DNA of 62,194 nucleotides from Opitutaceae bacterium (GTDB lineage Bacteria > Verrucomicrobiota > Verrucomicrobiia > Opitutales > Opitutaceae): the NCBI GenBank assembly GCA_030648295.1, contig JAUSID010000021.1, positions 1 to 62,194 of the forward strand, written 5' to 3'. Below are positions 1-62,194 of this stretch, piece by piece (position 1 is the first letter of the stretch; each line of letters begins with the position of its first letter). The translations under genes were made by a program, and so were the position numbers. The notes under the pieces are model-generated. The model did no database searches and was not told the DNA's origin. It worked only from the letters and a program-made list of their open reading frames with translations.

Positions 1-338
1 TGATTGGGGCATTGATGAGGCGTGGTCGCAGCCTTTCAGGCCGCGTCGCTGACCCCATATTACCCCAGGCCGTTGGCCTGGGCTAAGGAATTCTCGCGCC
101 GTTGGCGCTGGAAATTGGCCAAACTCCAGGCTGCGGCTTCCAGCCGCAGATCCGATCGGACGCCCGTTTCGAATGTCCTTCCGACTGCGCCGACCAAGCG
201 CGACGAAGCGATCGACTGCAATCGATCGCACCATCTGCGGCTGGAAGCCGCAGCCACAGGGCGCTGGCGCTCGTCGCTACTCCAGCGGATTCGAACCGAA
301 CCCAAAACTCAAAACCCAGAACTCAGAACCGCTCATCG
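1..338. repeat. Gene-free window start with paired palindromic repeats
   Basis: No convincing gene. Two perfect hairpins share a GTT loop: CCCAGGCC/GGCCTGGG at 64-82 and GCGCC/GGCGC at 96-108. Two copies of a palindrome CTGCGGCT/AGCCGCAG lie at 131-149 (loop TCC) and 235-253 (loop GGA), in opposite orientation. A short A-rich tract built from CCCAAAACTC/AACTCAGAAC units occupies 300-330. The same palindrome recurs near 9745 and 9907, and the A-rich unit near 8780. Short open frames here are repeat translations. Confidence 0.6.
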
Positions 339-1655
339 TCAGACCAGCCCCCACGGGCCGCGCATCGAGCGGTGGCGCATCCGATCCGCCATCGGATCGT
401 CGATGAACGACTCGCGGGCCGGATCCCAGCGGAGCTTGCGGCCGAGCTGCATCGCGATGTTGCCAAGGTTGCACACCGTGGTCGTCCGATGGCCGATCTC
501 CAAATCTGAGATCGGCTTGGTCCGCGTGCGCACGGCGTTCAGGAAGTTGTCGTGGTGATTCGTACTCACGGTGAGCTTCACCGCGCCCTTCCCTGCCTGC
601 GCCGTGATCTCCTTCAGAAAATCCGGGTTCGAGGCGTGATTGGCCGAGCGCGACACATCCACCCAGCCGCGCTCGCCGAAGTACCGCACGTTGCCGTCGC
701 CGACGCCATCGTAGCGCGTGTGACAACGCAGCGTCACGCCGTTCGCGTACTTGCAGGTGAAGTCGACTTTCGTCGCGGTCGAGAAAAGTCCCGTGGTCGG
801 AAACTCGCCCTTGCCCTCGACCTCGACCGGTCCGCTGTCATCCGCCCCAAGCGCCCACTGCGCGATGTCGATGTAGTGCACGCCCCAGTTCGTCACCTGG
901 CCCGCGGCGTAATTCAGGTTGAAACGGAAATTGTAGTGGCAGCCCTGCCGGTTGAACGGGACGAACGGCGCGGGCCCGAGCCACATCTCCCAATCCAATC
1001 CCTCCGGCACCGGCTCCGCTTTCCAGGTCCCGGTCGTGTATTTGTTGTTCGCCGGGATCAATACCTCGATGTGCTGGAGTTTCCCGAGTCCACCGTTGCG
1101 GATGAACTCGGCCGTGTCGTGGAACCGTTTCGTCGATCGCTGCTGCGTGCCGGTCTGCCCGACGCGCTGGTGCCGGCGCAACGCATTCACCAGTTCGCGG
1201 CCCTCGGTGATGGTGAGCGTGAGCGGCTTCTCCACGTAAACGTCCTTGCCCGCCCGAATCGCGTGGATCGCGGCCAGCGCATGCCAGTGGTCGGGCGTGC
1301 AAACCCACACGAGATCGATGTCGGGCCGCGCGAGCATCTCGCGGAAATCATTATAGGCGGCGCAGTCCTTGCCCGCATAACCGGCGTCGACCTTGTTCTT
1401 CGCAAAATCGCGATGCCGGCGGTCCACGTCGGAGACGGCGCGGATCCGCACCTCGGGAAATCCCAGCAGCGTGTCGAGGTGCCCTTGCGCGATATTGCCG
1501 ACACCGATGAAACCGACGCCGAGCTGCTTGCTGGGCGCATTCTGGCCAAACAGCCGCGACGGCAGAATCATGGGCGCGACGGCGAGTGCGGACGCGGCAG
1601 CACCCGTCTTTAGAAAGTCACGACGGCTGAAAAGGGAGGAGGCGATCTGGTTCAT
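339..1655 (-). CDS. Tat-exported Gfo/Idh/MocA family oxidoreductase
   Basis: A 438-residue protein with a twin-arginine leader (SRRDFLKTGAAASALAVAP, about residues 10-30). A Rossmann start follows (GVGFIGVGNIAQGH), then the family EKP motif (VYVEKPLTLTITEG) and QVGTQQRS, and the C-terminal alpha/beta domain. Members use NAD(P) to oxidise or interconvert sugars, cyclitols or related polyols; the exported type is abundant in Planctomycetes and Verrucomicrobia and its substrates are mostly unknown. The start at 1655 places the Tat motif near the N terminus; a longer frame to 1955 is out of character. It lies 7 nt downstream of the HEAT-like gene on the same strand, so the two are probably co-transcribed. 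Family assignment is secure, substrate unknown. Confidence 0.9.
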   Translation of the reverse strand: MNQIASSLFSRRDFLKTGAAASALAVAPMILPSRLFGQNAPSKQLGVGFIGVGNIAQGHLDTLLGFPEVRIRAVSDVDRRHRDFAKNKVDAGYAGKDCAAYNDFREMLARPDIDLVWVCTPDHWHALAAIHAIRAGKDVYVEKPLTLTITEGRELVNALRRHQRVGQTGTQQRSTKRFHDTAEFIRNGGLGKLQHIEVLIPANNKYTTGTWKAEPVPEGLDWEMWLGPAPFVPFNRQGCHYNFRFNLNYAAGQVTNWGVHYIDIAQWALGADDSGPVEVEGKGEFPTTGLFSTATKVDFTCKYANGVTLRCHTRYDGVGDGNVRYFGERGWVDVSRSANHASNPDFLKEITAQAGKGAVKLTVSTNHHDNFLNAVRTRTKPISDLEIGHRTTTVCNLGNIAMQLGRKLRWDPARESFIDDPMADRMRHRSMRGPWGLV

Positions 1656-1662
1656 GGCGGGA

Positions 1663-2241
1663 TCAGCTGCGGGCGTTGAGGCGTTCGAGGGCACGGCCGG
1701 CCGCTTCGCGCGCCGCGGCGGGTTCAGCGGGATTTTTTTGAATCGCGGCGAGGGCCGGGACGGCGGCGCGATCACCACGCAGCGCGATGCTGCCGATGAG
1801 TCCGATTTTCGGCGGACCGCCCAGCTGGCCAAGCGCCGCGCGGAACGCTTCGTCGACCGCGGGCTCGGCGATCGGTTCGAGCGCATAACGCGCGTTGTCG
1901 GCCGTCTTCGGCTGGTGGAGCCGTGGCGCGAGCGCCGCGACTGTCTTGGCACCACCGATCAGGGCGAGCATCTCGCCGATGAACCGGGCGCCGACGTCGG
2001 TGCAGCCGGGCCGTTCCAGCGCAGCGAGCAGCTTCGTCTCGAAGCCAGGCCGCTGCGCCGGCTCGGCGTTCATCACGATGCTGCGGACGGTCGACGCGAA
2101 GCTGCGATCGCTGCCGTGCTCGAGCTTGGAGATTTCAGTCCACGGATCCGGAGTGGCGACGAAGGACTCTTCGTATTGGCGAAACGGGTCCGATGTATTC
2201 GAACCGCTTTTACGCGAGGGACGGGAGGATTTTTCAGCCAT
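1663..2241 (-). CDS. HEAT-repeat-like protein
   Basis: A 192-residue protein, charged at the N terminus, then alpha-helical segments with HEAT-like pattern (residues about 55-190: ALERPGC...ARFIGEMLALIGG, IGLIGSIALRGDRAAVPAL, AAREAAGRALERLNA). No signal peptide or membrane segment. In Verrucomicrobia and Planctomycetes such repeats usually sit in much larger proteins accompanying exported Gfo/Idh or ThuA-type proteins. This may be a stand-alone scaffold or a shortened relative. It directly precedes the Tat-exported Gfo/Idh gene (7 nt gap). The start was taken at ATG 2241; an upstream ATG at 2319 would add 26 low-complexity residues. Function not known. Confidence 0.7.
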   Translation of the reverse strand: MAEKSSRPSRKSGSNTSDPFRQYEESFVATPDPWTEISKLEHGSDRSFASTVRSIVMNAEPAQRPGFETKLLAALERPGCTDVGARFIGEMLALIGGAKTVAALAPRLHQPKTADNARYALEPIAEPAVDEAFRAALGQLGGPPKIGLIGSIALRGDRAAVPALAAIQKNPAEPAAAREAAGRALERLNARS

Positions 2242-2345
2242 GGCGGGAGGGGGCGGGAGAACGGACGGCCCGACGCTGTCCACGTGTACGCCGGATTTCC
2301 AGCAGAAGAACGCCGGCATCCGCCACCTGAAGCGTCACTGCACGG

Positions 2346-2573
2346 GTGAAGACCCTTGCCTTATCCATCACGATAGTTCCGTCGCTCGACCTCGTGGTCT
2401 GGAAACTCGGCGGCCGAGACAGCCAGTATTCGCCGCGCGACACCGGGCTGCCGGTTCATCCGGAGGCCGCGCGCTTGGCCCGGCCGCGCGAAGGTTGGAA
2501 GGAAACCGTCAGCGTGGAAACGGCGCGGGCCGGGACGCTGGAACGAGTGCTCAAGGCGTTGGAAACGCGGTGA
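2346..2573 (+). CDS. Possible 75-residue hypothetical protein or gene remnant
   Basis: A short open frame from GTG 2346, divergent from the HEAT-like gene. The translation (KTLALSITIVPSLDLVVWKL at the start) looks more protein-like than neighbouring frames, with a hydrophobic start and a polar, repeat-free C-terminal half. I do not recognise the family. It could be the tail of a degraded gene, since no promoter or ribosome-binding site is evident. Confidence 0.25.
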   Translation: MKTLALSITIVPSLDLVVWKLGGRDSQYSPRDTGLPVHPEAARLARPREGWKETVSVETARAGTLERVLKALETR

Positions 2574-2588
2574 CGTAATGCGGCGCAG

Positions 2589-3063
2589 CCCCTCGGCAGG
2601 CTCGGGGCCTCGAGCCGGTTCGGCATGCTCACGACCATCGGATGGCTCGAGTGAAAGGCGGCCTTGAGCTTGTCGAAAGGCTTGTCGAGACGGCCGTGAC
2701 CGAAGTGGCGCATATTTTCGATTGATGCGCCGCGGAGCAGGGAGCAGGAACAAACCGCCGGATTGCCACGAGCCGGAGATTTGCGCGGCGACTGGGAGCG
2801 CGACCGCCCTCGGTCGATTTGAGATCGTTGCGACCGGGGCGGTCGCGCTCCCAGCGGGCGGGACGCCCGCGTCCCAGGAAATCGCCGCGCGCCGCACGCG
2901 CATGATGGCGAACTCGTTGCGGTCCTGCGCATTTATTTGGGATTTGTGCGCGTATTTTGTGCGCGAACGCACAATGACTCGACCGGCCGAAAAATTTCAC
3001 GCCTATCAGTTGAGCACGCTTGCCATCCGGCCGACCACTACACCACAACTTCTCCTTTCCCCG
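2589..3063. repeat. Intergenic repeat cluster (gene-free)
   Basis: The gap between the HEAT-like gene and the DoxX-like gene is about 930 nt. It holds an element rich in 'gctcggggcctcgagccgg' and 'cttgagcttgtcgaaaggct' modules (2589-2697), related to sequences at 41403-41441 and 45375-45481. It also holds a long inverted repeat of the 'gggagcgcgaccgccc' family: arms 2792-2816 and 2831-2854, nearly perfect complements. A second short palindromic module (GCGGGCGGGACGCCCGCG) abuts it at about 2854-2872 and recurs at 6132. No convincing gene was seen here. Confidence 0.6.
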
Positions 3064-3177
3064 ATGAATGCAGCCCCCGTTTCCAGCCGGACGTTCCTAA
3101 AAGCGACGTCGAGCGCGGGGACTGCGGATCGGCTTCGGCCCGCGACGAGGTCATCGCGTCGAGGTTCGGGCCTATGA
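3064..3177 (+). pseudogene. Relic of a Tat leader peptide
   Basis: A 37-codon frame beginning MNAAPVSSRTFLKATSSAGT. This resembles the first 20 residues of a twin-arginine leader (SRRTFLKAT-AAGTA type), with one arginine of the pair replaced by serine. After that the frame runs into arginine-rich non-protein-like sequence and stops at 3177. It overlaps the start of the DoxX-like gene (ATGA). Best read as the decayed 5' end of a lost exported oxidoreductase; a short translated leader is the alternative. Confidence 0.3.
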
Positions 3178-3683
3178 ACTCCTCCACTTCAACTTCTCCT
3201 CAGCCTGTAATGAACGAAACCTCCGCTACCACTGGTGTTGTTGTCACGCCCGTCTCACGCTGCGAATATACCGCGGCGTTCCTGCTGCTCCGGCTCTTCC
3301 TTGGGCTGCGCACGCTGATTGAAGCGATCCACAAGTTCGAAAGCTCGGGCACGTACTCGACCGCGAACTACACCAAGAACATGACGCGCATGGCCGAGGG
3401 CATCACCGGCGCGTCATTCCTCCCGCTGTGGGCGACCAAGCCCTACGCGCTGGTGCTGGGCTACGTGCTCGCAATCCTCGGCACGGCGCTGCTGCTCGGC
3501 GTCAAGACCCGCACCACGCTGATCCTGTCCGGCCTCGTGTACCTCTCGCTGTCGTTCGGTCTGATGACGGTGCAGGAAAGCGAAGGCGTCGCCTGGCTCG
3601 GCATGTACGTGCTGATGTTCGTCGTCGCCCTCGTCCTGGTCCGCAACGATCGCTTCTCGGTCTGGCCCGACAAATTCAACTGA
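3174..3683 (+). CDS. DoxX-like inner-membrane protein
   Basis: A 169-residue protein with four predicted transmembrane helices: AAFLLLRLFLGLRTLIEA, then about residues 85-105 (ALVLGYVLAILGTALLLGV), TLILSGLVYLSLSFGLM, and WLGMYVLMFVVALVLV. Length and helix spacing fit DoxX/DUF6-type small membrane proteins, whose functions are mostly unknown and often redox-linked. The start at 3174 has GAGG about 9 nt upstream; ATG 3210 is an alternative. It precedes a Tat-exported Gfo/Idh protein, a common pairing in Opitutaceae-type genomes. Confidence 0.65.
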   Translation: MNSSTSTSPQPVMNETSATTGVVVTPVSRCEYTAAFLLLRLFLGLRTLIEAIHKFESSGTYSTANYTKNMTRMAEGITGASFLPLWATKPYALVLGYVLAILGTALLLGVKTRTTLILSGLVYLSLSFGLMTVQESEGVAWLGMYVLMFVVALVLVRNDRFSVWPDKFN

Positions 3684-3833
3684 GCGTCCGCAATCCCGCA
3701 ACTTTCGTCCCCGTCATTTCGCGCGAACGCAGCATCCCGGCCCCCGCACGGTGCGTCTTTACGGATTAGAGATGCCGTTCGCTGCCCGCCGCCTTCGCTG
3801 CCGGTCGCGCCATCAATGACAGAATAAGTTACC

Positions 3834-5222
3834 ATGCCTGATTCTCTCCCTGCTTCCCCGCTCACCCGCCGCGATTTCCTGAGCACCAGCGCCAAGCTCG
3901 GCGCCGTGCTGGCGGCCGCGCCGTATATCGCGCGCGGCGCCGCGGGCAAATCCGACACCGTCAACGTCGCGCTGATCGGCTGCGGCGAACAAGGCCGCGT
4001 GCTGACCAACGCCGCGTTGAAGATTCCCGGCCTGCGCTTCAAGGCCGTGTGTGATATCTGGTCCTACAACCGCGGCATCGGCGAGCGGCTACTCAAGAAG
4101 TTCAGCCATGACCCGAAACCGTTCGAGGACTACCGGGAGATGCTGCAATCGGTGCCGGACATCGACGCCGTGATCGTGGCGACGCCCGACTTCATGCACG
4201 CGGAGCACACGAACGCGGCGTTGAAGGCCGGCAAGCACGTCTACTGCGAGAAGCTGATGGCAAACACGGTCGAGAACTGCCGCTCGATGGTGCGCACGGC
4301 GAAGGAGACGGGCAAGCTGCTCCAAATCGGCCACCAGCGGCGCAGCAACCCGCGTTATCTGCACGCCCGCGACAAGATTGTCCGCGAGGCCCGGATGCTC
4401 GGCCGGATCACCAACATCACGGGCCAGTGGCATCGCTCGGTGTCCGACGATCTCGGCTTCCCGGCCAACCAGGTCATGCCGGCGGCGAAACTGGCCCAGT
4501 GGGGCTACGCCAACATGCACGAGTTCCGGAATTGGCGCTGGTTCAAGAAATACGCCGGCGGCCCCATCTCGGATCTCGGTGCGCACCAAATCGACGTCTA
4601 CAACTGGATGCTCGGCGCGAATCCCCGCTCGATCATCGCGGCGGGCGGCGCCGACTACTACAAGACGCACGAGTGGTACGACAACGCCTTCGCGATTTAT
4701 GAGTTTCCGACCAAGGACGGACTCGTGCGCGCGACCTACCAGGTGCTCACAACCACGAGCGCGGGCGGCGGCTATCACGAATACTTCATGGGCGACGAAG
4801 GGGCATTGAAGCTCTCTGAGAATCCCAAGTTCACGAAGCTCTACCGCGAGGCGCGCGCCCCCGAATGGGACGACTGGGTCGCCAAGGGCTATATCCAGAA
4901 GCCCGGCAGCGGCGAAGGAGCACCCGCGCCGGTCAAGCCCTGGGAAAAGCCGGGCGTCAAGAAGCTCGGCGGTCCGTCCAAGGCGGCCACCGTCGACGTG
5001 CGCGAAACCGCGCAACTTTCAGCTTGGGACATGCCCATCGTCCTCGACAAAGCCATTCACCAGCCGCACCTCGAAAACTTTTTCGATGCCGTGCGGAACG
5101 GCACCCCGCTCAACTGCCCGGGCGAGAGTGCATTTGCGAGCGCGGTCACCGTCCTAGGGGTGAATCAGGCCATCGCGGCGAAGAAAATGTTGAATTTCGC
5201 GCCGGAAGACTTCGTCGCATAA
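3834..5222 (+). CDS. Tat-exported Gfo/Idh/MocA family oxidoreductase
   Basis: A 462-residue protein with a Tat leader (TRRDFLSTSAKLGAVLAAAP), a Rossmann nucleotide-binding start (VALIGCGEQGRV) and the catalytic-lysine loop written VYCEKLMANT, so the usual EKP is EKL with the lysine kept. QIGHQRRSNPRY and the C-terminal domain (GGPISDLGAHQIDVYNWMLG) follow. Likely a periplasmic NAD(P)-dependent sugar or polyol oxidoreductase with tightly held cofactor; substrate unknown. An exported discoidin-like protein follows 88 nt later and may share its transcript, ending at the terminator at 5999-6026. Confidence 0.9.
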   Translation: MPDSLPASPLTRRDFLSTSAKLGAVLAAAPYIARGAAGKSDTVNVALIGCGEQGRVLTNAALKIPGLRFKAVCDIWSYNRGIGERLLKKFSHDPKPFEDYREMLQSVPDIDAVIVATPDFMHAEHTNAALKAGKHVYCEKLMANTVENCRSMVRTAKETGKLLQIGHQRRSNPRYLHARDKIVREARMLGRITNITGQWHRSVSDDLGFPANQVMPAAKLAQWGYANMHEFRNWRWFKKYAGGPISDLGAHQIDVYNWMLGANPRSIIAAGGADYYKTHEWYDNAFAIYEFPTKDGLVRATYQVLTTTSAGGGYHEYFMGDEGALKLSENPKFTKLYREARAPEWDDWVAKGYIQKPGSGEGAPAPVKPWEKPGVKKLGGPSKAATVDVRETAQLSAWDMPIVLDKAIHQPHLENFFDAVRNGTPLNCPGESAFASAVTVLGVNQAIAAKKMLNFAPEDFVA

Positions 5223-5310
5223 GTATCACCGTTTCTTCGGACCGTTCGGAGCGGACTGCTTTTCCTTGCGGCCCGAATCGCGGCCGTCCATCACCCTACG
5301 TTTTGCCAAC

Positions 5311-5973
5311 ATGCTTAATCGCACCCTCACCCTCCTCCTGACCGCCCTGGTCGTTGCGCCGCTGGCCAACGCCGCGGACAAAGTGCCGCTGAAACTGGAA
5401 CTGCCGCGCCCGCTCTTCGCGGGAACGCCGCGTCCGATTCAGCTTCCCAACCTGGAGCCGGCTCGCGCCGGCAAGCGCCCGGACTTCATGGTTCCGGCCG
5501 GAACCTCCCTTCTCTCGAAGGGAAAGAAGGTCACCAGCAGCGATTCATTGCCTGTCATCGGCGAGCTGACGTTCGTCACCGATGGTGACAAGACCGGCAC
5601 CGATGGCACTTACGTCGAGCTCGGGCCCAACCCGCAATGGGTTCAGGTCGATCTCGGCTCCTCGGCGAAGGTCGCCGCGGTCGTGGTTTGGCACTTCCAC
5701 TCGCAAGCACGCGTGTATCACGACGTCGTCGTGCAGATCTCGGATGACGCGGAATTCAAGAAGGGCGTCAAGACGGTCTACAACAACGATGACGACAACT
5801 CGTCGAAGCTCGGCAAGGGCAGCGACAAGGCGTACATCGAGGATTACCAGGGCCGCATCATCGACGGCAAAGGCGCGACCGGCCGCTATGTCCGGCTCAA
5901 CAGCAACGGCAACACCTCGGACGAGCTGAACCACTACTGCGAAGTCGAAGTGTTCGGCACGCCGGCGAAGTAA
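5311..5973 (+). CDS. Exported F5/8 type C (discoidin-like) domain protein
   Basis: A 220-residue protein. Signal peptide MLNRTLTLLLTALVVAPLANA (cleavage after about residue 21). The rest forms one galactose-binding-like beta-sandwich: DGTYVELGPNPQWVQVDLGS, AAVVVWHFHSQARVYHDVVVQIS, GRYVRLNSNGNTSDELNHYCEVEVFG are typical F5/8 type C strands. Such domains bind carbohydrate or cell-surface ligands; there is no catalytic domain. The start at 5311 gives a clean signal peptide. It sits directly behind an exported Gfo/Idh protein and before a strong terminator. Confidence 0.8.
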   Translation: MLNRTLTLLLTALVVAPLANAADKVPLKLELPRPLFAGTPRPIQLPNLEPARAGKRPDFMVPAGTSLLSKGKKVTSSDSLPVIGELTFVTDGDKTGTDGTYVELGPNPQWVQVDLGSSAKVAAVVVWHFHSQARVYHDVVVQISDDAEFKKGVKTVYNNDDDNSSKLGKGSDKAYIEDYQGRIIDGKGATGRYVRLNSNGNTSDELNHYCEVEVFGTPAK

Positions 5974-5998
5974 GCCGCAAGAAAATCATTTCCCCCCG

Positions 5999-6026
5999 CG
6001 CCGGCCAAGATGGCCGGCGTTTTTTT
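5999..6026 (+). terminator. Intrinsic terminator
   Basis: A perfect 9-bp GC-rich stem, CGCCGGCCA (5999-6007) with TGGCCGGCG (6011-6019), a 3-nt loop, and seven T residues (6020-6026). It lies 25 nt after the discoidin-like gene and ends that plus-strand unit. Confidence 0.9.
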
Positions 6027-6030
6027 CGCC

Positions 6031-6155
6031 CTGGGAGCGCGGGCGTCCTCGCCCGCAACTCCGATGAATACTCAAATCATGGGTGAAGCAGAACAGGCGA
6101 ATTTTTCAGCGACATGATTGCAGCTGACTTTGCGGGCGGGACGCCCGCGCTCCCA
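6031..6155. repeat. Long inverted repeat, 'gggagcgcg' family
   Basis: Arm 6031-6056 (CTGGGAGCGCGGGCGTCCTC...) is the near-perfect complement of arm 6132-6155 (...GACGCCCGCGCTCCCA), with about 75 nt between. Sequence relatives occur at 2792-2854, 18531-18592 and 45497-45558. It lies in the 270-nt gap between the terminator and the glycosyltransferase gene. Confidence 0.75.
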
Positions 6156-6297
6156 AGACGGAGAAGTTCCGACGCATGAACGCTCGGTACAACACTTGCG
6201 GCCGGGACGGCCGTGCCACTCTTGTCCGGCTCGCAGGGGTGGCCGCAATGCGAGCGCTGCTTGTGTGACAGCGGTTCCCCCGCCTATCCTCCGCCTC

Positions 6298-7920
6298 ATG
6301 GTTGTTCTCGTGCGCCGCTGGTGGCCCCTCGTGTTGATCACGCTGGCGGCGTTCTGGCTTCGCACCCACGACCTTGCGCGGCGGCCAATGCACGCCGACG
6401 AGGCGAACAATGCGGTGATGACGGGCGAACTGCTCGAAAGCGGCCGGTATGCCTTCGATCCGAGCGATCACCACGGGCCCACCCTCTACTACGCCGCCCT
6501 TCCGGTGGCATGGATCCGCGGTGAGAAATCGCTCGCGCAGCTAAGTGAAGTTTCGGTGCGACTGGTGCCTGCGATTTTCGGCACCCTCGGCGTGATCCTG
6601 CTTGCCGTTTTTGCGCGTGGCCTCACGTCCGGCGATGGCGCGTCGCGGAAACTGGCGCCGAGCGATGGCGAGGCGGAAGACGCCGGCGTACCGTGGGCGG
6701 CGATGGCCGCGGCGGCGTTCATGGCCGTGTCGCCACCGGCCGTGTATTACAGCCGGTATTACATCCAGGAAACCCTTCTGGTGACGTTCACGCTCGCGAC
6801 GCTGGTGTGCGCGCAGCAGTGGTGGCGGCGGCAGCAAACGAGTTGGGCGATCGGCACCGGAATTTGCATCGGACTGATGCAGGCCACGAAAGCGAGTGCG
6901 CCGCTTTTTCTCGTGCTCGCAGCGGCAGCCATCGTCGTCGCGATCCGGCTTCGGCCGCGCACCGAAGAGTCGGTCGGTGGCCCGCGCACCGATTCGGCCG
7001 GTCGGCGGTCCGGGTGGCGGGCGGCTGGTGTCGCAGCGCTCGCCGCGGTTATCACCGCATTGCTTCTCTACTCGTCTTTCGGCACCAATCCCAGGGGCAT
7101 CGTCGATGCCCTCGGCGTCTACCTGCATGCGGCGACACGGTTCGGCGGCGACGCCGCGCCGACCGGCCACGAGCACCCGTGGTGGTACTACCTGCGGTTG
7201 TTCGGCTGGTTTCGCGCCGGCGGACTCGTCTGGCATCAAGTCGCTTTCTCCGGGCTCGCCGTCATCGGGTTCGTCGTGGCCGCGGTGCGCGTCCTGCGAC
7301 GGCGGACGATCACCGCGCCGCCAGACACCACCTTCATTTCCGGCGTCGCGCTCTACACGCTGCTGGTCGTCGCGGTGTACTCATGGTTCGCGTACAAAAC
7401 CCCGTGGCACGTCGTGCACTTCGTGCCGGGGCTCGCGCTGCTCACGGCTGCGGCGCTCGCGGCGGTCAGCAACCTCGACACCGGTAAGTTCGTGGCCATC
7501 GCTTTTGCCCTCGTGACGCTCGGCACCATGTATCAGCAAACCGGACGCGTCGCATTCCTCCGACCCGCGGATGCGCGCAATCCGTACGCCTACGTGCACA
7601 GTTCGGCCGACGTGCTGAAATTTCGCCCGCTCGCCAAGGCGGCGCTCGCGCGTGCTCCCGATCAACCGGTGCACGTCATCATCGAGCGACGGGAATACTG
7701 GCCGCTGCCGTGGTATTTTCGCGGGCTGCCGAACGTTGGTTATTGGCCCGAAGTGCCCGCTGACTGCGATGGCGCACTCGTGATTGCGTCCCAAACCACC
7801 GCGGAGGCGGTGCGGGCGCGGCTGCGGGGCAGGTACCGCGAGTCCTTTCTTGGCCTGCGGCCGGATTTCGTCTGCATCATCTTCACCCCGCTCGAAGGGA
7901 CTGAGGGAGGAAGGGAATGA
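6298..7920 (+). CDS. GT39-like / Agl23-type membrane glycosyltransferase
   Basis: A 540-residue polytopic membrane protein. The first loop after helix 1 carries the acidic motif PMHADEANNAV expected at the active site of GT-C enzymes, followed by ESGRYAFDPSDHHGPTLYY. About eleven hydrophobic segments follow, and a soluble C-terminal third (residues about 410-540). This matches the TIGR03663 family (called flippase-associated Agl23), which resembles dolichyl-phosphate-mannose-dependent transferases. ATG 6298 was chosen because it directly precedes the first membrane helix. It overlaps the next gene by 4 nt; that gene encodes a dolichyl-phosphate-sugar-synthase-like GT2, so the two probably act on one lipid-linked sugar route. 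Confidence 0.8.
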   Translation: MVVLVRRWWPLVLITLAAFWLRTHDLARRPMHADEANNAVMTGELLESGRYAFDPSDHHGPTLYYAALPVAWIRGEKSLAQLSEVSVRLVPAIFGTLGVILLAVFARGLTSGDGASRKLAPSDGEAEDAGVPWAAMAAAAFMAVSPPAVYYSRYYIQETLLVTFTLATLVCAQQWWRRQQTSWAIGTGICIGLMQATKASAPLFLVLAAAAIVVAIRLRPRTEESVGGPRTDSAGRRSGWRAAGVAALAAVITALLLYSSFGTNPRGIVDALGVYLHAATRFGGDAAPTGHEHPWWYYLRLFGWFRAGGLVWHQVAFSGLAVIGFVVAAVRVLRRRTITAPPDTTFISGVALYTLLVVAVYSWFAYKTPWHVVHFVPGLALLTAAALAAVSNLDTGKFVAIAFALVTLGTMYQQTGRVAFLRPADARNPYAYVHSSADVLKFRPLAKAALARAPDQPVHVIIERREYWPLPWYFRGLPNVGYWPEVPADCDGALVIASQTTAEAVRARLRGRYRESFLGLRPDFVCIIFTPLEGTEGGRE

Positions 7921-8714
7921 GGGATGAGGGACAAACCAACGCCGCACAGATGACAACAGAACACCGCAGCCTCTCGGACCCTAACGTGCTCACGCCGCAG
8001 CTCTCCCTCGTCGTTCCGGTTTACAATGAAGCTGGCAACATCCTGCCGCTGGTGGAACGCGCCATTCCGGTCTTCACCGCGCTGAACCGCCCGTTCGAAA
8101 TCATCCTCGTCAACGACGGCAGCACCGACAGCACCGCGGCGGAAATCGCCGAAGCGGCCGCGCGCTGGCCGCAGGTGCGCGAACTGCCGATGCCGCAAAA
8201 CTCCGGCCAGGCGATCGCGCTGCTCACCGGCCTGAACGCGGCCCGGGGCGATTACCTGTTCATGATGGATGGCGACGGCCAGAACGATCCGCGCGACTTT
8301 CCCGCCCTGCTCGAGTTGGTCGAAACCGGATCGGTCGACATGGCGTGCGGCTGGCGCGTCGATCGGCACGACACGACGCTGCGGCGGATCATGTCGCGAG
8401 TCGCGAACGTCGTTCGCGGCGCGGTGCTGAAGGACGGCGTCCACGATGCGGGTTGTCAGCTGCGCGTCATGCGGCGCGGCGTGCGCGAGGCATTCTTCCC
8501 GATGGAGCTGATGCAGAGTTTCATTCCGGCGCTCGCGGTCGCGGCCGGATTTCGCGTCGGCGAACGCCCCGTGCGTCATCATGCGCGTGAACATGGCGAA
8601 TCGAAATACGGGCTCGGCCGGCTCTGGTGGCGGCCGGCGGCGGCGATGCTCAAGCTGAAATGGCGAATCTGGCGCGGGAAAACGCCGAAGCCCGCGAGTG
8701 CGCACCGCCAATGA
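7917..8714 (+). CDS. GT2 family glycosyltransferase (DPM1-like)
   Basis: A 265-residue soluble GT-A enzyme. LSLVVPVYNEAGNI opens the nucleotide-sugar fold, ILVNDGSTDST follows, and FMMDGDGQNDP gives the DXD-type metal site. The C-terminal part (VRHHAREHGESKYGLGRL) matches the dolichyl/undecaprenyl-phosphate mannosyl- or glucosyltransferase group. No C-terminal membrane helices are visible, as in single-domain DPM1. It likely charges a polyprenyl phosphate with a sugar, supplying the preceding GT-C enzyme. ATG 7917 overlaps the stop of that gene (ATGA) and has GGAGGAAGGGA just upstream; ATG 7950 is an alternative. Confidence 0.85.
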   Translation: MRDEGQTNAAQMTTEHRSLSDPNVLTPQLSLVVPVYNEAGNILPLVERAIPVFTALNRPFEIILVNDGSTDSTAAEIAEAAARWPQVRELPMPQNSGQAIALLTGLNAARGDYLFMMDGDGQNDPRDFPALLELVETGSVDMACGWRVDRHDTTLRRIMSRVANVVRGAVLKDGVHDAGCQLRVMRRGVREAFFPMELMQSFIPALAVAAGFRVGERPVRHHAREHGESKYGLGRLWWRPAAAMLKLKWRIWRGKTPKPASAHRQ

Positions 8715-8850
8715 TTTCGCCGCGTTTATGGTTTTGGGTTTCGCGTTTCGAGTTCCGCGTTTCGGTTCTGCTCTGATAACCCAAAACTCAGAACTCAGAA
8801 CCGAAACTCAGAACCCAGAACTCAAAACCCAAAACTCAGAACCAGAATCG
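8711..8850. repeat. A-rich oligonucleotide repeat, inverted copies
   Basis: Tandem-like units CAGAACCCAGAACTC / CCCAAAACTCAGAAC fill 8779-8845 and are preceded by partly complementary GTTTTGGGTTTCGCG / GTTTCGGTTCTG sequence at 8728-8770. The same unit occurs at 300-330. The element runs up to the GTG start of the ApbE-like gene. Confidence 0.65.
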
Positions 8851-8852
8851 AA

Positions 8853-9704
8853 GTGGACCCAGCGACTTTTCACCACGAGGCGATGACGACGCATTTCGCG
8901 ATCATCATCGCGGGCCAGGAGCGCGAGTATGCACGGCAGGCGGCCGATGCGGCGTTTCGCGAGCTCGATCGGCTGGAGAACGAGCTGAGCCGGTTCATCG
9001 AATCGAGCGACATTTCGCGCGCCAACCGGCTGGCGCGTGGCGAATCGGCCGCGATCGGGCACGACGCGCTCGAGTGCCTCCTGATTGCCGCCGACGTTTC
9101 GATCGCGACCGGCCGGGCATTTGATCCCGCGTATGCGTCGCAGCGACCCGACGAGCTGGCGATGGATGCACCACCGTTCACGTTGGACCCCAACGCGCAC
9201 ACGATCACGTCGCTGGCGCTCAAGCTCCGGCTCGACCTTGGCGCGGTTGGCAAAGGTTATGCGCTCGACCGGATGGCCGACACGCTGCGCGAGTGGGAAA
9301 TCGCGTCCGCCTACCTCAATAGCGGCGACAGCACCGTCCTCGCGCTCGAACCGCCGCCCGGCGAGCCCGGCTGGTATACGGGCGTAGGCGAAGGCCGCGC
9401 CTATCGGACGGTTCCGATCACGAATGCGGCGTTGAGCGGCTCCGGCATCGCGGTGAAAGGCCGGCACTTGATCGATCCGCGAACCGGCTCGCCGGCGGCG
9501 CGGGTGACGCGGACCTGGGCGCTGGCACCGACCGCGGCGCAGTCGGACGCGCTCTCGACTGCATTCTTCATCATGACCGAGGCGGAGATCGCGGGGTTGT
9601 GCTCCGCGCATCGCGCCATTGGCGCGGCATTGGTCGCCCCGGGCGACAAACTGATCGTCCATGGCGCATTGCGCGATCTCGTCGCGGCGGCAGATGCGAC
9701 GTGA
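8853..9704 (+). CDS. apbE: ApbE-like FAD:protein FMN transferase
   Basis: A 283-residue ApbE-family protein. FHHEAMTTHFAI matches the family's N-terminal strand (EAMGT-F), LRLDLGAVGKGYALDR is the FAD-contacting segment, and GRHLIDPRTGSPAA is the conserved HIIDPRTG motif. ApbE covalently attaches FMN to a threonine of redox proteins such as NqrB/C or RnfD/G, normally outside the membrane. No signal peptide or lipobox is visible; the start used is GTG 8853, immediately after a repeat block, so an original leader may have been lost or the enzyme is cytoplasmic. No obvious flavinylation target (DGxSGAT-type) was noticed in the window. Confidence 0.85.
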   Translation: MDPATFHHEAMTTHFAIIIAGQEREYARQAADAAFRELDRLENELSRFIESSDISRANRLARGESAAIGHDALECLLIAADVSIATGRAFDPAYASQRPDELAMDAPPFTLDPNAHTITSLALKLRLDLGAVGKGYALDRMADTLREWEIASAYLNSGDSTVLALEPPPGEPGWYTGVGEGRAYRTVPITNAALSGSGIAVKGRHLIDPRTGSPAARVTRTWALAPTAAQSDALSTAFFIMTEAEIAGLCSAHRAIGAALVAPGDKLIVHGALRDLVAAADAT

Positions 9705-10162
9705 AGGATGCAATCCGAAGCCGGGCAGCATCCTCCGTAAGTGGCTGCGGCATCCTGCCGCAGATGGAATCGGTTGCGCCAAATAGAGCAGGGACAAGTC
9801 GCCTCTCTTCACATTTGCCGGCGAAACCTTGTTCGACGATTCATCGCCGGTCGCGTGCGGCAGGAACCCAACCGTTCACTGGCATCCGGCCGGAGGACCG
9901 ATCCATCTGCGGCTGGAAGCCGCAGCCACTTTCGAGTGTAGCCGCGAGCGCCAGCGAGTGGACGTTCGTCGGCTTGCCCGTTCGAATCGGCTCAGGCCCC
10001 CGTCCCGGGTTGAGGGGCTGGCGCTCACCGCCACAGGCAGAGTCCATGCGACAAGGCGATGCGCCCGCCGGCCGGACTCATATGCGCAGAATAAGTTTCC
10101 TGCACAACACGCGGGAACGGGATTAGTTGAAAGCGTTTGAAATGGCGCGGGCGGACTGTTGA
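9705..10162. repeat. Gene-free gap with palindromic repeats before nuo operon 1
   Basis: Two palindromes of the CTGCGGCN family: CTGCGGCA/TGCCGCAG at 9745-9763 and CTGCGGCT/AGCCGCAG at 9907-9925, again in opposite orientation. AGGATGC/GCATCCT form an inverted pair at 9706-9735. A 'gtagccgcgagcgccagcga' module at about 9938-9957 recurs near 50665. No protein-like frame was seen. Confidence 0.6.
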
Positions 10163-10191
10163 TTGAAATTCCCGCACTCGCGGACTTTATG
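10163..10191 (+). promoter_or_regulatory. Possible sigma70-type promoter for nuo operon 1
   Basis: TTGAAA (10163-10168), a 17-nt spacer, then TTTATG (10186-10191). The -35 box is good and the -10 weak. It would give a leader of about 140 nt before nuoA. Weak evidence only. Confidence 0.2.
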
Positions 10192-10337
10192 TCTGAAGCA
10201 ATTCTCTCGAGCTCACCCACCCGGCCCGTGGCGATGGCAACCTTCGCCCTGCAATGCATGCGTAGCGTTGGCCAAGAAACGGGCCCGATTGGAAATTGAG
10301 GTTCGGACGCTGCTGCTACTCTTGCTTCCCCTTGCCG

Positions 10338-10709
10338 ATGCATAACGAGTCCTTCGCCTTCCTCGCGTTATTCCTCGCGGTTGCCGTCGGTTTCCCGCTC
10401 GCCCTGCTGGGGGTCGCCCAGCTGTGGTTTCGGTTTTTTCAGCCGGCAAAACCCAGTGCGGTGAAGAACGCGGTTTACGAATGCGGCCTCGCGCCGACCG
10501 GCGACTCGTGGATCCAGTTCAAGGCCCACTACTACCTTTACGCCATTCTCTTCCTCATTTTCGACGTCGAGGTGCTGTTTCTCCTGCCCTTCGCTGTCGC
10601 TTTCACCGGACTTTCCACCGGCGCGCTGCTGACCATGCTCGTTTTTGTCCTGCTCCTGGCCGAGGGTCTCGTGTGGGCCTGGCAACGCGGCCACCTCGAA
10701 TGGAGATGA
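10338..10709 (+). CDS. nuoA: NADH-quinone oxidoreductase subunit A (operon 1)
   Basis: A 123-residue membrane subunit of complex I with three transmembrane helices. Between helices 1 and 2 is the conserved loop (VYECGLAPTGDSW, then FKAHYYLYAILFLIFDVEVLFLLP), where the Cys and the FDVE acids are the family hallmarks near the quinone chamber. Start ATG 10338 chosen since it precedes helix 1. It opens an operon that continues into nuoB after 3 nt. Confidence 0.93.
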   Translation: MHNESFAFLALFLAVAVGFPLALLGVAQLWFRFFQPAKPSAVKNAVYECGLAPTGDSWIQFKAHYYLYAILFLIFDVEVLFLLPFAVAFTGLSTGALLTMLVFVLLLAEGLVWAWQRGHLEWR

Positions 10710-10712
10710 TGC

Positions 10713-11363
10713 ATGACCGATAGCGCGAATACGCCGACGCCTTTGTCCGACGCCGACCGCGATGAGCTGCGGCGGCAGGGCATCCTGCTCACCAGCCTCG
10801 AGGAACTCTACAACTGGGGCCGCAGCCACTCGGTGTGGCCGCTGCAGTTCGGACTCGCCTGCTGCGCCATCGAAATGATCGCCGCCTCGATGGCGCGGTT
10901 CGACATCGCGCGTTTCGGTTCGGAGGTTTTCCGGCCGTCACCCCGCCAGGCGGATCTACTGATCGTGTCCGGCACGGTGACGAAGAAAATGGCGCCGCAG
11001 GTCGTGCGGCTCTGGAACCAGATGCCGGAGCCGAAGTATTGCATCGCGATGGGCGCATGCGCGATTTCCGGCGGGCCGTTCAAGCAGGGTTACAACGTCC
11101 TCAAGGGAATCGACCGCTACATTCCCGTGGACGTTTACATCCCCGGCTGTCCGCCGCGCCCCGAGGCACTGCTCAACGGGCTGATGACGCTCCAGGAAAA
11201 GATCCGCGGCCAGAAGCTCACGGGGCCGAACGCGCCGCGGCATCTGCGCGCGGATGATGCCTGCGAGTACCCGGTGCCGGAATTCGGCGAAACCGATTTG
11301 GTGCCGCCGACGAACCCCGAGGTCTGGCAGCCGCCCACGATCGTGCGGCCGGATAAACCGTAA
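10713..11363 (+). CDS. nuoB: NADH-quinone oxidoreductase subunit B (operon 1)
   Basis: A 216-residue subunit that carries the terminal [4Fe-4S] cluster N2. The ligands are visible: tandem cysteines in GLACCAIEM, the Cys of GACAISGG, and GCPPRPEAL. The C-terminal 40 residues run past the usual end of bacterial NuoB and are acidic and proline-rich. It sits between the Q-site arm (NuoD) and the membrane arm. The stop overlaps the nuoC start by one base (TAATG). Confidence 0.95.
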
Positions 11364-12028
11364 TGGAATCGCTCGAACAAATCCGCGATCGATTACTGTC
11401 ACGCTATCCCGGCGCGGAATTGAGCATCCTCAACAATCCGTCGCCGTCGGCGCAGCACTCGCTCGTCGTTGGCGGGTCGGCGGCGCGCGAGATTGCGGCG
11501 TTTCTGCGCGACGACCCGGCACTCCAGCTCGACTTCTGCTCGAACGTCACCGGCGTCGACTGGCCGGACAAGGAGATCGTCGAGACGACCAGGACCACCA
11601 TTCCCGATCCGGCGGGCGGCCCGCCGAAACTTGTCGAGCAAAAGACCAAGCGGATCCAACCCGGCTATCTGGAGGTCGTGTATCACCTTTACTCGATGGC
11701 GCTGAAGCAGGGGCCGGTCATCATCCGGATGCGCACGGGCAATCGCACGGATCAGGTCACGCTGCCGTCGCTCACGCCGGTCTGGCGGTCGGGTGAATTC
11801 CAGGAACGCGAAGTCTTTGATCTTTTCGGCGTCGTCTTCGACGGCCATCCGGATCTGCGGCGGATCCTGATGTGGGACGAGTTCAAGGGCCATCCGATGC
11901 GCAAGGACTACGTCGAACCCGACGATTATGAATGGGAGCCGACGCCGCATGACGAGGTGCTGGCAAAAGCGAAGGCGCATTATCCGGCCCCGGCCGCCCC
12001 GGCCGCACCGGGGGCGAATGCCAAATGA
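11363..12028 (+). CDS. nuoC: NADH-quinone oxidoreductase subunit C (operon 1)
   Basis: A 221-residue 30-kDa-type subunit, separate from NuoD (not fused as in E. coli). The family signature is in the second half: [20 protein letters not shown] and [16 protein letters not shown]. The last 15 residues are Ala/Pro-rich ([14 protein letters not shown]), and the final codons fall inside a short repeat that continues into the nuoD leader. Peripheral arm subunit contacting NuoD and NuoI. Confidence 0.93.
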
Positions 12029-12120
12029 CGAATAACGAATGACGAATTCGCCCATAGTTGCGTTGCATGGAACGCCTGCTGTCGCCGGCGGAAACGCGCC
12101 CTCCGAGATTTGTCATTCGC
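12018..12120. repeat. Repeat spanning the nuoC stop and nuoD start
   Basis: AATGCCAAATGACGAATAAC followed by GAATGACGAATTC spans 12018-12047, with a partly complementary block ATTTGTCATTCG at 12108-12119. The nuoC stop (12026-12028) and the proposed nuoD ATG (12039) both lie within the first block. Confidence 0.6.
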
Positions 12121-13268
12121 CGCTCGCGCCCGGCGGGGCGCACGTGCGCTCCGTCCGCGACGAATTCCACGGCGATCTGCTCGAGGTTTCGATGGGCCCG
12201 CACCACCCTTCGACCCACGGCGTGTTCCGGATGATCGCGACGCTCGACGGCGAAACCATCGTCAAGCTGAAGCCGGTTTTCGGATACCTGCACCGGAACC
12301 ACGAGAAAATCGGCGAGAACACGACTTATCTCGGCTCGATGCCGTATACCGATCGGCTGGATTACCTTTGTTCGATGACGAACAACTGGGCCTATGCGCT
12401 GGCGGTGGAAAAACTCGCCGGCCAGCCGGTGCCCGAGCGAACGGAGTATTTGCGCGTCATCCTCGCCGAGCTGACGCGGTTGTTGAACCATACCTGCCTC
12501 GCGGGATTCCTGCTTCAGGACACGGGCGCGAGCGGCACGCCGCTGATGTATGCCTTCCGTGAGCGCGAAAAAATCCTGGACCTCTTCGAAGCGCTCAGCG
12601 GCTCCAGGATGATGTGCAATTATCAGCGCTTCGGCGGCTGTCGCGTTGATGCCTCGCCCGAGTGGCTCGAAGCGGCCAAACGGCTCGCCGACGGCTACAA
12701 TGAATTTCTCGACGAGTACGAGGCACTAATCACCGGCAACGAAATCCTGATGGCCCGCACCCAGGGCGTCGGGGTAATGCCGAGGCAGCTGGCGGTCAGC
12801 GCCGGCATCACCGGGCCGATGCTCCGTGCCGCGGGCGTCGACTACGACATCCGGAAGGTCGACGGCTACGGGGTGTATCCGCGTTTCAACTTCCGTGTCC
12901 CGCTCGGCGACCATGGCGACACCTACGATCGCTACATGATTCGCGTGCTCGAGATGCGCGAATCGATCGAGATCCTGCGGCAGGCCTTTGCCCAGCTTCC
13001 CTCCGGCCCGATCATGGACCCGAAGGCGAAGATTCGCGGGTTCAAGCCGAAGCCGGGCGAGGCGTACGGCCGGATCGAGGGCCCCAAGGGCGAAATCGGC
13101 TTTTATCTCATCAGCGACGGCGGTGCGAATCCCTACCGGTACCGCGTCCGCCCGCCGTCCTTCATCAACTTGACCGTGCTCGAGGACATGTGCCTCGGCC
13201 ACAGCATCGCCGACGCGGTCATCATCCTGGGCAGCATCGACATCGTGCTCGGAGAGGTGGATCGATGA
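12039..13268 (+). CDS. nuoD: NADH-quinone oxidoreductase subunit D (operon 1)
   Basis: A 409-residue 49-kDa-type subunit that forms the quinone pocket with Nuo[15 protein letters not shown] holds the conserved histidine and [17 protein letters not shown] the conserved tyrosine; the fold descends from Ni-Fe hydrogenase large subunits but lacks its metal ligands. The first 33 residues are not family-like and are encoded by a repeat. GTG 12144, with a purine-rich GGCGGGG just upstream, would give a start closer to the family norm and may be the true start. It is separated from nuoI by a hairpin-rich 138-nt gap. Confidence 0.93.
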
Positions 13269-13397
13269 GGTTTTCGCTGCTGCGAAAACCTAGACTCCAA
13301 TACCATGACCAAGACCCTGAACGCTAATCCCCGCTCCTCTGATTTTCCGGCTCAGCGGAAAATCAACTAGGTTTTTGCCGCGCGAAAACACCTCAGG
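13269..13397. repeat. Triple-hairpin element between nuoD and nuoI
   Basis: Hairpin 1 is perfect: GGTTTTCGC (13269-13277) with GCGAAAACC (13282-13290), 4-nt loop. Hairpin 2 is perfect: GATTTTCCG (13341-13349) with CGGAAAATC (13356-13364). A third, imperfect one is GTTTTTGC...GCGAAAAC near 13371-13388. The outer arms also pair: GCGAAAACCTAG (13282-13293) against CTAGGTTTTTGC (about 13367-13378). There is no T-run, so it is not a classical terminator; it may be a mobile palindrome or an mRNA processing or attenuation structure. Confidence 0.65.
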
Positions 13398-13406
13398 AAC
13401 GACCTC

Positions 13407-14168
13407 ATGCTCGGCATCGGATTACTTAAAGGCCTGGGCGTAACCGCCAAAAACCTCGTGGGGAGTTTTCACGACCCCGCGCGGCTGGTCACGACCGAGT
13501 ATCCGGAGCAGCGGACGAAGCTGCCGGAGAACTACCGGAATTTTCCGTTCCTGGTCTACGACGGCACGGCGGCGATCGACGGGCTGCGATGTGTCGCGTG
13601 CAAGATTTGCGAGGTCGAATGCCCGCCGCAGTGCATTTACATCATCCCCGACCGCGACGAGAAAGGCCGTCCGACGAAGAAGCCGAAGGTCTTCGACATC
13701 GACATCTCCGTTTGCATGAGCTGCCAGATCTGCGTCGAGGTGTGCCCCTTCGACGCGATCAAGATGGATCAGCAATACGAGATCGCCGAAGCAGATCGGT
13801 TCGACAGGCTGCTGTTGAAACGCGAGGCCCTGGCGAAGCCGAACAGTTACTACCAGGAGATTCATCCCGCCGAAGCGGCACAGGTGGACGCGATGCTCGC
13901 CGAGGCCAGGCGGAAGGCGGATGCGAAGGCGAAGGCCGCCGCGGAGGCCGCGGCCGCGAAAGCCGCAACGGCAAAGCCCGGCGCGGCGAATCCACCCACG
14001 CGACCGCCGGCGCCATCCGGGTCAACTCCCGCCACCGCGGCAATGAAGCCGGCGACCGCCGCGATGCCCGAACCAGCCGTCCCGCCCGTGCAACCCACCC
14101 AGACTCCAGCCGAAAACTCCGCGACCGGAAATCCGGTCGCGCCGAAAACGGGCACGCCCGGCGCATGA
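13407..14168 (+). CDS. nuoI: NADH-quinone oxidoreductase subunit I (operon 1), extended tail
   Basis: A 253-residue TYKY-type subunit. Two [4Fe-4S] motifs, CVACKICEVECP (residues about 62-73) and CMSCQICVEVCP (about 106-117), hold clusters N6a and N6b. After about residue 170 comes an Ala/Pro/Thr-rich tail of some 85 residues that ordinary NuoI lacks. A comparable tail occurs in NuoI of operon 2. The stop overlaps nuoH (ATGA). Since no nuoEFG is present, NuoI is the likely entry point for electrons from ferredoxin. Confidence 0.93.
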   Translation: MLGIGLLKGLGVTAKNLVGSFHDPARLVTTEYPEQRTKLPENYRNFPFLVYDGTAAIDGLRCVACKICEVECPPQCIYIIPDRDEKGRPTKKPKVFDIDISVCMSCQICVEVCPFDAIKMDQQYEIAEADRFDRLLLKREALAKPNSYYQEIHPAEAAQVDAMLAEARRKADAKAKAAAEAAAAKAATAKPGAANPPTRPPAPSGSTPATAAMKPATAAMPEPAVPPVQPTQTPAENSATGNPVAPKTGTPGA

Positions 14169-15457
14169 CGCTCGTGCAGCTTTCCCGCGTGACTCCCGGC
14201 GTGAGCGACTGGTTTTTTCAATCGCTTTCCTCACCGTTCATTGCAGCGGCCGGCGATTCACGGCTCGAGCGGCTGCCGATCATTGCGCGCGATCTGTTGA
14301 CCAGCCGGCTGCCCGAGCCATGGCGCTGGTGGTTGAACAGCCTCCTTGCGATCCTCGTCGTGCTGTTCGGCTTCGCGATACTCTTCGCGCTGCTCACGCT
14401 GGTCGAACGAAAGGTCCTCGGCCGGGTCCAGAATCGGCCGGGTCCGAACCGCACGGGCCTGCCGTTCACGAAGCTGCGGCTCTTCGGCCTCGGCCAGCCG
14501 CTCGCCGACGGAATCAAGATGCTGACGAAGGAGGACATCGTGCCGCGGTCCGCCGACAAGCTGCTGCACTTCCTCGCGCCGGTCGCGTTGCTCGCGTTTT
14601 CGATTCTCACTTTCGCCGTCCTCCCGTTCGGGCGGAACCTGGTGCCGGTCGAACTCGATGCCGGCATACTTTATTTCTTCGCCGCCGGAGCCGGGACGGA
14701 ACTCGCCGTGTTTATGGCCGGCTGGGCCAGCCGCAACAAATACTCGCTGCTCGCCGCCATGCGGGCGCTGGCACAGCTGATCAGTTACGAACTGCCGCTG
14801 CTGCTCTCGTTCGTGCCGGTCATCATGATGGCGGGAACGCTCTCGACCACGGGCGTCGTCGAGGCGCAGGCGGGCTGGAAGTTTGGTTTTATCCCGCACT
14901 GGCACGTGCTAACCCCGTGGGGATTTGCCGCGTTTGTCATCTTCATGGTCTCGGCCCTGGCCGAGTCCAACCGCTCGCCCTTCGATCTGCCCGAGGCCGA
15001 GAGCGAGCTCATCGCGGGGCATCTCACGGAATATTCGGGATTCAAATACGCGCTGTTCTTCATGGCGGAGTATTTCGGCATGTGCGCGTTGAGCGCGATG
15101 GCCGTCACGCTCTTCCTCGGCGGCTGGCGGGCGCCGCTGCCGTTCCTGGAAATCGTGCCGTCGTACGTCTGGTTCGCGCTCAAGCTCTTCGCCCTGCTTT
15201 TCGGCTTCATCTGGATTCGCGCCACGTTTCCCCGGCTGCGGATCGATCAGCTGACGCGCTTCGCGTGGAAGTTTCTTGTGCCGATGGCGCTGATTAATCT
15301 CGGCACCGCCGCGTTCTGGTCGCTGACCTGCAACTGGAGCGGCCCGCTGCAACTCGCCCGCTGGGCGATCGCCCTCGCACTCGTCGCCGGCCCCTTCGTC
15401 GTCATGGGCCGCAAACTCAGCCGCGACTACGCCCCGCGGACTTATCGCTACGCATGA
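14165..15457 (+). CDS. nuoH: NADH-quinone oxidoreductase subunit H (operon 1)
   Basis: A 430-residue membrane subunit with about eight helices that closes the quinone chamber. Conserved segments: ERKVLGRVQNRPGPNRTG, QPLADGIKMLTKED, and the acid-rich loop ESNRSPFDLPEAESELIAG with YSGFKYALFFMAEY. The first 45 residues form an N-terminal extension relative to typical NuoH. It starts within the nuoI stop and overlaps nuoJ by 4 nt. Confidence 0.94.
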   Translation: MTLVQLSRVTPGVSDWFFQSLSSPFIAAAGDSRLERLPIIARDLLTSRLPEPWRWWLNSLLAILVVLFGFAILFALLTLVERKVLGRVQNRPGPNRTGLPFTKLRLFGLGQPLADGIKMLTKEDIVPRSADKLLHFLAPVALLAFSILTFAVLPFGRNLVPVELDAGILYFFAAGAGTELAVFMAGWASRNKYSLLAAMRALAQLISYELPLLLSFVPVIMMAGTLSTTGVVEAQAGWKFGFIPHWHVLTPWGFAAFVIFMVSALAESNRSPFDLPEAESELIAGHLTEYSGFKYALFFMAEYFGMCALSAMAVTLFLGGWRAPLPFLEIVPSYVWFALKLFALLFGFIWIRATFPRLRIDQLTRFAWKFLVPMALINLGTAAFWSLTCNWSGPLQLARWAIALALVAGPFVVMGRKLSRDYAPRTYRYA

Positions 15458-16005
15458 GCATCGCCTTCCTCATCATCGCGCTCGTCACGCTCGGCTCCGC
15501 GGCCGTCGCGATGTCATTGCGGAACCTCATCCACAGTGCGCTGCTGCTGATTGCGAGCTGGGCCGGCATCGCCGCGTTTTATCTTTGGGCCGGCGCCGAA
15601 TTCGTCGCCTTCGCGCAACTCCTCGTCTACGTCGGCGCGGTTTCCATGGTCGTGTTGTTCGCCGTCCTGCTCACCCGGCAGTCGCGGGTGGACATGGCGA
15701 TCGCGCCGGACGCGCTGCGGCGGATCGTGGCGGCGTTGCTGGCTGGCGGCGCCACCCTGGGCGTGCTCTTCGGCGCGGTGGTGAGCGCGCCACTGCCCAT
15801 CGCCGCGAGCGCAACGCCCGTGACCGTATCCGTCCGGCAGATGGGCCAGGAGCTGATGGGGACCCATGCGGCGGCGCTGTTGATTGTTGGCGCGCTCCTC
15901 ACCGTCGCCCTGCTGGGTGCGATCATCCTCGCCTCGACCGGTCGCGAAGATCCGCCGGGCGTCGCGCCACCGGCGGTTGCGCCTCCAACCCGCAAAACAT
16001 CGTGA
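15454..16005 (+). CDS. nuoJ: NADH-quinone oxidoreductase subunit J (operon 1)
   Basis: A 183-residue membrane subunit with five helices. FVAFAQLLVYVGAVSMVVLF is the hallmark helix with the pi-bulge that conveys conformational change in complex I. The short cytoplasmic tail is proline-rich (DPPGVAPPAVAPPTRKTS). Overlaps nuoH by 4 nt and nuoK by 4 nt (GTGA). Confidence 0.93.
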   Translation: MSIAFLIIALVTLGSAAVAMSLRNLIHSALLLIASWAGIAAFYLWAGAEFVAFAQLLVYVGAVSMVVLFAVLLTRQSRVDMAIAPDALRRIVAALLAGGATLGVLFGAVVSAPLPIAASATPVTVSVRQMGQELMGTHAAALLIVGALLTVALLGAIILASTGREDPPGVAPPAVAPPTRKTS

Positions 16006-16319
16006 GCCTGAGTCCGCTTCAACTCTGCCTGCTCTTTTCCAGCGCCCTGTTCTGCGTCGGGCTGATCGGCGCGCTCGCTCGCAGCAACACCATCCTCGTG
16101 CTGCTCGGCGTCGAACTCATGCTCAATGCGGCGAACATCAATTTCATCGCATTCTGGCGCTTCGGCCCCGCGCCCTCGCCCGCGACGGGCGTCATGTTCG
16201 TGGTGTTTTCAATTGCGGTCGCGGCTGCCGAAGCCGCGGTCGGTCTCGCGCTGGTGATCGCGATTTACCGGCACCAGAAAAACATCCGGCTCCAGGAGGC
16301 CGTGCGGCTTAAGGGGTGA
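16002..16319 (+). CDS. nuoK: NADH-quinone oxidoreductase subunit K (operon 1)
   Basis: A 105-residue subunit with three helices, MrpC-like. The conserved glutamates are in LLGVELMLNAANINFIAF and AVAAAEAAVGLALVIAIYRH. GTG 16002 overlaps the nuoJ stop. A repeat-filled gap of about 150 nt follows before nuoL. Confidence 0.93.
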   Translation: MSLSPLQLCLLFSSALFCVGLIGALARSNTILVLLGVELMLNAANINFIAFWRFGPAPSPATGVMFVVFSIAVAAAEAAVGLALVIAIYRHQKNIRLQEAVRLKG

Positions 16320-16365
16320 TATGACGGCGGACAACCGACCCATTCTGATGATCCTGCGTCTTCCA

Positions 16366-16470
16366 TTTCGGATTTCGGATTGCGGATTGCGGATTCACCG
16401 CACCGGTCGCGATCCGCTTCGCCGTTTCGGCGGTTTGCCCAATCCGCAATCCGCAATCCGAAATCCGCAA
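16366..16470. repeat. Inverted repeat abutting the nuoL start
   Basis: Arm 16366-16396 (units of TTTCGGATTGCGGATT) is the near-perfect complement of arm 16441-16470 (AATCCGCAATCCGCAATCCG onward). The nuoL start ATG at 16470 begins at the last base of the second arm, so its ribosome-binding region is repeat-derived. Confidence 0.75.
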
Positions 16471-18503
16471 TGCTCATGAGCGTAACCGCCGCCCACGTCT
16501 GGCTCATTCCCGCGCTGCCGCTCCTTGCGGCGGGAATTGGCGCGCTTACGCCTCGTGTCGGCCGGAGACTTGCCGCGGGCGCGGCCATCGTGGCGCTGGC
16601 GGTTTCGTTCCTGCTCTCGTGCGGCGCGCTCGTGACCGCCCTCGCCGATCCCGCCGCGCATCTCGTCCACAACTTTGCCTGGTTCGACCTTGGCGACTCC
16701 GCGGTGCGGCTCGGCTGGCTCCTGGATCCGCTGACCGCCTTCATGTGCGTGATGGTCACGTTCGTCGGGCTCTTGATTTTCATCTTCAGCACGGGCTACA
16801 TGCACGAGGACGCGAATTTCACGCGCTTCTTCTGTTTCCTCAGCCTGTTTGCCGCTGCGATGCTGGGTCTCATCGTCGCGAACAGCCTGCTGCTGCTGTT
16901 CATCTGCTGGGAGCTGGTTGGCCTCGCGTCGTATTTGCTGATTGGATTCTGGTTCCACAAACCCGAGGCGGCCGCAGCGGGAAAGAAGGCGTTCATCACC
17001 ACGAGGATTGGCGACCTTGGACTGCTGCTCGGCATGGTGTGGCTCTACGATGCCACCGGCTCGCTGCTCTTCTATGATGGAGGCAACGGTGTCCTCGAGA
17101 CCAATGCGCTGGGTGCGCTCACCGCCCAGTTCACGATTGGCGGGCTGGCGGTGTCGACCGCGATCGGGTTGCTAATCTTCTGCGGCGCCGTCGGCAAATC
17201 GGGCCAGTTCCCGCTGCATGTCTGGCTGCCGGATGCGATGGAAGGCCCGACCCCGGTGTCCGCGTTGATCCACGCAGCCACCATGGTTGCGGCCGGCGTT
17301 TTCCTCGTCGCCCGCGTGTATCCGCTGATGACGGCGGATTTGCCGCTGACGGGGGTTCCGCTGCACGCTCTGACGGTTGTCGCCGCGATCGGCGCGATTA
17401 CCGCGCTGCTCGGCGCCGTGATCGCCGTCGGCCAAAGCGACATCAAGCGGATCCTCGCCTTCTCCACCGTTTCCCAACTCGGCTATATGATGCTGGCGCT
17501 CGGAGTCGGCTCATGGGTGGCGGCGATTTTTCACCTGCTGACCCACGCGTTTTTCAAGGCACTGCTATTCCTTGGTGCGGGCTCGGTGATCCATGCGGCG
17601 CATCACGAGCAGGACATCCGGCGGCTGGGCGGATTGCGGCGACCGCTGCGCGTGACGTTCGCCACGTTTGCGATCGGCATGATGGCGCTCGCCGGCGTGC
17701 CATTCCTGTTTTCGGGCTTCTGGAGCAAGGAGGCGATTCTCCACGCCGCGCACGGATGGACCGTGTCGCCGCTGCCGCTCTATGTTGCGCTCGCCGGCGT
17801 GGTGCTCACCGCGTTCTACATGACGCGGCTGGTCGCGGAGACGTTCTTCGGCACCCCGCGCAGCGAGACGGCGGAACACGCACACGAAAGTCCCGCCACG
17901 ATGACCGTGCCGCTCGTTGTACTCGCCATCTTCGCCATCCTCCTCGGTTTCCTCGGCACGCCGGCGTGGCCGTGGCTCCAGGCCCGACTTGAAGGCCGCA
18001 CTGAAATTCACGGCCACTCGCTGGCCGATGGTGCGGGATTGATGGGGCTTTCAATTGTCCTCGTGGCGCTCGGCATCGGTGCCGGTTGGGCGCTCTATGG
18101 CCGCCGGCCGCGCGCACGGGCCGCGGCGACCGATCCAATCGAAGGTCGCGCGCCGAAACTTTTTCACGCGCTGCGCCAGCGGCTCGGTTTCGACGAGCTT
18201 TATGCGGCGACGGTCGGCCGGATCAGCGATGGGCTCGCCGCCCTCGCCGACTGGCTCGACCGCTCGGTGTGGGACGGCACAATCCGGTTCCTCGCGCGGC
18301 TGGGCGTCTTTGCCGGCGTGGTGAATCGCGAAGCGGATGAGGACGTGATCAACGGCGGCTTTGATGCTGGCAGCGAAGGGCTGCGCCGCGGTGCCAACGC
18401 GTACTCACACGCACAAACCGGCGACGCGCACGGTTACCTGCGGGTGGTCGCGATCGGATTCGTGATGCTCGTCCTGGTCGTGATGCTGGGAGGTGGAAGG
18501 TGA
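16470..18503 (+). CDS. nuoL: NADH-quinone oxidoreductase subunit L with extended lateral-helix region (operon 1)
   Basis: A 677-residue antiporter-like subunit, about 60 longer than E. coli NuoL (613). The core is canonical: LFICWELVGLASYLLIGFWF, GAVGKSGQFPLHVWLPDAME, STVSQLGYMMLALGVG, LTHAFFKALLFLGAGSVIHA. The C-terminal part begins LGFDELYAA, continues through WLDRSVWDGTIRFLARLG and NREADEDVINGGFDAGSEGL to the last helix HGYLRVVAIGFVMLVLVV. By my count this stretch has about 30 more residues between GFD-LY and the last helix than E. coli NuoL; that is where the lateral helix lies. ATG 16470 or 16476 may start translation. Confidence 0.94.
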   Translation: MLMSVTAAHVWLIPALPLLAAGIGALTPRVGRRLAAGAAIVALAVSFLLSCGALVTALADPAAHLVHNFAWFDLGDSAVRLGWLLDPLTAFMCVMVTFVGLLIFIFSTGYMHEDANFTRFFCFLSLFAAAMLGLIVANSLLLLFICWELVGLASYLLIGFWFHKPEAAAAGKKAFITTRIGDLGLLLGMVWLYDATGSLLFYDGGNGVLETNALGALTAQFTIGGLAVSTAIGLLIFCGAVGKSGQFPLHVWLPDAMEGPTPVSALIHAATMVAAGVFLVARVYPLMTADLPLTGVPLHALTVVAAIGAITALLGAVIAVGQSDIKRILAFSTVSQLGYMMLALGVGSWVAAIFHLLTHAFFKALLFLGAGSVIHAAHHEQDIRRLGGLRRPLRVTFATFAIGMMALAGVPFLFSGFWSKEAILHAAHGWTVSPLPLYVALAGVVLTAFYMTRLVAETFFGTPRSETAEHAHESPATMTVPLVVLAIFAILLGFLGTPAWPWLQARLEGRTEIHGHSLADGAGLMGLSIVLVALGIGAGWALYGRRPRARAAATDPIEGRAPKLFHALRQRLGFDELYAATVGRISDGLAALADWLDRSVWDGTIRFLARLGVFAGVVNREADEDVINGGFDAGSEGLRRGANAYSHAQTGDAHGYLRVVAIGFVMLVLVVMLGGGR

Positions 18504-18530
18504 GCACACGTTGTTGGAGCCGGGATTTGG

Positions 18531-18592
18531 TGGGAGCGCGACCGCCCCCGGTCGCAACGATCCCGATGCGACCGAGGGCGATCGCGCTCCCA
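18531..18592. repeat. Inverted repeat in the nuoL-nuoM gap
   Basis: Arm 18531-18555 (TGGGAGCGCGACCGCCCCCG...) pairs with arm 18568-18592 (...GGGCGATCGCGCTCCCA). Same family as 2792-2854, 6031-6155 and 45497-45558. Confidence 0.75.
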
Positions 18593-18615
18593 AACAGGAT
18601 TAATGGAGGGGTGTT

Positions 18616-20157
18616 GTGACCAAGTTCCCGCTCCTCTCGCTGCTCGTGTTCACGCCGTGCATCGGCGCCGCCGTGCTCGCGATTACGCGTCGCGCCTCCG
18701 CGTCGGTCGCACGCGTGCTCACGCTGTTGTTCAGCCTGTCGACGCTCGGGCTCGGGCTCGTGGCCGCCGCGTCGTTCGATCCCACGCGCACCGGCATGCA
18801 ATGGATCGAGCAGCACACGTGGATCGAGGCCTTGAACGTGCACTACCGGCTCGGCCTCGACGGCCTGAGCCTCGTGCTCGTGCTGCTCACCGGCGTGGTG
18901 TCGCCCACGGCGCTGCTGGCATCATGGCGGATCAAATCATCGGCACGCGCATTCGGCGCCCTCTTCCTCCTGCTGCAAAGCGCCGCCATCGGCGTGTTTC
19001 TCGCGCTCGATTTCTTTCACTGGTTCGTGTTCTGGGAGCTCAGCCTCATCCCCGCGTTTTTCCTGATCAAGCTGTGGGGCGGACCGGCCGCGACCCGCGC
19101 CGCGTATCAGTTCGTCATCTACACCATCGGCGGCAGCGCGTTCATGCTGCTCGGGTTCGCCGCCATTTTTGCCGCGACGGGCACGCTCGACTTCATCCGG
19201 CTGGCGCAGGAGGCGGCCGATGGCGCGCTCGCCGAAAGCCTGGCCCGTGCGGGTGGCTGGTGGCCGACCGCGGTTTTCCTCGGCGTGCTGCTCGGGCTCG
19301 CGGTCAAGGTGCCGCTGTTTCCGTTTCACACCTGGCTGCCATCCACGTACGCCGAGGCGCCGACCGGCGTCTCGATGTTCCTCACCGGCGTGATGTCCAA
19401 AATGGGCGTCTATGGTTTCCTGCGGATCCTTTGGCCGCTGTTTCCCGCCCAACTGCACGCGGTGTCGGGCGTGCTGCTGTGGCTCGCGCTCGGTGGCGTG
19501 GTGCTCGGCGCGTTCGCCGCCATGCGGCAGACGGACCTCAAGCGGATGATCGCGTATTCATCCATCAACCACCTGAGCTACTGCCTGCTCGCGCTCTTCG
19601 CCGTCTCGGCCGCGACCGGAGGACCGAAGCCGGCCGCTCACGCCGCGGCGGCGGCCCTGAGCGGCACCATCCTCCAGATGTTCAATCACGGGATTTCGGC
19701 CGCGGCGCTGTTCGCTTGCGTCGGCATGATCGAATCGCGCTGCGACGGCCGGCGTGGATTGCACGACTTCGGCGGGCTGCGGACCGTCGCGCCGGTCTTC
19801 GCGGGACTCACCGGCATCGCGATGTTCTCCTCGCTCGGACTGCCGGGGCTCAACGGCTTCGTGGGCGAGTTCCTGATCTTCCGCGGCGTGTTCGGGCTCG
19901 CACCCTGGGCCGCGGCGATCGCCACGCTGGGGCTGCTCGCCACGGCCGTCTTCCTGCTGACCTTCTGGCAGCGCGTGTTTCACGGACCGGCGCGCGGCGC
20001 CACCACTGCCGGCTTCGCCGCTTTGAGCGGCGTCGAATACGCGACTCTCGTGCCGCTCGTGGCGCTCATGTTCATCCTCGGCATATGGCCGCAACTCCTT
20101 GCTCGGCTGATCAACCCGCTCATCACCACGTGGGCCGGTCACCTGAACCTGCCATGA
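18616..20157 (+). CDS. nuoM: NADH-quinone oxidoreductase subunit M (operon 1, first copy)
   Basis: A 513-residue antiporter-like subunit with about 14 helices. HWFVFWELSLIPAFFLIKLW holds the conserved glutamate, and LGLAVKVPLFPFHTWLPSTY the conserved lysine before PFHTWLP; MRQTDLKRMIAYSSINHLSY and QMFNHGISAAALFACVGMI follow. GTG start at 18616 with GGAGGGG 8 nt upstream. It lies after a repeat-filled gap and is followed by a second, divergent nuoM. Confidence 0.93.
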   Translation: MTKFPLLSLLVFTPCIGAAVLAITRRASASVARVLTLLFSLSTLGLGLVAAASFDPTRTGMQWIEQHTWIEALNVHYRLGLDGLSLVLVLLTGVVSPTALLASWRIKSSARAFGALFLLLQSAAIGVFLALDFFHWFVFWELSLIPAFFLIKLWGGPAATRAAYQFVIYTIGGSAFMLLGFAAIFAATGTLDFIRLAQEAADGALAESLARAGGWWPTAVFLGVLLGLAVKVPLFPFHTWLPSTYAEAPTGVSMFLTGVMSKMGVYGFLRILWPLFPAQLHAVSGVLLWLALGGVVLGAFAAMRQTDLKRMIAYSSINHLSYCLLALFAVSAATGGPKPAAHAAAAALSGTILQMFNHGISAAALFACVGMIESRCDGRRGLHDFGGLRTVAPVFAGLTGIAMFSSLGLPGLNGFVGEFLIFRGVFGLAPWAAAIATLGLLATAVFLLTFWQRVFHGPARGATTAGFAALSGVEYATLVPLVALMFILGIWPQLLARLINPLITTWAGHLNLP

Positions 20158-20232
20158 CACCGGACACCCAATTTGTCCTGCGAACGGCGGGGCCGCAATT
20201 GCACTGCCGAATGGGCGCGGCGAAGCCGCCTT

Positions 20233-20315
20233 CAGAATTCGCGGTTGCAAGCTGGCACAGCGGCTTGATTCGCGTCCCAGCGTTCCGCCGGCGGTGGGCT
20301 CAACCGCGAATTCTG
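20233..20315. repeat. Inverted repeat immediately upstream of the second nuoM
   Basis: A perfect 15-bp pair: CAGAATTCGCGGTTG (20233-20247) and CAACCGCGAATTCTG (20301-20315). The ATG of the second nuoM is at 20318, so the second arm covers the expected ribosome-binding site. Confidence 0.8.
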
Positions 20316-20317
20316 CC

Positions 20318-21853
20318 ATGAACGCGCTGCCCTGGACGATCTACATTTCGTTTGCCGGCGCGGTGCTCGCGCTGATCGCCGGCGCGCGATCCGCATCTGC
20401 GGCACGCTGGGTCGCACTCGCAACGGCCATCGCCGCCGCGGTCGTCGCGTTCGCCGCTGCGGCCGATTTCAGCCCCGGACCCGGGCTCCAGGCCCTCAAA
20501 GACGTTCCGTGGATTCCGGAAATGGGCATCCGCTACCATCTCGCCGCCGACGGCATCAGCCTCACGCTCGTCATTCTGACCGCACTCGCCGCCGTCGCCG
20601 GGATTCTTTTTTCCTGGAACATCGAGGAACGCACGGGCGAGTTCTTCGCGCTTTTCCTCGCGCTGATCGGCGGCGTCTACGGCGTTTTCCTCAGCGCCGA
20701 CGCGTTCCTGCTCTTCGTGTTCTACGAAATCGCGATCGTGCCGAAGTACTTCCTGATCGCGAAATGGGGGTCCACGAATCGCGAATACGGCGCGATGAAA
20801 CTGGTGCTGTATTCGTTCGCCGGCAGCGCGCTCGTGCTCGCGGGACTGCTTTGGGCGTATGCGCTCGGCGGCGGGACGAGTTTCGCGCTCGGCGATCTCG
20901 CGCAGGCCGCATCGGCTTTCTCGCGCGGGGAGCAGATCGGCCTGTTCGCCCTCGTGTTCCTCGGGTTCGGCGTTCTCGCCGGCCTGTTTCCATTCCATAC
21001 CTGGGCACCCACCGGCCACGTCGCGGCCCCCACCGCCGCATCGATGCTGCTCGCGGGCGTCGTCATGAAGCTGGGCGCCTACGGCTGCCTGCGCGTCGCG
21101 ATGCCGCTGTTCCCCGTCGGGTTCGAGTTCTGGCAGTCGACCATCGCGGCGCTCGCGCTCGCGGGAATTATCTACGCCGGGCTCATCGCCCTCGTGCAGG
21201 ACGACTTCAAGTTCGTCATCGGTTACTCGAGCGTGAGCCACATGGGCTTCGTCCTGCTCGGGCTGGCGGCGGCGAATGCGCGCGCCGTGAGCGGCGCCGT
21301 CCTCCAGATGTTTTCGCACGGCGTGATCGCCGGGCTGCTGTTCGCGGTGGTCGGCCGGATGGTCTACGAACGCACGCACACGCGCCAGCTCGCGGACCTG
21401 CGCACCATGCCGCTGCATCGCAAACTGCCGTTCGCGGCGCTGACGTTTGTCCTGGCCGGGCTCGCGTCGATGGGCATGCCGGGGTTCAGCGGATTCCCCG
21501 CCGAGCTGACGATTCTCATCGGCACGTGGAAAACATCGCCGCTGTGGGCCGCGTTCGCCGCCGGTGGAATCCTGATTGCCGCGGCCTTCACGTTGCGCGT
21601 CATCCACATTTCCTTCTTCGGCACGACCGACCGCAGTGCGTCGCCGGTCGCGCCATTGGCGTCTAACACCGCTGCGCCAGCCATGCATGAACTGCATTAC
21701 GGACCGATCACGTGGGCCGAGAAAGCCGGGGCGCTGCTGCTGATCGGCGCGACCGTGTACGTCGGTTTGAAGCCGGATGTGCTGCTCAACTGGATTATGC
21801 CGGCCCTGGAATCGCCGCTGATGCGCGCGGCTCTCAAGCAAGCGACGCCGTGA
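20318..21853 (+). CDS. nuoM: NADH-quinone oxidoreductase subunit M, second copy (operon 1)
   Basis: A 511-residue NuoM-family subunit, clearly different from the preceding one. The glutamate helix reads FLLFVFYEIAIVPKYFLIAK. The helix before PFHTW reads LGFGVLAGLFPFHTWAPTGH, so the lysine found at this position in the first copy (AVKVPLFPFHTW) is leucine here. VMKLGAYGCLRV and VSHMGFVLLGLAAANA are typical of the NuoM variant seen in complexes with two M subunits. It would add a fourth antiporter unit to the membrane arm. Overlaps nuoN (GTGA). Confidence 0.92.
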   Translation: MNALPWTIYISFAGAVLALIAGARSASAARWVALATAIAAAVVAFAAAADFSPGPGLQALKDVPWIPEMGIRYHLAADGISLTLVILTALAAVAGILFSWNIEERTGEFFALFLALIGGVYGVFLSADAFLLFVFYEIAIVPKYFLIAKWGSTNREYGAMKLVLYSFAGSALVLAGLLWAYALGGGTSFALGDLAQAASAFSRGEQIGLFALVFLGFGVLAGLFPFHTWAPTGHVAAPTAASMLLAGVVMKLGAYGCLRVAMPLFPVGFEFWQSTIAALALAGIIYAGLIALVQDDFKFVIGYSSVSHMGFVLLGLAAANARAVSGAVLQMFSHGVIAGLLFAVVGRMVYERTHTRQLADLRTMPLHRKLPFAALTFVLAGLASMGMPGFSGFPAELTILIGTWKTSPLWAAFAAGGILIAAAFTLRVIHISFFGTTDRSASPVAPLASNTAAPAMHELHYGPITWAEKAGALLLIGATVYVGLKPDVLLNWIMPALESPLMRAALKQATP

Positions 21854-23316
21854 ACCCCGATTACCGCCAGCTCCTCTCCGCCCTGCTGCCCGAGGCCTCG
21901 CTCGTCCTCGGTGCGCTGATCGTGCTCGGCGTTGATTTGTTTGCCGGCCGGCAGCGTGCTTTCGCGCCGCGCGTGCAGCTCAGCTCGTGGCTGGGACTGC
22001 TCGCAATCGCCATCGCGATTTATCACGCGATCGGCGCCAGTCCGGCTGCCGCAAACTTCGGCGGCGTCTTCGCGTTCGACGCGCTGGCCCGCGCGGCACG
22101 CGTCGGCGTACTGCTGCTCGCCGGTTTCACGCTGGCTCTCCTGCCGGGCACGAGCCGGCTCGCGCATCCGGCCGAATACGTCGCCATCCTTCTCTTCGCC
22201 ACGTGTGGCTTCACGCTCATGGCATCCGCGCAGCAACTGCTGGTCGCGTTTCTCGCGCTCGAGCTCGCGAGCCTGTCGCTCTACGTGCTGGCGGGCTTCG
22301 ACAAATCGCGACCGGAGTCCGCGGAAGCGGGCCTGAAGTATTTTCTCTTCGGCGGCATCTCGGCGGCGTTTCTCCTCTTCGGCTTCAGCCTCATCTACGG
22401 CCTGACCGGCTCGATTGAATTCACCGAGATCGCGCAACAGCTGCGGGTGCAGCCGACAACCCCGCTGCTGGTCGTGGCCGTCGTCATGATCCTCGTCGGA
22501 TTCGGCTTCAAGGCCGCCGCGGCGCCGTTTCACCTCTGGGCGCCGGACGCGTATCAGGGTGCCCCGGCAACGTCCGCGGCGCTCATCGCCTCGGCCTCGA
22601 AGCTCGCGGGATTCACACTTTTCGTCCGGCTGCTCTGGCATGGCGCCGGACCGGCGGCCGGCAGCGTCAGCTCGTTCACCGGTGCGCCGGGCTGGCTGCC
22701 CGTTGCGGCGGTCATCGCCGGGCTCTCACTGTTGCTCGGTAATATCGCGGCGCTCGCGCAATCAAACGTCCGCCGGCTGCTCGCGTATTCGGCGATTGCG
22801 CACGCCGGGGCGCTGCTCCTCGGCGTCATCGCCGCCGGCAGCGCCGGTCCCGCGCCTCTGTTCTACTACGCCGCCACCTACGGGCTCGCGACCATCGGTG
22901 CCTTTGGCGTGATCGCGATGATCGACCGGATCAGTCCCTGCCAGCGAATCACCGATCTCGCGGGGTTGTATCGGCGTTCGCCGCTGCTGGCCGGCTGCCT
23001 CTTCGTCTACGTGCTTTCGCTCGCGGGCATCCCGCCGCTGGCCGGTTTCTTCGGCAAGTTCGCGGTGTTCGCCGCCGCGCTAAAAATCAGCGGACTCGGC
23101 GGCCCAATCGGCTGGCTCGCGGTGCTCGCGATCCTGCTCAGTGCCGTGGCGCTTTATTATTACCTCGTGATCCTGAAACAGGCGCTGGTGGTCCCGCCCG
23201 CGAATGACGCCCCCCGAATCGCCGTGCCCGCCCTCGCCGCGATCACGTTGGTCGTGGTCGCCGCGCTGCTGGTCGTGCTGGGTATATTCCCGTCGCGGAT
23301 ACTGACGTTGTTCTGA
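21850..23316 (+). CDS. nuoN: NADH-quinone oxidoreductase subunit N (operon 1)
   Basis: A 488-residue antiporter-like subunit, last gene of operon 1. LVAFLALELASLSLYVLAGF contains the glutamate; LVGFGFKAAAAPFHLWAPDAYQGAP contains the lysine before PFHLWAPD. AQSNVRRLLAYSAIAHAGALL and LAGIPPLAGFFGKFAVFAAAL follow. GTG 21850 overlaps the upstream stop. No intrinsic terminator was seen; a repeat-rich gap follows. Confidence 0.93.
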   Translation: MNPDYRQLLSALLPEASLVLGALIVLGVDLFAGRQRAFAPRVQLSSWLGLLAIAIAIYHAIGASPAAANFGGVFAFDALARAARVGVLLLAGFTLALLPGTSRLAHPAEYVAILLFATCGFTLMASAQQLLVAFLALELASLSLYVLAGFDKSRPESAEAGLKYFLFGGISAAFLLFGFSLIYGLTGSIEFTEIAQQLRVQPTTPLLVVAVVMILVGFGFKAAAAPFHLWAPDAYQGAPATSAALIASASKLAGFTLFVRLLWHGAGPAAGSVSSFTGAPGWLPVAAVIAGLSLLLGNIAALAQSNVRRLLAYSAIAHAGALLLGVIAAGSAGPAPLFYYAATYGLATIGAFGVIAMIDRISPCQRITDLAGLYRRSPLLAGCLFVYVLSLAGIPPLAGFFGKFAVFAAALKISGLGGPIGWLAVLAILLSAVALYYYLVILKQALVVPPANDAPRIAVPALAAITLVVVAALLVVLGIFPSRILTLF

Positions 23317-23760
23317 TTGCGGAGCGCCCGCAAATCGCCGGTGGGAACGGCTGTCCGAGCGAGACCAGTCCAATCCGTTGAAGGAACCGCGAATGAACGC
23401 GAATGGACGCGAATTCGGAGGAAGTCGCGGCCAAGGGTAGCGTGGTGCTTCAGCTCGCGCCTGGGTACCGCGAATTTTCCAGCGCGGGCTGAAGCTCCGC
23501 GCTACAGCGATCCCGTTCACCGTTTCTGGTTGGTCCGAGCCCATTCGCGTCCATTCGCGTTCATTCGTGGTTAAATAAAGTCCTTTGAGTCCTGCTCCCT
23601 GCTCCCTGCTCCAACGGCGCTGCTTCGGTAAACATGCGACTTCGCCTACGATTGCGCCGCTCTCGCGTTTATTCGCGGTTAAACTGAATTGGTCCGAAAT
23701 CGTGCGGTTTTCGTGCCGCGCAAGATCTGCGTAGCAACGGTGACAAAAATTGCGCAGCAA
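23317..23760. repeat. Nested palindromic repeats after nuoN (gene-free gap)
   Basis: Outer arms: AACCGCGAATGAACGCGAAT with adjoining GGACGCGAATT (23385-23415) against TTCGCGTCCATTCGCG with TTCATTCGTGGTTA (about 23543-23573). Inside is another imperfect inverted repeat, GTAGCGTGGTGCTTCAGCTC (23437 on) with GCTGAAGCTCCGCGCTAC (23488-23505). A triple CTGCTCCCTGCTCC tract is at about 23587-23612. No gene is supported in these roughly 440 nt. Confidence 0.65.
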
Positions 23761-23810
23761 AAATGATTACACGCGCGGCGCCACCGGAACCGGCCGGCTA
23801 TGCTGCGCGC

Positions 23811-24044
23811 ATGGCCTCCCTCTCAGACAAAAACCCCGACAACCTGCCGGGCCCCTACTATATCGATTCGACCTGCATCGATTGCGATCAATGCCGCGTC
23901 ATCGCTCCCGACTTCTATGCGCGGAACGACGACACCGGTCTCGGTTATGTGAAGTGCCAGCCCGTTACCGCGGACGAGGTTGCCCTCGCGGAGGAAGCGC
24001 GGCTGGCCTGTGCCACGGAGTCGATTGGCAACGACGGCAACTGA
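23811..24044 (+). CDS. Small ferredoxin
   Basis: A 77-residue acidic protein. CIDCDQCRVIAPDF gives a C-x2-C-x2-C motif and the fourth cysteine is in ACATESIGNDG, so one [4Fe-4S] (or [3Fe-4S]) cluster is expected. ATG 23811 was preferred over 23763 because it leaves a typical ferredoxin length. Located 36 nt before korA, it is a plausible electron acceptor of the oxoacid oxidoreductase, which lacks a delta subunit, and a carrier to the EFG-less complex I. Confidence 0.88.
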   Translation: MASLSDKNPDNLPGPYYIDSTCIDCDQCRVIAPDFYARNDDTGLGYVKCQPVTADEVALAEEARLACATESIGNDGN

Positions 24045-24080
24045 AGCCCGCCAGCGACTGAATCGCATCCACATACACCA

Positions 24081-25877
24081 ATGCTAAATGACCTTATAAT
24101 TGGCATGGCCGGTTCCGGCGGCGATGGAATCGTCTCCGCCGGTGAGTCGCTGATGAGCGCCTCGTCCCACGAGGGCTACTATGCCATCCTCACCAAAAGC
24201 TTCGGTTCGCAGATCCGCGGAGGTGAATCCTCCTGCCGTCTGCGCGTGGCGACCGTTCCGGTGCTCAACCCGGGCGGCGCGCTCACGGTGGCGGTGGCGC
24301 TGAACTGGGAGGACTTCCTCCGGTTCGGCGGCGAACTGCCGACCGACGGCGAAACCGTGGTGATCTACGAGCAGAAAACCGGCGTCGCCCCCGACGCCGT
24401 TCCGCTCAAGGTCCGCCCCGCGATCGCCATCGCCGTGCCCATCGAGGATCTGGCGAAGAAAACCGCCGGCACGCTGCTGGCGAAAAACAACGTCATCCTC
24501 GGGCTGGTCGCCGGCTGGTTCGGGCTCGGCCGCCAGGCGATTCTCGAGGGCATTCGCCGCAAGTTTGGCAAAAAAGGGGCCGAGGTCCTCCAGGGCAACG
24601 AGCGCGCCTACGCCGCCGGTCTCGCCTACGCCGATGAGCATCCGGTCAGCCAGGCGCGGCGGCTCGCACCGTCCGTCAGTGGCAAGGGCCGCCGGCGCGT
24701 GACCGATGGCAACGAACTTTGCGCGGAAGCGGCGCTGTTCGCCGGCTGCAAGTTCTTCGGTGGCTACCCGATCACGCCCGCGACCGAAATCATGCAACAC
24801 CTCCAGCGCGACATCTGGAAGCACGGTGGCTCGCTGCTTCAGGCCGAGGATGAAATCGCCGGCATCGCCGCGGCGGTGGGCGCCTCGTTTGCCGGCCAAA
24901 AAGCCATGACCGCCACGTCGGGTCCGGGCCTGTCGCTCAAGACGGAAGTCCTCGGGCTCGCCAGCGGCGTCGAGCTGCCGCTCGTGGTTGTCAATGTGCA
25001 GCGCGGCGGACCCTCAACCGGGCTGCCGACCAAAACGGAGCAGGCCGATTTGTTCGCGGCCGCGTTCTCGGCCCACGGTGACACGGTTCGTCCCATTCTC
25101 GCGCCGATCAGCGTGGAGGACATGTTTCCGATCACGGTCGAGGCCTTCAACATCGCGGAGGAATTCCAGACTCCCGTGATCGTGCTCTCCGACCAGGAGA
25201 TCGCACAGCGGAAGGACATCATCGATCCGATCGACTCCTCGCACCTGAAGATCGTGGATCGGCTGCGGCCCACCGATCAGGAGATGCAACCCTACCTGCG
25301 GTTCCGGTTCACCGATTCGGGCATCAGTCCCATCAGCCATCCGGGCATGAAGGGTGGCAGTTACCTCGCCGCCGGCATCGAACACAACGAGCACGGCGAT
25401 CCGACGAGCAACGGCACCATGCACGAGCGGATGAACGACAAGCGGCTGAACAAGCTGAACCCGCTGAAGCAGCGCCGCGATCTCTTCCATATCGAAGGCG
25501 ATCCGGCCGCGCCGATCGGCGTGATCAGCTGGGGCGGTGTCGCCGGCGTGGCGCTCGAGGCGGTGCGAACCGCGCAGGCGCAGGGGCTACCGGTGAAGCT
25601 GCTGGTCCCGAAGCTGCTCTATCCCGTGGCCGAGGAAATCTACCAGGAATTCTTCGCCTCGCTGGAAAGCTGCGTCGTGGTCGAGCAGTCGCACCAGGGA
25701 CAGCTGCACAAGATCATCCGGATGTGGGTCGACGTGCCGAAGCGTTTCACCTCGTTCGCCAAGAGTGGCGCGAATCCGTTCTCGCCCGCCGAGATCGTCC
25801 GCAAAATCGCGCAACTGGCCACGCCACCGAGCCGGCTGACCGCCACCGCAACCGTCCCGAAAGTCACCGTTTCATGA
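24081..25877 (+). CDS. korA: 2-oxoacid:ferredoxin oxidoreductase, gamma-alpha fusion subunit
   Basis: A 598-residue subunit. The N-terminal gamma domain (residues 1 to about 190) begins LIIGMAGSGGDGIVSAGES; the alpha domain holds GGYPITPATEIMQHL (about 227-241), TATSGPGLSLKTEVLGLAS and RGGPSTGLPTKTEQADL; a transketolase-C-like domain follows. With KorB it decarboxylates a 2-oxoacid, most likely 2-oxoglutarate, to the acyl-CoA while reducing ferredoxin, using thiamine diphosphate. No iron-sulfur motif occurs in this subunit. ATGA overlap with korB indicates translational coupling. Confidence 0.92.
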   Translation: MLNDLIIGMAGSGGDGIVSAGESLMSASSHEGYYAILTKSFGSQIRGGESSCRLRVATVPVLNPGGALTVAVALNWEDFLRFGGELPTDGETVVIYEQKTGVAPDAVPLKVRPAIAIAVPIEDLAKKTAGTLLAKNNVILGLVAGWFGLGRQAILEGIRRKFGKKGAEVLQGNERAYAAGLAYADEHPVSQARRLAPSVSGKGRRRVTDGNELCAEAALFAGCKFFGGYPITPATEIMQHLQRDIWKHGGSLLQAEDEIAGIAAAVGASFAGQKAMTATSGPGLSLKTEVLGLASGVELPLVVVNVQRGGPSTGLPTKTEQADLFAAAFSAHGDTVRPILAPISVEDMFPITVEAFNIAEEFQTPVIVLSDQEIAQRKDIIDPIDSSHLKIVDRLRPTDQEMQPYLRFRFTDSGISPISHPGMKGGSYLAAGIEHNEHGDPTSNGTMHERMNDKRLNKLNPLKQRRDLFHIEGDPAAPIGVISWGGVAGVALEAVRTAQAQGLPVKLLVPKLLYPVAEEIYQEFFASLESCVVVEQSHQGQLHKIIRMWVDVPKRFTSFAKSGANPFSPAEIVRKIAQLATPPSRLTATATVPKVTVS

Positions 25878-26755
25878 TCTCACCCACATCCGAGTGCGGC
25901 TGTCCTCCTCCGGCGGAACCGCTCAAGTCCAAGGATTTTCGCAGCGAACTGAAGCCGATTTGGTGTCCGGGCTGCGGCGACTACGGCGTCGTGACCGCGC
26001 TCTATCGCGCCCTCGCCAACATCGGCCGGCCGCCGCACGAAATCGCTTTCATCTCCGGCATCGGCTGCTCCAGCCGGATTCCCGGCTACACCACCGCCTA
26101 TGGTTTCAACACCGTGCACGGTCGCGCGCTGCCCGTCGCACAGGGCATCAAGATGGCCAGTCCCGATCTGCTCGTGCTCGTCGCGGGCGGCGATGGCGAC
26201 GGCTTCTCGATCGGCGGTGGCCACGTGCCGCATGCCATCCGGCGCAATCTCGACCTCACGTATATCGTCATGGACAACCACATCTACGGGCTCACCAAGG
26301 GCCAGTTGTCCCCCACGACCCCGCGCGGGGCGATCACGTCGAGCAGCACCCACGGCAGCATGGAGGATCCGGTCAACCCGCTCCTTTACGTGCTCGCCTA
26401 CGGTGCGGGCTTCGTCGCGCAAGGCGTGCCGGCCGACATGGACGGGCTGACGAAGATGCTCGAGGAGGCCATCCGGTATCCAGGATTCGCATTCGTGAAC
26501 GTCCAGTCGCCATGCGTCACCTTTGGTGATCCCGACGATCAGTTGAAGGTGCAGAAGACACGGATGCGAAAGCTGGCGGAGATGGGACACGATCCGACGA
26601 ATCGACTGAAGGCGATGGATCTGGCGCAGGAGTACAGCACGTCGCTCTACACCGGCGTCTTCTATCGGAATCCGAATCCGCCTCCGACGTACGACAGCCA
26701 GATTCGGGCGCGGCAGCGCGCGTTGCAGACGCACACGACCGAGGGCGGCGAGTAA
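25874..26755 (+). CDS. korB: 2-oxoacid:ferredoxin oxidoreductase, beta subunit
   Basis: A 293-residue TPP-binding subunit. IWCPGCGDYGVVTALYRAL and ISGIGCSSRIPGY supply the cluster cysteines with a third near SPCVTFG; GGDGDGFSIGGGHVPHAIRR to DNHIYGLTKGQLSPTT is the metal-TPP motif. This pattern fits KorB/OorB rather than pyruvate enzymes. Together with KorA it feeds electrons to ferredoxin. Start ATG 25874 lies in the korA stop. Confidence 0.92.
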   Translation: MISPTSECGCPPPAEPLKSKDFRSELKPIWCPGCGDYGVVTALYRALANIGRPPHEIAFISGIGCSSRIPGYTTAYGFNTVHGRALPVAQGIKMASPDLLVLVAGGDGDGFSIGGGHVPHAIRRNLDLTYIVMDNHIYGLTKGQLSPTTPRGAITSSSTHGSMEDPVNPLLYVLAYGAGFVAQGVPADMDGLTKMLEEAIRYPGFAFVNVQSPCVTFGDPDDQLKVQKTRMRKLAEMGHDPTNRLKAMDLAQEYSTSLYTGVFYRNPNPPPTYDSQIRARQRALQTHTTEGGE

Positions 26756-27100
26756 CAGGAAGCCCGCATTTTTTGACGCTCGGATTGGGCTCCACGGTTT
26801 TCCGCTGGCTGGCGACTCGGTGTTTCGCCGCCTGCTGCAAGCTCATGCGGGCTTAGGCAAAACCGCTGCGCGGTTTTGTGATAAACCGCGGAATCTCGAA
26901 CGGCTGCGACGGCGTACCGATACACCCGGACACCGGTGGCATCCCGGCAAACAAGCGTGTTCCGTTCATGCCAAGTCATGCGCAGTCATTGGCAATTTTC
27001 GCTGCGAGCCGGCAGTGGTCGTGAGCTATGCTGGCGCCCGCTCAGTGTCAGCGAGCGCATCGAAAAGGCTCCCCCACCTTTCGCCCCACCCCACGCCACG
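26756..27100. other. Gap between korB and the GltD-like gene
   Basis: 345 nt without a supported gene. A 10-bp inverted pair AAGCCCGCAT (26760-26769) / ATGCGGGCTT (about 26845-26854) brackets 75 nt, and a perfect hairpin CAAAACCG (26858-26865) / CGGTTTTG (26871-26878) follows. There is a T6 run directly after the first arm (about 26769-26774), but no strong hairpin precedes it. Confidence 0.5.
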
Positions 27101-28543
27101 ATGAGTGACATCGTTCCATCAATTCCGGCGGCCAGCCACGCATGGACCACAACCCCACGGCGCGAGCCGCCGAAACGGGACGCGGTCGAGCGCACGGGCG
27201 ACTTCCGCGAGGTTTACGAGCCGTTCAACGAGGAAGCGGCGCGGGAACAAGCGGCGCGCTGCATCCAGTGTCCCGAGCCGATGTGCGTGGCCGGCTGCCC
27301 GCTGCATCTGAATATTCCGCAGTGGCTCGCGCTCGCGGCCGATGGCCAATGGGACGAGGCCGCGCGCATCCTGCACACCTCGGGCTGCATGCCGGAGATC
27401 GGTGTTCGGCTGTGTCCCTCCGATCACCTCTGCGAGGCCATGTGCGTGATCAGCGGCCGCGCCGAACCCGTCGGCATCTGGGCGCTCGAACACTTCCTGA
27501 GTCAACGCGCGTTTGCCGAGGGCCTGGTGAACGCCACGGTGGCGCCCGCGAACGGCCACCGGGTCGCCGTCCTTGGCGCCGATCCCGGCGGGCTCGCCTG
27601 CGCCGACGAATTGAGCCGCCGTGGCTACGCCGTCACCGTATTCGATCGCCTGTTACCCGAGGCGAACCTGGCGGAAATGACCCCGGGCTTCCGGCTCGAG
27701 CGCACCGTGGCGGAGCGACGCATCGCGCTGCTGCGACAGCAAGGGGTGGAGTTTCACGCCGGCGTCATACCGCAAAAAGATCTCACGCTGCGCGCGCTCG
27801 AGGCATCGTTCGCCGCCGTTTATCTCGCGTTCGGCGCCCGGCGACCGCGCATGCTCGATCTTCCGGGGATAGACCTCCCGGGCGTTGCGCAGGCCCGCGT
27901 TTTCATCCGGCAGCACAGCGCCTCCGCGCTGCCCATCCGCGAGGGACTCGACGTGCGCGGCAAACGCGTGCTCGTGGTCGGCGGCGGCGATACGGCGTTG
28001 GACTGCCTCCGCACTGTCCTGCGCTGCGGCGCCCGCCAGGCGATTGGCGTGTACCGGCACGAGGAGGAGACAATGCCCTGCACCCGCCGCGATTACGAAA
28101 ACGCGATCGAGGAAGGGGTGGTGTATGCCTTTGCCGTCACGCCCATCGCGGTGCTCGGCAATCGCGCGGGACAGGTCACCGCGGTTCGATTCGCGCGCTT
28201 CCATCCGGAGCAGGATAAAACCGGCTTGGCGCCGCATGGCTCACGCCCGGAGGCCGAATTCGAGATTGAAACCGACTTCGTCTTCCTGGCGCTCGGATAC
28301 GAGGGCGATTCAGCTGCCTTGGGCGTCATGGGTGAACTCGAACGCGGCCCGACTGGCGCGCTCGCCATCGACGCCAACCACATGACCAGCCGGCCGGGCG
28401 TATTTGCCGGCGGTGATTTGAGCCGCGGCCCATGCCTCGCGCTCCAGGCGGTCCGCGACGGTCGTGACGCCGCATTCGCGATCGACCGGTATGTGTCGTC
28501 GCCACGGCCGGCGGCAGTAATTTCCACGCCAGGCTCCACCTGA
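27101..28543 (+). CDS. GltD/NfnB-like FAD-dependent oxidoreductase
   Basis: A 480-residue relative of glutamate synthase small subunit and NfnB. The N-terminal cluster domain has CIQCPEPMCVAGCPLHLNIP and SGCMPEIGVRLCPSDHLCEAMC, enough cysteines for two [4Fe-4S] clusters. The first dinucleotide motif reads VLGADPGGLAC, so the usual GxGxxG is GxDxxG; the strand end is VFDRL where an acidic residue is expected. The NADPH site is intact (VVGGGDTALDC) and VFAGGDLSRGPCLALQAVRDG closes the FAD fold. No gltB partner is adjacent. Lying between korAB and nuo operon 2, it may pass electrons between NAD(P)H and ferredoxin or complex I (inference). Confidence 0.85.
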   Translation: MSDIVPSIPAASHAWTTTPRREPPKRDAVERTGDFREVYEPFNEEAAREQAARCIQCPEPMCVAGCPLHLNIPQWLALAADGQWDEAARILHTSGCMPEIGVRLCPSDHLCEAMCVISGRAEPVGIWALEHFLSQRAFAEGLVNATVAPANGHRVAVLGADPGGLACADELSRRGYAVTVFDRLLPEANLAEMTPGFRLERTVAERRIALLRQQGVEFHAGVIPQKDLTLRALEASFAAVYLAFGARRPRMLDLPGIDLPGVAQARVFIRQHSASALPIREGLDVRGKRVLVVGGGDTALDCLRTVLRCGARQAIGVYRHEEETMPCTRRDYENAIEEGVVYAFAVTPIAVLGNRAGQVTAVRFARFHPEQDKTGLAPHGSRPEAEFEIETDFVFLALGYEGDSAALGVMGELERGPTGALAIDANHMTSRPGVFAGGDLSRGPCLALQAVRDGRDAAFAIDRYVSSPRPAAVISTPGST

Positions 28544-28934
28544 ACGCGTGCGGCCGCCAAGTCCGTTCCCGTCCAGCCCGGCTCGTGACGAAACGGTTTC
28601 TAACAGCTCGTTCGTGGATTCGCCGCGCTAATATGGCCGGAGCCTGAAACGTGAAAAACCAGCGTTCCATCGCGGCCGAAACCCGGTGTCACGCGTTGCG
28701 TCGCGGGACCTTTCGCGGCCGCGCCACCGGTTTTGCCATCGAGGCGGCGGCCATCCCGTTTTCCGTATCCATTCTTTCGACACAACGGTGGTTTCCAGCA
28801 GCGGATTTCACCGTCGTCGCGGGTCGAGTGCAAGATATGCGGATTGAACACCAACGCGTGCGATGCCGCGTCGCGCATTCGCTGCCATCATGTCGCCGAA
28901 CCACGATGGCAGCGGCCTCCAACCCACAACCCGA
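28544..28934. other. Gap upstream of nuo operon 2
   Basis: 391 nt with no convincing gene; short frames here are not protein-like. A perfect inverted pair CGCTGCCAT (28880-28888) / ATGGCAGCG (28906-28914) lies 20 nt before nuoA and could fold in the leader. No clear promoter was recognised. Confidence 0.4.
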
Positions 28935-29321
28935 ATGAACGACCTGATGGTCGGCGACCTCATTTATGTCTGCGCCTTCGCCCTCATCGGACTCGGGTTC
29001 GCGATTGGGCCGCTCGTCGCGGTCGTCTTTCTTTCACCCCGCCGCGTTCGCCAGACCGTGGGCAAGACCAACCAGCCCATCGAGTGCGGCATGGATCCGA
29101 TTGGCGACGCTTGGATCCGCTACAGCGCCGTTTACTACCTTTACGCGCTCGTGTTCGTCGCCTTCGCGGTCGACGTGCTGTTCCTGATCCCGGTGGCACT
29201 GGTTTACGGGCGCGGGTTCGAGATCCGCGATTTTGTCGAACTCGTGATTTTCGTCGGCATCCTGTCACTCGTCATCGTGTACGCCTGGAAGAAGGGAATC
29301 TTCGAATGGAAACGCCGCTAA
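28935..29321 (+). CDS. nuoA: NADH-quinone oxidoreductase subunit A (operon 2)
   Basis: A 128-residue three-helix subunit. [20 protein letters not shown] and [18 protein letters not shown] carry the family Cys and acidic residues (AVDV in place of FDVE). The start ATG 28935 places the first helix early. Its 3' end overlaps the proposed nuoB start by 16 nt. Confidence 0.92.
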
Positions 29322-29881
29322 AGAGCATGGGGCAACCCACCCCGCAGTCCTTCCAGCCGGGCCCTCAGCCTGCGCCCGGTTCCGAACGGCCGGTCGAGTG
29401 CTCCCAGATTGCCCAGTTTGCCAAGCTCGATGATTTGCTCGCGCTGGGCCGCTCCTACTCGCTCTGGCCGCTGACCTTTGGACTCGCCTGCTGCGCGATC
29501 GAGATGATGGCCGCCGGCATGGCGCGCTGGGATCTCGCCCGCTTCGGCGCCGAGGTGTTTCGTCCGTCCCCGCGCCAGGCCGACGTGATGATCGTCGCCG
29601 GCACGGTGAACAAGAAAATGGCGCCAGCGGTGAAGCTGTTGTACGACCAGATGCTCGAGCCCAAATGGGTCATCGCCCTGGGCAATTGCGCGCTCTCGGG
29701 CGGGCCGTTCAACTTCGCCGGGCAGTACGGGATTGTCGAGGGCGTCGACAAACTTTTCCCGGTGGACGTTTACGTACCGGGCTGCCCCCCGCGCCCCGAG
29801 GCGATCATCGAGGGAATTTTGAAGCTCGAGGAAAAAATCACCGGCAAACGCCACTTCCCGGTCGCGAAACTGAAAGAATGA
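29306..29881 (+). CDS. nuoB: NADH-quinone oxidoreductase subunit B (operon 2)
   Basis: A 191-residue N2-cluster subunit. Ligands: [24 protein letters not shown] and [12 protein letters not shown] 29306 has GAAGGGA about 9 nt upstream; ATG 29327 is an alternative that removes the overlap with nuoA. The N-terminal 30 residues are Pro/Gln-rich. Overlaps nuoC by 4 nt. Confidence 0.94.
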
Positions 29882-30525
29882 ACGCGACCCTCGAGCGACT
29901 CACCAGCCAGTTTGTCCAGCTCATCGGTCCGGCCGCGGTCCCCGCGAACTTACCCGTTCGCGCCGCGGCCGGCCCGCATGAGCCGGCAACCGCCGCTGCA
30001 ATCCCGGCCCCCGTTCCGGCCGCCGCCCCTGCCACGGTTCCAACCGCCGCGGCCAGCGCCGCCGTTGCAACCGGAACGCCCGCGGCGCCAAAACCCGCCG
30101 CGCCAGCCGTTCCGCCTCCTCCGCCGCCGAGCCCCGTGCAGGTCGTCGATCATGCGCTCAAGGGCTACCACTTCGACGCCACCGTCAGCCCCGATCAGGT
30201 TGTATCCGCCGCGTCGATTCTCGATCGCGAAGGCTTCGCCCTGGATGCGGTCACCGGCGTCGACTGGATCGCGCAATCCCAGATGGAGGTCGTCTACGAC
30301 TACTTTCATCCGGTCAACGGACTTCGGGCCGTGGTGCGCACTCGCGTGAATCGCGCCGAGCCTGAACTCGCCACCATCTCGAACGTGTTTTCCGGCGCCA
30401 ACTGGCACGAGCGCGAGGCGCACGATTTCTTCGGCCTTCGCTTCACCGGCCACCCGAACCTGACGCCGTTCCTACTGCCGGAGGACGCCACCTTTCACCC
30501 GCTCCGGAAGGACTACCAGCCGTGA
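29878..30525 (+). CDS. nuoC: NADH-quinone oxidoreductase subunit C (operon 2), with Ala/Pro linker
   Basis: A 215-residue subunit. Residues 1-20 are followed by a low-complexity Ala/Pro-rich stretch (about 20-85, including [20 protein letters not shown]), then the conserved NuoC domain: [39 protein letters not shown] and [10 protein letters not shown]. The linker is unusual for NuoC. Overlaps the nuoB stop and nuoD start by 4 nt each. Confidence 0.92.
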
Positions 30526-31664
30526 TCGCCCGGAAAGACTCCCTTTCCGCCGCGCCCGATGGCCAGGGCCCCCAGGAGACCTTCGTGCTGAACCTGGGGC
30601 CGCAGCATCCGGCCGCCCACGGCGTGTTGCGCGTGCTCACGACGATGGAGGGCGAATGGATTCAGCGCGCCGAACCCGTCATCGGCTACATCCATCGGAT
30701 GCACGAGAAGATGGGCGAGAACCGCACGTGGGCCAAGTTTCTCCCCAACACCAGCCGGATCGATTACCTCTCGGCCATGCACTACACCCACGCTTTCGTG
30801 GGGGTGGTGGAGCGCGCGCTGAAAATCGAGGTGCCGGCCCGCGCCGAATACATCCGCGTCATCACGTCCGAGTTGAACCGGATTGCCAGCCACATGGTGT
30901 GGTGGGGCGCGCTGCTCTCGGACTTGGGCGGGCTGACCCCGTTCCTCTACGCGTTCGACGACCGCGAGAAGATCCTCGATTTGCTCGAGGGGCTCTGCGG
31001 CGCGCGGCTCACCTACTGCTATTACCGGTTCGGCGGGCTCTACAACGATGCCGACGACGATTTTCTGAACGGCACGCGCGCGTTCGTGAAGCACATGCCG
31101 CCCCGGCTGCGGATGTATCGTGACCTCGTCAGCGACAACATCATTCTCCGCAAGCGGCTGGAGGAGATCGGCCCGATCAGCGCCGAGATGTGCCGCCGGT
31201 ACGGTGCGACCGGACCGGTGATCCGCGGCGCCGGCGTCGCCTACGATGTCCGCCGGTGCGAGCCCTATTCGGTGTATCCGAAATTCGATTTCAAGATTCC
31301 GACCTATCCGCAGGCTGACTCGATGGCACGCTACCTCGTGCGGATGGACGAGATGGAGCAGAGCCTGCGGATCATCGACCAGGCGCTCGATCAGATCACG
31401 GCCGGCCCGTTCATGGCCCCCAAGGTGCCGCGTGTAATCAAGCTCCCGCCCGGCGATTATTGCTACGCGGTCGAGGCCGCGCGCGGCCGGTTCATGGTCC
31501 GGATTGTGAGCGACGGGAAGGAAATGCCCTACCGCCTCAAGCTGCGCACGCCGTCGTTTTCCAACCTCAGCCTCTTCGAGGAGGCCAGCCGCGGCATGAT
31601 CCTCCCCGACGCGCTCGCGATGATGGGCAGCCTCGACCTGGTGATTCCCGACATCGACCGCTGA
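30522..31664 (+). CDS. nuoD: NADH-quinone oxidoreductase subunit D (operon 2)
   Basis: A 380-residue 49-kDa-type subunit. LNLGPQHPAAHGVLRV carries the quinone-site histidine and NTSRIDYLSAMHYTHAF the tyrosine; GWYSVYPKFDF-type and GDYCYAVEAARGRFMV segments complete the fold. GTG 30522 overlaps nuoC. It differs clearly from NuoD of operon 1, so the operons are not recent duplicates. Confidence 0.94.
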   Translation: MIARKDSLSAAPDGQGPQETFVLNLGPQHPAAHGVLRVLTTMEGEWIQRAEPVIGYIHRMHEKMGENRTWAKFLPNTSRIDYLSAMHYTHAFVGVVERALKIEVPARAEYIRVITSELNRIASHMVWWGALLSDLGGLTPFLYAFDDREKILDLLEGLCGARLTYCYYRFGGLYNDADDDFLNGTRAFVKHMPPRLRMYRDLVSDNIILRKRLEEIGPISAEMCRRYGATGPVIRGAGVAYDVRRCEPYSVYPKFDFKIPTYPQADSMARYLVRMDEMEQSLRIIDQALDQITAGPFMAPKVPRVIKLPPGDYCYAVEAARGRFMVRIVSDGKEMPYRLKLRTPSFSNLSLFEEASRGMILPDALAMMGSLDLVIPDIDR

Positions 31665-31701
31665 ACGCGTCATGCTGATGTTCACGCAACCATACCTTCT
31701 C

Positions 31702-31820
31702 GTAGCGGAGCCCGCCAAGGGCTTCGGCGAAACGGCGAACGATCCGCAGGTAACGAAACGCTTGGCGCGTTCCGCTACACCGGTCACCGCCTCACCGGCC
31801 ACCGATTCACCGCCTCACCG
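31702..31820. repeat. Inverted and tandem repeats in the nuoD-nuoH gap (operon 2)
   Basis: GTAGCGGAGCCCGCCAAGG (31702 on) pairs imperfectly with CTTGGCGCGTTCCGCTAC (31761-31778). Behind it, 31779-31820 is a tandem tract of CACCGCCTCACCGGC-like units running to just before nuoH (31827). Confidence 0.65.
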
Positions 31821-31826
31821 AAGCCG

Positions 31827-32855
31827 ATGACCTTCCTCAATCTCGAGCCCATCCGGATTCTGCTCTACGTCGTCGCGATTTGCGCGTTCGTCGGTCTCAA
31901 CGCCGCCTACCTCGTCCTCGCCGAGCGCAAGATCGCCGGACGCGTCCAACGCCGGCCGGGACCGAATGAAGCCGGCTGGGGCGGCTTGATGCAGCCGTTC
32001 GCCGACGTCGGCAAGCTGCTCGCCAAGCAGATCCTCGTGCCGGCGGGCACCGACACGCTGCTCTACCGGATGGCGCCGCTCATGGTGATGGCGCCGCCGA
32101 TGCTGTGCCTGATGGCGGTTCCGTACGCCGAACACTTTGTCGCGCGCGACCTCAACCTCGGGCTGCTCTTCGTTTTCTCGTTCGGGTCGATTAACGTGAT
32201 GGCGCTGATGCTCGGCGGCTGGGCCTCGCGCAACAAGTACTCGATCATCTCCTCGGCACGCGTCGTTTCCCAGAACGTCGCCTACGAAATCCCGATGCTC
32301 CTCGTCGTGATCACGCTGTTGATGATCACGGGCACGATGAGCCTCCAGGAAATCACCGTGCAGCAGGCGGGCGGGTTCTGGCACTGGAACGTGTTCCGGG
32401 TGTGGGTCAATCCGCTCATGCCGGTGACGTTCATAATTTTCTTCATCTGCATGCTGGCGGAGACGAACCGCGCGCCCTTCGACATGGCGGAGGCCGAGAG
32501 CGAACTGGTGGCCGGCGTGTTCACCGAATACGGCGGCATGGGGTTCGGCGTCTTTTTCATGGCGGAGTACTCGAACATCGTCGTCGGGTGCTGCCTCGCC
32601 ACCGTCCTGTTCTTCGGCGGCTGGCAAAGCCCGATCGGCATCCTCTCCGGCGGCGCGTGGGGGCTCGTCTGGTTCATGCTGAAAACGTACGCGCTGATCA
32701 CGACCGTCATGTGGGTCCGCTGGACGTTTCCGCGCACGCAATTCTACCTGCTGCTCAACCTGTCCTGGAAAATCCTCATTCCCATCTCGCTGTTCACGCT
32801 GTTGCTGACCGGCGCGATGCTGAAGCTGCCACTGCTGTGGAAAGCACTCTTCTGA
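31827..32855 (+). CDS. nuoH: NADH-quinone oxidoreductase subunit H (operon 2)
   Basis: A 342-residue membrane subunit of usual length. AERKIAGRVQRRPGPNEAG, MQPFADVGKLLAKQ and ETNRAPFDMAEAESELVAG with TEYGGMGFGVFFMAEY are the diagnostic loops. Unlike the operon 1 copy it has no N-terminal extension. A 116-nt gap with repeat-like sequence follows. Confidence 0.94.
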   Translation: MTFLNLEPIRILLYVVAICAFVGLNAAYLVLAERKIAGRVQRRPGPNEAGWGGLMQPFADVGKLLAKQILVPAGTDTLLYRMAPLMVMAPPMLCLMAVPYAEHFVARDLNLGLLFVFSFGSINVMALMLGGWASRNKYSIISSARVVSQNVAYEIPMLLVVITLLMITGTMSLQEITVQQAGGFWHWNVFRVWVNPLMPVTFIIFFICMLAETNRAPFDMAEAESELVAGVFTEYGGMGFGVFFMAEYSNIVVGCCLATVLFFGGWQSPIGILSGGAWGLVWFMLKTYALITTVMWVRWTFPRTQFYLLLNLSWKILIPISLFTLLLTGAMLKLPLLWKALF

Positions 32856-32971
32856 ACGGCGATGAACCCAAGCACGCCAAATGCGGCCAGGCGCCAGGGG
32901 CAAAGAGCACGAGACGTTGAGCTCTCCGTGCCTGCTCCGTGCCCCATGCCCCCTGCCACCCCTCACCAGCC
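32856..32971. repeat. Repeat-like gap between nuoH and nuoI (operon 2)
   Basis: Partly complementary blocks: CAGGGGCAAAGAGCACG (about 32897-32913) and CGTGCCTGCTCCGTGCCCC (32927-32945), plus CCCATGCCCCCTGCC. Too imperfect to be certain, but similar in character to the other junction repeats. Confidence 0.4.
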
Positions 32972-33700
32972 ATGAGCCTCGCTTCCGCCATTCGGGAAAC
33001 GTATCTGGGCTTCAAGAGCCTGCTCATCGGCATGCGGATTACCGGACGTGAGGCGTTGAAGCCGAGCCTCACCTCCCAGTATCCGCACGACACGCTGAAG
33101 ATGCCGGCGCGTTTCCGCGGCCACATCCAGCTCGTCCTTGATCCCGCCACGGGCCGGCCGCGCTGCACCGCGTGCGGCTTGTGCGTGAAGGCCTGTCCAA
33201 GTGGGTGCATCGACCTCGATGGCCTGAAACGCGAGGGCGAGAAGAAGAAATCCGTCTCCCGCTACGACCTCGACTTCTCCATGTGCAGCCTCTGCGGCTC
33301 ATGCGTCGAAGTCTGCCCGAGCGACGCGATCGATTTCTCCAAGCAGTACAATGTCGTGAGCTTCAACCGCGAGCAGTTCGCGCACATGGACCTGTACGCG
33401 AAGATCGAAACCGAATCCAGGCTCTGGGCGCAGACGCACCCGCAGCCTACGCCAGCCGCGGCGGTCGCCACCACCGCTGCCGTTGTCCCGGCCGCAGGGT
33501 CCGCACCATCGCCGGCACCGAGTGCCACGAAGCCGGCGCCTGCCGCCGTGGCGATCGATCCTGACATCACGATCATCGCACCCGCTCGCGCGGCGCCTTC
33601 GAACGTTCCCGCGACCAAACCGCCGACCGCGCCTGCGCCGACCGCGGCCCCTCAATCCGATGCTGCTTCCACCGCGGCCACGAACCCGGGAGCCCAATGA
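32972..33700 (+). CDS. nuoI: NADH-quinone oxidoreductase subunit I (operon 2), extended tail
   Basis: A 242-residue subunit. CTACGLCVKACPSGC and CSLCGSCVEVCPSDA hold the two [4Fe-4S] clusters. From about residue 160 an Ala/Pro-rich tail of some 80 residues follows, with a patch DPDITIIAP in its middle. The tail parallels that of operon 1 NuoI. Overlaps nuoJ (ATGA). Confidence 0.93.
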   Translation: MSLASAIRETYLGFKSLLIGMRITGREALKPSLTSQYPHDTLKMPARFRGHIQLVLDPATGRPRCTACGLCVKACPSGCIDLDGLKREGEKKKSVSRYDLDFSMCSLCGSCVEVCPSDAIDFSKQYNVVSFNREQFAHMDLYAKIETESRLWAQTHPQPTPAAAVATTAAVVPAAGSAPSPAPSATKPAPAAVAIDPDITIIAPARAAPSNVPATKPPTAPAPTAAPQSDAASTAATNPGAQ

Positions 33701-34389
33701 CATCGTTCCCTTTTGCATCGTACATCGTGGCGGCGGCGTTTGCGGTCGCCGCGATCACCATGATCGCCGGGGCCCTGATCGCTGTCCTCAGCAAGCGAAT
33801 CATCCGCGGGGTCGGCGGGTTGATGATCTGCTGCATCGGGCTGGCCGGGCTTTATTACTTTCTCCAAAGCCCGTTCCTCGCGCTGATGGAGATCCTGATC
33901 TATGTCGGCGCCGTCTGCGTCACGATCGTCTTCGGTGTCATGCTGTCCGAACCCGACGAGCCGAAACCGACCGATCGCGTAGCGGATCTTTTTGGCGCGA
34001 TCCCGATTCGCTCCGGCCGCTTCGGTCTCTGGGGTGCCGCGGCGGCATTTCTGGTCTGCACGTTGATTGGCATCGGCATTGCGCGGCTCAGCCTCGGCGG
34101 ACCCTGGCCGGTCGCGCCGGCACGCGTCAGCGATGGCTCCGTCGCGGCGATCGGCATCGCCCTGCTCACGACTTACAGCCTGGCGTTTGAACTCATTTCG
34201 CTGGTGCTCCTGCTCGCCATCCTCGGCGCGCTCGTGATCGCCCGCAGCGGCCGCACGAAACCGCCGTCAACGGCCCACGATCAACTCGGCATCCTCGCCG
34301 CACAGGTCACCGCGCCGGCACCGCCCTCGGACACTCATCCGCTGGTCTCGACCACCGCCGGCCACGAACCGGAGACTGCACCCCGATGA
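33697..34389 (+). CDS. nuoJ: NADH-quinone oxidoreductase subunit J (operon 2)
   Basis: A 230-residue five-helix subunit. MEILIYVGAVCVTIVFGVML is the hallmark helix. The last helix (AFELISLVLLLAILGALVIA) is followed by about 45 hydrophilic residues. Overlaps nuoI and nuoK by 4 nt each. Confidence 0.92.
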   Translation: MTSFPFASYIVAAAFAVAAITMIAGALIAVLSKRIIRGVGGLMICCIGLAGLYYFLQSPFLALMEILIYVGAVCVTIVFGVMLSEPDEPKPTDRVADLFGAIPIRSGRFGLWGAAAAFLVCTLIGIGIARLSLGGPWPVAPARVSDGSVAAIGIALLTTYSLAFELISLVLLLAILGALVIARSGRTKPPSTAHDQLGILAAQVTAPAPPSDTHPLVSTTAGHEPETAPR

Positions 34390-34712
34390 ACCTCCTTTAC
34401 CTGCACGATCGCCCCGGGATCTACCTTGTCCTCGCCGCGTGCCTGCTCGCCATCGGCATCTTTGGACTGCTCCGGCGGCGCACGCTGATCGGCATGCTGA
34501 TTTCCGGCGAGATCATCTTCGCCGCCGCCTCGCTGAATGTGATGGCGGTGAATCGGTTCTTCGCGCCGGACCCGACCGCCGGGCAGATTTTCGTACTCTT
34601 CATCATGGGACTCGCCGCCGCCGAAGTGGCGATCGCGCTGAGCATCATCATCGCCGTCTACCGCAACTATCGCTCCATCGCCCCGCAGGAGCTTACTGAA
34701 CTCAAGGGTTAG
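34386..34712 (+). CDS. nuoK: NADH-quinone oxidoreductase subunit K (operon 2)
   Basis: A 108-residue three-helix subunit. GMLISGEIIFAAASLNVMAV and MGLAAAEVAIALSIIIAVYR carry the conserved glutamates. The next gene starts 3 nt after its stop. Confidence 0.92.
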   Translation: MNLLYLHDRPGIYLVLAACLLAIGIFGLLRRRTLIGMLISGEIIFAAASLNVMAVNRFFAPDPTAGQIFVLFIMGLAAAEVAIALSIIIAVYRNYRSIAPQELTELKG

Positions 34713-34715
34713 CCC

Positions 34716-36257
34716 GTGGAACCAACCAGCGACATCCGACTGTTTCTCGCCCTGCTCGCGCCGCTGATCGGCGCCGGGTTCGTGATGCTCACGGGCCGGC
34801 GACCCAACGTGCGGGAGGCCGTCTCGCTCGTGTCGGCGCTCACGCTGGCGGGGCTCGTCTTCTCGCTCGTGCCGGCAGTCATGGCGGGCCAGAAACTCCA
34901 CTACACGCTCTTCGAGCTGATTCCCGTCGAGTACACGCAGGCGCTCACCCTCGCGCCGACCGCGACCGCGCTCACCTTCGCGCTCCGCGCCGACGCGCTC
35001 TCGATGATCTTCGCGGTCGTCGCCTCCTCGCTGTGGGTCCTGACCGTGTTCTACTCCGCCGGATACATGCGCGGCTTGAACGAGCACGCGCAAACCCGGT
35101 TCAGCGCCTGCTTCGCGCTCGCCCTCTTTGGTGCCATCGGCTGCGCCTTCGCCGACAACCTGCTCACGCTTTATCTCTTCTACGAAGTCGTCAGCATCTC
35201 GACGTATCCGCTGGTTGCTCACCATCAGGACGAGGAGGGCTACGAGGGCGGAAAGAAATATCTGGTCTACCTGACCACGACGGCGAAGGCGCTCGTGCTC
35301 CCGGCCATGGTCATGATCTTCGTCCTCTCAGGCACGCTCGACTTCGCCGGCAACGCCAGCAGCGGAATCCTCCCGCCGGCAGCGCATCGCGGCGTCGTCA
35401 CCGTCCTGTATATCTGCTGCCTCATCGGCTTCGCGAAGAACGGCGTGATGCCGTTCCACCACTGGCTGCCCGGCGCGATGGTCGCACCGACGCCCGTCAG
35501 CGCGCTGCTGCATGCCGTCGCCGTGGTGAAGGTCGGCGTGTTCTCCACCGTGCGCGTGATGCTGTATGTGTTCGGCGTCGACACGATGCACGCGCTGAAC
35601 CTTGGCATCCCGACGGCCTACTTCGTCTCCATCACCATCCTGGTCGCGTCGGTGATCGCGCTGAGCAAGGACAACCTGAAGCTGCGGCTCGCCTATTCCA
35701 CCGTCAGCCAGCTCTCCTACATCATCCTCGGCGTGGCGCTGCTCACGCCAACGGGAGTCGAAGGCGGTCTGGTGCACATCGCGAATCACGCCTTCGCCAA
35801 AATCACGCTCTTCTTCTGCGCCGGCGCGATCTACGTCGCTTCGCACAAGAAGAATATTTCCGAGATGAGCGGGCTCGGTCGCGTGATGCCGTTCACCTTC
35901 GGCGCCTTTGCCCTCGCCTCGCTCGGCATGATCGGCGCGCCGCCCGTCGGCGGATTCATCTCCAAGCTCTACCTGCTGGTCGGCGCGATGGATGCGGGGA
36001 CCATGGGCATCATGGTCGTGCTGATCGCCAGCACGGTGCTGAACACCGCGTATTTCGCCCCGGTCGTGTACCACGCGTTCTTCGGCAAGGCGCCACCGGA
36101 GAATGGCGGCGGCCACGGACAGGCGGTTGCGCACGTGAAACACGGTGAGGCGCCGCTCGCGATGGTAATCCCGCTGTGTGTCACCGCCGCGGCGTCCGTC
36201 GCGCTCGGGTTCTACCCCGACTTCTTCATGCAATTCGCCCACGCGGTCCTGCCATGA
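34716..36257 (+). CDS. MrpD-type monovalent cation/H+ antiporter subunit
   Basis: A 513-residue, 14-helix antiporter-like subunit. It aligns with MrpD/NuoL-group proteins rather than canonical NuoL: LTLYLFYEVVSISTYPLVAH (glutamate helix), CLIGFAKNGVMPFHHWLPGA (lysine helix), NLKLRLAYSTVSQLSYIILG, HIANHAFAKITLFFCAGAIY. No lateral helix is present. GTG start at 34716. In this operon it stands where nuoL is expected and is coupled (ATGA) to a small membrane protein. Likely adds an ion-translocating unit to complex I; whether H+ or Na+ cannot be told. Confidence 0.9.
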   Translation: MEPTSDIRLFLALLAPLIGAGFVMLTGRRPNVREAVSLVSALTLAGLVFSLVPAVMAGQKLHYTLFELIPVEYTQALTLAPTATALTFALRADALSMIFAVVASSLWVLTVFYSAGYMRGLNEHAQTRFSACFALALFGAIGCAFADNLLTLYLFYEVVSISTYPLVAHHQDEEGYEGGKKYLVYLTTTAKALVLPAMVMIFVLSGTLDFAGNASSGILPPAAHRGVVTVLYICCLIGFAKNGVMPFHHWLPGAMVAPTPVSALLHAVAVVKVGVFSTVRVMLYVFGVDTMHALNLGIPTAYFVSITILVASVIALSKDNLKLRLAYSTVSQLSYIILGVALLTPTGVEGGLVHIANHAFAKITLFFCAGAIYVASHKKNISEMSGLGRVMPFTFGAFALASLGMIGAPPVGGFISKLYLLVGAMDAGTMGIMVVLIASTVLNTAYFAPVVYHAFFGKAPPENGGGHGQAVAHVKHGEAPLAMVIPLCVTAAASVALGFYPDFFMQFAHAVLP

Positions 36258-36514
36258 AACTCGTCCGCTTCATCGATTTTTTTAGAGACCGGCTGAAGCT
36301 GGTCATCCGCGGCTGCTACGTCGTGCTCGCGCTGCTGGTGCTGATCGACGCGCTGCCGTTCCTCGTCGACAAGCAGCACGCGCACACGAGCGCCGAAAAA
36401 TTCCCGTTTTTCTGGGCCGCGTTCGGGTTCCTCGGCTGTGTCCTGATTATCCTCGCCTCAAAAGCCTTCGGGAAAGCAGGCATCATGAAGCGGGAGGACT
36501 ACTACGATGAGTGA
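36254..36514 (+). CDS. Small two-helix membrane protein of the nuo/Mrp operon
   Basis: An 86-residue protein, basic at the N terminus (MKLVRFIDFFRDRLKLVIRG), with two transmembrane helices (YVVLALLVLIDALPFLV; FFWAAFGFLGCVLIILASKAF) and a charged tail (KREDYYDE). It starts in the preceding stop (ATGA) and overlaps the next gene by 8 nt, so it is firmly within the operon. I do not know a named family; from memory, small proteins of this type accompany paired MrpD-like genes. It may be an accessory subunit at the antiporter junction. Confidence 0.75.
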   Translation: MKLVRFIDFFRDRLKLVIRGCYVVLALLVLIDALPFLVDKQHAHTSAEKFPFFWAAFGFLGCVLIILASKAFGKAGIMKREDYYDE

Positions 36515-38390
36515 GCTGCTCACCCTGTTCGCCACCGTTGCCTCTGGCATCGGCAATACTGCGGCGAACGTAGCTGGCCTCTGGCCTCTGGCCTCCGGCT
36601 TCTGGCCTCTGCCCTCTGGCCTCTGGCTTCACCCGGCCGTCATCCTGCTGCTCGGCGGCGCGCTGCTGCCGCTGGTGCCGTCGCGGCTGAAGATGAGTTA
36701 TCTCCTGCTCATCCCGCTGCTCGTCTTCGCGCGGACGCTCGCGCTCTCGAAAGGCGTCTACGGCGAAGTCACCTTCCTGAACTGGACGCTCACGTTCGGC
36801 CGCGTCGACGGGTTGAGCCTCGTCTTCGGCTACATCATGGCGGTCGCGTGCTTCATCGGCACGCTCTACGGCGCACACGTCAAACGCGACGCCGAGCACA
36901 TCGCCGCCTGGACCTACGTCGCCGGCTCGCTCGGCACGATTTACGCGGGCGATCTGCTGACGGTGTTTCTCTTCTGGGAACTGATGGCGTTCTCTTCCGT
37001 GTTCCTGATTTGGTTCCGCGGCCGCAACGAGTCATTGAATGCCGGATACCGCTACCTGCTTGTTCACGTGGCTGGCGGCGTGGCGCTGCTCGCGGGGATC
37101 ATGATGCACGTTCATGCGACCGGCAGCTGGGCGTTCAACCTGTTTGACGTTCATCATCCGACGGCCGCGACCTGGCTGATCATGGGCGGGTTCATCCTCA
37201 ACGCCGCCGTCCCGCCGCTGCACGCCTGGCTGCCGGACGCCTATGGCGAGGGCACGTTCAACGGCTCGGTCTTCCTCAGCGCGTTCACGACCAAGACCGC
37301 CGTGTATGCGTTGTGCCGCGGTTTCGCCGGCATGGAAATCCTCGTCGCGCTCGGCGTGATCATGGCGCTCTACGGTGTCGTCTACGCCGTGCTCGAAAAC
37401 GACTCCCGCCGGCTGCTCGCGTATCACATCATCAGCCAGGTCGGCTACATGGTCGCCGGTGTCGGCCTCGGCACCGAGATGGCAATCAACGGCGCCTGCG
37501 CCCACGCGTTCGCCCACATCCTCTACAAGGGACTGCTCTTCATGGGCTGCGGCGCGGTCCTGCACATGACCGGCCAGAGCAAGTTCACCGAACTCGGTGG
37601 ACTGTACAAGAAGATGCCGTGGACGTTCGTCTTCACGCTCATCGGCGGGCTCTCCATCTCGGCCTTCCCGCTCTTCAGCGGCTTTGTTTCCAAGTCGATG
37701 ATCGTCGCCGCCGGCTACGAGGAGCACAAGTTGTGGGCCGCGTATCTGCTGATGCTCGCATCCGCGGGAACGTTCCTGCACACCGGCCTGAAGGTTCCGT
37801 ATTTCATCTGGTTCGGGAAGAACAACTGCCAGCCCGACACCTGGAAGCGCGCGGCCGAGCCGCCCTGGAACATGATGGCCGCGATGGCCATCGCCTCCGT
37901 GCTCTGCATCTACATCGGCTGCTACACGCCCTACCTGTATCGGATGCTTCCCTACCCGGTCGTGTATGAGCCCTACACGTCGTACCACGTGTCCGAGACG
38001 CTGCTCATTCTCTGCTTCACCGGCCTCGGATTCTTCCTGCTGCTGAAAAAGCTCGTGCCGACCGCGACCATCAGCGTCGACCTCGACTGGCCGTATCGGA
38101 TGGGTGGTCGCGCCTTCCTGTGGCTCGCGCGCAAACCCGTCCAGGCGTTCGACAACGTCGTCGGTGAAATCTATCGCGCGGGCGGCCTCGTGCCGCTGAT
38201 GCGCTCGGCCAACGTCGTCGACTGGTTCGATCGCGTCGTGATTGATGGCGTGGTCGACGGTTTTGCCGGCAGCTTCCGCCGGCTCGGCAGCCGGCTGCGC
38301 TCAACCCAGCGCGGCGCCCTCCAGGAAAACCTCGCCCTCACCTTCGGCGCCGCCGCCGTCCTCGCGGTTGCATTCGTGATCTGGTTCTGA
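36507..38390 (+). CDS. MrpD/NuoL-like antiporter subunit with C-terminal lateral-helix-like extension
   Basis: A 627-residue antiporter-like subunit. LTVFLFWELMAFSSVFLIWF is the glutamate helix. The usual lysine before the HxWLPD motif is asparagine (FILNAAVPPLHAWLPDAYGE), while AFTTKTAVYALCRG and HAFAHILYKGLLFMGCG are intact. The last 110 residues (GRAFLWLARKPVQAFDNVVG; DWFDRVVIDGVVDGFAGSFR, then a final helix) resemble the NuoL lateral helix and terminal anchor, so it may be the distal, NuoL-like member of this complex. Residues about 23-41 (GLWPLASGFWPLPSGLWL) come from a tandem repeat inserted in the gene. Confidence 0.88.
   Translation: MSELLTLFATVASGIGNTAANVAGLWPLASGFWPLPSGLWLHPAVILLLGGALLPLVPSRLKMSYLLLIPLLVFARTLALSKGVYGEVTFLNWTLTFGRVDGLSLVFGYIMAVACFIGTLYGAHVKRDAEHIAAWTYVAGSLGTIYAGDLLTVFLFWELMAFSSVFLIWFRGRNESLNAGYRYLLVHVAGGVALLAGIMMHVHATGSWAFNLFDVHHPTAATWLIMGGFILNAAVPPLHAWLPDAYGEGTFNGSVFLSAFTTKTAVYALCRGFAGMEILVALGVIMALYGVVYAVLENDSRRLLAYHIISQVGYMVAGVGLGTEMAINGACAHAFAHILYKGLLFMGCGAVLHMTGQSKFTELGGLYKKMPWTFVFTLIGGLSISAFPLFSGFVSKSMIVAAGYEEHKLWAAYLLMLASAGTFLHTGLKVPYFIWFGKNNCQPDTWKRAAEPPWNMMAAMAIASVLCIYIGCYTPYLYRMLPYPVVYEPYTSYHVSETLLILCFTGLGFFLLLKKLVPTATISVDLDWPYRMGGRAFLWLARKPVQAFDNVVGEIYRAGGLVPLMRSANVVDWFDRVVIDGVVDGFAGSFRRLGSRLRSTQRGALQENLALTFGAAAVLAVAFVIWF
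36573..36632. repeat. Tandem CTGGCCTCTGGC repeat inside a coding sequence
   Basis: About five degenerate copies of CTCTGGC(C/T)TCTGGC lie in frame within the 36507 antiporter gene and encode a WPLASGF-type repeat near the N terminus. The repeat type resembles the intergenic oligonucleotide repeats of this window rather than a family-conserved segment. Confidence 0.7.
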
Positions 38391-38396
38391 CGCGCC

Positions 38397-39893
38397 ATGA
38401 CTCCCGAATCCCCTTTCCCTTTTCTCAGCGTATTGATTTTCGGACCGGTCGCGGGCGTCGCGGTGCTGGCGCTGCTGCGCGATGAACGCGCCCAGCGCTG
38501 GTGGACGCTCTTCGTTACCGCGGCGGTCGGGCTGTTGTCGCTGCTGCTGCTGCCACGGTTCAATACCGACACGCACGCGTTTCAATTCGTCGAGCAAGCC
38601 GCATGGATTCCGACGCTGAAGATCAACTACACCCTTGGGCTCGACGGGATCAGTCTGCTGCTCGTCCTGCTCACGACGTTGATGATGCCGCTGTGCGTGC
38701 TGGCGTCCTGGAACTACATCAAGACGCGCGTGAAAGAATTCATGATCGCGCTGCTGCTGATGGAGACGACGATGATCGGCGTCTTCTCCGCGCTGGATAC
38801 GATTCTCTTCTTCGTGTTCTGGGAGGCGATGTTGATCCCGATGGCGCTGATGATCGGCGTGTGGGGCGGACCGCGGCGGGTGTACGCGTCGCTCAAGTTT
38901 TTCATCTACACCATGGCCGGCTCCGTGTTCCTGCTCGTGGCGCTGATCGCGCTGCGACTCCAGACCGGAACGTTCAGCCTGCCCGACACGATGGGCCACC
39001 CGTTGTCCGCCGGTTTTCAGAGCTGGGTGTTCGCCGCCTTCTTCATTTCCTTCGCGATCAAAGTGCCGATGTTCCCGTTTCACACCTGGCTGCCGGCCGC
39101 GCACGTCGAGGCGCCGACCGCCGGCAGTGTGCTGCTCGCGAGCATTCTCCTGAAGATGGGCACGTATGGCTTCCTGCGATTTGCCCTGCCGATTACGCCG
39201 CTGGCCGCTCACACCTTTGGGCCCTATGTCATGTGGATTTCGGTCGTGGCGATTCTCTACGGTGGCTTCGCGGCGCTGGCCCAGACTGATCTCAAGAAAC
39301 TCGTCGCGTATTCGAGTGTGAGCCACATGGGTTTTGCGACGCTGGGAATCTTCGCCCTGAACACCGGCGGGATCGAAGGAGCCACGCTCGTCATGATCAA
39401 CCACGGTATCACCACCGGCGGGTTGTTCATGGTCGTCGGCCTAATCTACGAGCGGCTGCACACCCGCGACATCGGCGCGGCGGCGGGCATCGGAAAACAG
39501 ATGCCGATCTTTGCATTCTGCTACGGCCTGTTCTGTCTCTCGTCCCTGGCGTTTCCCGGCACGAACAGCTTCATCGGTGAGTTTCTCGTCCTCGCCGGCG
39601 GTCTCAAGGTATCGAAACTTCTGATTCTGTGTGCGGTACCCGGCATCGTCGCCGCGGCCGCCTACAATCTGCGGATGCTGCAAAAACTCGCCTGGGGTGG
39701 AACCGACAATCCGAAGCACCCGCCCCTGGCCGATCTGAATTTCCGCGAGATGGTGATGTTCGCCCCACTCGTCGCGTTCGTGTTCTGGATCGGGCTGCAT
39801 CCGCAACCCGTGATGCGAATCATGCACGCGAGCGTGGTGCACCTCCTGCAACAGGCCAACCCGGTCATCACCCAGGTCGCCGCGCTGCCGTGA
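38397..39893 (+). CDS. nuoM: NADH-quinone oxidoreductase subunit M (operon 2)
   Basis: A 498-residue antiporter-like subunit with canonical residues: TILFFVFWEAMLIPMALMIG (glutamate), ISFAIKVPMFPFHTWLPAAH (lysine), ILLKMGTYGFLRFALP, LKKLVAYSSVSHMGFATLG, MINHGITTGGLFMVVGLIYE. ATG 38397 is 6 nt after the previous stop. Only one NuoM occurs in this operon, beside two MrpD/NuoL-like proteins. Confidence 0.93.
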   Translation: MTPESPFPFLSVLIFGPVAGVAVLALLRDERAQRWWTLFVTAAVGLLSLLLLPRFNTDTHAFQFVEQAAWIPTLKINYTLGLDGISLLLVLLTTLMMPLCVLASWNYIKTRVKEFMIALLLMETTMIGVFSALDTILFFVFWEAMLIPMALMIGVWGGPRRVYASLKFFIYTMAGSVFLLVALIALRLQTGTFSLPDTMGHPLSAGFQSWVFAAFFISFAIKVPMFPFHTWLPAAHVEAPTAGSVLLASILLKMGTYGFLRFALPITPLAAHTFGPYVMWISVVAILYGGFAALAQTDLKKLVAYSSVSHMGFATLGIFALNTGGIEGATLVMINHGITTGGLFMVVGLIYERLHTRDIGAAAGIGKQMPIFAFCYGLFCLSSLAFPGTNSFIGEFLVLAGGLKVSKLLILCAVPGIVAAAAYNLRMLQKLAWGGTDNPKHPPLADLNFREMVMFAPLVAFVFWIGLHPQPVMRIMHASVVHLLQQANPVITQVAALP

Positions 39894-39897
39894 AACC

Positions 39898-41349
39898 ATG
39901 AGTTCCTTCCTCGCCTTTCTTCCCGAGCTCATCCTCCTCGCCGGTGCGTTGGGTTTGTTTGTCGTCGCGCTCGGCGACGGCCGGGTTCGCCTCGCGCGCA
40001 CGGTCAGCCTGCTCACCGCCACCGGCATGCTGCTGGCCGCGCTGTTCACTTTCGGCCAGCAGATGGTGATGTTCGACGGCGCCTACCGCGTCGACGGTTT
40101 CTCGCAATTCCTGAAGATCGTGATCGGCTTCGGCTACGTCTGCGTCGTTCTCCTCAGCGGCGAACTCCGCGACATCCGCGGCGAAGCGAAGCCGGAGTAT
40201 TATCTTTTCATCGCCCTCAGCCTCATCGGGCTGACCCTGCTGGTGAGCAGCATCGACGTGATCACGCTCGTCGTTTCACTCGAGCTCTCGTCGTTCGCCC
40301 TCTACCTGCTGGTGCCGATGCGGCGGGAGCGCGCGGGCCAGCGCGCGCAGATGGAGTCCGCGATCAAATACCTGATGTTCGGCGTCGCCGCCACCGGCGT
40401 GATGCTCTTCGGATTCAGCTATCTTTACGGCCTCACCGGATCCACCTCGCTGCCGGTGATCCTCGCGAAGCTGCCGCCGCTGCTCGCTTCATCGAACAGC
40501 TCGCTCGCCATCGTCGGCCTCGCTCTCGCGCTCGCCGGGCTGCTCTACAAGCTCGCGGTCTTCCCGTTCCATTTCTGGACGCCGGACGTGTACGAGGGCG
40601 CGGCCAACGAAACCTCGGGCCTGATCGCGTCGCTGCCCAAGGTCGGCGCCGTGGCGGTCCTCGTCCGGCTCGTGTCGCTCGCCACACCGGAGCACGCCGC
40701 CTTCGCCACGCTGCTCACCTGCCTGGCGGTGGCTTCGATGGTATACGGCAACCTGATCGCCCTCGTGCAGACCGACTTCAAGCGGCTGCTCGGGTTCTCC
40801 GGCATCGCGCACGCCGGTTATGCGCTGATCGGCTTTGTCGCGCTCGACGACGCCGGCTACGCGGCCGCGCTGTATTACATCAGTGGCTACATGCTCATGG
40901 TCCTGGCCTGCTTCGTCGTCATCTGCCACGTCTCACCCGACGGCGCGAATGTCAGCGTGGCGGACCTCGCCGGACTCCATCGCCGCTCGCCGCTGCTCGC
41001 CGTCACCCTGCTCGTCGGTGTTTTTGCCCTCGCCGGCATCCCGCCGTTCGTCGGTTTCATGGCCAAGCTGAGCCTGCTCACGGCCGCGCTCGACAAGGGT
41101 CATCTCGCGCTCGTTGTCGTCGCGGTGATCAATTCCGCGATCGCGATCTATTATTACCTGCGAATCGTCCGCACGGCATTCTTCGGCGAATCGGAAGGCA
41201 TTCCCGCCAGAATCCAGCTGGCCTGGCCGGTGGCGGCGCTGTGCCTGCTCCTGATCGCCGGCATCACCGCGCTCGGTGTCGTGCCCGCGACGGTGGTCGA
41301 TACGATTTCGCGCTCGCTGGCGGCGATCAAATTTCCGCCGCTCGGGTGA
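39898..41349 (+). CDS. nuoN: NADH-quinone oxidoreductase subunit N (operon 2)
   Basis: A 483-residue antiporter-like subunit. ITLVVSLELSSFALYLLVPM (glutamate) and LAGLLYKLAVFPFHFWTPDV (lysine) are conserved; VQTDFKRLLGFSGIAHAGYA and LAGIPPFVGFMAKLSLLTAA follow. It ends operon 2; a repeat block follows rather than a clear terminator. Confidence 0.93.
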   Translation: MSSFLAFLPELILLAGALGLFVVALGDGRVRLARTVSLLTATGMLLAALFTFGQQMVMFDGAYRVDGFSQFLKIVIGFGYVCVVLLSGELRDIRGEAKPEYYLFIALSLIGLTLLVSSIDVITLVVSLELSSFALYLLVPMRRERAGQRAQMESAIKYLMFGVAATGVMLFGFSYLYGLTGSTSLPVILAKLPPLLASSNSSLAIVGLALALAGLLYKLAVFPFHFWTPDVYEGAANETSGLIASLPKVGAVAVLVRLVSLATPEHAAFATLLTCLAVASMVYGNLIALVQTDFKRLLGFSGIAHAGYALIGFVALDDAGYAAALYYISGYMLMVLACFVVICHVSPDGANVSVADLAGLHRRSPLLAVTLLVGVFALAGIPPFVGFMAKLSLLTAALDKGHLALVVVAVINSAIAIYYYLRIVRTAFFGESEGIPARIQLAWPVAALCLLLIAGITALGVVPATVVDTISRSLAAIKFPPLG

Positions 41350-41362
41350 CAAACCTCGGGCG

Positions 41363-41490
41363 AGACACAGAGCGCACAGAGGTCAATCCAGAGGACACGG
41401 AGCCCCTCGGCCGGCTCGGGGCCTTGAGCTCGTCGAAACGGCAAGGCCTTTCTCGGTGCCCTCTGTTTGTTCTCCGTGCGCTCTGTGACC
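41363..41490. repeat. Composite palindromic repeat after nuo operon 2
   Basis: Outer arms GACACAGAGCGCACAGAG (41364-41381) and CTCCGTGCGCTCTGTGAC (41472-41489) are near complements. Between them lies a second type of repeat (GCCCCTCGGCCGGCTCGGGG with CTTGAGCTCGTCGAAACGG, 41402-41441) related to 2589-2697 and 45375-45481. The remaining gap to 41724 shows no gene. Confidence 0.65.
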
Positions 41491-41724
41491 CGCCTGAAGT
41501 TTACTCGGAAATCCACGCCGAACGTCGCCACGAATACGCGCAGTTCAACGGTCGCGCTCCGTACCACCTCGCCCGTCTGGCCACGGTGACCGGAAGCTGA
41601 TGCTCCAAACGACCGCGCAAAATCCAACGTTGCGCTGACGGCAGCCGGCAGATGATTCTTCCGGCCTGCTCTCCCCAACTCCCCGCGTCCCGGCCGCGAC
41701 GGGCAGGAAGTCGCGTCAAAACGC

Positions 41725-43632
41725 ATGAGCGATCCAGCCAAGGCCATATTCATCAGCTATGCCCGAGACGACACCGACGCTGCGCGCCGGATTGCCGAGG
41801 CTTTGCGCAGCCACGGCGTCGAGGTGTGGTTCGATCAAAACGAACTCCGCGGCGGTGACGTCTGGGATCAGAACATTCGCAACCAGATCCGCACCTGCAC
41901 GCTTTTCCTGCCGGTGATCTCCGGGGTCACGCAGGAACGCCGGGAGGGCTATTTTCGCCGCGAATGGAAGCTGGGAGTGGAACGTACGCATGACCTCGCC
42001 GACGGCGTGCCCTTCATCGTCCCGGTGGTGATCGATTACACGGCCGAGTCCGCCGCGGCGGTGCCCGCCGAATTTCTGCGCGTGCAATGGACGCGGCTGC
42101 CGGGCGCGCTGCCAACGCCGGATTTCGTGGCGCAGGTGAAGCGATTGCTCAAGCCGCCACGCCAGCCGGCCGCCGGCAGCGTGCATCCCCTGCCCCCGCC
42201 GGCCGTGGCGTCGCCGGCGCCGGCGACGAGCCCGAAGTCGATCGCCGTGCTTCCGTTCGCAAACATGAGCGCCGACGCGGAGAACGAATATTTCTCCGAC
42301 GGCATGACCGAGGAGATCATCAACGCGCTGGTCCAGGTTCCCGGACTGCAAGTTGCCGCGCGCACCTCCGTGTTCGCCTTCAAGGGCAAGGCCGATGACC
42401 TGCGGATGATCGCCGCGAGGCTCAACGTGCGCACGGTGCTCGAGGGCAGCGTGCGCAAGGCCGGCAACCGGATTCGGATCACCGCCCAGCTGATCAACGC
42501 GGTCGACGGTTACCACCTGTGGTCGGAGCGTTTCGACCGCGATCTCGATGACATCTTCACGGTGCAGGATGAAATCGCCCGCACCATCGTCGAAAAACTC
42601 AAGGTCCAGCTCGTGGGCGATGGCCGGCAGCCGCTGGTCAAGCCTCCGACCGACGACCTCGAAGCGTACCAGCTTTATCTGCAGGGCCGCTACTTTTGGA
42701 GCCAGCGCGGTGGCGGGCTGAGGAAAGGCTTGCAGTGCTTCGAGGCGGCACTGGCCCGCGATCCCAATTATGCGCTCGCGCACGCCGGGGTCGCTGACAC
42801 TTACACGCTCCTTGGATTCTACGGTTACGGGCGGCCGAATGACGTCATGCCGAAGGCGCGCGCGGCCGCCCAGCGCGCGCTGGTGATCGATCCAGACCTG
42901 GCCGAAGCACACTGCGCCCTCGCGTTCATCCTGCTTTGCTACGACTGGAACATTCCGGCGGCCCAACGCGAATTCCGGAGGGCGATCGAGTTGAAGCCGA
43001 CCTACGTTCCAGCGCTTTATTGGAGCTCCTCCTGTTCCATCGCGCTGAACCGATTGAACGAGTCGGTCGCAATCGACGAAGAAGCGGTCCGGCTGGAACC
43101 GCTCTCACTGTTCACCAACACGCACCTCGGATGGATGCTGCTCGGCTCGGGCCGGGCGGAGGAAGCCATCCCGCGGCTCGAGCACGTGCTCGCGCTGGAC
43201 GCACATTTCCTCATCGCGCACTGGCTGCTGGGCCAGTCCTACATCACGGTCGGTCGAACCGACGAGGGTATCGCCGAGCTGGAGACGGCCGTGAAGTTGT
43301 CGGACCAACTGCCGTGGATGGTGGCAACGCTTGGCTGTGCCCTCGCGTATATCGGACGCGTCGAGGAGGCGCGTGCGGTACTGGCGGACCTGACCCGGCG
43401 GGCGGAAAAAGAGTATGTCCGCGCGTACCTATTCGCGCTGCTCCACGCATACCTCGGCGAGGAAGACGTGACGCTCATCTGGCTGGAGAAAGCCCGCGAA
43501 GAACGGGACCTCTCACTCAGCTATAGCTTCCTGACGATAGACAACTTCACAGCGATGGGCATCCAGCAACGTTTTTTGAATCCGGCCAGGCGCGCCGCAT
43601 TTATCGAGCGGCTCGGAATCATCCGGGCCTGA
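41725..43632 (+). CDS. TIR-TolB-like-TPR protein
   Basis: A 635-residue cytoplasmic protein. TIR domain at about residues 6-105 (AIFISYARDDTDAARRIAEA, EVWFDQNELRGGDVWDQNIR, with E80 in YFRREWKLGVE as candidate catalytic glutamate). A Pro-rich linker (145-170) leads to a TolB/FlgO-like domain (about 171-290: SIAVLPFANMSADAENEYFS, GMTEEIINAL, VLEGSVRKAGNRIRITAQLI), then six to eight TPR repeats to the C terminus. TIR domains either bind partners or cleave NAD+; this fusion is frequent in Verrucomicrobia and Acidobacteria, with unknown role. Convergent to the DUF2264 gene, 25 nt away; no defence genes adjoin it. Confidence 0.88.
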   Translation: MSDPAKAIFISYARDDTDAARRIAEALRSHGVEVWFDQNELRGGDVWDQNIRNQIRTCTLFLPVISGVTQERREGYFRREWKLGVERTHDLADGVPFIVPVVIDYTAESAAAVPAEFLRVQWTRLPGALPTPDFVAQVKRLLKPPRQPAAGSVHPLPPPAVASPAPATSPKSIAVLPFANMSADAENEYFSDGMTEEIINALVQVPGLQVAARTSVFAFKGKADDLRMIAARLNVRTVLEGSVRKAGNRIRITAQLINAVDGYHLWSERFDRDLDDIFTVQDEIARTIVEKLKVQLVGDGRQPLVKPPTDDLEAYQLYLQGRYFWSQRGGGLRKGLQCFEAALARDPNYALAHAGVADTYTLLGFYGYGRPNDVMPKARAAAQRALVIDPDLAEAHCALAFILLCYDWNIPAAQREFRRAIELKPTYVPALYWSSSCSIALNRLNESVAIDEEAVRLEPLSLFTNTHLGWMLLGSGRAEEAIPRLEHVLALDAHFLIAHWLLGQSYITVGRTDEGIAELETAVKLSDQLPWMVATLGCALAYIGRVEEARAVLADLTRRAEKEYVRAYLFALLHAYLGEEDVTLIWLEKAREERDLSLSYSFLTIDNFTAMGIQQRFLNPARRAAFIERLGIIRA

Positions 43633-43641
43633 TTCTGCGAC

Positions 43642-43656
43642 CCCACGCTCCGTGGG
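43642..43656. terminator. Weak hairpin between convergent genes
   Basis: CCCACG (43642-43647) pairs perfectly with CGTGGG (43651-43656) around a CTC loop, in the 25-nt gap between two convergent genes. There is no T-run, so this is only a possible bidirectional terminator. Confidence 0.25.
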
Positions 43657-43657
43657 C

Positions 43658-45334
43658 TCACACCCACCGGCGGATCAGCCGCGCGGCGTGCGCGTAAATT
43701 CGCTCCATCGGCTCGGGCTTCGGGCTCGCGTAATGCAGGCTCGTAAGCTCGATGGTCGAACCGGCTGCGACCCCCTTGAATTGTTTCGACCACGAGAGCA
43801 CTGCCACACGTGGATCGACCAGATTCACCCGGGGCTCCTTCTTCGGATCGAAATCTTGGACCACGTCGATCGCCTCGTGCCCGGAAATTTTCCAGCCCAC
43901 GAGCAGCTTGCCCGAGCGACGCGAGCGAATTGCGGTCCAGTCCGCGCCCGGCACGCGATCCACTTCCTCCCTATCGGCGAGCCCGAGCGCGTGCGATCCC
44001 TCGATCGCCTGGATCCTCCCGGCGCCGGGGCCGACTGCGGCGGCATTCGATAATTCGATCACATGGCGGCGGAATTCAAAATCGCCCGCCAGCCGGATCG
44101 TCGAACTCACCTTGAATTGCTGGCTGCCGAGCGTTGCGCGCCACGAGGTCCGCACGCCGTCGTCCAGCAACTCGCCGTGATCGGGAAAAATCCGCGCCGC
44201 GCAAACCCCCGTCGCCAAATCGCGGAACACGAGCGTCTGATCCCACGGCGCGAAATCCTTCGCGCCTTGCAGCACGTTGAACGGAAACGCGCTCGACCAG
44301 GTGAACTTGTTGTACTTGTCGCGATAATAATCGCGCCGCGACGCATTCATCGCCTGCAACCACCGCACCTGGCCGGATGTTTTCGTGCCGGCAATGATCA
44401 TTTTTGGGCCGGCGAGCTTTATCGCGAAATCGCTTTTCTCCACCGGCAAGTCCTCCTCCGGCGCCGTCCACAGCGGATCCGTCGCCGGAATCGAGAAAAA
44501 CGTGAACGCCTGCATGGCCCAATACGGATGACCATTGTCGATGTAGCCCTCGGTCACAGCCGGCGCACCGCCGGGTGAAAGCGTTTCGCGCAACTTCCCG
44601 CGCTCCTCGTCAAAGGCGCCCATGTTCCACCACCACGCGAAATTTTTCCGCATGATCCGGCGCAGCAGCCCGGGCGAGTGCGGCCAGGCCTCGTCGCCTT
44701 TGAACTCGGGAAACGTGCGCGACAGCTTCAACCGCGCCGCCTGATTTACGGCGGTGAACCACGCATGATTGTTGGTCCGCTCCGGAATGACGGTGCAGCT
44801 CGCGAGCCATTGGTTGATGTTCGTCCGCTCCCGCGCCGACAACGCGCCGACGAAATCCGGACCCATCCGTGCCAGCGCAATCGCAACAAGCGACGACTCC
44901 ACCGTGCGCTGAGTCGGCTTGTTTCCCACCGGCTCGCCCCAGTAATCCGGATGCTTCGGATCGAACGCCGTGCGAAAGATGGAGCGCACCACGTCCGTCA
45001 AATCGGGCTCGCCTGCGAGCCGCGGCTGTTTCGCCGCCGCATACTCCGCCAGCGCCGGCAGCATCCGCGCGACCGAGGTGTAGGTCTTTCCGCTCGGCGT
45101 GCAGCAGCCCTTGATCATCGTGCCGCCGGGAAAATCGCAAGCCGTGTAGTCCGCGCTCGTGGTGCGTGCATGACGAAGGAACCCGGCGGTGATCGCGCGA
45201 AACCGCGCGGTCAGTTCCTCCCGGGTCGCCAATCCGGCCGCAGGTTCCGCCAGCTGCCCTCGCAGCGATCGCGGCAACGCCGCGCCCGCCGCAATCGCGG
45301 AAGTGGCGCCGACGAGAAAATCACGACGACTCAT
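43658..45334 (-). CDS. Tat-exported DUF2264 domain protein
   Basis: A 558-residue protein. Twin-arginine leader MSRRDFLVGATSAIAAGAAL. The body matches DUF2264: SADYTACDFPGGTMIKGCC, an alpha-helical toroid-like region (YWGEPVGNKPTQRTVESSLV, IPERTNNHAWFTAVNQAARL, EGYIDNGHPYWAMQAFTFFS), then a beta-rich C-terminal part. The fold suggests a periplasmic polysaccharide-acting enzyme, but no activity can be assigned with confidence. Start ATG 45334 places SRRDFL at residue 2; an upstream frame to 45427 is repeat-derived. Confidence 0.85.
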   Translation of the reverse strand: MSRRDFLVGATSAIAAGAALPRSLRGQLAEPAAGLATREELTARFRAITAGFLRHARTTSADYTACDFPGGTMIKGCCTPSGKTYTSVARMLPALAEYAAAKQPRLAGEPDLTDVVRSIFRTAFDPKHPDYWGEPVGNKPTQRTVESSLVAIALARMGPDFVGALSARERTNINQWLASCTVIPERTNNHAWFTAVNQAARLKLSRTFPEFKGDEAWPHSPGLLRRIMRKNFAWWWNMGAFDEERGKLRETLSPGGAPAVTEGYIDNGHPYWAMQAFTFFSIPATDPLWTAPEEDLPVEKSDFAIKLAGPKMIIAGTKTSGQVRWLQAMNASRRDYYRDKYNKFTWSSAFPFNVLQGAKDFAPWDQTLVFRDLATGVCAARIFPDHGELLDDGVRTSWRATLGSQQFKVSSTIRLAGDFEFRRHVIELSNAAAVGPGAGRIQAIEGSHALGLADREEVDRVPGADWTAIRSRRSGKLLVGWKISGHEAIDVVQDFDPKKEPRVNLVDPRVAVLSWSKQFKGVAAGSTIELTSLHYASPKPEPMERIYAHAARLIRRWV

Positions 45335-45689
45335 AAGTCTGGTTCTCCGACATCCGGTTTTGTAGGAACCTGCTCGCCCGTTCGACAAGCCTCTCGACAA
45401 GCTCGAGGCCTTTCGCTCGAAGGACATGATGGCCGTGAGCCTGTCGAACCGGCTCAGGGCCCCGAGCCCTGTCGAGGGGCAGGCGATTGGTTTGGATGGG
45501 AGCGCAACCGTCCTCGCTCGCTGCGGATCTTATGCGACCGGGGGCGGTCGCGCTCCCAGGTCAAATCGTTCCCCGTACGCCGAAAGTCCATGGCGACGCA
45601 CCGTCTTTCGTCATCTGGTAAAGCCGCGCCGATGGCGGCGTATCCGGGCCGTAACGTTCCAGCACCGTAGGTTTTGGCGAAGCCAAAAC
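45335..45689. repeat. Repeat-filled gap between DUF2264 and DHOD-like genes
   Basis: Holds an element of TTCGACAAGCCTCTCGACAA / GCCTGTCGAACCGGCTCAGG modules (45375-45481) and an inverted repeat of the gggagcgc family (arms 45497-45521 and 45534-45558). A short pair AGGTTTTGGCGAAGCCAAAACC forms a hairpin at about 45667-45690 next to the stop of the DHOD-like gene. No gene is supported. Confidence 0.65.
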
Positions 45690-46682
45690 CTACACCTTCC
45701 AGCTCTGGAGAATCTTGATGTAGTTCGCGCGCTCGAAGGCGGCCGGATCCGGACAGCGGCAGAGGTTCATCGTCCCACGCAATTGCTCCACGCTGTCGTA
45801 GCCATGATCCACCAGCCAGTTCTTCAGACCGGCGAGCAGCGTGGCCACAAACCGCGGGCCATTCTTCAGCACCACCGACACGAGCTGCACCGTATGCGCG
45901 CCGGCCAGCAGCGCCTTGATGATGTCCTCGGTGCTGTGCACTCCGCCGGTGGCGGAGATCGAGCCGCGCAGATGCGGCGATACAATCGCGAGCCACCGCA
46001 GGCGGAGCAGAAGCTCCGTGGGATCGGAGAGCTTCAGCTGCGGGAAGACCTCGAGGTCCTCGAGGTTGAAATCCGGCTGGTAGAACCGGTTGAACAGCAC
46101 GACGCCGGCCGCGCCCGCGTTTTCCAGCGCGGCGCAAAAGTGGACCGGCGAGGTGTGGAATGGCGACAGCTTGACTGAAATCGGAATCCGCACCGCCGCC
46201 GCCACGCTGCGCACCGTCTCGAGCATGTCGGCTTCCACCTGGTCGCCCGGCACCGTCGGATCGGTGACGAGCTGGTAGAGATTCAGCTCGACCGCATCGG
46301 CCCCGGCGATCTCGAAGCGCCGCGCATAATCCGTCCAGCCGCCCGGACGGCAGCCGTTCAATGATGCGATCACCGGAATCGAAACCGCCTTCTTCAGCTG
46401 ATCGAGCTGCCGCAGGTAATGGTCGGGGGTGAGCTGGTACTCGCTGTAGCTCGGGAAATACGAAAGCGCCTCCGCGTTGCTGTCGGCCGATCCCTCGACG
46501 TGATGCACCAGCGCCCGTTGCTCGGCGTCGATCTGCTCCTCGAAAAGCGAGCGCATGACGATCGCGGCGGCGCCGGAATCCTGCAGCTGCTGCGCGATGT
46601 AGGTGCTGTCGCAATACGGCGAGGCGCCGATGACCAGCGGGTTGTCGAGCGCGAGCCCGAGATAGTTGGTATTGAGTTTCAT
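45690..46682 (-). CDS. Dihydroorotate-dehydrogenase-like flavoprotein
   Basis: A 330-residue FMN-type TIM barrel. MKLNTNYLGLALDNPLVIGA starts the barrel; LNGCRPGGWTDYARRFEIAG, AVELNLYQLVTD, PISVKLSPFHTSP and ISATGGVHSTEDIIKALLAG are DHOD-type strands. It belongs to the group that co-occurs with pyruvate:ferredoxin oxidoreductase and may not make pyrimidines. The start overlaps the nifJ stop (ATGA), so the two are translationally coupled. A ferredoxin-linked oxidation is inferred. Confidence 0.88.
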   Translation of the reverse strand: MKLNTNYLGLALDNPLVIGASPYCDSTYIAQQLQDSGAAAIVMRSLFEEQIDAEQRALVHHVEGSADSNAEALSYFPSYSEYQLTPDHYLRQLDQLKKAVSIPVIASLNGCRPGGWTDYARRFEIAGADAVELNLYQLVTDPTVPGDQVEADMLETVRSVAAAVRIPISVKLSPFHTSPVHFCAALENAGAAGVVLFNRFYQPDFNLEDLEVFPQLKLSDPTELLLRLRWLAIVSPHLRGSISATGGVHSTEDIIKALLAGAHTVQLVSVVLKNGPRFVATLLAGLKNWLVDHGYDSVEQLRGTMNLCRCPDPAAFERANYIKILQSWKV

Positions 46683-49600
46683 GGTACCCTCGGGGTCGGT
46701 GGACGCGGGCCGGATGGCGGGGTTCGCGGATGTTCGGCGGGGGCCTTGTGCGGATCGCCATTCCCCGCGTGGGGGGCACCATTGCCGGTGGTTTTCGGCA
46801 CCACCACGGCGGGCTTGGGCGGGTCGGCTCTCGGAGTCGGCGGCGTCGCGAGGTGCTGGTAGAGCGCGAAGTGCTGGCGCACGTACGCCTGCGCCTGCGC
46901 GCCGAGTTCATCGGCGCGTTCCGGCGCCACATTCCGCAGGATGCCGAATCGCGTCTCGTTGGCCATGAACTTGGCGAGTTCGATCTTCGGCGGACCCGAG
47001 TCGAGCTTGAGCGGGACTTCACCCTTCGCGGCCAGCCGCGGATCGAAGCGGAAGAGCGGCCAGTATCCCGTATCGACCGCCAGCTTCTGCTGCTCGAGCC
47101 CCCTCTCCAGCTGGTAGCCGTGCGCGATGCAGTGCGAATAGGCGATGATCAGCGCCGGACCGTTGTAGGCCTCGGCCTCGCGCATCGCCGTGATGGTCTG
47201 CGTGTCCCTGGCGCCAAAGGCGACCTTTGCGACGTACACGTGCCCGTATTGCATCGCGATCAACGCGAGGTCCTTCTTCGCGATGCTCTTGCCGCCGGCG
47301 GCAAACTTCGCGACCGCGCCCATGGGCGTCGACTTCGACGACTGGCCGCCGGTGTTCGAATACACCTCGGTGTCGAGCACGAGCACCTTCACGTTGGCCC
47401 CCGAGGCGAGCACATGGTCAAGCCCGCCGTAGCCGATGTCATAGGCCCAGCCGTCGCCGCCGATAATCCAGACCGTCTTCTTCACCAGGTCGTCGATGAC
47501 CGCGAGCAGCCGACGCGCATCCGCGCCGGTAATCGGCCGGACGAGTTCGCGCGCTTTCGCCACGCGCGCCCGCTGGGCCGCGATTCCCGCCTCGTTGGAC
47601 TGATCGGCATTCAGCAGTTCATTGACGAGGTCGGGCCCGATGGGCGCCGCCAGTTTTTGCACCAGCTCGCGCGCAGTCTTCGCGCGTTGTTCGACCGCGA
47701 GGTGAAGCCCGAGTCCGAATTCCGCATTGTCCTCGAAGAGTGAATTCGCCCAGGCCGGGCCGCGCCCGTCGCGATTCGCCGCATACGGCGTCGTGGGCAG
47801 GTTGCCGCCGTAGATGGAAGAACAGCCGGTGGCGTTCCCAATCAGCATGCGATCGCCGAACAGCTGCGTGAGCAGCTTGAGGTACGGCGTCTCGCCGCAG
47901 CCGGCGCACGCGCCCGAAAACTCGAACAGTGGCTGCATGAACTGCGTGCCCTTGACCGAGGTGACATCGAGCCGGGTCCGATCCGGATCCGGCAACTGGA
48001 GGAAGAAGTCCCAGTTGGCCTTGTCGGCCGCGAGCCGTGGCGGCTGGGCCACCATGTCGATCGCCTTGTGCCGCGGATTTGACTTGTCCTTCGCGGGGCA
48101 GACCTGGACGCACAGCGAGCAGCCGGTGCAATCCTCGGGCGCCACCTGGAGCGTATACTGCTGGCCGGGAAAGTCGGCGGACTTGAACGGCACCGACGCA
48201 AACGTGTCGGGCGCGCCCGCCAGCCTGGCCGGCTCGAAGAATTTCGCGCGGATGGCGGCGTGCGGGCACACCATTACGCATTTGTTGCACTGGATGCAGA
48301 TCTTCGCATCCCACTGCGGCACTTCGAGGGCGATGTTCCGCTTCTCGAATTGCGCGGTGCCGGTCGGCCAGCAGCCGTCGAGCGGAATGGCGCTCACCGG
48401 CATCAGGTCGCCCTCGTTGGCGAGCAGCCGGGCGGTGACCTTCTGGACAAACTCCGGCGCGTTCGAATACGCCGGCGGAATCGTCGCCAGCGCGTTCGGA
48501 TCGACCGTCGCGGGAATCGCCACCTCGCGCAACCCGGCCAGCGCGGCGTCGACCGCGGCGTAGTTCATCCGTACGATCTGTTCGCCCTTGCGGCCGTAGG
48601 TCTTCGCGATCGCCTTCTTGATTTGGATGATCGCCTCCTCCTGCGGCAGCACTCCGGACAGCGCAAAGAAACAGGTTTGGAGCACGGTGTTCGTGCGCCG
48701 GCCCATGCCCGAGTCGTGCGCGACCTGCGTGGCATTGATGACGAAGAGCCGGAGCTTTTTCGTAATCAGTGTCGCCTGCCAGTCCCGCGGCAGACGCCGC
48801 CACGTTTCCTCCGGCGTGAAGGGCGAATTCAGGAGCACGGTGGCGCCGCGCGCCGCGTAACCGAGCACATCGGTCTTTCCCACCAGGCTGAACTGGCTGC
48901 AGGCGACGAACTGCCCCTGGCGGACGAGATACGGCGCATGAATCGGCCGCGGCCCAAACCGCAGGTGCGAGATCGTCATCGAGCCCGATTTCTTCGAATC
49001 GTAGACAAAGTATCCCTGGGCGTGGTTCTCGGTCTGTTCGCCGATGATCTTGATCGAATTCTTGTTCGCGCCGACGGTGCCGTCCGCGCCGAGTCCGACA
49101 AAGACGCAGCGGCGCAGGTCGGCCGCCTCGAGATCGAATTCAGCATCGAAGCGCAGCGAAGTCCCGGTGACGTCGTCGAGGATGCCGACGGTGAAATGGT
49201 TTCGCGGTTCCCACTGCGAGAGATGGTCGAACACCGCCCGGGCCATTCCCGGCGTGAATTCCTTCGAGCCGAGTCCATAGCGGCCGCCGACGACGCGGGG
49301 CGAGCCCGTGAGGAGCGAGCGACCCTCGGCCAGCGCGGTGACGAGATTCAGATACAGCGGCTCACCCAGCGCACCCGGCTCCTTCGTGCGATCGAGCGCC
49401 GCGATTGCCTTCACCGTTTTCGGCAGCGCGCCGAGGAACGCCTTCACCTCGAACGGCTGGAACAGCCGCACCGCGATGGCGCCGACCTTTTCGCCCTTGG
49501 CGACGAGCCAGTTCACGGTTTCGACAATCGTCTCGACCGCGCTGCCCATGGCGATGACGACGCGCTCCGCCTCGGGATGGCCGTGGTATTCGAAAAGCTT

Positions 49601-50389
49601 ATACTCGCGGCCCGTCGCCGCGGCGAACTTCGCCATCACCGCCTGCACCGCGCCCGGCAGGTCGTCATAGAAGCGATTGACCGCCTCGCGGCCCTGGAAA
49701 TACACGTCGGGATTTTGCGCTGTCCCGCGCAGGGTCGGCCGGTCCGGCGTCATGGCCCGGGCGCGAAACGCGGCAATGTCGTCCTCGTCGATCACCGCGC
49801 GCAGCACATCGTCCGGGAGGATGGCGATATTCTGCACCTCGTGCGAGGTGCGGAAGCCATCGAAGAAGTGGATGAACGGCACGCGCGAGCGGTAGCTCGC
49901 CGCGTGGGCGATCAAGGCGAGGTCGTGCGCTTCCTGCGGCGAATTGCTGCAAAGCAAGGCGGCGCCCGTGGCCCGGCACGCCATCACGTCCTGGTGATCG
50001 CCGAAAATCGAGAGGCCCTGGGCCGCCAGCGCCCGCGCGCTCACGTGCATCGTGAGCGGCAGCAGTTCGCCCGCGATCTTGTAGAGGTTGGGGATCATCA
50101 GCAGGAGCCCCTGCGACGCCGTGAACGTGGTCGTCAGCGCGCCGCCGAGCAGCCCGCCATGTACCGTGCCGGCCGCGCCGCCTTCGGATTGCAGTTCCAC
50201 CACGCGTGGCACCTCGCCCCACAGGTTTTTCTTCCCGACCGCGGCCCACTCGTCGCACACCTCGGCCATGGTCGAGGACGGCGTGATGGGATAGATCGCG
50301 ATGAGTTCGTTCAGCCGGTAGGCGACCGACGCAACGGCTTCATTGCCATCGCAAGTGAGGAATTCTGGGGACGAGGAACTGCTGGGCAT
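46679..50389 (-). CDS. nifJ: Pyruvate:ferredoxin (flavodoxin) oxidoreductase
   Basis: A 1236-residue single-chain PFOR. Domain order: alpha/TPP-pyrimidine domain with AIYPITPSSTMAEVCDEW (about 31-50), gamma domain with GLGADGTVGANKNSIKIIGE, EKR segment, two [4Fe-4S] clusters CIQCNKCVMVCP (about 700) and CTGCSLCVQVCP (about 755), then the TPP domain with GACAGCGETPYLKLL, GNATGCSSIYGGNLP and GGDGWAYDIGYGGLDHVLAS. It splits pyruvate with CoA to acetyl-CoA and CO2 and reduces ferredoxin. The last 50 residues are Pro-rich (PPTPRADPPKPAVVV) and unusual. Start ATG 50389 chosen over 50428. Confidence 0.95.
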   Translation of the reverse strand: MPSSSSSPEFLTCDGNEAVASVAYRLNELIAIYPITPSSTMAEVCDEWAAVGKKNLWGEVPRVVELQSEGGAAGTVHGGLLGGALTTTFTASQGLLLMIPNLYKIAGELLPLTMHVSARALAAQGLSIFGDHQDVMACRATGAALLCSNSPQEAHDLALIAHAASYRSRVPFIHFFDGFRTSHEVQNIAILPDDVLRAVIDEDDIAAFRARAMTPDRPTLRGTAQNPDVYFQGREAVNRFYDDLPGAVQAVMAKFAAATGREYKLFEYHGHPEAERVVIAMGSAVETIVETVNWLVAKGEKVGAIAVRLFQPFEVKAFLGALPKTVKAIAALDRTKEPGALGEPLYLNLVTALAEGRSLLTGSPRVVGGRYGLGSKEFTPGMARAVFDHLSQWEPRNHFTVGILDDVTGTSLRFDAEFDLEAADLRRCVFVGLGADGTVGANKNSIKIIGEQTENHAQGYFVYDSKKSGSMTISHLRFGPRPIHAPYLVRQGQFVACSQFSLVGKTDVLGYAARGATVLLNSPFTPEETWRRLPRDWQATLITKKLRLFVINATQVAHDSGMGRRTNTVLQTCFFALSGVLPQEEAIIQIKKAIAKTYGRKGEQIVRMNYAAVDAALAGLREVAIPATVDPNALATIPPAYSNAPEFVQKVTARLLANEGDLMPVSAIPLDGCWPTGTAQFEKRNIALEVPQWDAKICIQCNKCVMVCPHAAIRAKFFEPARLAGAPDTFASVPFKSADFPGQQYTLQVAPEDCTGCSLCVQVCPAKDKSNPRHKAIDMVAQPPRLAADKANWDFFLQLPDPDRTRLDVTSVKGTQFMQPLFEFSGACAGCGETPYLKLLTQLFGDRMLIGNATGCSSIYGGNLPTTPYAANRDGRGPAWANSLFEDNAEFGLGLHLAVEQRAKTARELVQKLAAPIGPDLVNELLNADQSNEAGIAAQRARVAKARELVRPITGADARRLLAVIDDLVKKTVWIIGGDGWAYDIGYGGLDHVLASGANVKVLVLDTEVYSNTGGQSSKSTPMGAVAKFAAGGKSIAKKDLALIAMQYGHVYVAKVAFGARDTQTITAMREAEAYNGPALIIAYSHCIAHGYQLERGLEQQKLAVDTGYWPLFRFDPRLAAKGEVPLKLDSGPPKIELAKFMANETRFGILRNVAPERADELGAQAQAYVRQHFALYQHLATPPTPRADPPKPAVVVPKTTGNGAPHAGNGDPHKAPAEHPRTPPSGPRPPTPRVP

Positions 50390-50823
50390 GAGCGTAATGA
50401 AGGCCGGATGAATTCCGAGCCGATGCATCGTGCCACGACCCTGTTGCTGGCACTACGCAGGGGTTGCCATTCGCGGTGCATCAATTGGCAACGCGAGTAG
50501 CAGAGCTCATTTGGGCGGGCGGCCCGGCGCCTCTCGCGTGAGTCCCATGTTCCCGGATTCTGAGCCAGCAAGCCGGCGCGTCAGGTGCACGCCGCGACTT
50601 AGCCGTGGCCACGAGCGTGAGCGAGTGGAAGGATCCACGTCGGACTACTGGCTCGATCCCGACCGTAGCGGCGAGCGCCAGCAAGCCGAAGCGTCAGCGA
50701 ATAGCACGGTGAGCGCGATCGAGGTGACTCGGCCCGCCTGCGTCGGCCTTGCGGGCCGATTACCCGAGTTCAGGATCGCCGCGCGGGCGCGCGGTGGCCA
50801 TAAGCGGGATTGTTGCATTCTCG
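50390..50823. repeat. Divergent gap with short repeat modules
   Basis: 434 nt between nifJ and the CehA-like gene. TTGCCATTCGCGG...TGGCAA inverted bases occur at about 50464-50490, and 'cgtagcggcgagcgccagca' at about 50665-50684 echoes sequence at 9938-9957. A related GAGCGTGAGCGAGTGGA occurs near 50614. No gene or clear promoter was recognised. Confidence 0.45.
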
Positions 50824-52440
50824 ATGATCCCGCGTCCGCTCCTGCATTTGCTCATCGCCGCCCTTGCGAGCGTGTCCCCCTTTCCGGCGATCGCGCACGA
50901 TCTGCCCTACGCCGTCGACAGCCGGCCGCCGGCGCCGCCAACCATTGATCCGGGGCCCGACGCGGCGGTGTTGCGCGTCCGCATCGTCGATGCGGTCACC
51001 AAAAAGCCGGCGAGCGCGACCGTCGCGGTCAACGGCGGGAACCAGGAGCCGGACAACGACCCCTACCGCGAATTTAGCCTGCGCCGCAGCGCGAACCGCC
51101 ACAAGGGGGCGATCCGCTCGCGGTCGATCCCATATTACTTCTACACCGACGGCCGGTTCGAAGTTCGCGTTCCGCCTGGCCCGGCGTCAATCGAAGTACG
51201 CAAGGGTTACGAGTATCGCCCCGTCGAGCTGACGCTCACGGCGCGGCCCAAAACAACGACCGACGTGGAGATCGTGCTGGAGCGCGCGATCGATATGGCG
51301 GCGCTCGGCTGGTATTCGGGTGACACCCACATCCACATGGATCGGACGGGCGTGAACGACGACACGCTGCTCACCGTCACCTCCGCGAAGGACATCCGCT
51401 ACGCGTATCTGCTTTCCTACAACACGCTGGGCTACGATCCCAGTGGGGCGGGATACGAGTCGTTTCGCCAGCAGCGCGGGCTCGGCGATGGCAGCCTGGC
51501 ACGGCAGGGAATCTATCACATCACCTCCGGTCAGGAATACCGCCCGACCCGCCTCGGCCACGTCACGATTGTCCTGCCGGATCGCTACGTCCCGGCGAAC
51601 GGCCGGACCGACAACGTCAACCGCGGGCCGTCCCTGGCGGTCATCGCGGATCAGACGCACGCCTTGCACGGCTTCATCGGGCTGGCGCACGGCGGCTATT
51701 TCAACCAGGAGGCCGACCGTCTGCTGCTCGAGCGCAAAATGGACTTTCTCGAGCTCCTCCAGTTCGGCGAATACCGCAGCCTCGGCCTCGAGGGCTGGTA
51801 TGATTTCCTGAACATCGGCTACCGGCTGCCCATCGTCGGCGCATCGGACTTTCCGCCCACGCGCGAGCTCGCGAGCGAAATGACCTACGCGTGGAGCGAC
51901 ACCGCCCCCACCCCGCGCTCCTTCGCCGAGGCACTGGCCGCCGGGCGAAGTTTCGCCACTTCCGGCCCGATGCTCTTCTTGACCGTCGACGGCCAGAAAC
52001 CGGGGGCCATCCTCCGGTATCCGGAAAAAACCGACGCCAGGCTGACCGTGGACATCCGCGTGCAGAGCCCGCAATACGCGACCCGTTATGTCGAGCTGAT
52101 CGCCAACGGGACGGTGGTCGAGCGCCGGTTCGATCCGGCGGGCCGCTCCGAATGGTCGCTGCGGCACGTGCTGCCGGTGCGCGCGAGCACGTGGATTGCG
52201 GCCCGGACCTACAGCGACGCCGGCACGGATGCACACACGAACCCGGTGTATGTCTACGTCGGCGATGCGCTGCCCTTCAACGCCACCAGCGCCCGCCAGA
52301 TCATCGCGCGGCTCGACGGCTCGGCGGCGGCGATTCCGCTGCCGGAAATCGTGGCCAGAATCGAGGCGCTGAAAAATGAATTGCAGAACCTGATTCGGGA
52401 TCGACGCTCCGCGCTGCCGTTGCCGGAAATCGCTCGATAG
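50824..52440 (+). CDS. Exported CehA/McbA-type PHP metallohydrolase
   Basis: A 538-residue protein. Signal peptide MIPRPLLHLLIAALASVSPF with cleavage near residue 24 (PAIAH). After an N-terminal beta domain (residues about 50-160) comes a PHP-like hydrolase with WYSGDTHIHMDRTG, SGQEYRPTRLGHVTIV, FIGLAHGGY and VGASDFPPT, which supply His/Asp metal ligands. The family includes carbaryl and other amide/ester hydrolases; substrate unknown here. The C terminus has a helical pair of IPLPEIVARIEALKNE type. Start ATG 50824 gives the leader. Confidence 0.85.
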   Translation: MIPRPLLHLLIAALASVSPFPAIAHDLPYAVDSRPPAPPTIDPGPDAAVLRVRIVDAVTKKPASATVAVNGGNQEPDNDPYREFSLRRSANRHKGAIRSRSIPYYFYTDGRFEVRVPPGPASIEVRKGYEYRPVELTLTARPKTTTDVEIVLERAIDMAALGWYSGDTHIHMDRTGVNDDTLLTVTSAKDIRYAYLLSYNTLGYDPSGAGYESFRQQRGLGDGSLARQGIYHITSGQEYRPTRLGHVTIVLPDRYVPANGRTDNVNRGPSLAVIADQTHALHGFIGLAHGGYFNQEADRLLLERKMDFLELLQFGEYRSLGLEGWYDFLNIGYRLPIVGASDFPPTRELASEMTYAWSDTAPTPRSFAEALAAGRSFATSGPMLFLTVDGQKPGAILRYPEKTDARLTVDIRVQSPQYATRYVELIANGTVVERRFDPAGRSEWSLRHVLPVRASTWIAARTYSDAGTDAHTNPVYVYVGDALPFNATSARQIIARLDGSAAAIPLPEIVARIEALKNELQNLIRDRRSALPLPEIAR

Positions 52441-52477
52441 TTTGCCGGCGCCGTTTCATGGTTCGGCCTGTTTCCGT

Positions 52478-52554
52478 GGACCCGTAGCTCAGATGGATAG
52501 AGCACTTGGCTTCGAACCAAGGGGTCGGGGGTTCGAGTCCCTCCGGGTCTACCA
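52478..52554 (+). tRNA. tRNA-Arg (anticodon TCG)
   Basis: A 77-nt cloverleaf. Acceptor GGACCCG pairs with CGGGTCT (first pair G-U), discriminator A, CCA encoded. D-loop AGCTCAGATGGATAGAGC, anticodon stem CTTGG/CCAAG with loop CTTCGAA giving anticodon TCG, T-arm GGGGGTTCGAGTCCCTC. All stems fold. Confidence 0.95.
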
Positions 52555-52600
52555 ATTTGGAATAGCTTCTGATTTGATCGGACATCTCCACGGCGCTCCT

Positions 52601-53560
52601 TTGAACCACCCCGGCCGCCTTCACCTCATCGTCAAGGCCGGTTATTCTATTGCCCTCCTCGCGCTCACATTGCTCACCGGTCCCGGCTGCGCGACGCTGA
52701 GGCACACCGCGACCAACCAACTCGGCGACGCGCTTGCCAGCGGCGGGGCAACTTTCGCGACCGACGACGATCCCGAACTGGTCCGGTCGGCCGCTCCGTT
52801 CAGCCTGAAGCTGATGGAAAGCCTCCTGGCTGAAACTCCCGCCCATCGCGGGCTGCGGCTCGCGGCCGCACGCGGGTTCACGCAGTACGCCTTTGCCTTT
52901 CTGGAGCAGGACGCCGACTTGATGGCCGACCAGGACTTTGCCGGTGCGACCCAACTGCGCACCCGGGCGCGGCGACTTTATCTGCGCGCGCGCGACCACG
53001 GGCTGCGCGGGCTGGACTCAGCCCACGAAGGATTGTCGGGCCGACTCCGCGCCGACCCGAAGATGGCGATGCGGGCCGCGGTCGCCGATGATGTGCCGCT
53101 GCTTTTTTGGACCGCCGCCGCGTGGGGTGCGGCCATCACCCTCTCCAAGGACAACGCCGAACTGATTGCCGACCAGGTGCGGGTTGAGGCTCTGATCGAC
53201 CGTGCGCTCGAGCTGAACGAGAGCTTCGACGCCGGCGCGATCCATGCGTTTCTGATCCCTTACGAGATGGCGCGGCGGGGCGCGGCGGGCGATCCGGCGG
53301 CGCGGGCGCGGCAGCACTTTGCGCGCGCGATGGAGTTGTGTGCCGGCGGCCAGGCCGGGCCGCTGGTCAGCCTGGCCGAGGCGGTGGCCGTGCCGAAGCA
53401 GGACCGCACGGAATTTCAGGCCTTGCTCAAGCAGGCGCTCGCCATCGATCCCGATGCTCATCCGGAATGGCGGCTGGCCAACCTCGTGATGCAGCGCCGC
53501 GCGCGCTGGTTGCTTTCGCGCACCGACGAACTGATTCTGCCCGAAATCAAATCGCCATGA
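52601..53560 (+). CDS. TRAP-transporter-associated TatT lipoprotein
   Basis: A 319-residue protein of the TatT (TRAP-associated TPR) family. A type II signal peptide is visible (YSIALLALTLLTGPGCATL) with lipobox cysteine. Four to five TPR-like helical repeats follow, for example ETPAHRGLRLAAARGFTQYA and DPAARARQHFARAMELCAGG. It should sit at the membrane and help deliver substrate to the TRAP system. No ATG precedes the leader after the tRNA; TTG 52601 is the most likely start. The stop overlaps dctP (ATGA). Confidence 0.85.
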   Translation: MNHPGRLHLIVKAGYSIALLALTLLTGPGCATLRHTATNQLGDALASGGATFATDDDPELVRSAAPFSLKLMESLLAETPAHRGLRLAAARGFTQYAFAFLEQDADLMADQDFAGATQLRTRARRLYLRARDHGLRGLDSAHEGLSGRLRADPKMAMRAAVADDVPLLFWTAAAWGAAITLSKDNAELIADQVRVEALIDRALELNESFDAGAIHAFLIPYEMARRGAAGDPAARARQHFARAMELCAGGQAGPLVSLAEAVAVPKQDRTEFQALLKQALAIDPDAHPEWRLANLVMQRRARWLLSRTDELILPEIKSP

Positions 53561-54582
53561 AATGCCGCTTCCTGCCTGCCTCCCTGGCGCTGGCCCTGAT
53601 GGTGGGTGTCATGCCCGCCGCCCGCTCAGCTGTGCCCGTGGAAATCAAACTCGCGACGATCCTGCCCGTGGGGACTTCGGGTCACCAGAGCCTGATGGAA
53701 ATGCGCGCAGCCTGGCAAAAGGCGGCGGGGCCGGCCGTGAAACTGACCATCTACGCCGGCATGGCGGAGGGCGAGGCGCTGCTCGTGAAGAAAATGCGCG
53801 CGCGGCAGATTAACGCCGCGTTGCTCACGGCCGTCGGGCTCTCGGAAATCGACCGCTCGGTTTCGAGCCTGCAATTGATGCCGATGGTTTTTCGCGACTG
53901 GCGCGAGGTGGATTATGTGCGCGAAAAGATTCGCGGCGAACTCGAGTCCCGCCTGCGCGCGAAGGGCTTCGAGGTGCTGTTCTGGGGCGACGCCGGCTGG
54001 GTTCGCTACTTCTCGAAGGAGCCGGGCGCCACTCCCGACGACTACAAGAAAATGAAACTCTTCGTGCTGTCGGGCGGCTCGCGGGAGATGGAATCGTTTC
54101 GCGAACTGGGTTTCCAACCCGTCAGTCTGGAGATGGAGCAGATTCTTCCGGGCCTCACGACCGGCATGGTCACTACAGTGCCGGTGCCACCGTTTCTCGC
54201 CAATGCGCTTCAAATCAACCGGGTGGCAAGGTACATGCTCGATCTGAACTGGGCGCCGGTCGTCGGCGCGGCCATCGTCCGGCGCGACGTGTGGGAGAAA
54301 ATTTCTCCGGAATTGCGCGCGGAGCTCCAGACGATCGCCACGGCCGCGGCGGAGAAGATTCGGAAGCAATCGCGCGCGGAGGACGATGACGCCATCGTCG
54401 CCATGAAGAAGAATGGACTCGTGGTCCAAGCCGAGACGCCGGCCATCCGGGCTGCCTGGCAGGCGCTGGCGGAACAGGCGTACCCCATGATCCGCGGGCG
54501 CATCGTCCCGGCGGAAATTTTCGATCAGGTACAGCGCGTGCTGGTCGACTACCGCGCCACACATCCTGGAGGCGCGCCCTAG
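53557..54582 (+). CDS. dctP: TRAP transporter substrate-binding protein DctP
   Basis: A 341-residue periplasmic binding protein with signal peptide MKCRFLPASLALALMVGVMP. Family motifs: EIKLATILPVGTSGHQSLME, AGMAEGEALLVKKMRARQIN, FEVLFWGDAGWVRYFS and LTTGMVTTVPVPPFL. In DctP proteins the conserved Arg that clamps carboxylates lies in the GWR-F segment; here it reads GWVRYF. Substrate is probably an organic acid. Translationally coupled to tatT; the membrane component follows after a 279-nt repeat-bearing gap. Confidence 0.88.
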   Translation: MKCRFLPASLALALMVGVMPAARSAVPVEIKLATILPVGTSGHQSLMEMRAAWQKAAGPAVKLTIYAGMAEGEALLVKKMRARQINAALLTAVGLSEIDRSVSSLQLMPMVFRDWREVDYVREKIRGELESRLRAKGFEVLFWGDAGWVRYFSKEPGATPDDYKKMKLFVLSGGSREMESFRELGFQPVSLEMEQILPGLTTGMVTTVPVPPFLANALQINRVARYMLDLNWAPVVGAAIVRRDVWEKISPELRAELQTIATAAAEKIRKQSRAEDDDAIVAMKKNGLVVQAETPAIRAAWQALAEQAYPMIRGRIVPAEIFDQVQRVLVDYRATHPGGAP

Positions 54583-54619
54583 GCCGGTTATTTGCATAGC
54601 CAGACGAACCAAGGCATGG

Positions 54620-54803
54620 GTCACAGAGGACACAGAGCTCGGACACAGAGGCAGCAGGAGGCCACAAGGTGTTTGGACGCGCCTGATGCGAATGGGCAGG
54701 CATTTCAAATTGGATCGAAGGGTTTTCCTCTGTGAACCCTGGTCGCCTTCGGCGCCGCCATAGGCGGGTAAACTCTGTGTCGGAGCTCTGTGCGCTCTGT
54801 GAC
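54620..54803. repeat. Long inverted repeat between dctP and dctQM
   Basis: Arm 54620-54650 (GTCACAGAGGACACAGAGCT...) is nearly complementary to arm 54773-54803 (...GAGCTCTGTGCGCTCTGTGAC). Same family as 41363-41490. It separates two parts of one transporter operon. Confidence 0.75.
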
Positions 54804-54861
54804 CAAAAAGGTTTTTTTCCTTCAGCCTGTGAAATGTTCCGGTTAGGCCGGTAAGTTCAAC

Positions 54862-56715
54862 GTGCCCCCCGCGACCGAGAACCCTGCCGCCATCGCCGCT
54901 GCGCCCCTCGGCGAGGCGGCCCCGCGCCGGTGGTGGCATTTCGGTGAAAACTTCGCGCTGGCGCTGCTGCTCGCCATCATGGTGTTGCTGCCGCTCGCCG
55001 AGATCGTGTTGCGGAAATTTTCCACCGGGATTCCCAGCGCGCCGGATTTTCTGCGCCACCTCACGCTGCTGGTCGGCATGGTCGGCGGCGTGGTCGCCGC
55101 GCGCGACGGCCGCTTGCTCTCGCTCGCAACGGCGCCCGCTTTGCTGCGCGGACGCTGGAAGGGATTCGCCCTCATCTTCAGCACGGGTGTGGGGGCGGCC
55201 GTCACCGCGTTCCTCTGCGTCGCGAGCCTGCAATTCGTGCTCCAGGAGCGGGAGGCCGGAGGCGCCCTCGCCTATGACATTCCCCTCTGGGTGATCCAAC
55301 TCGCGATGCCCGCCGGCTTCGGTGTCATCTGCCTGCGTTTGCTCTGGCGGGCGGCGGGAACGTGGTCGCGCCGCGCCTTTGCCCTCGTGCTCGCGACGGC
55401 GTTCATCCTGGCCGCCATCTTTCCGCCGATCGCGATCTCGAGCCTGACCCTGCCGGCGCTGGCGGCGTTGCTCGCGGCCACCGTCCTGGGCACGCCGATC
55501 TACGTCGCGCTCGGGGGCGCCGCGATGATCCTTTTCTGGGGCCGCGATGTTCCGATCGCTGCGGTGTCGGTCGAACACTACGGGCTCGTGACGAATCCGG
55601 CGCTGCCCGCCATCCCTCTCTTCACGCTCGCGGGCTACTTCATGGCGGAGGGCGCGGCGTCGCAGCGGTTGATCCGCGTGTTCCAGGCGCTGTTCGGCTG
55701 GTTTCGCGGTGGACCGGCCATTGCCACCGCGTTGATCTGCGCGTTCTTCACGTCCTTCACGGGCGGCTCGGGCGTCACCATTCTCGCGCTGGGCGGACTG
55801 CTCATGCCGGCGCTGATCGCCGCGCGGTTTTCGGAGCGCGACGCGCTGGGGCTCGTGACCGGCGCCGGCTCACTTGGCGTCCTGCTGCCACCGTGCCTCC
55901 CGGTGATCCTTTACGCCATTCTCGCCAAGGTGGACATCAAGGAGATGTTCGTGGCCGGGCTGGTGCCGGCGTTCCTTCTGATCGCGATGACGGGCGCATG
56001 GGGCGTGTGGGCCGGCCGCAAGGCGACGGAGGGCGGACAACGCTTCAACCTGCGCGAAGCCGGCCGCGCCGCCTGGGCCGCGAAATGGGAGCTGATGCTG
56101 CCGGTTGTTTCGATCGTCGCCCTGTTCGGCGGCTGGGCCACGCCGGTCGAGGCGGCGGCGGTGACCGCGTTCTACGCGTTCATCGTTGCCGTGGTCATTC
56201 ATCGCGACCTCGGGATTCTCCGGGACTGCCCGCGCGTGATGACCGAGGCCGGCGTGCTCGTCGGCGGGATCCTGCTGATCCTCGGCGTGGCGTTGGGGCT
56301 GACGAGCTACATGGTGGATGCGCAGATTCCGGATCGACTCGCCGATTGGGCGGCCGTCCACGTGCAATCCCGCTGGGTGTTCCTGCTCGGCCTGAACGTG
56401 GCGCTCCTGTTCATCGGCGGGCTGGTCGAGATTTACGCGGCCATCGTGGTCGTCGTCCCGCTGCTCATTCCCATCGGTGCGCGGCTGGGGATCGATCCGC
56501 TGCATCTCGGCATCATCTTTCTCGCGAACATGGAACTCAGCTTCCTCGCCCCGCCCGTCGGGCTGAACCTGCTGCTGGCGTCCTACCGGCTGAACAAACC
56601 GCTGCCCGAGGTGATGCGCGCCGTGCTGCCGCTGCTGGGCGTCAGATTCATCGGCGTGCTGCTCATCACCTATATACCGTGGATCAGCCTGGTGCTGCCG
56701 CACGCGTTGCGGTGA
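54862..56715 (+). CDS. dctM: TRAP transporter fused DctQM permease
   Basis: A 617-residue membrane protein combining the small DctQ (residues about 25-180, four helices) and large DctM (about 180-617, some 12 helices) subunits in one chain. DctM features: GGAAMILFWGRDVPIAAVSV, PLFTLAGYFMAEG, TGGSGVTILALGGLLMPALI, GAGSLGVLLPPCLPVILYAI and MELSFLAPPVGLNLLLASY. It should import the DctP ligand with Na+. GTG start at 54862. Its 3' end overlaps the convergent phosphoesterase gene by 32 nt. Confidence 0.92.
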   Translation: MPPATENPAAIAAAPLGEAAPRRWWHFGENFALALLLAIMVLLPLAEIVLRKFSTGIPSAPDFLRHLTLLVGMVGGVVAARDGRLLSLATAPALLRGRWKGFALIFSTGVGAAVTAFLCVASLQFVLQEREAGGALAYDIPLWVIQLAMPAGFGVICLRLLWRAAGTWSRRAFALVLATAFILAAIFPPIAISSLTLPALAALLAATVLGTPIYVALGGAAMILFWGRDVPIAAVSVEHYGLVTNPALPAIPLFTLAGYFMAEGAASQRLIRVFQALFGWFRGGPAIATALICAFFTSFTGGSGVTILALGGLLMPALIAARFSERDALGLVTGAGSLGVLLPPCLPVILYAILAKVDIKEMFVAGLVPAFLLIAMTGAWGVWAGRKATEGGQRFNLREAGRAAWAAKWELMLPVVSIVALFGGWATPVEAAAVTAFYAFIVAVVIHRDLGILRDCPRVMTEAGVLVGGILLILGVALGLTSYMVDAQIPDRLADWAAVHVQSRWVFLLGLNVALLFIGGLVEIYAAIVVVVPLLIPIGARLGIDPLHLGIIFLANMELSFLAPPVGLNLLLASYRLNKPLPEVMRAVLPLLGVRFIGVLLITYIPWISLVLPHALR

Positions 56716-57877
56716 ACCGGAAGGGCCCGCCAATCTTCATGCGACGCTCCGCCGGCGGATACCAGCCTTGGGGCGCAAAATTCGACCCATGGAGGTAACA
56801 TTGGACGCGCACTTCATCGCTACCCTCGGTGAACGTGAGCAGCCGGCTCAATGCGATCGTGGTTTTGTGCGCATGGTGTTGGCTCAGCGCGGAGCAGTTC
56901 AGGAAATTCACGTTCCACTTCTTCTCGAGGTGGGAACGGCCGCCGGTGCGATCATCCGGATTCGTGTGGGTGTGACCTCCAATCCAGAAGTCGATCGCGC
57001 CGGGCCGCGCCGCCAGGTATTTCTCGAAGGCCTGCGCGTCCGGCGACTGGTCCAACCAATATAGATACGAGGCGCCTTCCGGTCCGCCGTCCGGGAAATA
57101 GCCATGATAGTGGCTGACCCATTCGCCCTTCTTTCCCTTGACGTAGCCCTCCCACGGGCCCGAGGCGACGGTCGTCTCCTTCAACATGTGGTGATGGGTC
57201 GAAATGACGATCGCATCGCCTTTCGTCTCCACGTTTCGCTTCCACCACGCGAAGGTCTCGCCGGTCACGGCACCGGACGGATATCCGCCGCGTTTGCCGC
57301 GGCCGACCGGTGGCCCGCCGTCGTTGCGGTCCCCCATCATCAGGAAAAGCAGGTTGCCGACGCGAAACGAGTAGCGCTCCCACGTGCCGTCGATCGGATA
57401 AGGCCGCCGCCGCGCATCGACGCCCGAGAACTTGGTGTTCTCACCGGTCGGATCGATCCACTTCCGGAACCACCACTGCGTCGGTTCGCCCGGTCCGTTG
57501 GCATCGTGATTGCCGACGACTTCATACACGTCCTCGCGCCGGTGTTTCTTCAGGGCGCCAAACTGCCGGACGATTTCGGCCCCCTCCTCGTCGTCCGGCG
57601 TGCCCTGGCTGCCGGAAAAATCGCCGAGCATCAGCGCAATATCCCAGTCGAAGGGCGGGCCGCCTTCTTTGCCGCCGCGCTCGGAATGATCAATCGCCGC
57701 GCGAATGCTCTGGCGGCCATGCCGCAGATCCGTACCGACGTGCGGATCACTGGTGGCCCACAGCCGGAAGGTGCGCGGCGCCCCGGCCGCTTGCGCCCGC
57801 GCGGACTGGACCATCGGGCCCAGCCCGGTGAGTGCGGCCGCGACGCCGGACTGAATGAGAAAATCGCGGCGGTTCAT
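56684..57877 (-). CDS. Tat-exported calcineurin-like metallophosphoesterase
   Basis: A 397-residue protein. Twin-arginine leader MNRRDFLIQSGVAAALTGLG. Metal-site motifs of the calcineurin-like fold: SDPHVG, ALMLGDFSGSQG, VVGNHDANG, ISTHHHML and WIGGHTHTNP. It acts on unknown phosphoesters in the periplasm. Start ATG 57877 puts RRDFL at residue 3. Convergent overlap of 32 nt with the TRAP permease gene. Confidence 0.88.
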   Translation of the reverse strand: MNRRDFLIQSGVAAALTGLGPMVQSARAQAAGAPRTFRLWATSDPHVGTDLRHGRQSIRAAIDHSERGGKEGGPPFDWDIALMLGDFSGSQGTPDDEEGAEIVRQFGALKKHRREDVYEVVGNHDANGPGEPTQWWFRKWIDPTGENTKFSGVDARRRPYPIDGTWERYSFRVGNLLFLMMGDRNDGGPPVGRGKRGGYPSGAVTGETFAWWKRNVETKGDAIVISTHHHMLKETTVASGPWEGYVKGKKGEWVSHYHGYFPDGGPEGASYLYWLDQSPDAQAFEKYLAARPGAIDFWIGGHTHTNPDDRTGGRSHLEKKWNVNFLNCSALSQHHAHKTTIALSRLLTFTEGSDEVRVQCYLHGSNFAPQGWYPPAERRMKIGGPFRFTATRAAAPG

Positions 57878-58148
57878 GAATACCAAAGAACCCCCGACCA
57901 CGGCGACGTTCGACGCCGTTGGCCCGGATCGCGTGCGTTGATTCCACGAGGCACGGCCGCGCTGCTGCCACGGAGCGGAATCATGGTGATAGTGGACGAC
58001 CCGCGCTCGAACTCGGAACAGTGCCAGCGTGGGCCAGGAGGGTTACGGGACTACTGCGGGGCCAAAATTCCGCTGTCAAGATGATCGGCCGATGGCGGTC
58101 GAGCGTTCGCTGCAGGACGCGCTCAATCGGAACGCGTCGCCACCCCGG

Positions 58149-58437
58149 CTACCATGGCGGCGCGCCGGCGGGAGTGAACAGGCACATCTCGAACGACTCC
58201 GCCGCGCCCTTGCGCGCGAACAAATCCCGCCGGTAATTGCCGCGACTTGTGCGCCTAAGGCGCATGGATGACGTGATAGCACGCCCCGGTACCGCAGCTC
58301 GTGACGCGCAGAGTTCGCGTCGCAGCGCGCTTGGACGGAAAACGCCGGCTGGACGAACAGCGCAGCAGCGAACAGCCCTATTACCGATCGCGTGGTAGAT
58401 CGCCCCCGGGGAATTCCAACCGCAGCTTGCGCGCCAT
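58149..58437 (-). pseudogene. Broken REP-associated tyrosine transposase (RAYT) remnant
   Basis: Minus-strand remnants in order: MARKLRLEFPG from 58437, a one-base frameshift in the adjacent G-run, AIYHAI, then about 180 nt of unrelated sequence, then RGNYRRDLFARKGAAESFEM ending in CLF before the frame is lost at 58149. The pieces fit the N terminus of RAYT (Y1-type) transposases (typical start MARKLRLEFPGAIYHV-RGNYR). The catalytic HxH and Tyr region is absent. Direct repeats sit just upstream of its start. Confidence 0.7.
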
Positions 58438-58472
58438 CGCGCCACCCTGCCCTCAGCGCCCGCGGCCAAGGT

Positions 58473-58550
58473 AAATGGTAAAGCATGACCCCTGCTCGGT
58501 CGGCTCGGTCAAGGTAAATGGTAAAGCACGACCCCTTCTCGGTCGCCCCT
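58473..58550. repeat. Direct repeat next to the RAYT remnant
   Basis: AAGGTAAATGGTAAAGCATG followed by ACCCCTGCTCGGTC (58469-58502) is repeated as AAGGTAAATGGTAAAGCACG followed by ACCCCTTCTCGGTC (about 58510-58543). Such repeats commonly flank RAYT genes. The wider gap 57878-58676 has no intact gene. Confidence 0.75.
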
Positions 58551-58676
58551 GCAAAATTACTTGGCCGGGATAGCCGCGCTTCTAGGCGCACCGGAGCTGA
58601 CGGGTGGCTCGCGGCGTATAATCGGGCAAATAGGCTCCGAGAGTCCGCGAGCATTGTTTCAAATCCCGTCGCTTCT

Positions 58677-61600
58677 ATGAAATCATTCCGCTTTGTTTTG
58701 CCGCTTCTCCTGCTGATCGTGCCAGCTGTGCTGCATGCGCAGTCGTTTTACTTCGTCTCGAAACAACAGCAGTTCTTGCAGACCTCCGCGGCGGGCGCGG
58801 TGGCCGATCCGCTCGGGGCGTTTAAGTTTCAGGCGAAGGCCGCGACCAACGTTACCTTGACGCTGCCGGGCGGCAGCACGATTCCGTTCGTGTTCGATAC
58901 CAAGAATAGCGATTACGCACTCAGGCAGTGGTTCGCAACCAAGGCGGCCCTTGATGCCGCCTTCCCCAACGGCACCTATCGGATGACCGGTGCGAGCATT
59001 CCCGCGCTCTCGATCAATCTTGCGACCGACAATTACCCCGTGACCACGCCCCAAGTGATCAGCGTCACCAACGGCACCTGGAACAGCGGTGGCGTGCTCG
59101 TCGTCAATCCCGCGCAACCAACGACCATCAACTTCAGCACCTTTTCCGGCTACGCGACGAGCGGAGTCGCCGGCCACATTAACTTCTACCTCACGAGCAT
59201 GACCGAAAGCGGGACGCAGCTCGAGACCGACGTCTTCTCCCAACCGATCTTCGGCCAGCCGGCCACGCCGACGCCGCTGACCTCCTATACGATTCCCGCG
59301 GGACGGCTCGTCAGCGGCCGCGTCTATCGCGCCTGGCTCGATTTCGACACTGTCGCCACGATGGACACCGCCACGGTCGCGGGCAGCGCGGTGGGCACGT
59401 TGTTCTCGAAAGAAGTGACCTTCTACATCGGCGCGCAAAACCCCGGCACGTCGACGCCGCCGCCCGTCATCGTCTCCCAGCCCACCAGCCGCATCGCCGT
59501 CATCGGTGGCAGCGCGACATTCTCCGTCGATGTCACCATTGGTGGCACGCCCTTTAGTTGGCAATTCCAAAACAACGTCCCGCTCGGCGAAGCCTGGAGC
59601 CGCAACGGCCAGGATCTGGGCGACTTGAGTGCTTCGGGTGGCAAATATACCAACACCACCACCGGGCTCTCCCTCACGATCAACTCGCTCACCGCGGCCG
59701 ATGCCGGCGACTACACCGTAACGATCTGCACGGCCGGTGGTGTCGTGACGAGCGCGCCTGCGACCCTTACCTTTTCCAATTCGGCCGCACCGGTGATCAC
59801 GAGCCAGCCGCAAGGCGCTTCCGTCACCGCCGGCCAAACATGGTCGCTCATTGTGGCGGCTTCGGGCGCCCCGGCGCCGACCTACCAGTGGCTCAAGGAC
59901 GGCGTCGCGGTTGCCGGAGCCACGTCCGGCACGCTCTCGCTCACCAACATCACCGCCGCGGCGGCGGGTAGCTACACGGTGCTCGTTTCCAACTCCGCCG
60001 GGTCGGTCACGAGCAATGTAGCAGTGGTGTCCCTGACGAGCGCGCCGCCTACCGGCACGGCGCCCGTGATCACGACCCAGCCACTAGGCGCGATGGTCAC
60101 CGCCGGTTCGACCGCGACCCTCACGGTGGGGGCTTCCGGCAGTCCCACCCCAACCTACCAATGGCGCAAGGACGGCGTCGACGTTGCGGGGGCCACGTCT
60201 GCCACGCTTGTGCTCGCGAACATCACCGCCGCGGCCGCGGGCAGCTACACGGTGTTGGTTTCCAACTCCGCCGGTTCCGCCGTGAGCACCGCGGCGGTCA
60301 TCGCCCTGACGAGTGTGCCGCCCCCCATCACGGCGCCGCCAGTCATTGTCGTGCCGCCGACCAACCGCGTCGCGCTCACCGGTGGCAGCGTGACCTTTGC
60401 GGTCGCCGTCACCGTCGGCGGCACGAGCGTGAATTACCAAAACAACCCCAACCGGATCGCACTCGCGTTTACGTGGCGCCGCAACGGCCAGGATGTCGAC
60501 CTCAATGCCTCGAGTGGCAAATACGGCAACAGCTCGGGTGACGTCCTGACGATCAACTCGCTCACGGCCGCCGATGCGGGCGACTACACCGTGACGATCA
60601 CGACCGCGGGCGGCACGGTGACGAGTTCGCCCGCCACGCTCAGCCTTTCCACGCCGATTGCGCCGGTGATCACGTCCCAGCCGCGCGGCGCGACGGTCAA
60701 CGCCGGTTCAACCCTGGCGCTTACGGTCACGGCCACAGGCAGCCCCACGCCAACCTATCAGTGGCGCAAGGACGGCGTCACGCTCGATGGCGCCACCTCC
60801 GATTCGCTCGTGCTCGCGAGTGCCGGCACCTCGGCGGCAGGCAACTACACGGTGGCCGTTGCCAACTCCGCCGGTTCCGTCACAAGCAGCACGGCGGCCG
60901 TCGCTGTCACCAGCGGTCAGCCAAGTCGGCTGCCCAATCTTTCCGTGCGCGCCAACCTCGGCGCCAGTCAGACCCTCATCGTCGGTTTCGCCACCATCGG
61001 CGCGAAAAACATGCTCGTGCGCGGCATCGGCCCGACCCTCGCGGTCTTTGGCCTTGCCGGCGTCCTGCCCGATCCGACGATTGAACTCTACAATTCCGCC
61101 TCAACCAAGATTGACGAGAACAACGACTGGAGCCCCAGCCTCGCCTCCGTGTTCGCCGATGTCGGCGCGTTTGCCCTGAGCGGCGGCAGCAAGGACGCCG
61201 CCCTTCAGCGCACGTGCGATGGCGCGAACACCGCGCAAATCAGAAGCGTTGGCACCGGCGTCGTGCTGGTCGAGGTCTACGACTCCGGCGGCACTGGCAA
61301 ACTCATTAACGTGTCCGCCCGCAACGCCGTCGGCACCGGCGACAACATCCTGTTCGCCGGTTTCGTGGTCGACGGCACCGCGGCGAAGACGCTGCTCATC
61401 CGCGGCGTCGGCGCCAAGCTCGCCGAGTTCGGCGTCGGCGGCGTGCTCGCCGATCCGAAGCTCGAAATCTACAACGCTGCCGGCGTGAAGATTGCCGAGA
61501 ACGACAGCTGGAACGCGCTGCTCCAGCCCGTGGCGCGCAGCGTCGGAGCCTTCGATCTCACGCTCGGCAGCCGCGATGCTGCGCTCCTCCTAACGCTCGC

Positions 61601-61682
61601 CCCCGGCACCTACACCGCGCAGATTTCCGGCCTCGGTGGCGGCACGGGCGAAGCGCTCGTGGAAGTTTACGAAGTGCCGTGA
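58677..61682 (+). CDS. Secreted protein with five Ig-like repeats and a duplicated C-terminal beta domain
   Basis: A 1001-residue protein. Signal peptide MKSFRFVLPLLLLIVPAVLH (cleavage after AQ). Residues 23-255 form a unique N-terminal region. Five Ig-like domains follow, at about 263-367, 371-454, 461-546, 554-658 and 661-746, in the order A-B-B-A-B: type A has WRRNGQDVDLNASSGKY, type B has YQWRKDGVxxxGAT with AAAGSYTVLVSNSAGS. The C terminus (752-1001) is two similar units sharing RGIGPTLAVFG / RGVGAKLAEFG and VEVY. Probably a surface adhesin or matrix protein; no catalytic motif and no sorting signal were seen. Confidence 0.85.
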   Translation: MKSFRFVLPLLLLIVPAVLHAQSFYFVSKQQQFLQTSAAGAVADPLGAFKFQAKAATNVTLTLPGGSTIPFVFDTKNSDYALRQWFATKAALDAAFPNGTYRMTGASIPALSINLATDNYPVTTPQVISVTNGTWNSGGVLVVNPAQPTTINFSTFSGYATSGVAGHINFYLTSMTESGTQLETDVFSQPIFGQPATPTPLTSYTIPAGRLVSGRVYRAWLDFDTVATMDTATVAGSAVGTLFSKEVTFYIGAQNPGTSTPPPVIVSQPTSRIAVIGGSATFSVDVTIGGTPFSWQFQNNVPLGEAWSRNGQDLGDLSASGGKYTNTTTGLSLTINSLTAADAGDYTVTICTAGGVVTSAPATLTFSNSAAPVITSQPQGASVTAGQTWSLIVAASGAPAPTYQWLKDGVAVAGATSGTLSLTNITAAAAGSYTVLVSNSAGSVTSNVAVVSLTSAPPTGTAPVITTQPLGAMVTAGSTATLTVGASGSPTPTYQWRKDGVDVAGATSATLVLANITAAAAGSYTVLVSNSAGSAVSTAAVIALTSVPPPITAPPVIVVPPTNRVALTGGSVTFAVAVTVGGTSVNYQNNPNRIALAFTWRRNGQDVDLNASSGKYGNSSGDVLTINSLTAADAGDYTVTITTAGGTVTSSPATLSLSTPIAPVITSQPRGATVNAGSTLALTVTATGSPTPTYQWRKDGVTLDGATSDSLVLASAGTSAAGNYTVAVANSAGSVTSSTAAVAVTSGQPSRLPNLSVRANLGASQTLIVGFATIGAKNMLVRGIGPTLAVFGLAGVLPDPTIELYNSASTKIDENNDWSPSLASVFADVGAFALSGGSKDAALQRTCDGANTAQIRSVGTGVVLVEVYDSGGTGKLINVSARNAVGTGDNILFAGFVVDGTAAKTLLIRGVGAKLAEFGVGGVLADPKLEIYNAAGVKIAENDSWNALLQPVARSVGAFDLTLGSRDAALLLTLAPGTYTAQISGLGGGTGEALVEVYEVP

Positions 61683-61794
61683 GCGTCCGGGCAATGGGCG
61701 CGGCCTGGGCGCGTGCCGTGGAAGGGGCGCGACCCATGAGATCGCCGAAGGGGTCAGAGATCGCCGAAGGAGATCGCCCCCTTCTCACGCGTGC

Positions 61795-62076
61795 AAATTG
61801 ATCGCCTATCGCGCGGAGACCGCGATGGCCGGCGTGGCCCGAGACAAACTCGCGCGCAACGACGATGCCCGGTCGCTGCTGCGCAAACTCTATTTGACGT
61901 CGGCCGACCTGATTCCGGATCTGCCCGCGCAGACCCTGACGGTACGTTTGCACCACCAGGCCGCGGCGCTACAAGACGCCGCCGTTGCGCATCTGTGCGC
62001 CGAATTAAACGCGACCGAAACAGTCTTCCCCGGCACCGATCTTCGCCTGATTTACGAACTTCACGGCTCAGGCTGA
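61795..62076 (+). pseudogene. C-terminal remnant of a putative transposase
   Basis: The last 94 codons of an open frame: KLIAYRAETAMAGVARDKLA, RSLLRKLYLTSADLIPDLPA, TLTVRLHHQAAALQDAAV, LNATETVFPGTDLRLIYELH. From memory this matches the C terminus of a large family annotated as putative transposases (KxIAYRAE ... FPGTxLRLxY). The catalytic part is missing: upstream sequence is low-complexity with 'gatcgccgaaggggtcagag' repeats (61740-61780). Confidence 0.6.
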
Positions 62077-62086
62077 TTCCGCGAGG

Positions 62087-62194
62087 TCAGGAGATCTGAG
62101 TCTTGGACGTCGGTGCGGCACCATTTTCGATCACCTGCCGCCGGTGGCCGCTGGCGCGCAGCTTGTAATCGTCTTGGCCGTTGAATTCGGCCGC
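62087..62194 (-). CDS. C-terminal fragment of an unidentified gene at the window edge
   Basis: An open minus-strand frame running in from the right edge and stopping at 62087. The 35 residues (DDYKLRASGHRRQVIENG in the middle) look protein-like, but are too few to assign a family. Its end lies 11 nt from the convergent transposase tail. Confidence 0.35.
   Translation of the reverse strand, partial: AAEFNGQDDYKLRASGHRRQVIENGAAPTSKTQIS

Follow-up and report, generated by a model that had tools for sequence, protein, structure and literature searches.

Which molecule delivers electrons to a complex I that has no NuoE, NuoF or NuoG? PMC11238625 treats the identity of this direct donor as unsettled and reports that looking for one conserved across all bacteria with an EFG-less complex I was unsuccessful. 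In this study, the question was raised by a stretch of 62,194 nucleotides from an Opitutaceae bacterium (the window; contig C61 of a 9.12 Mb genome in 294 contigs), in which two distinct EFG-less complexes I, each with four predicted antiporter subunits, bracket the genes of a ferredoxin and of the 2-oxoacid oxidoreductase KorAB.

Results

The island was arranged as operon 1 (10338-23316), a ferredoxin gene, korAB, a gene for a GltD-like flavoprotein and operon 2 (28935-41349). Each operon encoded NuoA, B, C, D, H and I and a membrane arm with four antiporter-type subunits, and both complexes were of recognised unusual types. The first-pass annotation had described both operons as a Q module plus membrane arm without NuoE, F or G, which was upheld by family profiles and alignments, and had found these genes nowhere else in the window, which also held, with the PF01512 and PF01257 matches of the genome confined to other contigs.

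In operon 1, A, I, H, K, L, M, M' and N were named through NCBIfam (A additionally through PF00507) and D through PF00346, and B, C and J were named by alignment or BLASTP against E. coli or S. meliloti subunits. In operon 2, C, D, X1, X2, M, N and I were named through NCBIfam and A through PF00507, and B, H, J and K by the same comparisons. The scores of operon 1 NuoA, both NuoI and operon 2 NuoC were below the NCBIfam curated cut-offs, so these names rest partly on position and motifs. The extra antiporter subunits of both operons had escaped the earlier annotation. The features of operon 1 were as follows:

10338..10709, + strand: nuoA (PF00507, 107.6 bits; PRK07756 below cut-off)
10713..11363, + strand: nuoB, N2 cluster cysteines retained (alignment to E. 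coli NuoB)
11363..12028, + strand: nuoC (BLASTP to NuoC of S. meliloti and E. coli)
12039..13268, + strand: nuoD, HPSTHG and DYL retained (PF00346; alignment)
13407..14168, + strand: nuoI, two 4Fe-4S motifs, long Ala/Pro-rich tail (TIGR01971, 90 bits, cut-off 113; alignment)
14162..15457, + strand: nuoH (PRK06076.1-2, 312.5 bits, cut-off 305)
15454..16005, + strand: nuoJ (24-29% to other NuoJ)
16002..16319, + strand: nuoK (PRK05715.1-2, 91.6 bits, cut-off 57)
16470..18503, + strand: nuoL, 26-residue insert in lateral helix HL (PRK06590, 640 bits, cut-off 556; alignment)
18306..18383, + strand: the 26-residue HL insert of NuoL (alignment)
18616..20157, + strand: nuoM, pump residues E141, K231, K262 and E418 retained (TIGR01972, 461 bits, cut-off 264)
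20294..21853, + strand: extra nuoM (M'), Leu228 at the TM7 lysine position (TIGR01972, 428 bits, cut-off 264)
21847..23316, + strand: nuoN (TIGR01770, 369 bits, cut-off 333)

As characterised in parts of PMC6606698, PMC7117926 and PMC9040806, 2M complex I (Chadwick et al. 2018) has two NuoM subunits, and the lateral helix of its NuoL is extended by an insertion of some 26 residues. Operon 1 fits this type by sequence comparison: two of its ORFs exceeded the TIGR01972 cut-off, and the 26-residue insert, measured against E. coli and three Myxococcota NuoL, was present in 8/8 aligned operon-1 relatives and in 120/120 closest sequences among the matches listed (the window's own included). An AlphaFold model of operon 1 NuoL alone (mean pLDDT 55.6; positions 612-662 below 50) was too poor to judge the HL helix. 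M' retained E145, K259 and E404, and its TM7 lysine was replaced by leucine in 35/35 distinct stretches of relatives and in the 120 closest sequences among the matches listed, its own copy included in both counts. A simple "fifth proton" for the operon 1 complex appears doubtful, because M' is without the TM7 lysine. Operon 1 resembles the Nitrospira-clade 2M operons described in PMC6606698 in having no nuoE or nuoF and in a proposed ferredoxin link; unlike Nitrospira clade 3, which is without nuoH and has an enlarged nuoG, it has nuoH and no nuoG. Its linkage to ferredoxin-KorAB also sets it apart from 2M complex I as described in these sources, and the missing TM7 lysine of M' may be a further difference.

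The features of operon 2 were as follows:

28935..29321, + strand: nuoA (PF00507, 90 bits)
29318..29881, + strand: nuoB (alignment)
29878..30525, + strand: nuoC, Ala/Pro-rich N-terminus (TIGR01961, 87 bits, cut-off 122)
30522..31664, + strand: nuoD, HPAAHG and DYL retained (PRK06075, 426 bits, cut-off 360; alignment)
31827..32855, + strand: nuoH (alignment or BLASTP to E. coli / S. meliloti)
32972..33700, + strand: nuoI, two 4Fe-4S motifs, Ala/Pro-rich tail (TIGR01971, 111.5 bits, cut-off 113; alignment)
33697..34389, + strand: nuoJ (26-27% to other NuoJ)
34386..34712, + strand: nuoK (alignment or BLASTP to E. coli / S. meliloti)
34716..36257, + strand: MrpD-like antiporter subunit 1, X1 (PRK08375.1-1, 811 bits, cut-off 663; 53% to S. 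meliloti pSymA)
36254..36514, + strand: gene for an 86-aa protein, flanked by those of X1 and X2 (45% to S. meliloti WP_003526961; no match in Pfam or NCBIfam profile searches)
36507..38390, + strand: MrpD-like antiporter subunit 2, X2, substituting for NuoL, with Asn232 where the TM7 lysine would be (PRK12668, 748 bits, cut-off 564; 52% to S. meliloti)
38397..39893, + strand: nuoM (NCBIfam; 54% to green complex I NuoM of S. meliloti)
39898..41349, + strand: nuoN (TIGR01770, 352 bits, cut-off 333)

Operon 2 had no NuoL, which was replaced by the MrpD-like pair X1 and X2, both above family cut-off. In this it resembled green complex I, in which two MrpD-like subunits replace NuoL (parts of PMC9040806 and PMC7415380; S. 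meliloti pSymA, NZ_CP021819), and its block of MrpD1, small protein, MrpD2 and NuoM was 53/45/52/54% identical to that of pSymA. Unlike the pSymA locus (L186), which has nuoEFG, operon 2 had none, and it differed further from rhizobial green complex I in gene order (ABCDHIJK-X1-S-X2-M-N) and in a Q module, NuoJ, NuoK and NuoN without special kinship. Common descent of the operon 2 Q module with that of the rhizobial complex was not borne out: NuoD was 39-41% identical to S. meliloti NuoD, no closer than to others, and the two were not grouped in a tree whose deep forks were weak. On these sequence comparisons, only the distal arm of operon 2 is akin to rhizobial green complex I. As in Complex_I_3 of Ca. 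Manganitrophaceae, described in part in PMC9040806, a green-type MrpD pair is joined with another complex I; that enzyme combines five pump subunits in one complex and has a 26-residue insert in MrpD2, whereas here there are two separate complexes of four, and alignment of operon 2 MrpD2 with S. meliloti revealed no 26-residue insert.

The remaining features were as follows:

23763..24044, + strand: small ferredoxin, single 4Fe-4S (PF13370, Fer4_13)
24081..25877, + strand: korA, fused gamma-alpha, 2-oxoacid:acceptor oxidoreductase (TIGR03710, 554 bits, cut-off 483)
25874..26755, + strand: korB (TIGR02177, 279, cut-off 262)
27101..28543, + strand: GltD-like flavoprotein (Fer4_20 and Pyr_redox_2; 345 bits against a true-GltD cut-off of 483)
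46679-50428, - strand: PFOR/nifJ (profile match; 5.3 kb beyond operon 2)

These profile matches agree with the first-pass placement of ferredoxin, korAB and a GltD-like gene between the operons and of nifJ about 5 kb away. The identity of KorAB was supported by gamma-fused alpha and beta subunits that both exceeded family cut-offs. The closest solved sequence to KorA was PDB 6n2n, labelled only as a pyruvate flavodoxin/ferredoxin oxidoreductase domain protein; 2-oxoglutarate is a likely candidate substrate.

The order operon 1-ferredoxin-KorAB-operon 2 recurred in six other Opitutae (L024/G021, L025, L027/G043, L077/G115, G006 and G140), with gaps of 72, 33, 8 and 48 bases along it in L024 and 4.6 kb of other genes between operon 1 nuoN and the ferredoxin gene in L025. 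In G003, ferredoxin-KorAB lay 5' of operon 2, operon 1 was absent there and korA was broken across two frames, and in three further loci (L043, L044 and L046) ferredoxin-KorAB was divergent to operon 1. In three Myxococcota loci (L042, L045 and L047), KorAB adjoined a distinct complex I operon, with no NuoE, F or G match in the stretch covered, and on a Deltaproteobacteria contig (L048) it followed nuoN. Markers of operon 1, operon 2 and KorA were found in 64, 25 and 21 of 150 family genomes, respectively. Operon 2 accompanied KorA (14/21 KorA genomes vs 11/129 others; Fisher p = 1.7e-8, kinship uncorrected), the association of operon 1 with KorA was weak (13/21 vs 51/129; p = 0.047), and the two operons did not co-occur beyond chance (p = 0.70). 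No KorAB lay 5' of operon 2 in 11 of 18 informative operon-2 genomes, and in G122, of the same genus, the three modules lay on three separate contigs. Among 34 KorA loci of at least 55% identity, many of them ending at contig edges, 20 lacked complex I genes within the sequence covered; 7 of the 18 with 8 kb on either side had one. The tie of ferredoxin and KorAB to EFG-less complexes, which the earlier annotation had extended to nifJ and the GltD-like protein, was conserved in some relatives for ferredoxin and KorAB and not for the latter two: of the eight relatives whose sequence extends about 15 kb downstream, only one had nifJ near operon 2.

A genome-wide search for nuoE, nuoF and nuoG, proposed earlier as a check, located all three on contig C265 as members of a nuoB-N run; contig C96 held a third nuoA. 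A set exists elsewhere, which is one half of the contrary outcome named earlier (the other being co-purification), but it lies within a nuo operon of its own.

Discussion

Both operons resemble EFG-less (11-subunit-type) complex I, with no N module and a Q module that keeps the quinone-site residues: in alignment, both NuoI retained the two 4Fe-4S motifs, and both NuoD retained a His and a Tyr, which we take to be cluster ligands and the quinone site, respectively. It is somewhat probable, from gene content and order, that the island is a ferredoxin-linked entry to the respiratory chain, in which ferredoxin reduced by KorAB feeds one or both EFG-less complexes. KorAB would oxidise a 2-oxoacid and reduce the island's small 4Fe-4S ferredoxin, which would pass electrons directly to NuoI of one or both complexes; NuoB and NuoD would relay them forward to quinone, and the enlarged arms, predicted to assemble as L-M-M'-N and MrpD1-MrpD2-M-N, would move ions. 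Arms with extra antiporter subunits would be affordable with a more strongly reducing donor than NADH, and the EFG-bearing C265 complex would serve NADH. In the excerpted part of PMC11238625, ferredoxin and 2-oxoacid oxidoreductase are likewise the suspected donors, PFOR and ferredoxin tracking the 11-subunit complex of Desulfitobacterium in proteomics; that type has three antiporter-type subunits (LMN) and donor candidates from proteomics, whereas here there are four per operon and the candidates lie in the cluster.

A bolder version of this reading, which we regard as tentative and rather unlikely in full, holds that two NADH-independent, four-antiporter complexes of different descent share one KorAB/ferredoxin source, each with one antiporter without the TM7 lysine (Leu in M', Asn in MrpD2). 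Rather than acting as a standard fourth proton pump, this antiporter would serve as a coupling spacer or would carry a different ion (e.g. Na+), and the complexes would therefore differ in coupling ion or stoichiometry; they might even run in opposite directions on one ferredoxin pool, and the cluster would in some genomes probably be one transcription unit.

KorAB enzymes can be reversible, which favours an unlikely alternative: reverse electron transport, in which the four-antiporter complexes use quinol and ion-motive force to reduce ferredoxin, which KorAB, among other enzymes, would spend reductively. Reverse transport has been proposed for Nitrospira 2M complex I (PMC6606698, in part) and for the related five-pump Manganitrophaceae complex (PMC9040806, in part). 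In this genome, however, nitrogenase is no evident ferredoxin sink, because nifH above cut-off was absent, and KorAB would be dispensable as the sole 2-oxoglutarate step, because a sucA match above cut-off was present.

Less probable still is that the GltD-like flavoprotein oxidises NAD(P)H and replaces NuoEFG as the supplier of electrons to ferredoxin or the Q module, or links KorAB to NADP+ as a third subunit, as in Azoarcus KorABC, reportedly a 2-oxoglutarate:NADP+ oxidoreductase. GltD-like genes do recur near operon 2: 5' of it on the same strand, alongside KorAB in the window and in G115 and without KorAB in G136, G013 and G009 (1.4 kb off); as a fragment in L023; and 3.6 kb past it in G043. 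Another adjoins ferredoxin-KorAB without complex I in L035. Nevertheless, no such gene lay between KorB and operon 2 nuoA in six of nine clusters holding both (L024, L025, L027, G006, G140 and G003), so that neither the core membership proposed earlier nor a conserved KorABC-type third subunit was borne out. Furthermore, the window's GltD-like protein was just 44-50% identical to those 5' of operon 2 in relatives, against mostly 76-90% for KorA, KorB and operon 2 NuoD, and it lacked the PGG(L/V)L stretch kept in 7/7 aligned relatives.

Docking of the C265 NuoEFG onto the Q modules of both operons, which would make them ordinary NADH dehydrogenases with bigger arms, is improbable. Such subunits do exist on C265, a close NuoF was found in 141/150 family genomes, and rhizobial green complex I is encoded alongside its own EFG; yet the C265 genes belong to a separate nuoB-N run, no NuoE, F or G matched in the flanks searched in relatives, and a shared docking face is doubtful because NuoD of operons 1 and 2 is just 48% and 41% identical to C265 NuoD. 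Mere clustering of independently acting respiratory genes, to which the separate occurrence of the modules across the family and in G122 and the intervening genes of L025 would point, is very improbable given same-order clusters with short gaps in some genomes and KorAB-complex I pairs in another phylum.

For the ferredoxin-fed reading, the candidate donor pair of ferredoxin and KorAB sits between two EFG-less complexes in several Opitutae and beside another in Myxococcota, and the island makes the donor question of EFG-less complex I testable. The leucine at the TM7 lysine position of the extra NuoM is also relevant to the proposal that a fifth proton is pumped by 2M complexes. The gene order that recurs in several relatives points to ferredoxin as the electron source that one or both pumps may use.

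Conservation of the island

In this study, the gene order in which a small ferredoxin gene and korAB stand between two complex I operons devoid of nuoE, nuoF and nuoG (hereafter the island) was found to be real and conserved in a subset of Opitutae. In the window, the genes are arranged as follows, with intergenic gaps of 446, 36, -4, 345 and 319 bases.

10338-23316: operon 1, nuoA, B, C, D, I, H, J, K, L, M, M' (an extra nuoM) and N
between the operons: ferredoxin, korA, korB and a GltD-like flavoprotein gene, in that order
28935-41349: operon 2, nuoA, B, C, D, H, I, J, K, X1, S, X2, M and N

The same order was found in L024, L025, L027 and L077 of a KorA scan comprising 64 loci, and also in the family genomes G006 (linked to a record named Opitutus sp. 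ER46) and G140. Three of these loci are the same contigs as those seen in family genomes, namely L024 in G021, L027 in G043 and L077 in G115; the matched records are CAIRCN010000016.1 (C16 of G021, uncultured Opitutae bacterium), JACRKC010000129.1 (C100 of G043, Verrucomicrobia bacterium) and JAHCAZ010000012.1 (C18 of G115, Opitutaceae bacterium). An assembly artefact was considered and rejected, since the order is shared by independent assemblies, once on a contig of 889 kb (G006). The gaps in L024 are 72, 33, 8 and 48 bases; 4.6 kb separates nuoN of operon 1 from the ferredoxin gene in L025, and 1.9 kb separates korB from nuoA of operon 2 in L027. Moreover, L023 carries, from a contig edge, ferredoxin-KorAB, a fragment of GltD and operon 2, separated by 4.6 kb, L026 and L038 carry operon 1 followed by ferredoxin-KorAB up to a contig edge, and in L043, L044 and L046 ferredoxin-KorAB is divergent from operon 1.

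KorAB also lies beside other complex I genes. In two loci of Sandaracinaceae (L045, L047) it directly follows nuoN of another complex I operon, in a deltaproteobacterial locus (L048) it follows a piece of nuoN at a contig edge, and in a locus of Myxococcales (L042) it faces a different complex I operon. A tblastn search with the NuoE, NuoF and NuoG of host contig C265 gave no match in these four stretches; the genomes of L042, L045 and L047 encode NuoF-like proteins at other places, and the genome of L048 gave none at the limit applied. Overall, a complex I gene was present in the stretch for 14 of the 34 KorA loci with at least 55% identity (7/18 where 8 kb was available on both sides) and for none of the 30 more distant loci.

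Furthermore, the markers were profiled in 150 genomes of the family. X2, marking operon 2 (E <= 1e-150), occurred in 25 and M', marking operon 1 (E <= 1e-110), in 64; KorA was found in 21 (E <= 1e-150) and close NuoF in 141 (E <= 1e-100). With kinship ignored, KorA and X2 co-occurred (X2 in 14/21 KorA genomes versus 11/129 others, Fisher p 1.7e-8), KorA and M' did so weakly (p 0.047), and X2 and M' showed no co-occurrence (p 0.70). The upstream stretch was too short in 7 of the 25 X2 genomes; among the 18 informative ones, the whole island was present in 6, window included, ferredoxin-KorAB-operon 2 in G003, and KorAB was absent upstream of operon 2 in 11. The korA upstream of operon 2 in G003, a record named Opitutus terrae, is split over two frames near residue 480 (L115 8617-10334, L182) and looks frameshifted, which may reflect either decay of the gene or a sequencing error. 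G122, which belongs to the genus of the window genome, has the modules on three contigs, and its operon 2 adjoins genes resembling, by eye, the hydrogenase maturation genes hypD, hypE, hypA, hypB and hypF (L111 9308-15296).

Genes outside the island

The first-pass annotation had named the GltD-like gene (27101-28543) between the operons and nifJ 5 kb away, and neither held as a part of the island. Among the 8 relatives with about 15 kb downstream, nifJ, together with a dihydroorotate-dehydrogenase-like gene, lies near operon 2 in G115 only, on which ground nifJ was rejected. The GltD-like gene is missing between KorB and nuoA of operon 2 in 6 of the 9 clusters having both; a GltD-like gene stands upstream of nuoA in 3 of the 11 X2 genomes without KorAB at that place (G009, G136, G013). 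FAD binding by the GltD-like protein of the window may be altered, because it reads GADPGGL and lacks the PGG(L/V)L stretch that all 7 aligned relatives have.

Directly after operon 2, a TIR-domain protein with TPR repeats is encoded (41725-43632). A protein whose N-terminus is similar to it by eye lies between nuoN of operon 1 and the ferredoxin gene in L025 (6447-8756), with neighbours resembling toxin-antitoxin genes.

Other complex I-related genes of the genome

The host genome (9.12 Mb, 294 contigs, of which the window is C61, completeness 96.6%, contamination 4.0%) was searched for NuoF and NuoE domains, and matches were obtained on other contigs and none in the window, in agreement with the earlier claim. 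NuoF-type domains are at four places in the genome and NuoE-type domains on three contigs. Of the genome-wide search for nuoE, nuoF and nuoG that had been proposed, the outcome was mixed: all three are present, on C265, but inside a separate run of nuoB, C, D, E, F, G, H, I, J, L, M and N (ten of them by Pfam, D by a separate search, and L, together with a frame for K, by BLASTP). No nuoA adjoins nuoB on C265; a third nuoA was located on C96. On C158 (L020, about 5500-9800), NuoE/NuoF-like genes adjoin an FeFe-hydrogenase that carries three H-cluster motifs; this, too, is probably a ferredoxin-linked enzyme. C68 (L018) has two NuoD/HycE-like frames without any CxxC (2758-4647, 12686-15214); they resemble group-4-hydrogenase-like complexes and, for lack of this motif, seem to have no nickel site and are probably not nickel hydrogenases.

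Membrane arms of the two complexes

Two genes of operon 1 exceeded the NuoM cut-off. Moreover, the lateral helix of its NuoL carries an insert of 26 residues (residues 614-639, with the numbering begun at base 16467, one codon upstream of the ATG) relative to NuoL of E. coli and of three Myxococcota, and this insert is kept in 8/8 aligned operon 1 relatives and in 120/120 among the closest sequences listed, window copy included. The AlphaFold model of this NuoL had a mean pLDDT of 55.6, and its lateral helix was not usable. Excerpts of two papers (PMC9040806, PMC6606698) name a second NuoM, together with an insert of this kind, as marks of 2M complex I.

Operon 2 is without NuoL, and the position is filled by two MrpD-like subunits, X1 and X2, with an 86-residue protein, S, between them. 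X1, S, X2 and NuoM share 53, 45, 52 and 54% identity with the block on pSymA of S. meliloti, the rhizobial green complex I, whereas no comparable affinity is seen for A, B, C, D, H, I, J, K and N; nuoEFG is part of the rhizobial cluster and is absent from operon 2. Judged on these comparisons, operon 2 is therefore a mosaic in which a green-type distal arm is joined to a different, EFG-less Q module. In the NuoD tree, used for the separation of the operons and identities only, the two operon clades are separate (support 100/100), with weak deep forks; the rows L024_op1 and L077_op1 are operon 2 copies, because the operon 1 NuoD is either missing from these two stretches or cut off. The N-terminal 86 or so residues of NuoC of operon 2 are rich in Ala and Pro (29878-30138).

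The essential antiporter positions of E. coli are the TM5 Glu, TM7 Lys, TM8 Lys and TM12 Lys/Glu. By alignment, this set is complete in both NuoN, in NuoL and the first NuoM of operon 1, and in NuoM and X1 of operon 2. The extra NuoM keeps Glu145, Lys259 and Glu404 and has Leu228 at the TM7 position; the leucine recurs in 35/35 distinct stretches and in 120/120 among the closest sequences listed, own copy included in each. X2 has Asn232 there, as in 49/49 stretches and 119/120 of the closest listed (Thr in the remaining one), and MrpD2 of S. meliloti likewise has Asn. These counts cover the closest sequences only, distant 2M operons being unsampled.

Both NuoI end in long Ala/Pro-rich tails (13800-14168, 33400-33700), which occur in all 13 relatives giving a row (of 17) and are absent from E. 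coli NuoI. A docking arm is a possible role.

Proposed mechanism and novelty

In the mechanism considered most likely, KorAB would reduce ferredoxin, which would pass its electrons to NuoI of these complexes. Standard potentials are about -0.42 V for ferredoxin, -0.32 V for NADH and about -0.08 V for menaquinone. By calculation from them, two electrons yield about 66 kJ from ferredoxin and about 46 kJ from NADH, and a proton costs about 17 kJ at 180 mV; thus, if menaquinone is the acceptor, ferredoxin suits a four-antiporter arm better than NADH. Excerpts of earlier reports describe PFOR and ferredoxin tied by abundance to an EFG-less complex in Desulfitobacterium (PMC11238625) and a proposed reverse flow to ferredoxin in Nitrospira (PMC6606698). 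KorAB as a substitute for the TCA-cycle dehydrogenase was also considered and set aside, sucA being present in the host genome; nitrogenase as a ferredoxin sink was likewise set aside, as nifH gave no match over the cut-off there.

The island was undescribed in a literature search of titles and the beginnings of abstracts; the founding papers, Chadwick 2018 and Degli Esposti 2016, may contain parts of it. In conclusion, two unusual kinds of complex I, both known before, occur in the island in a new combination and variant, together with a linked candidate source of ferredoxin from which, we infer, these complexes would be fed.
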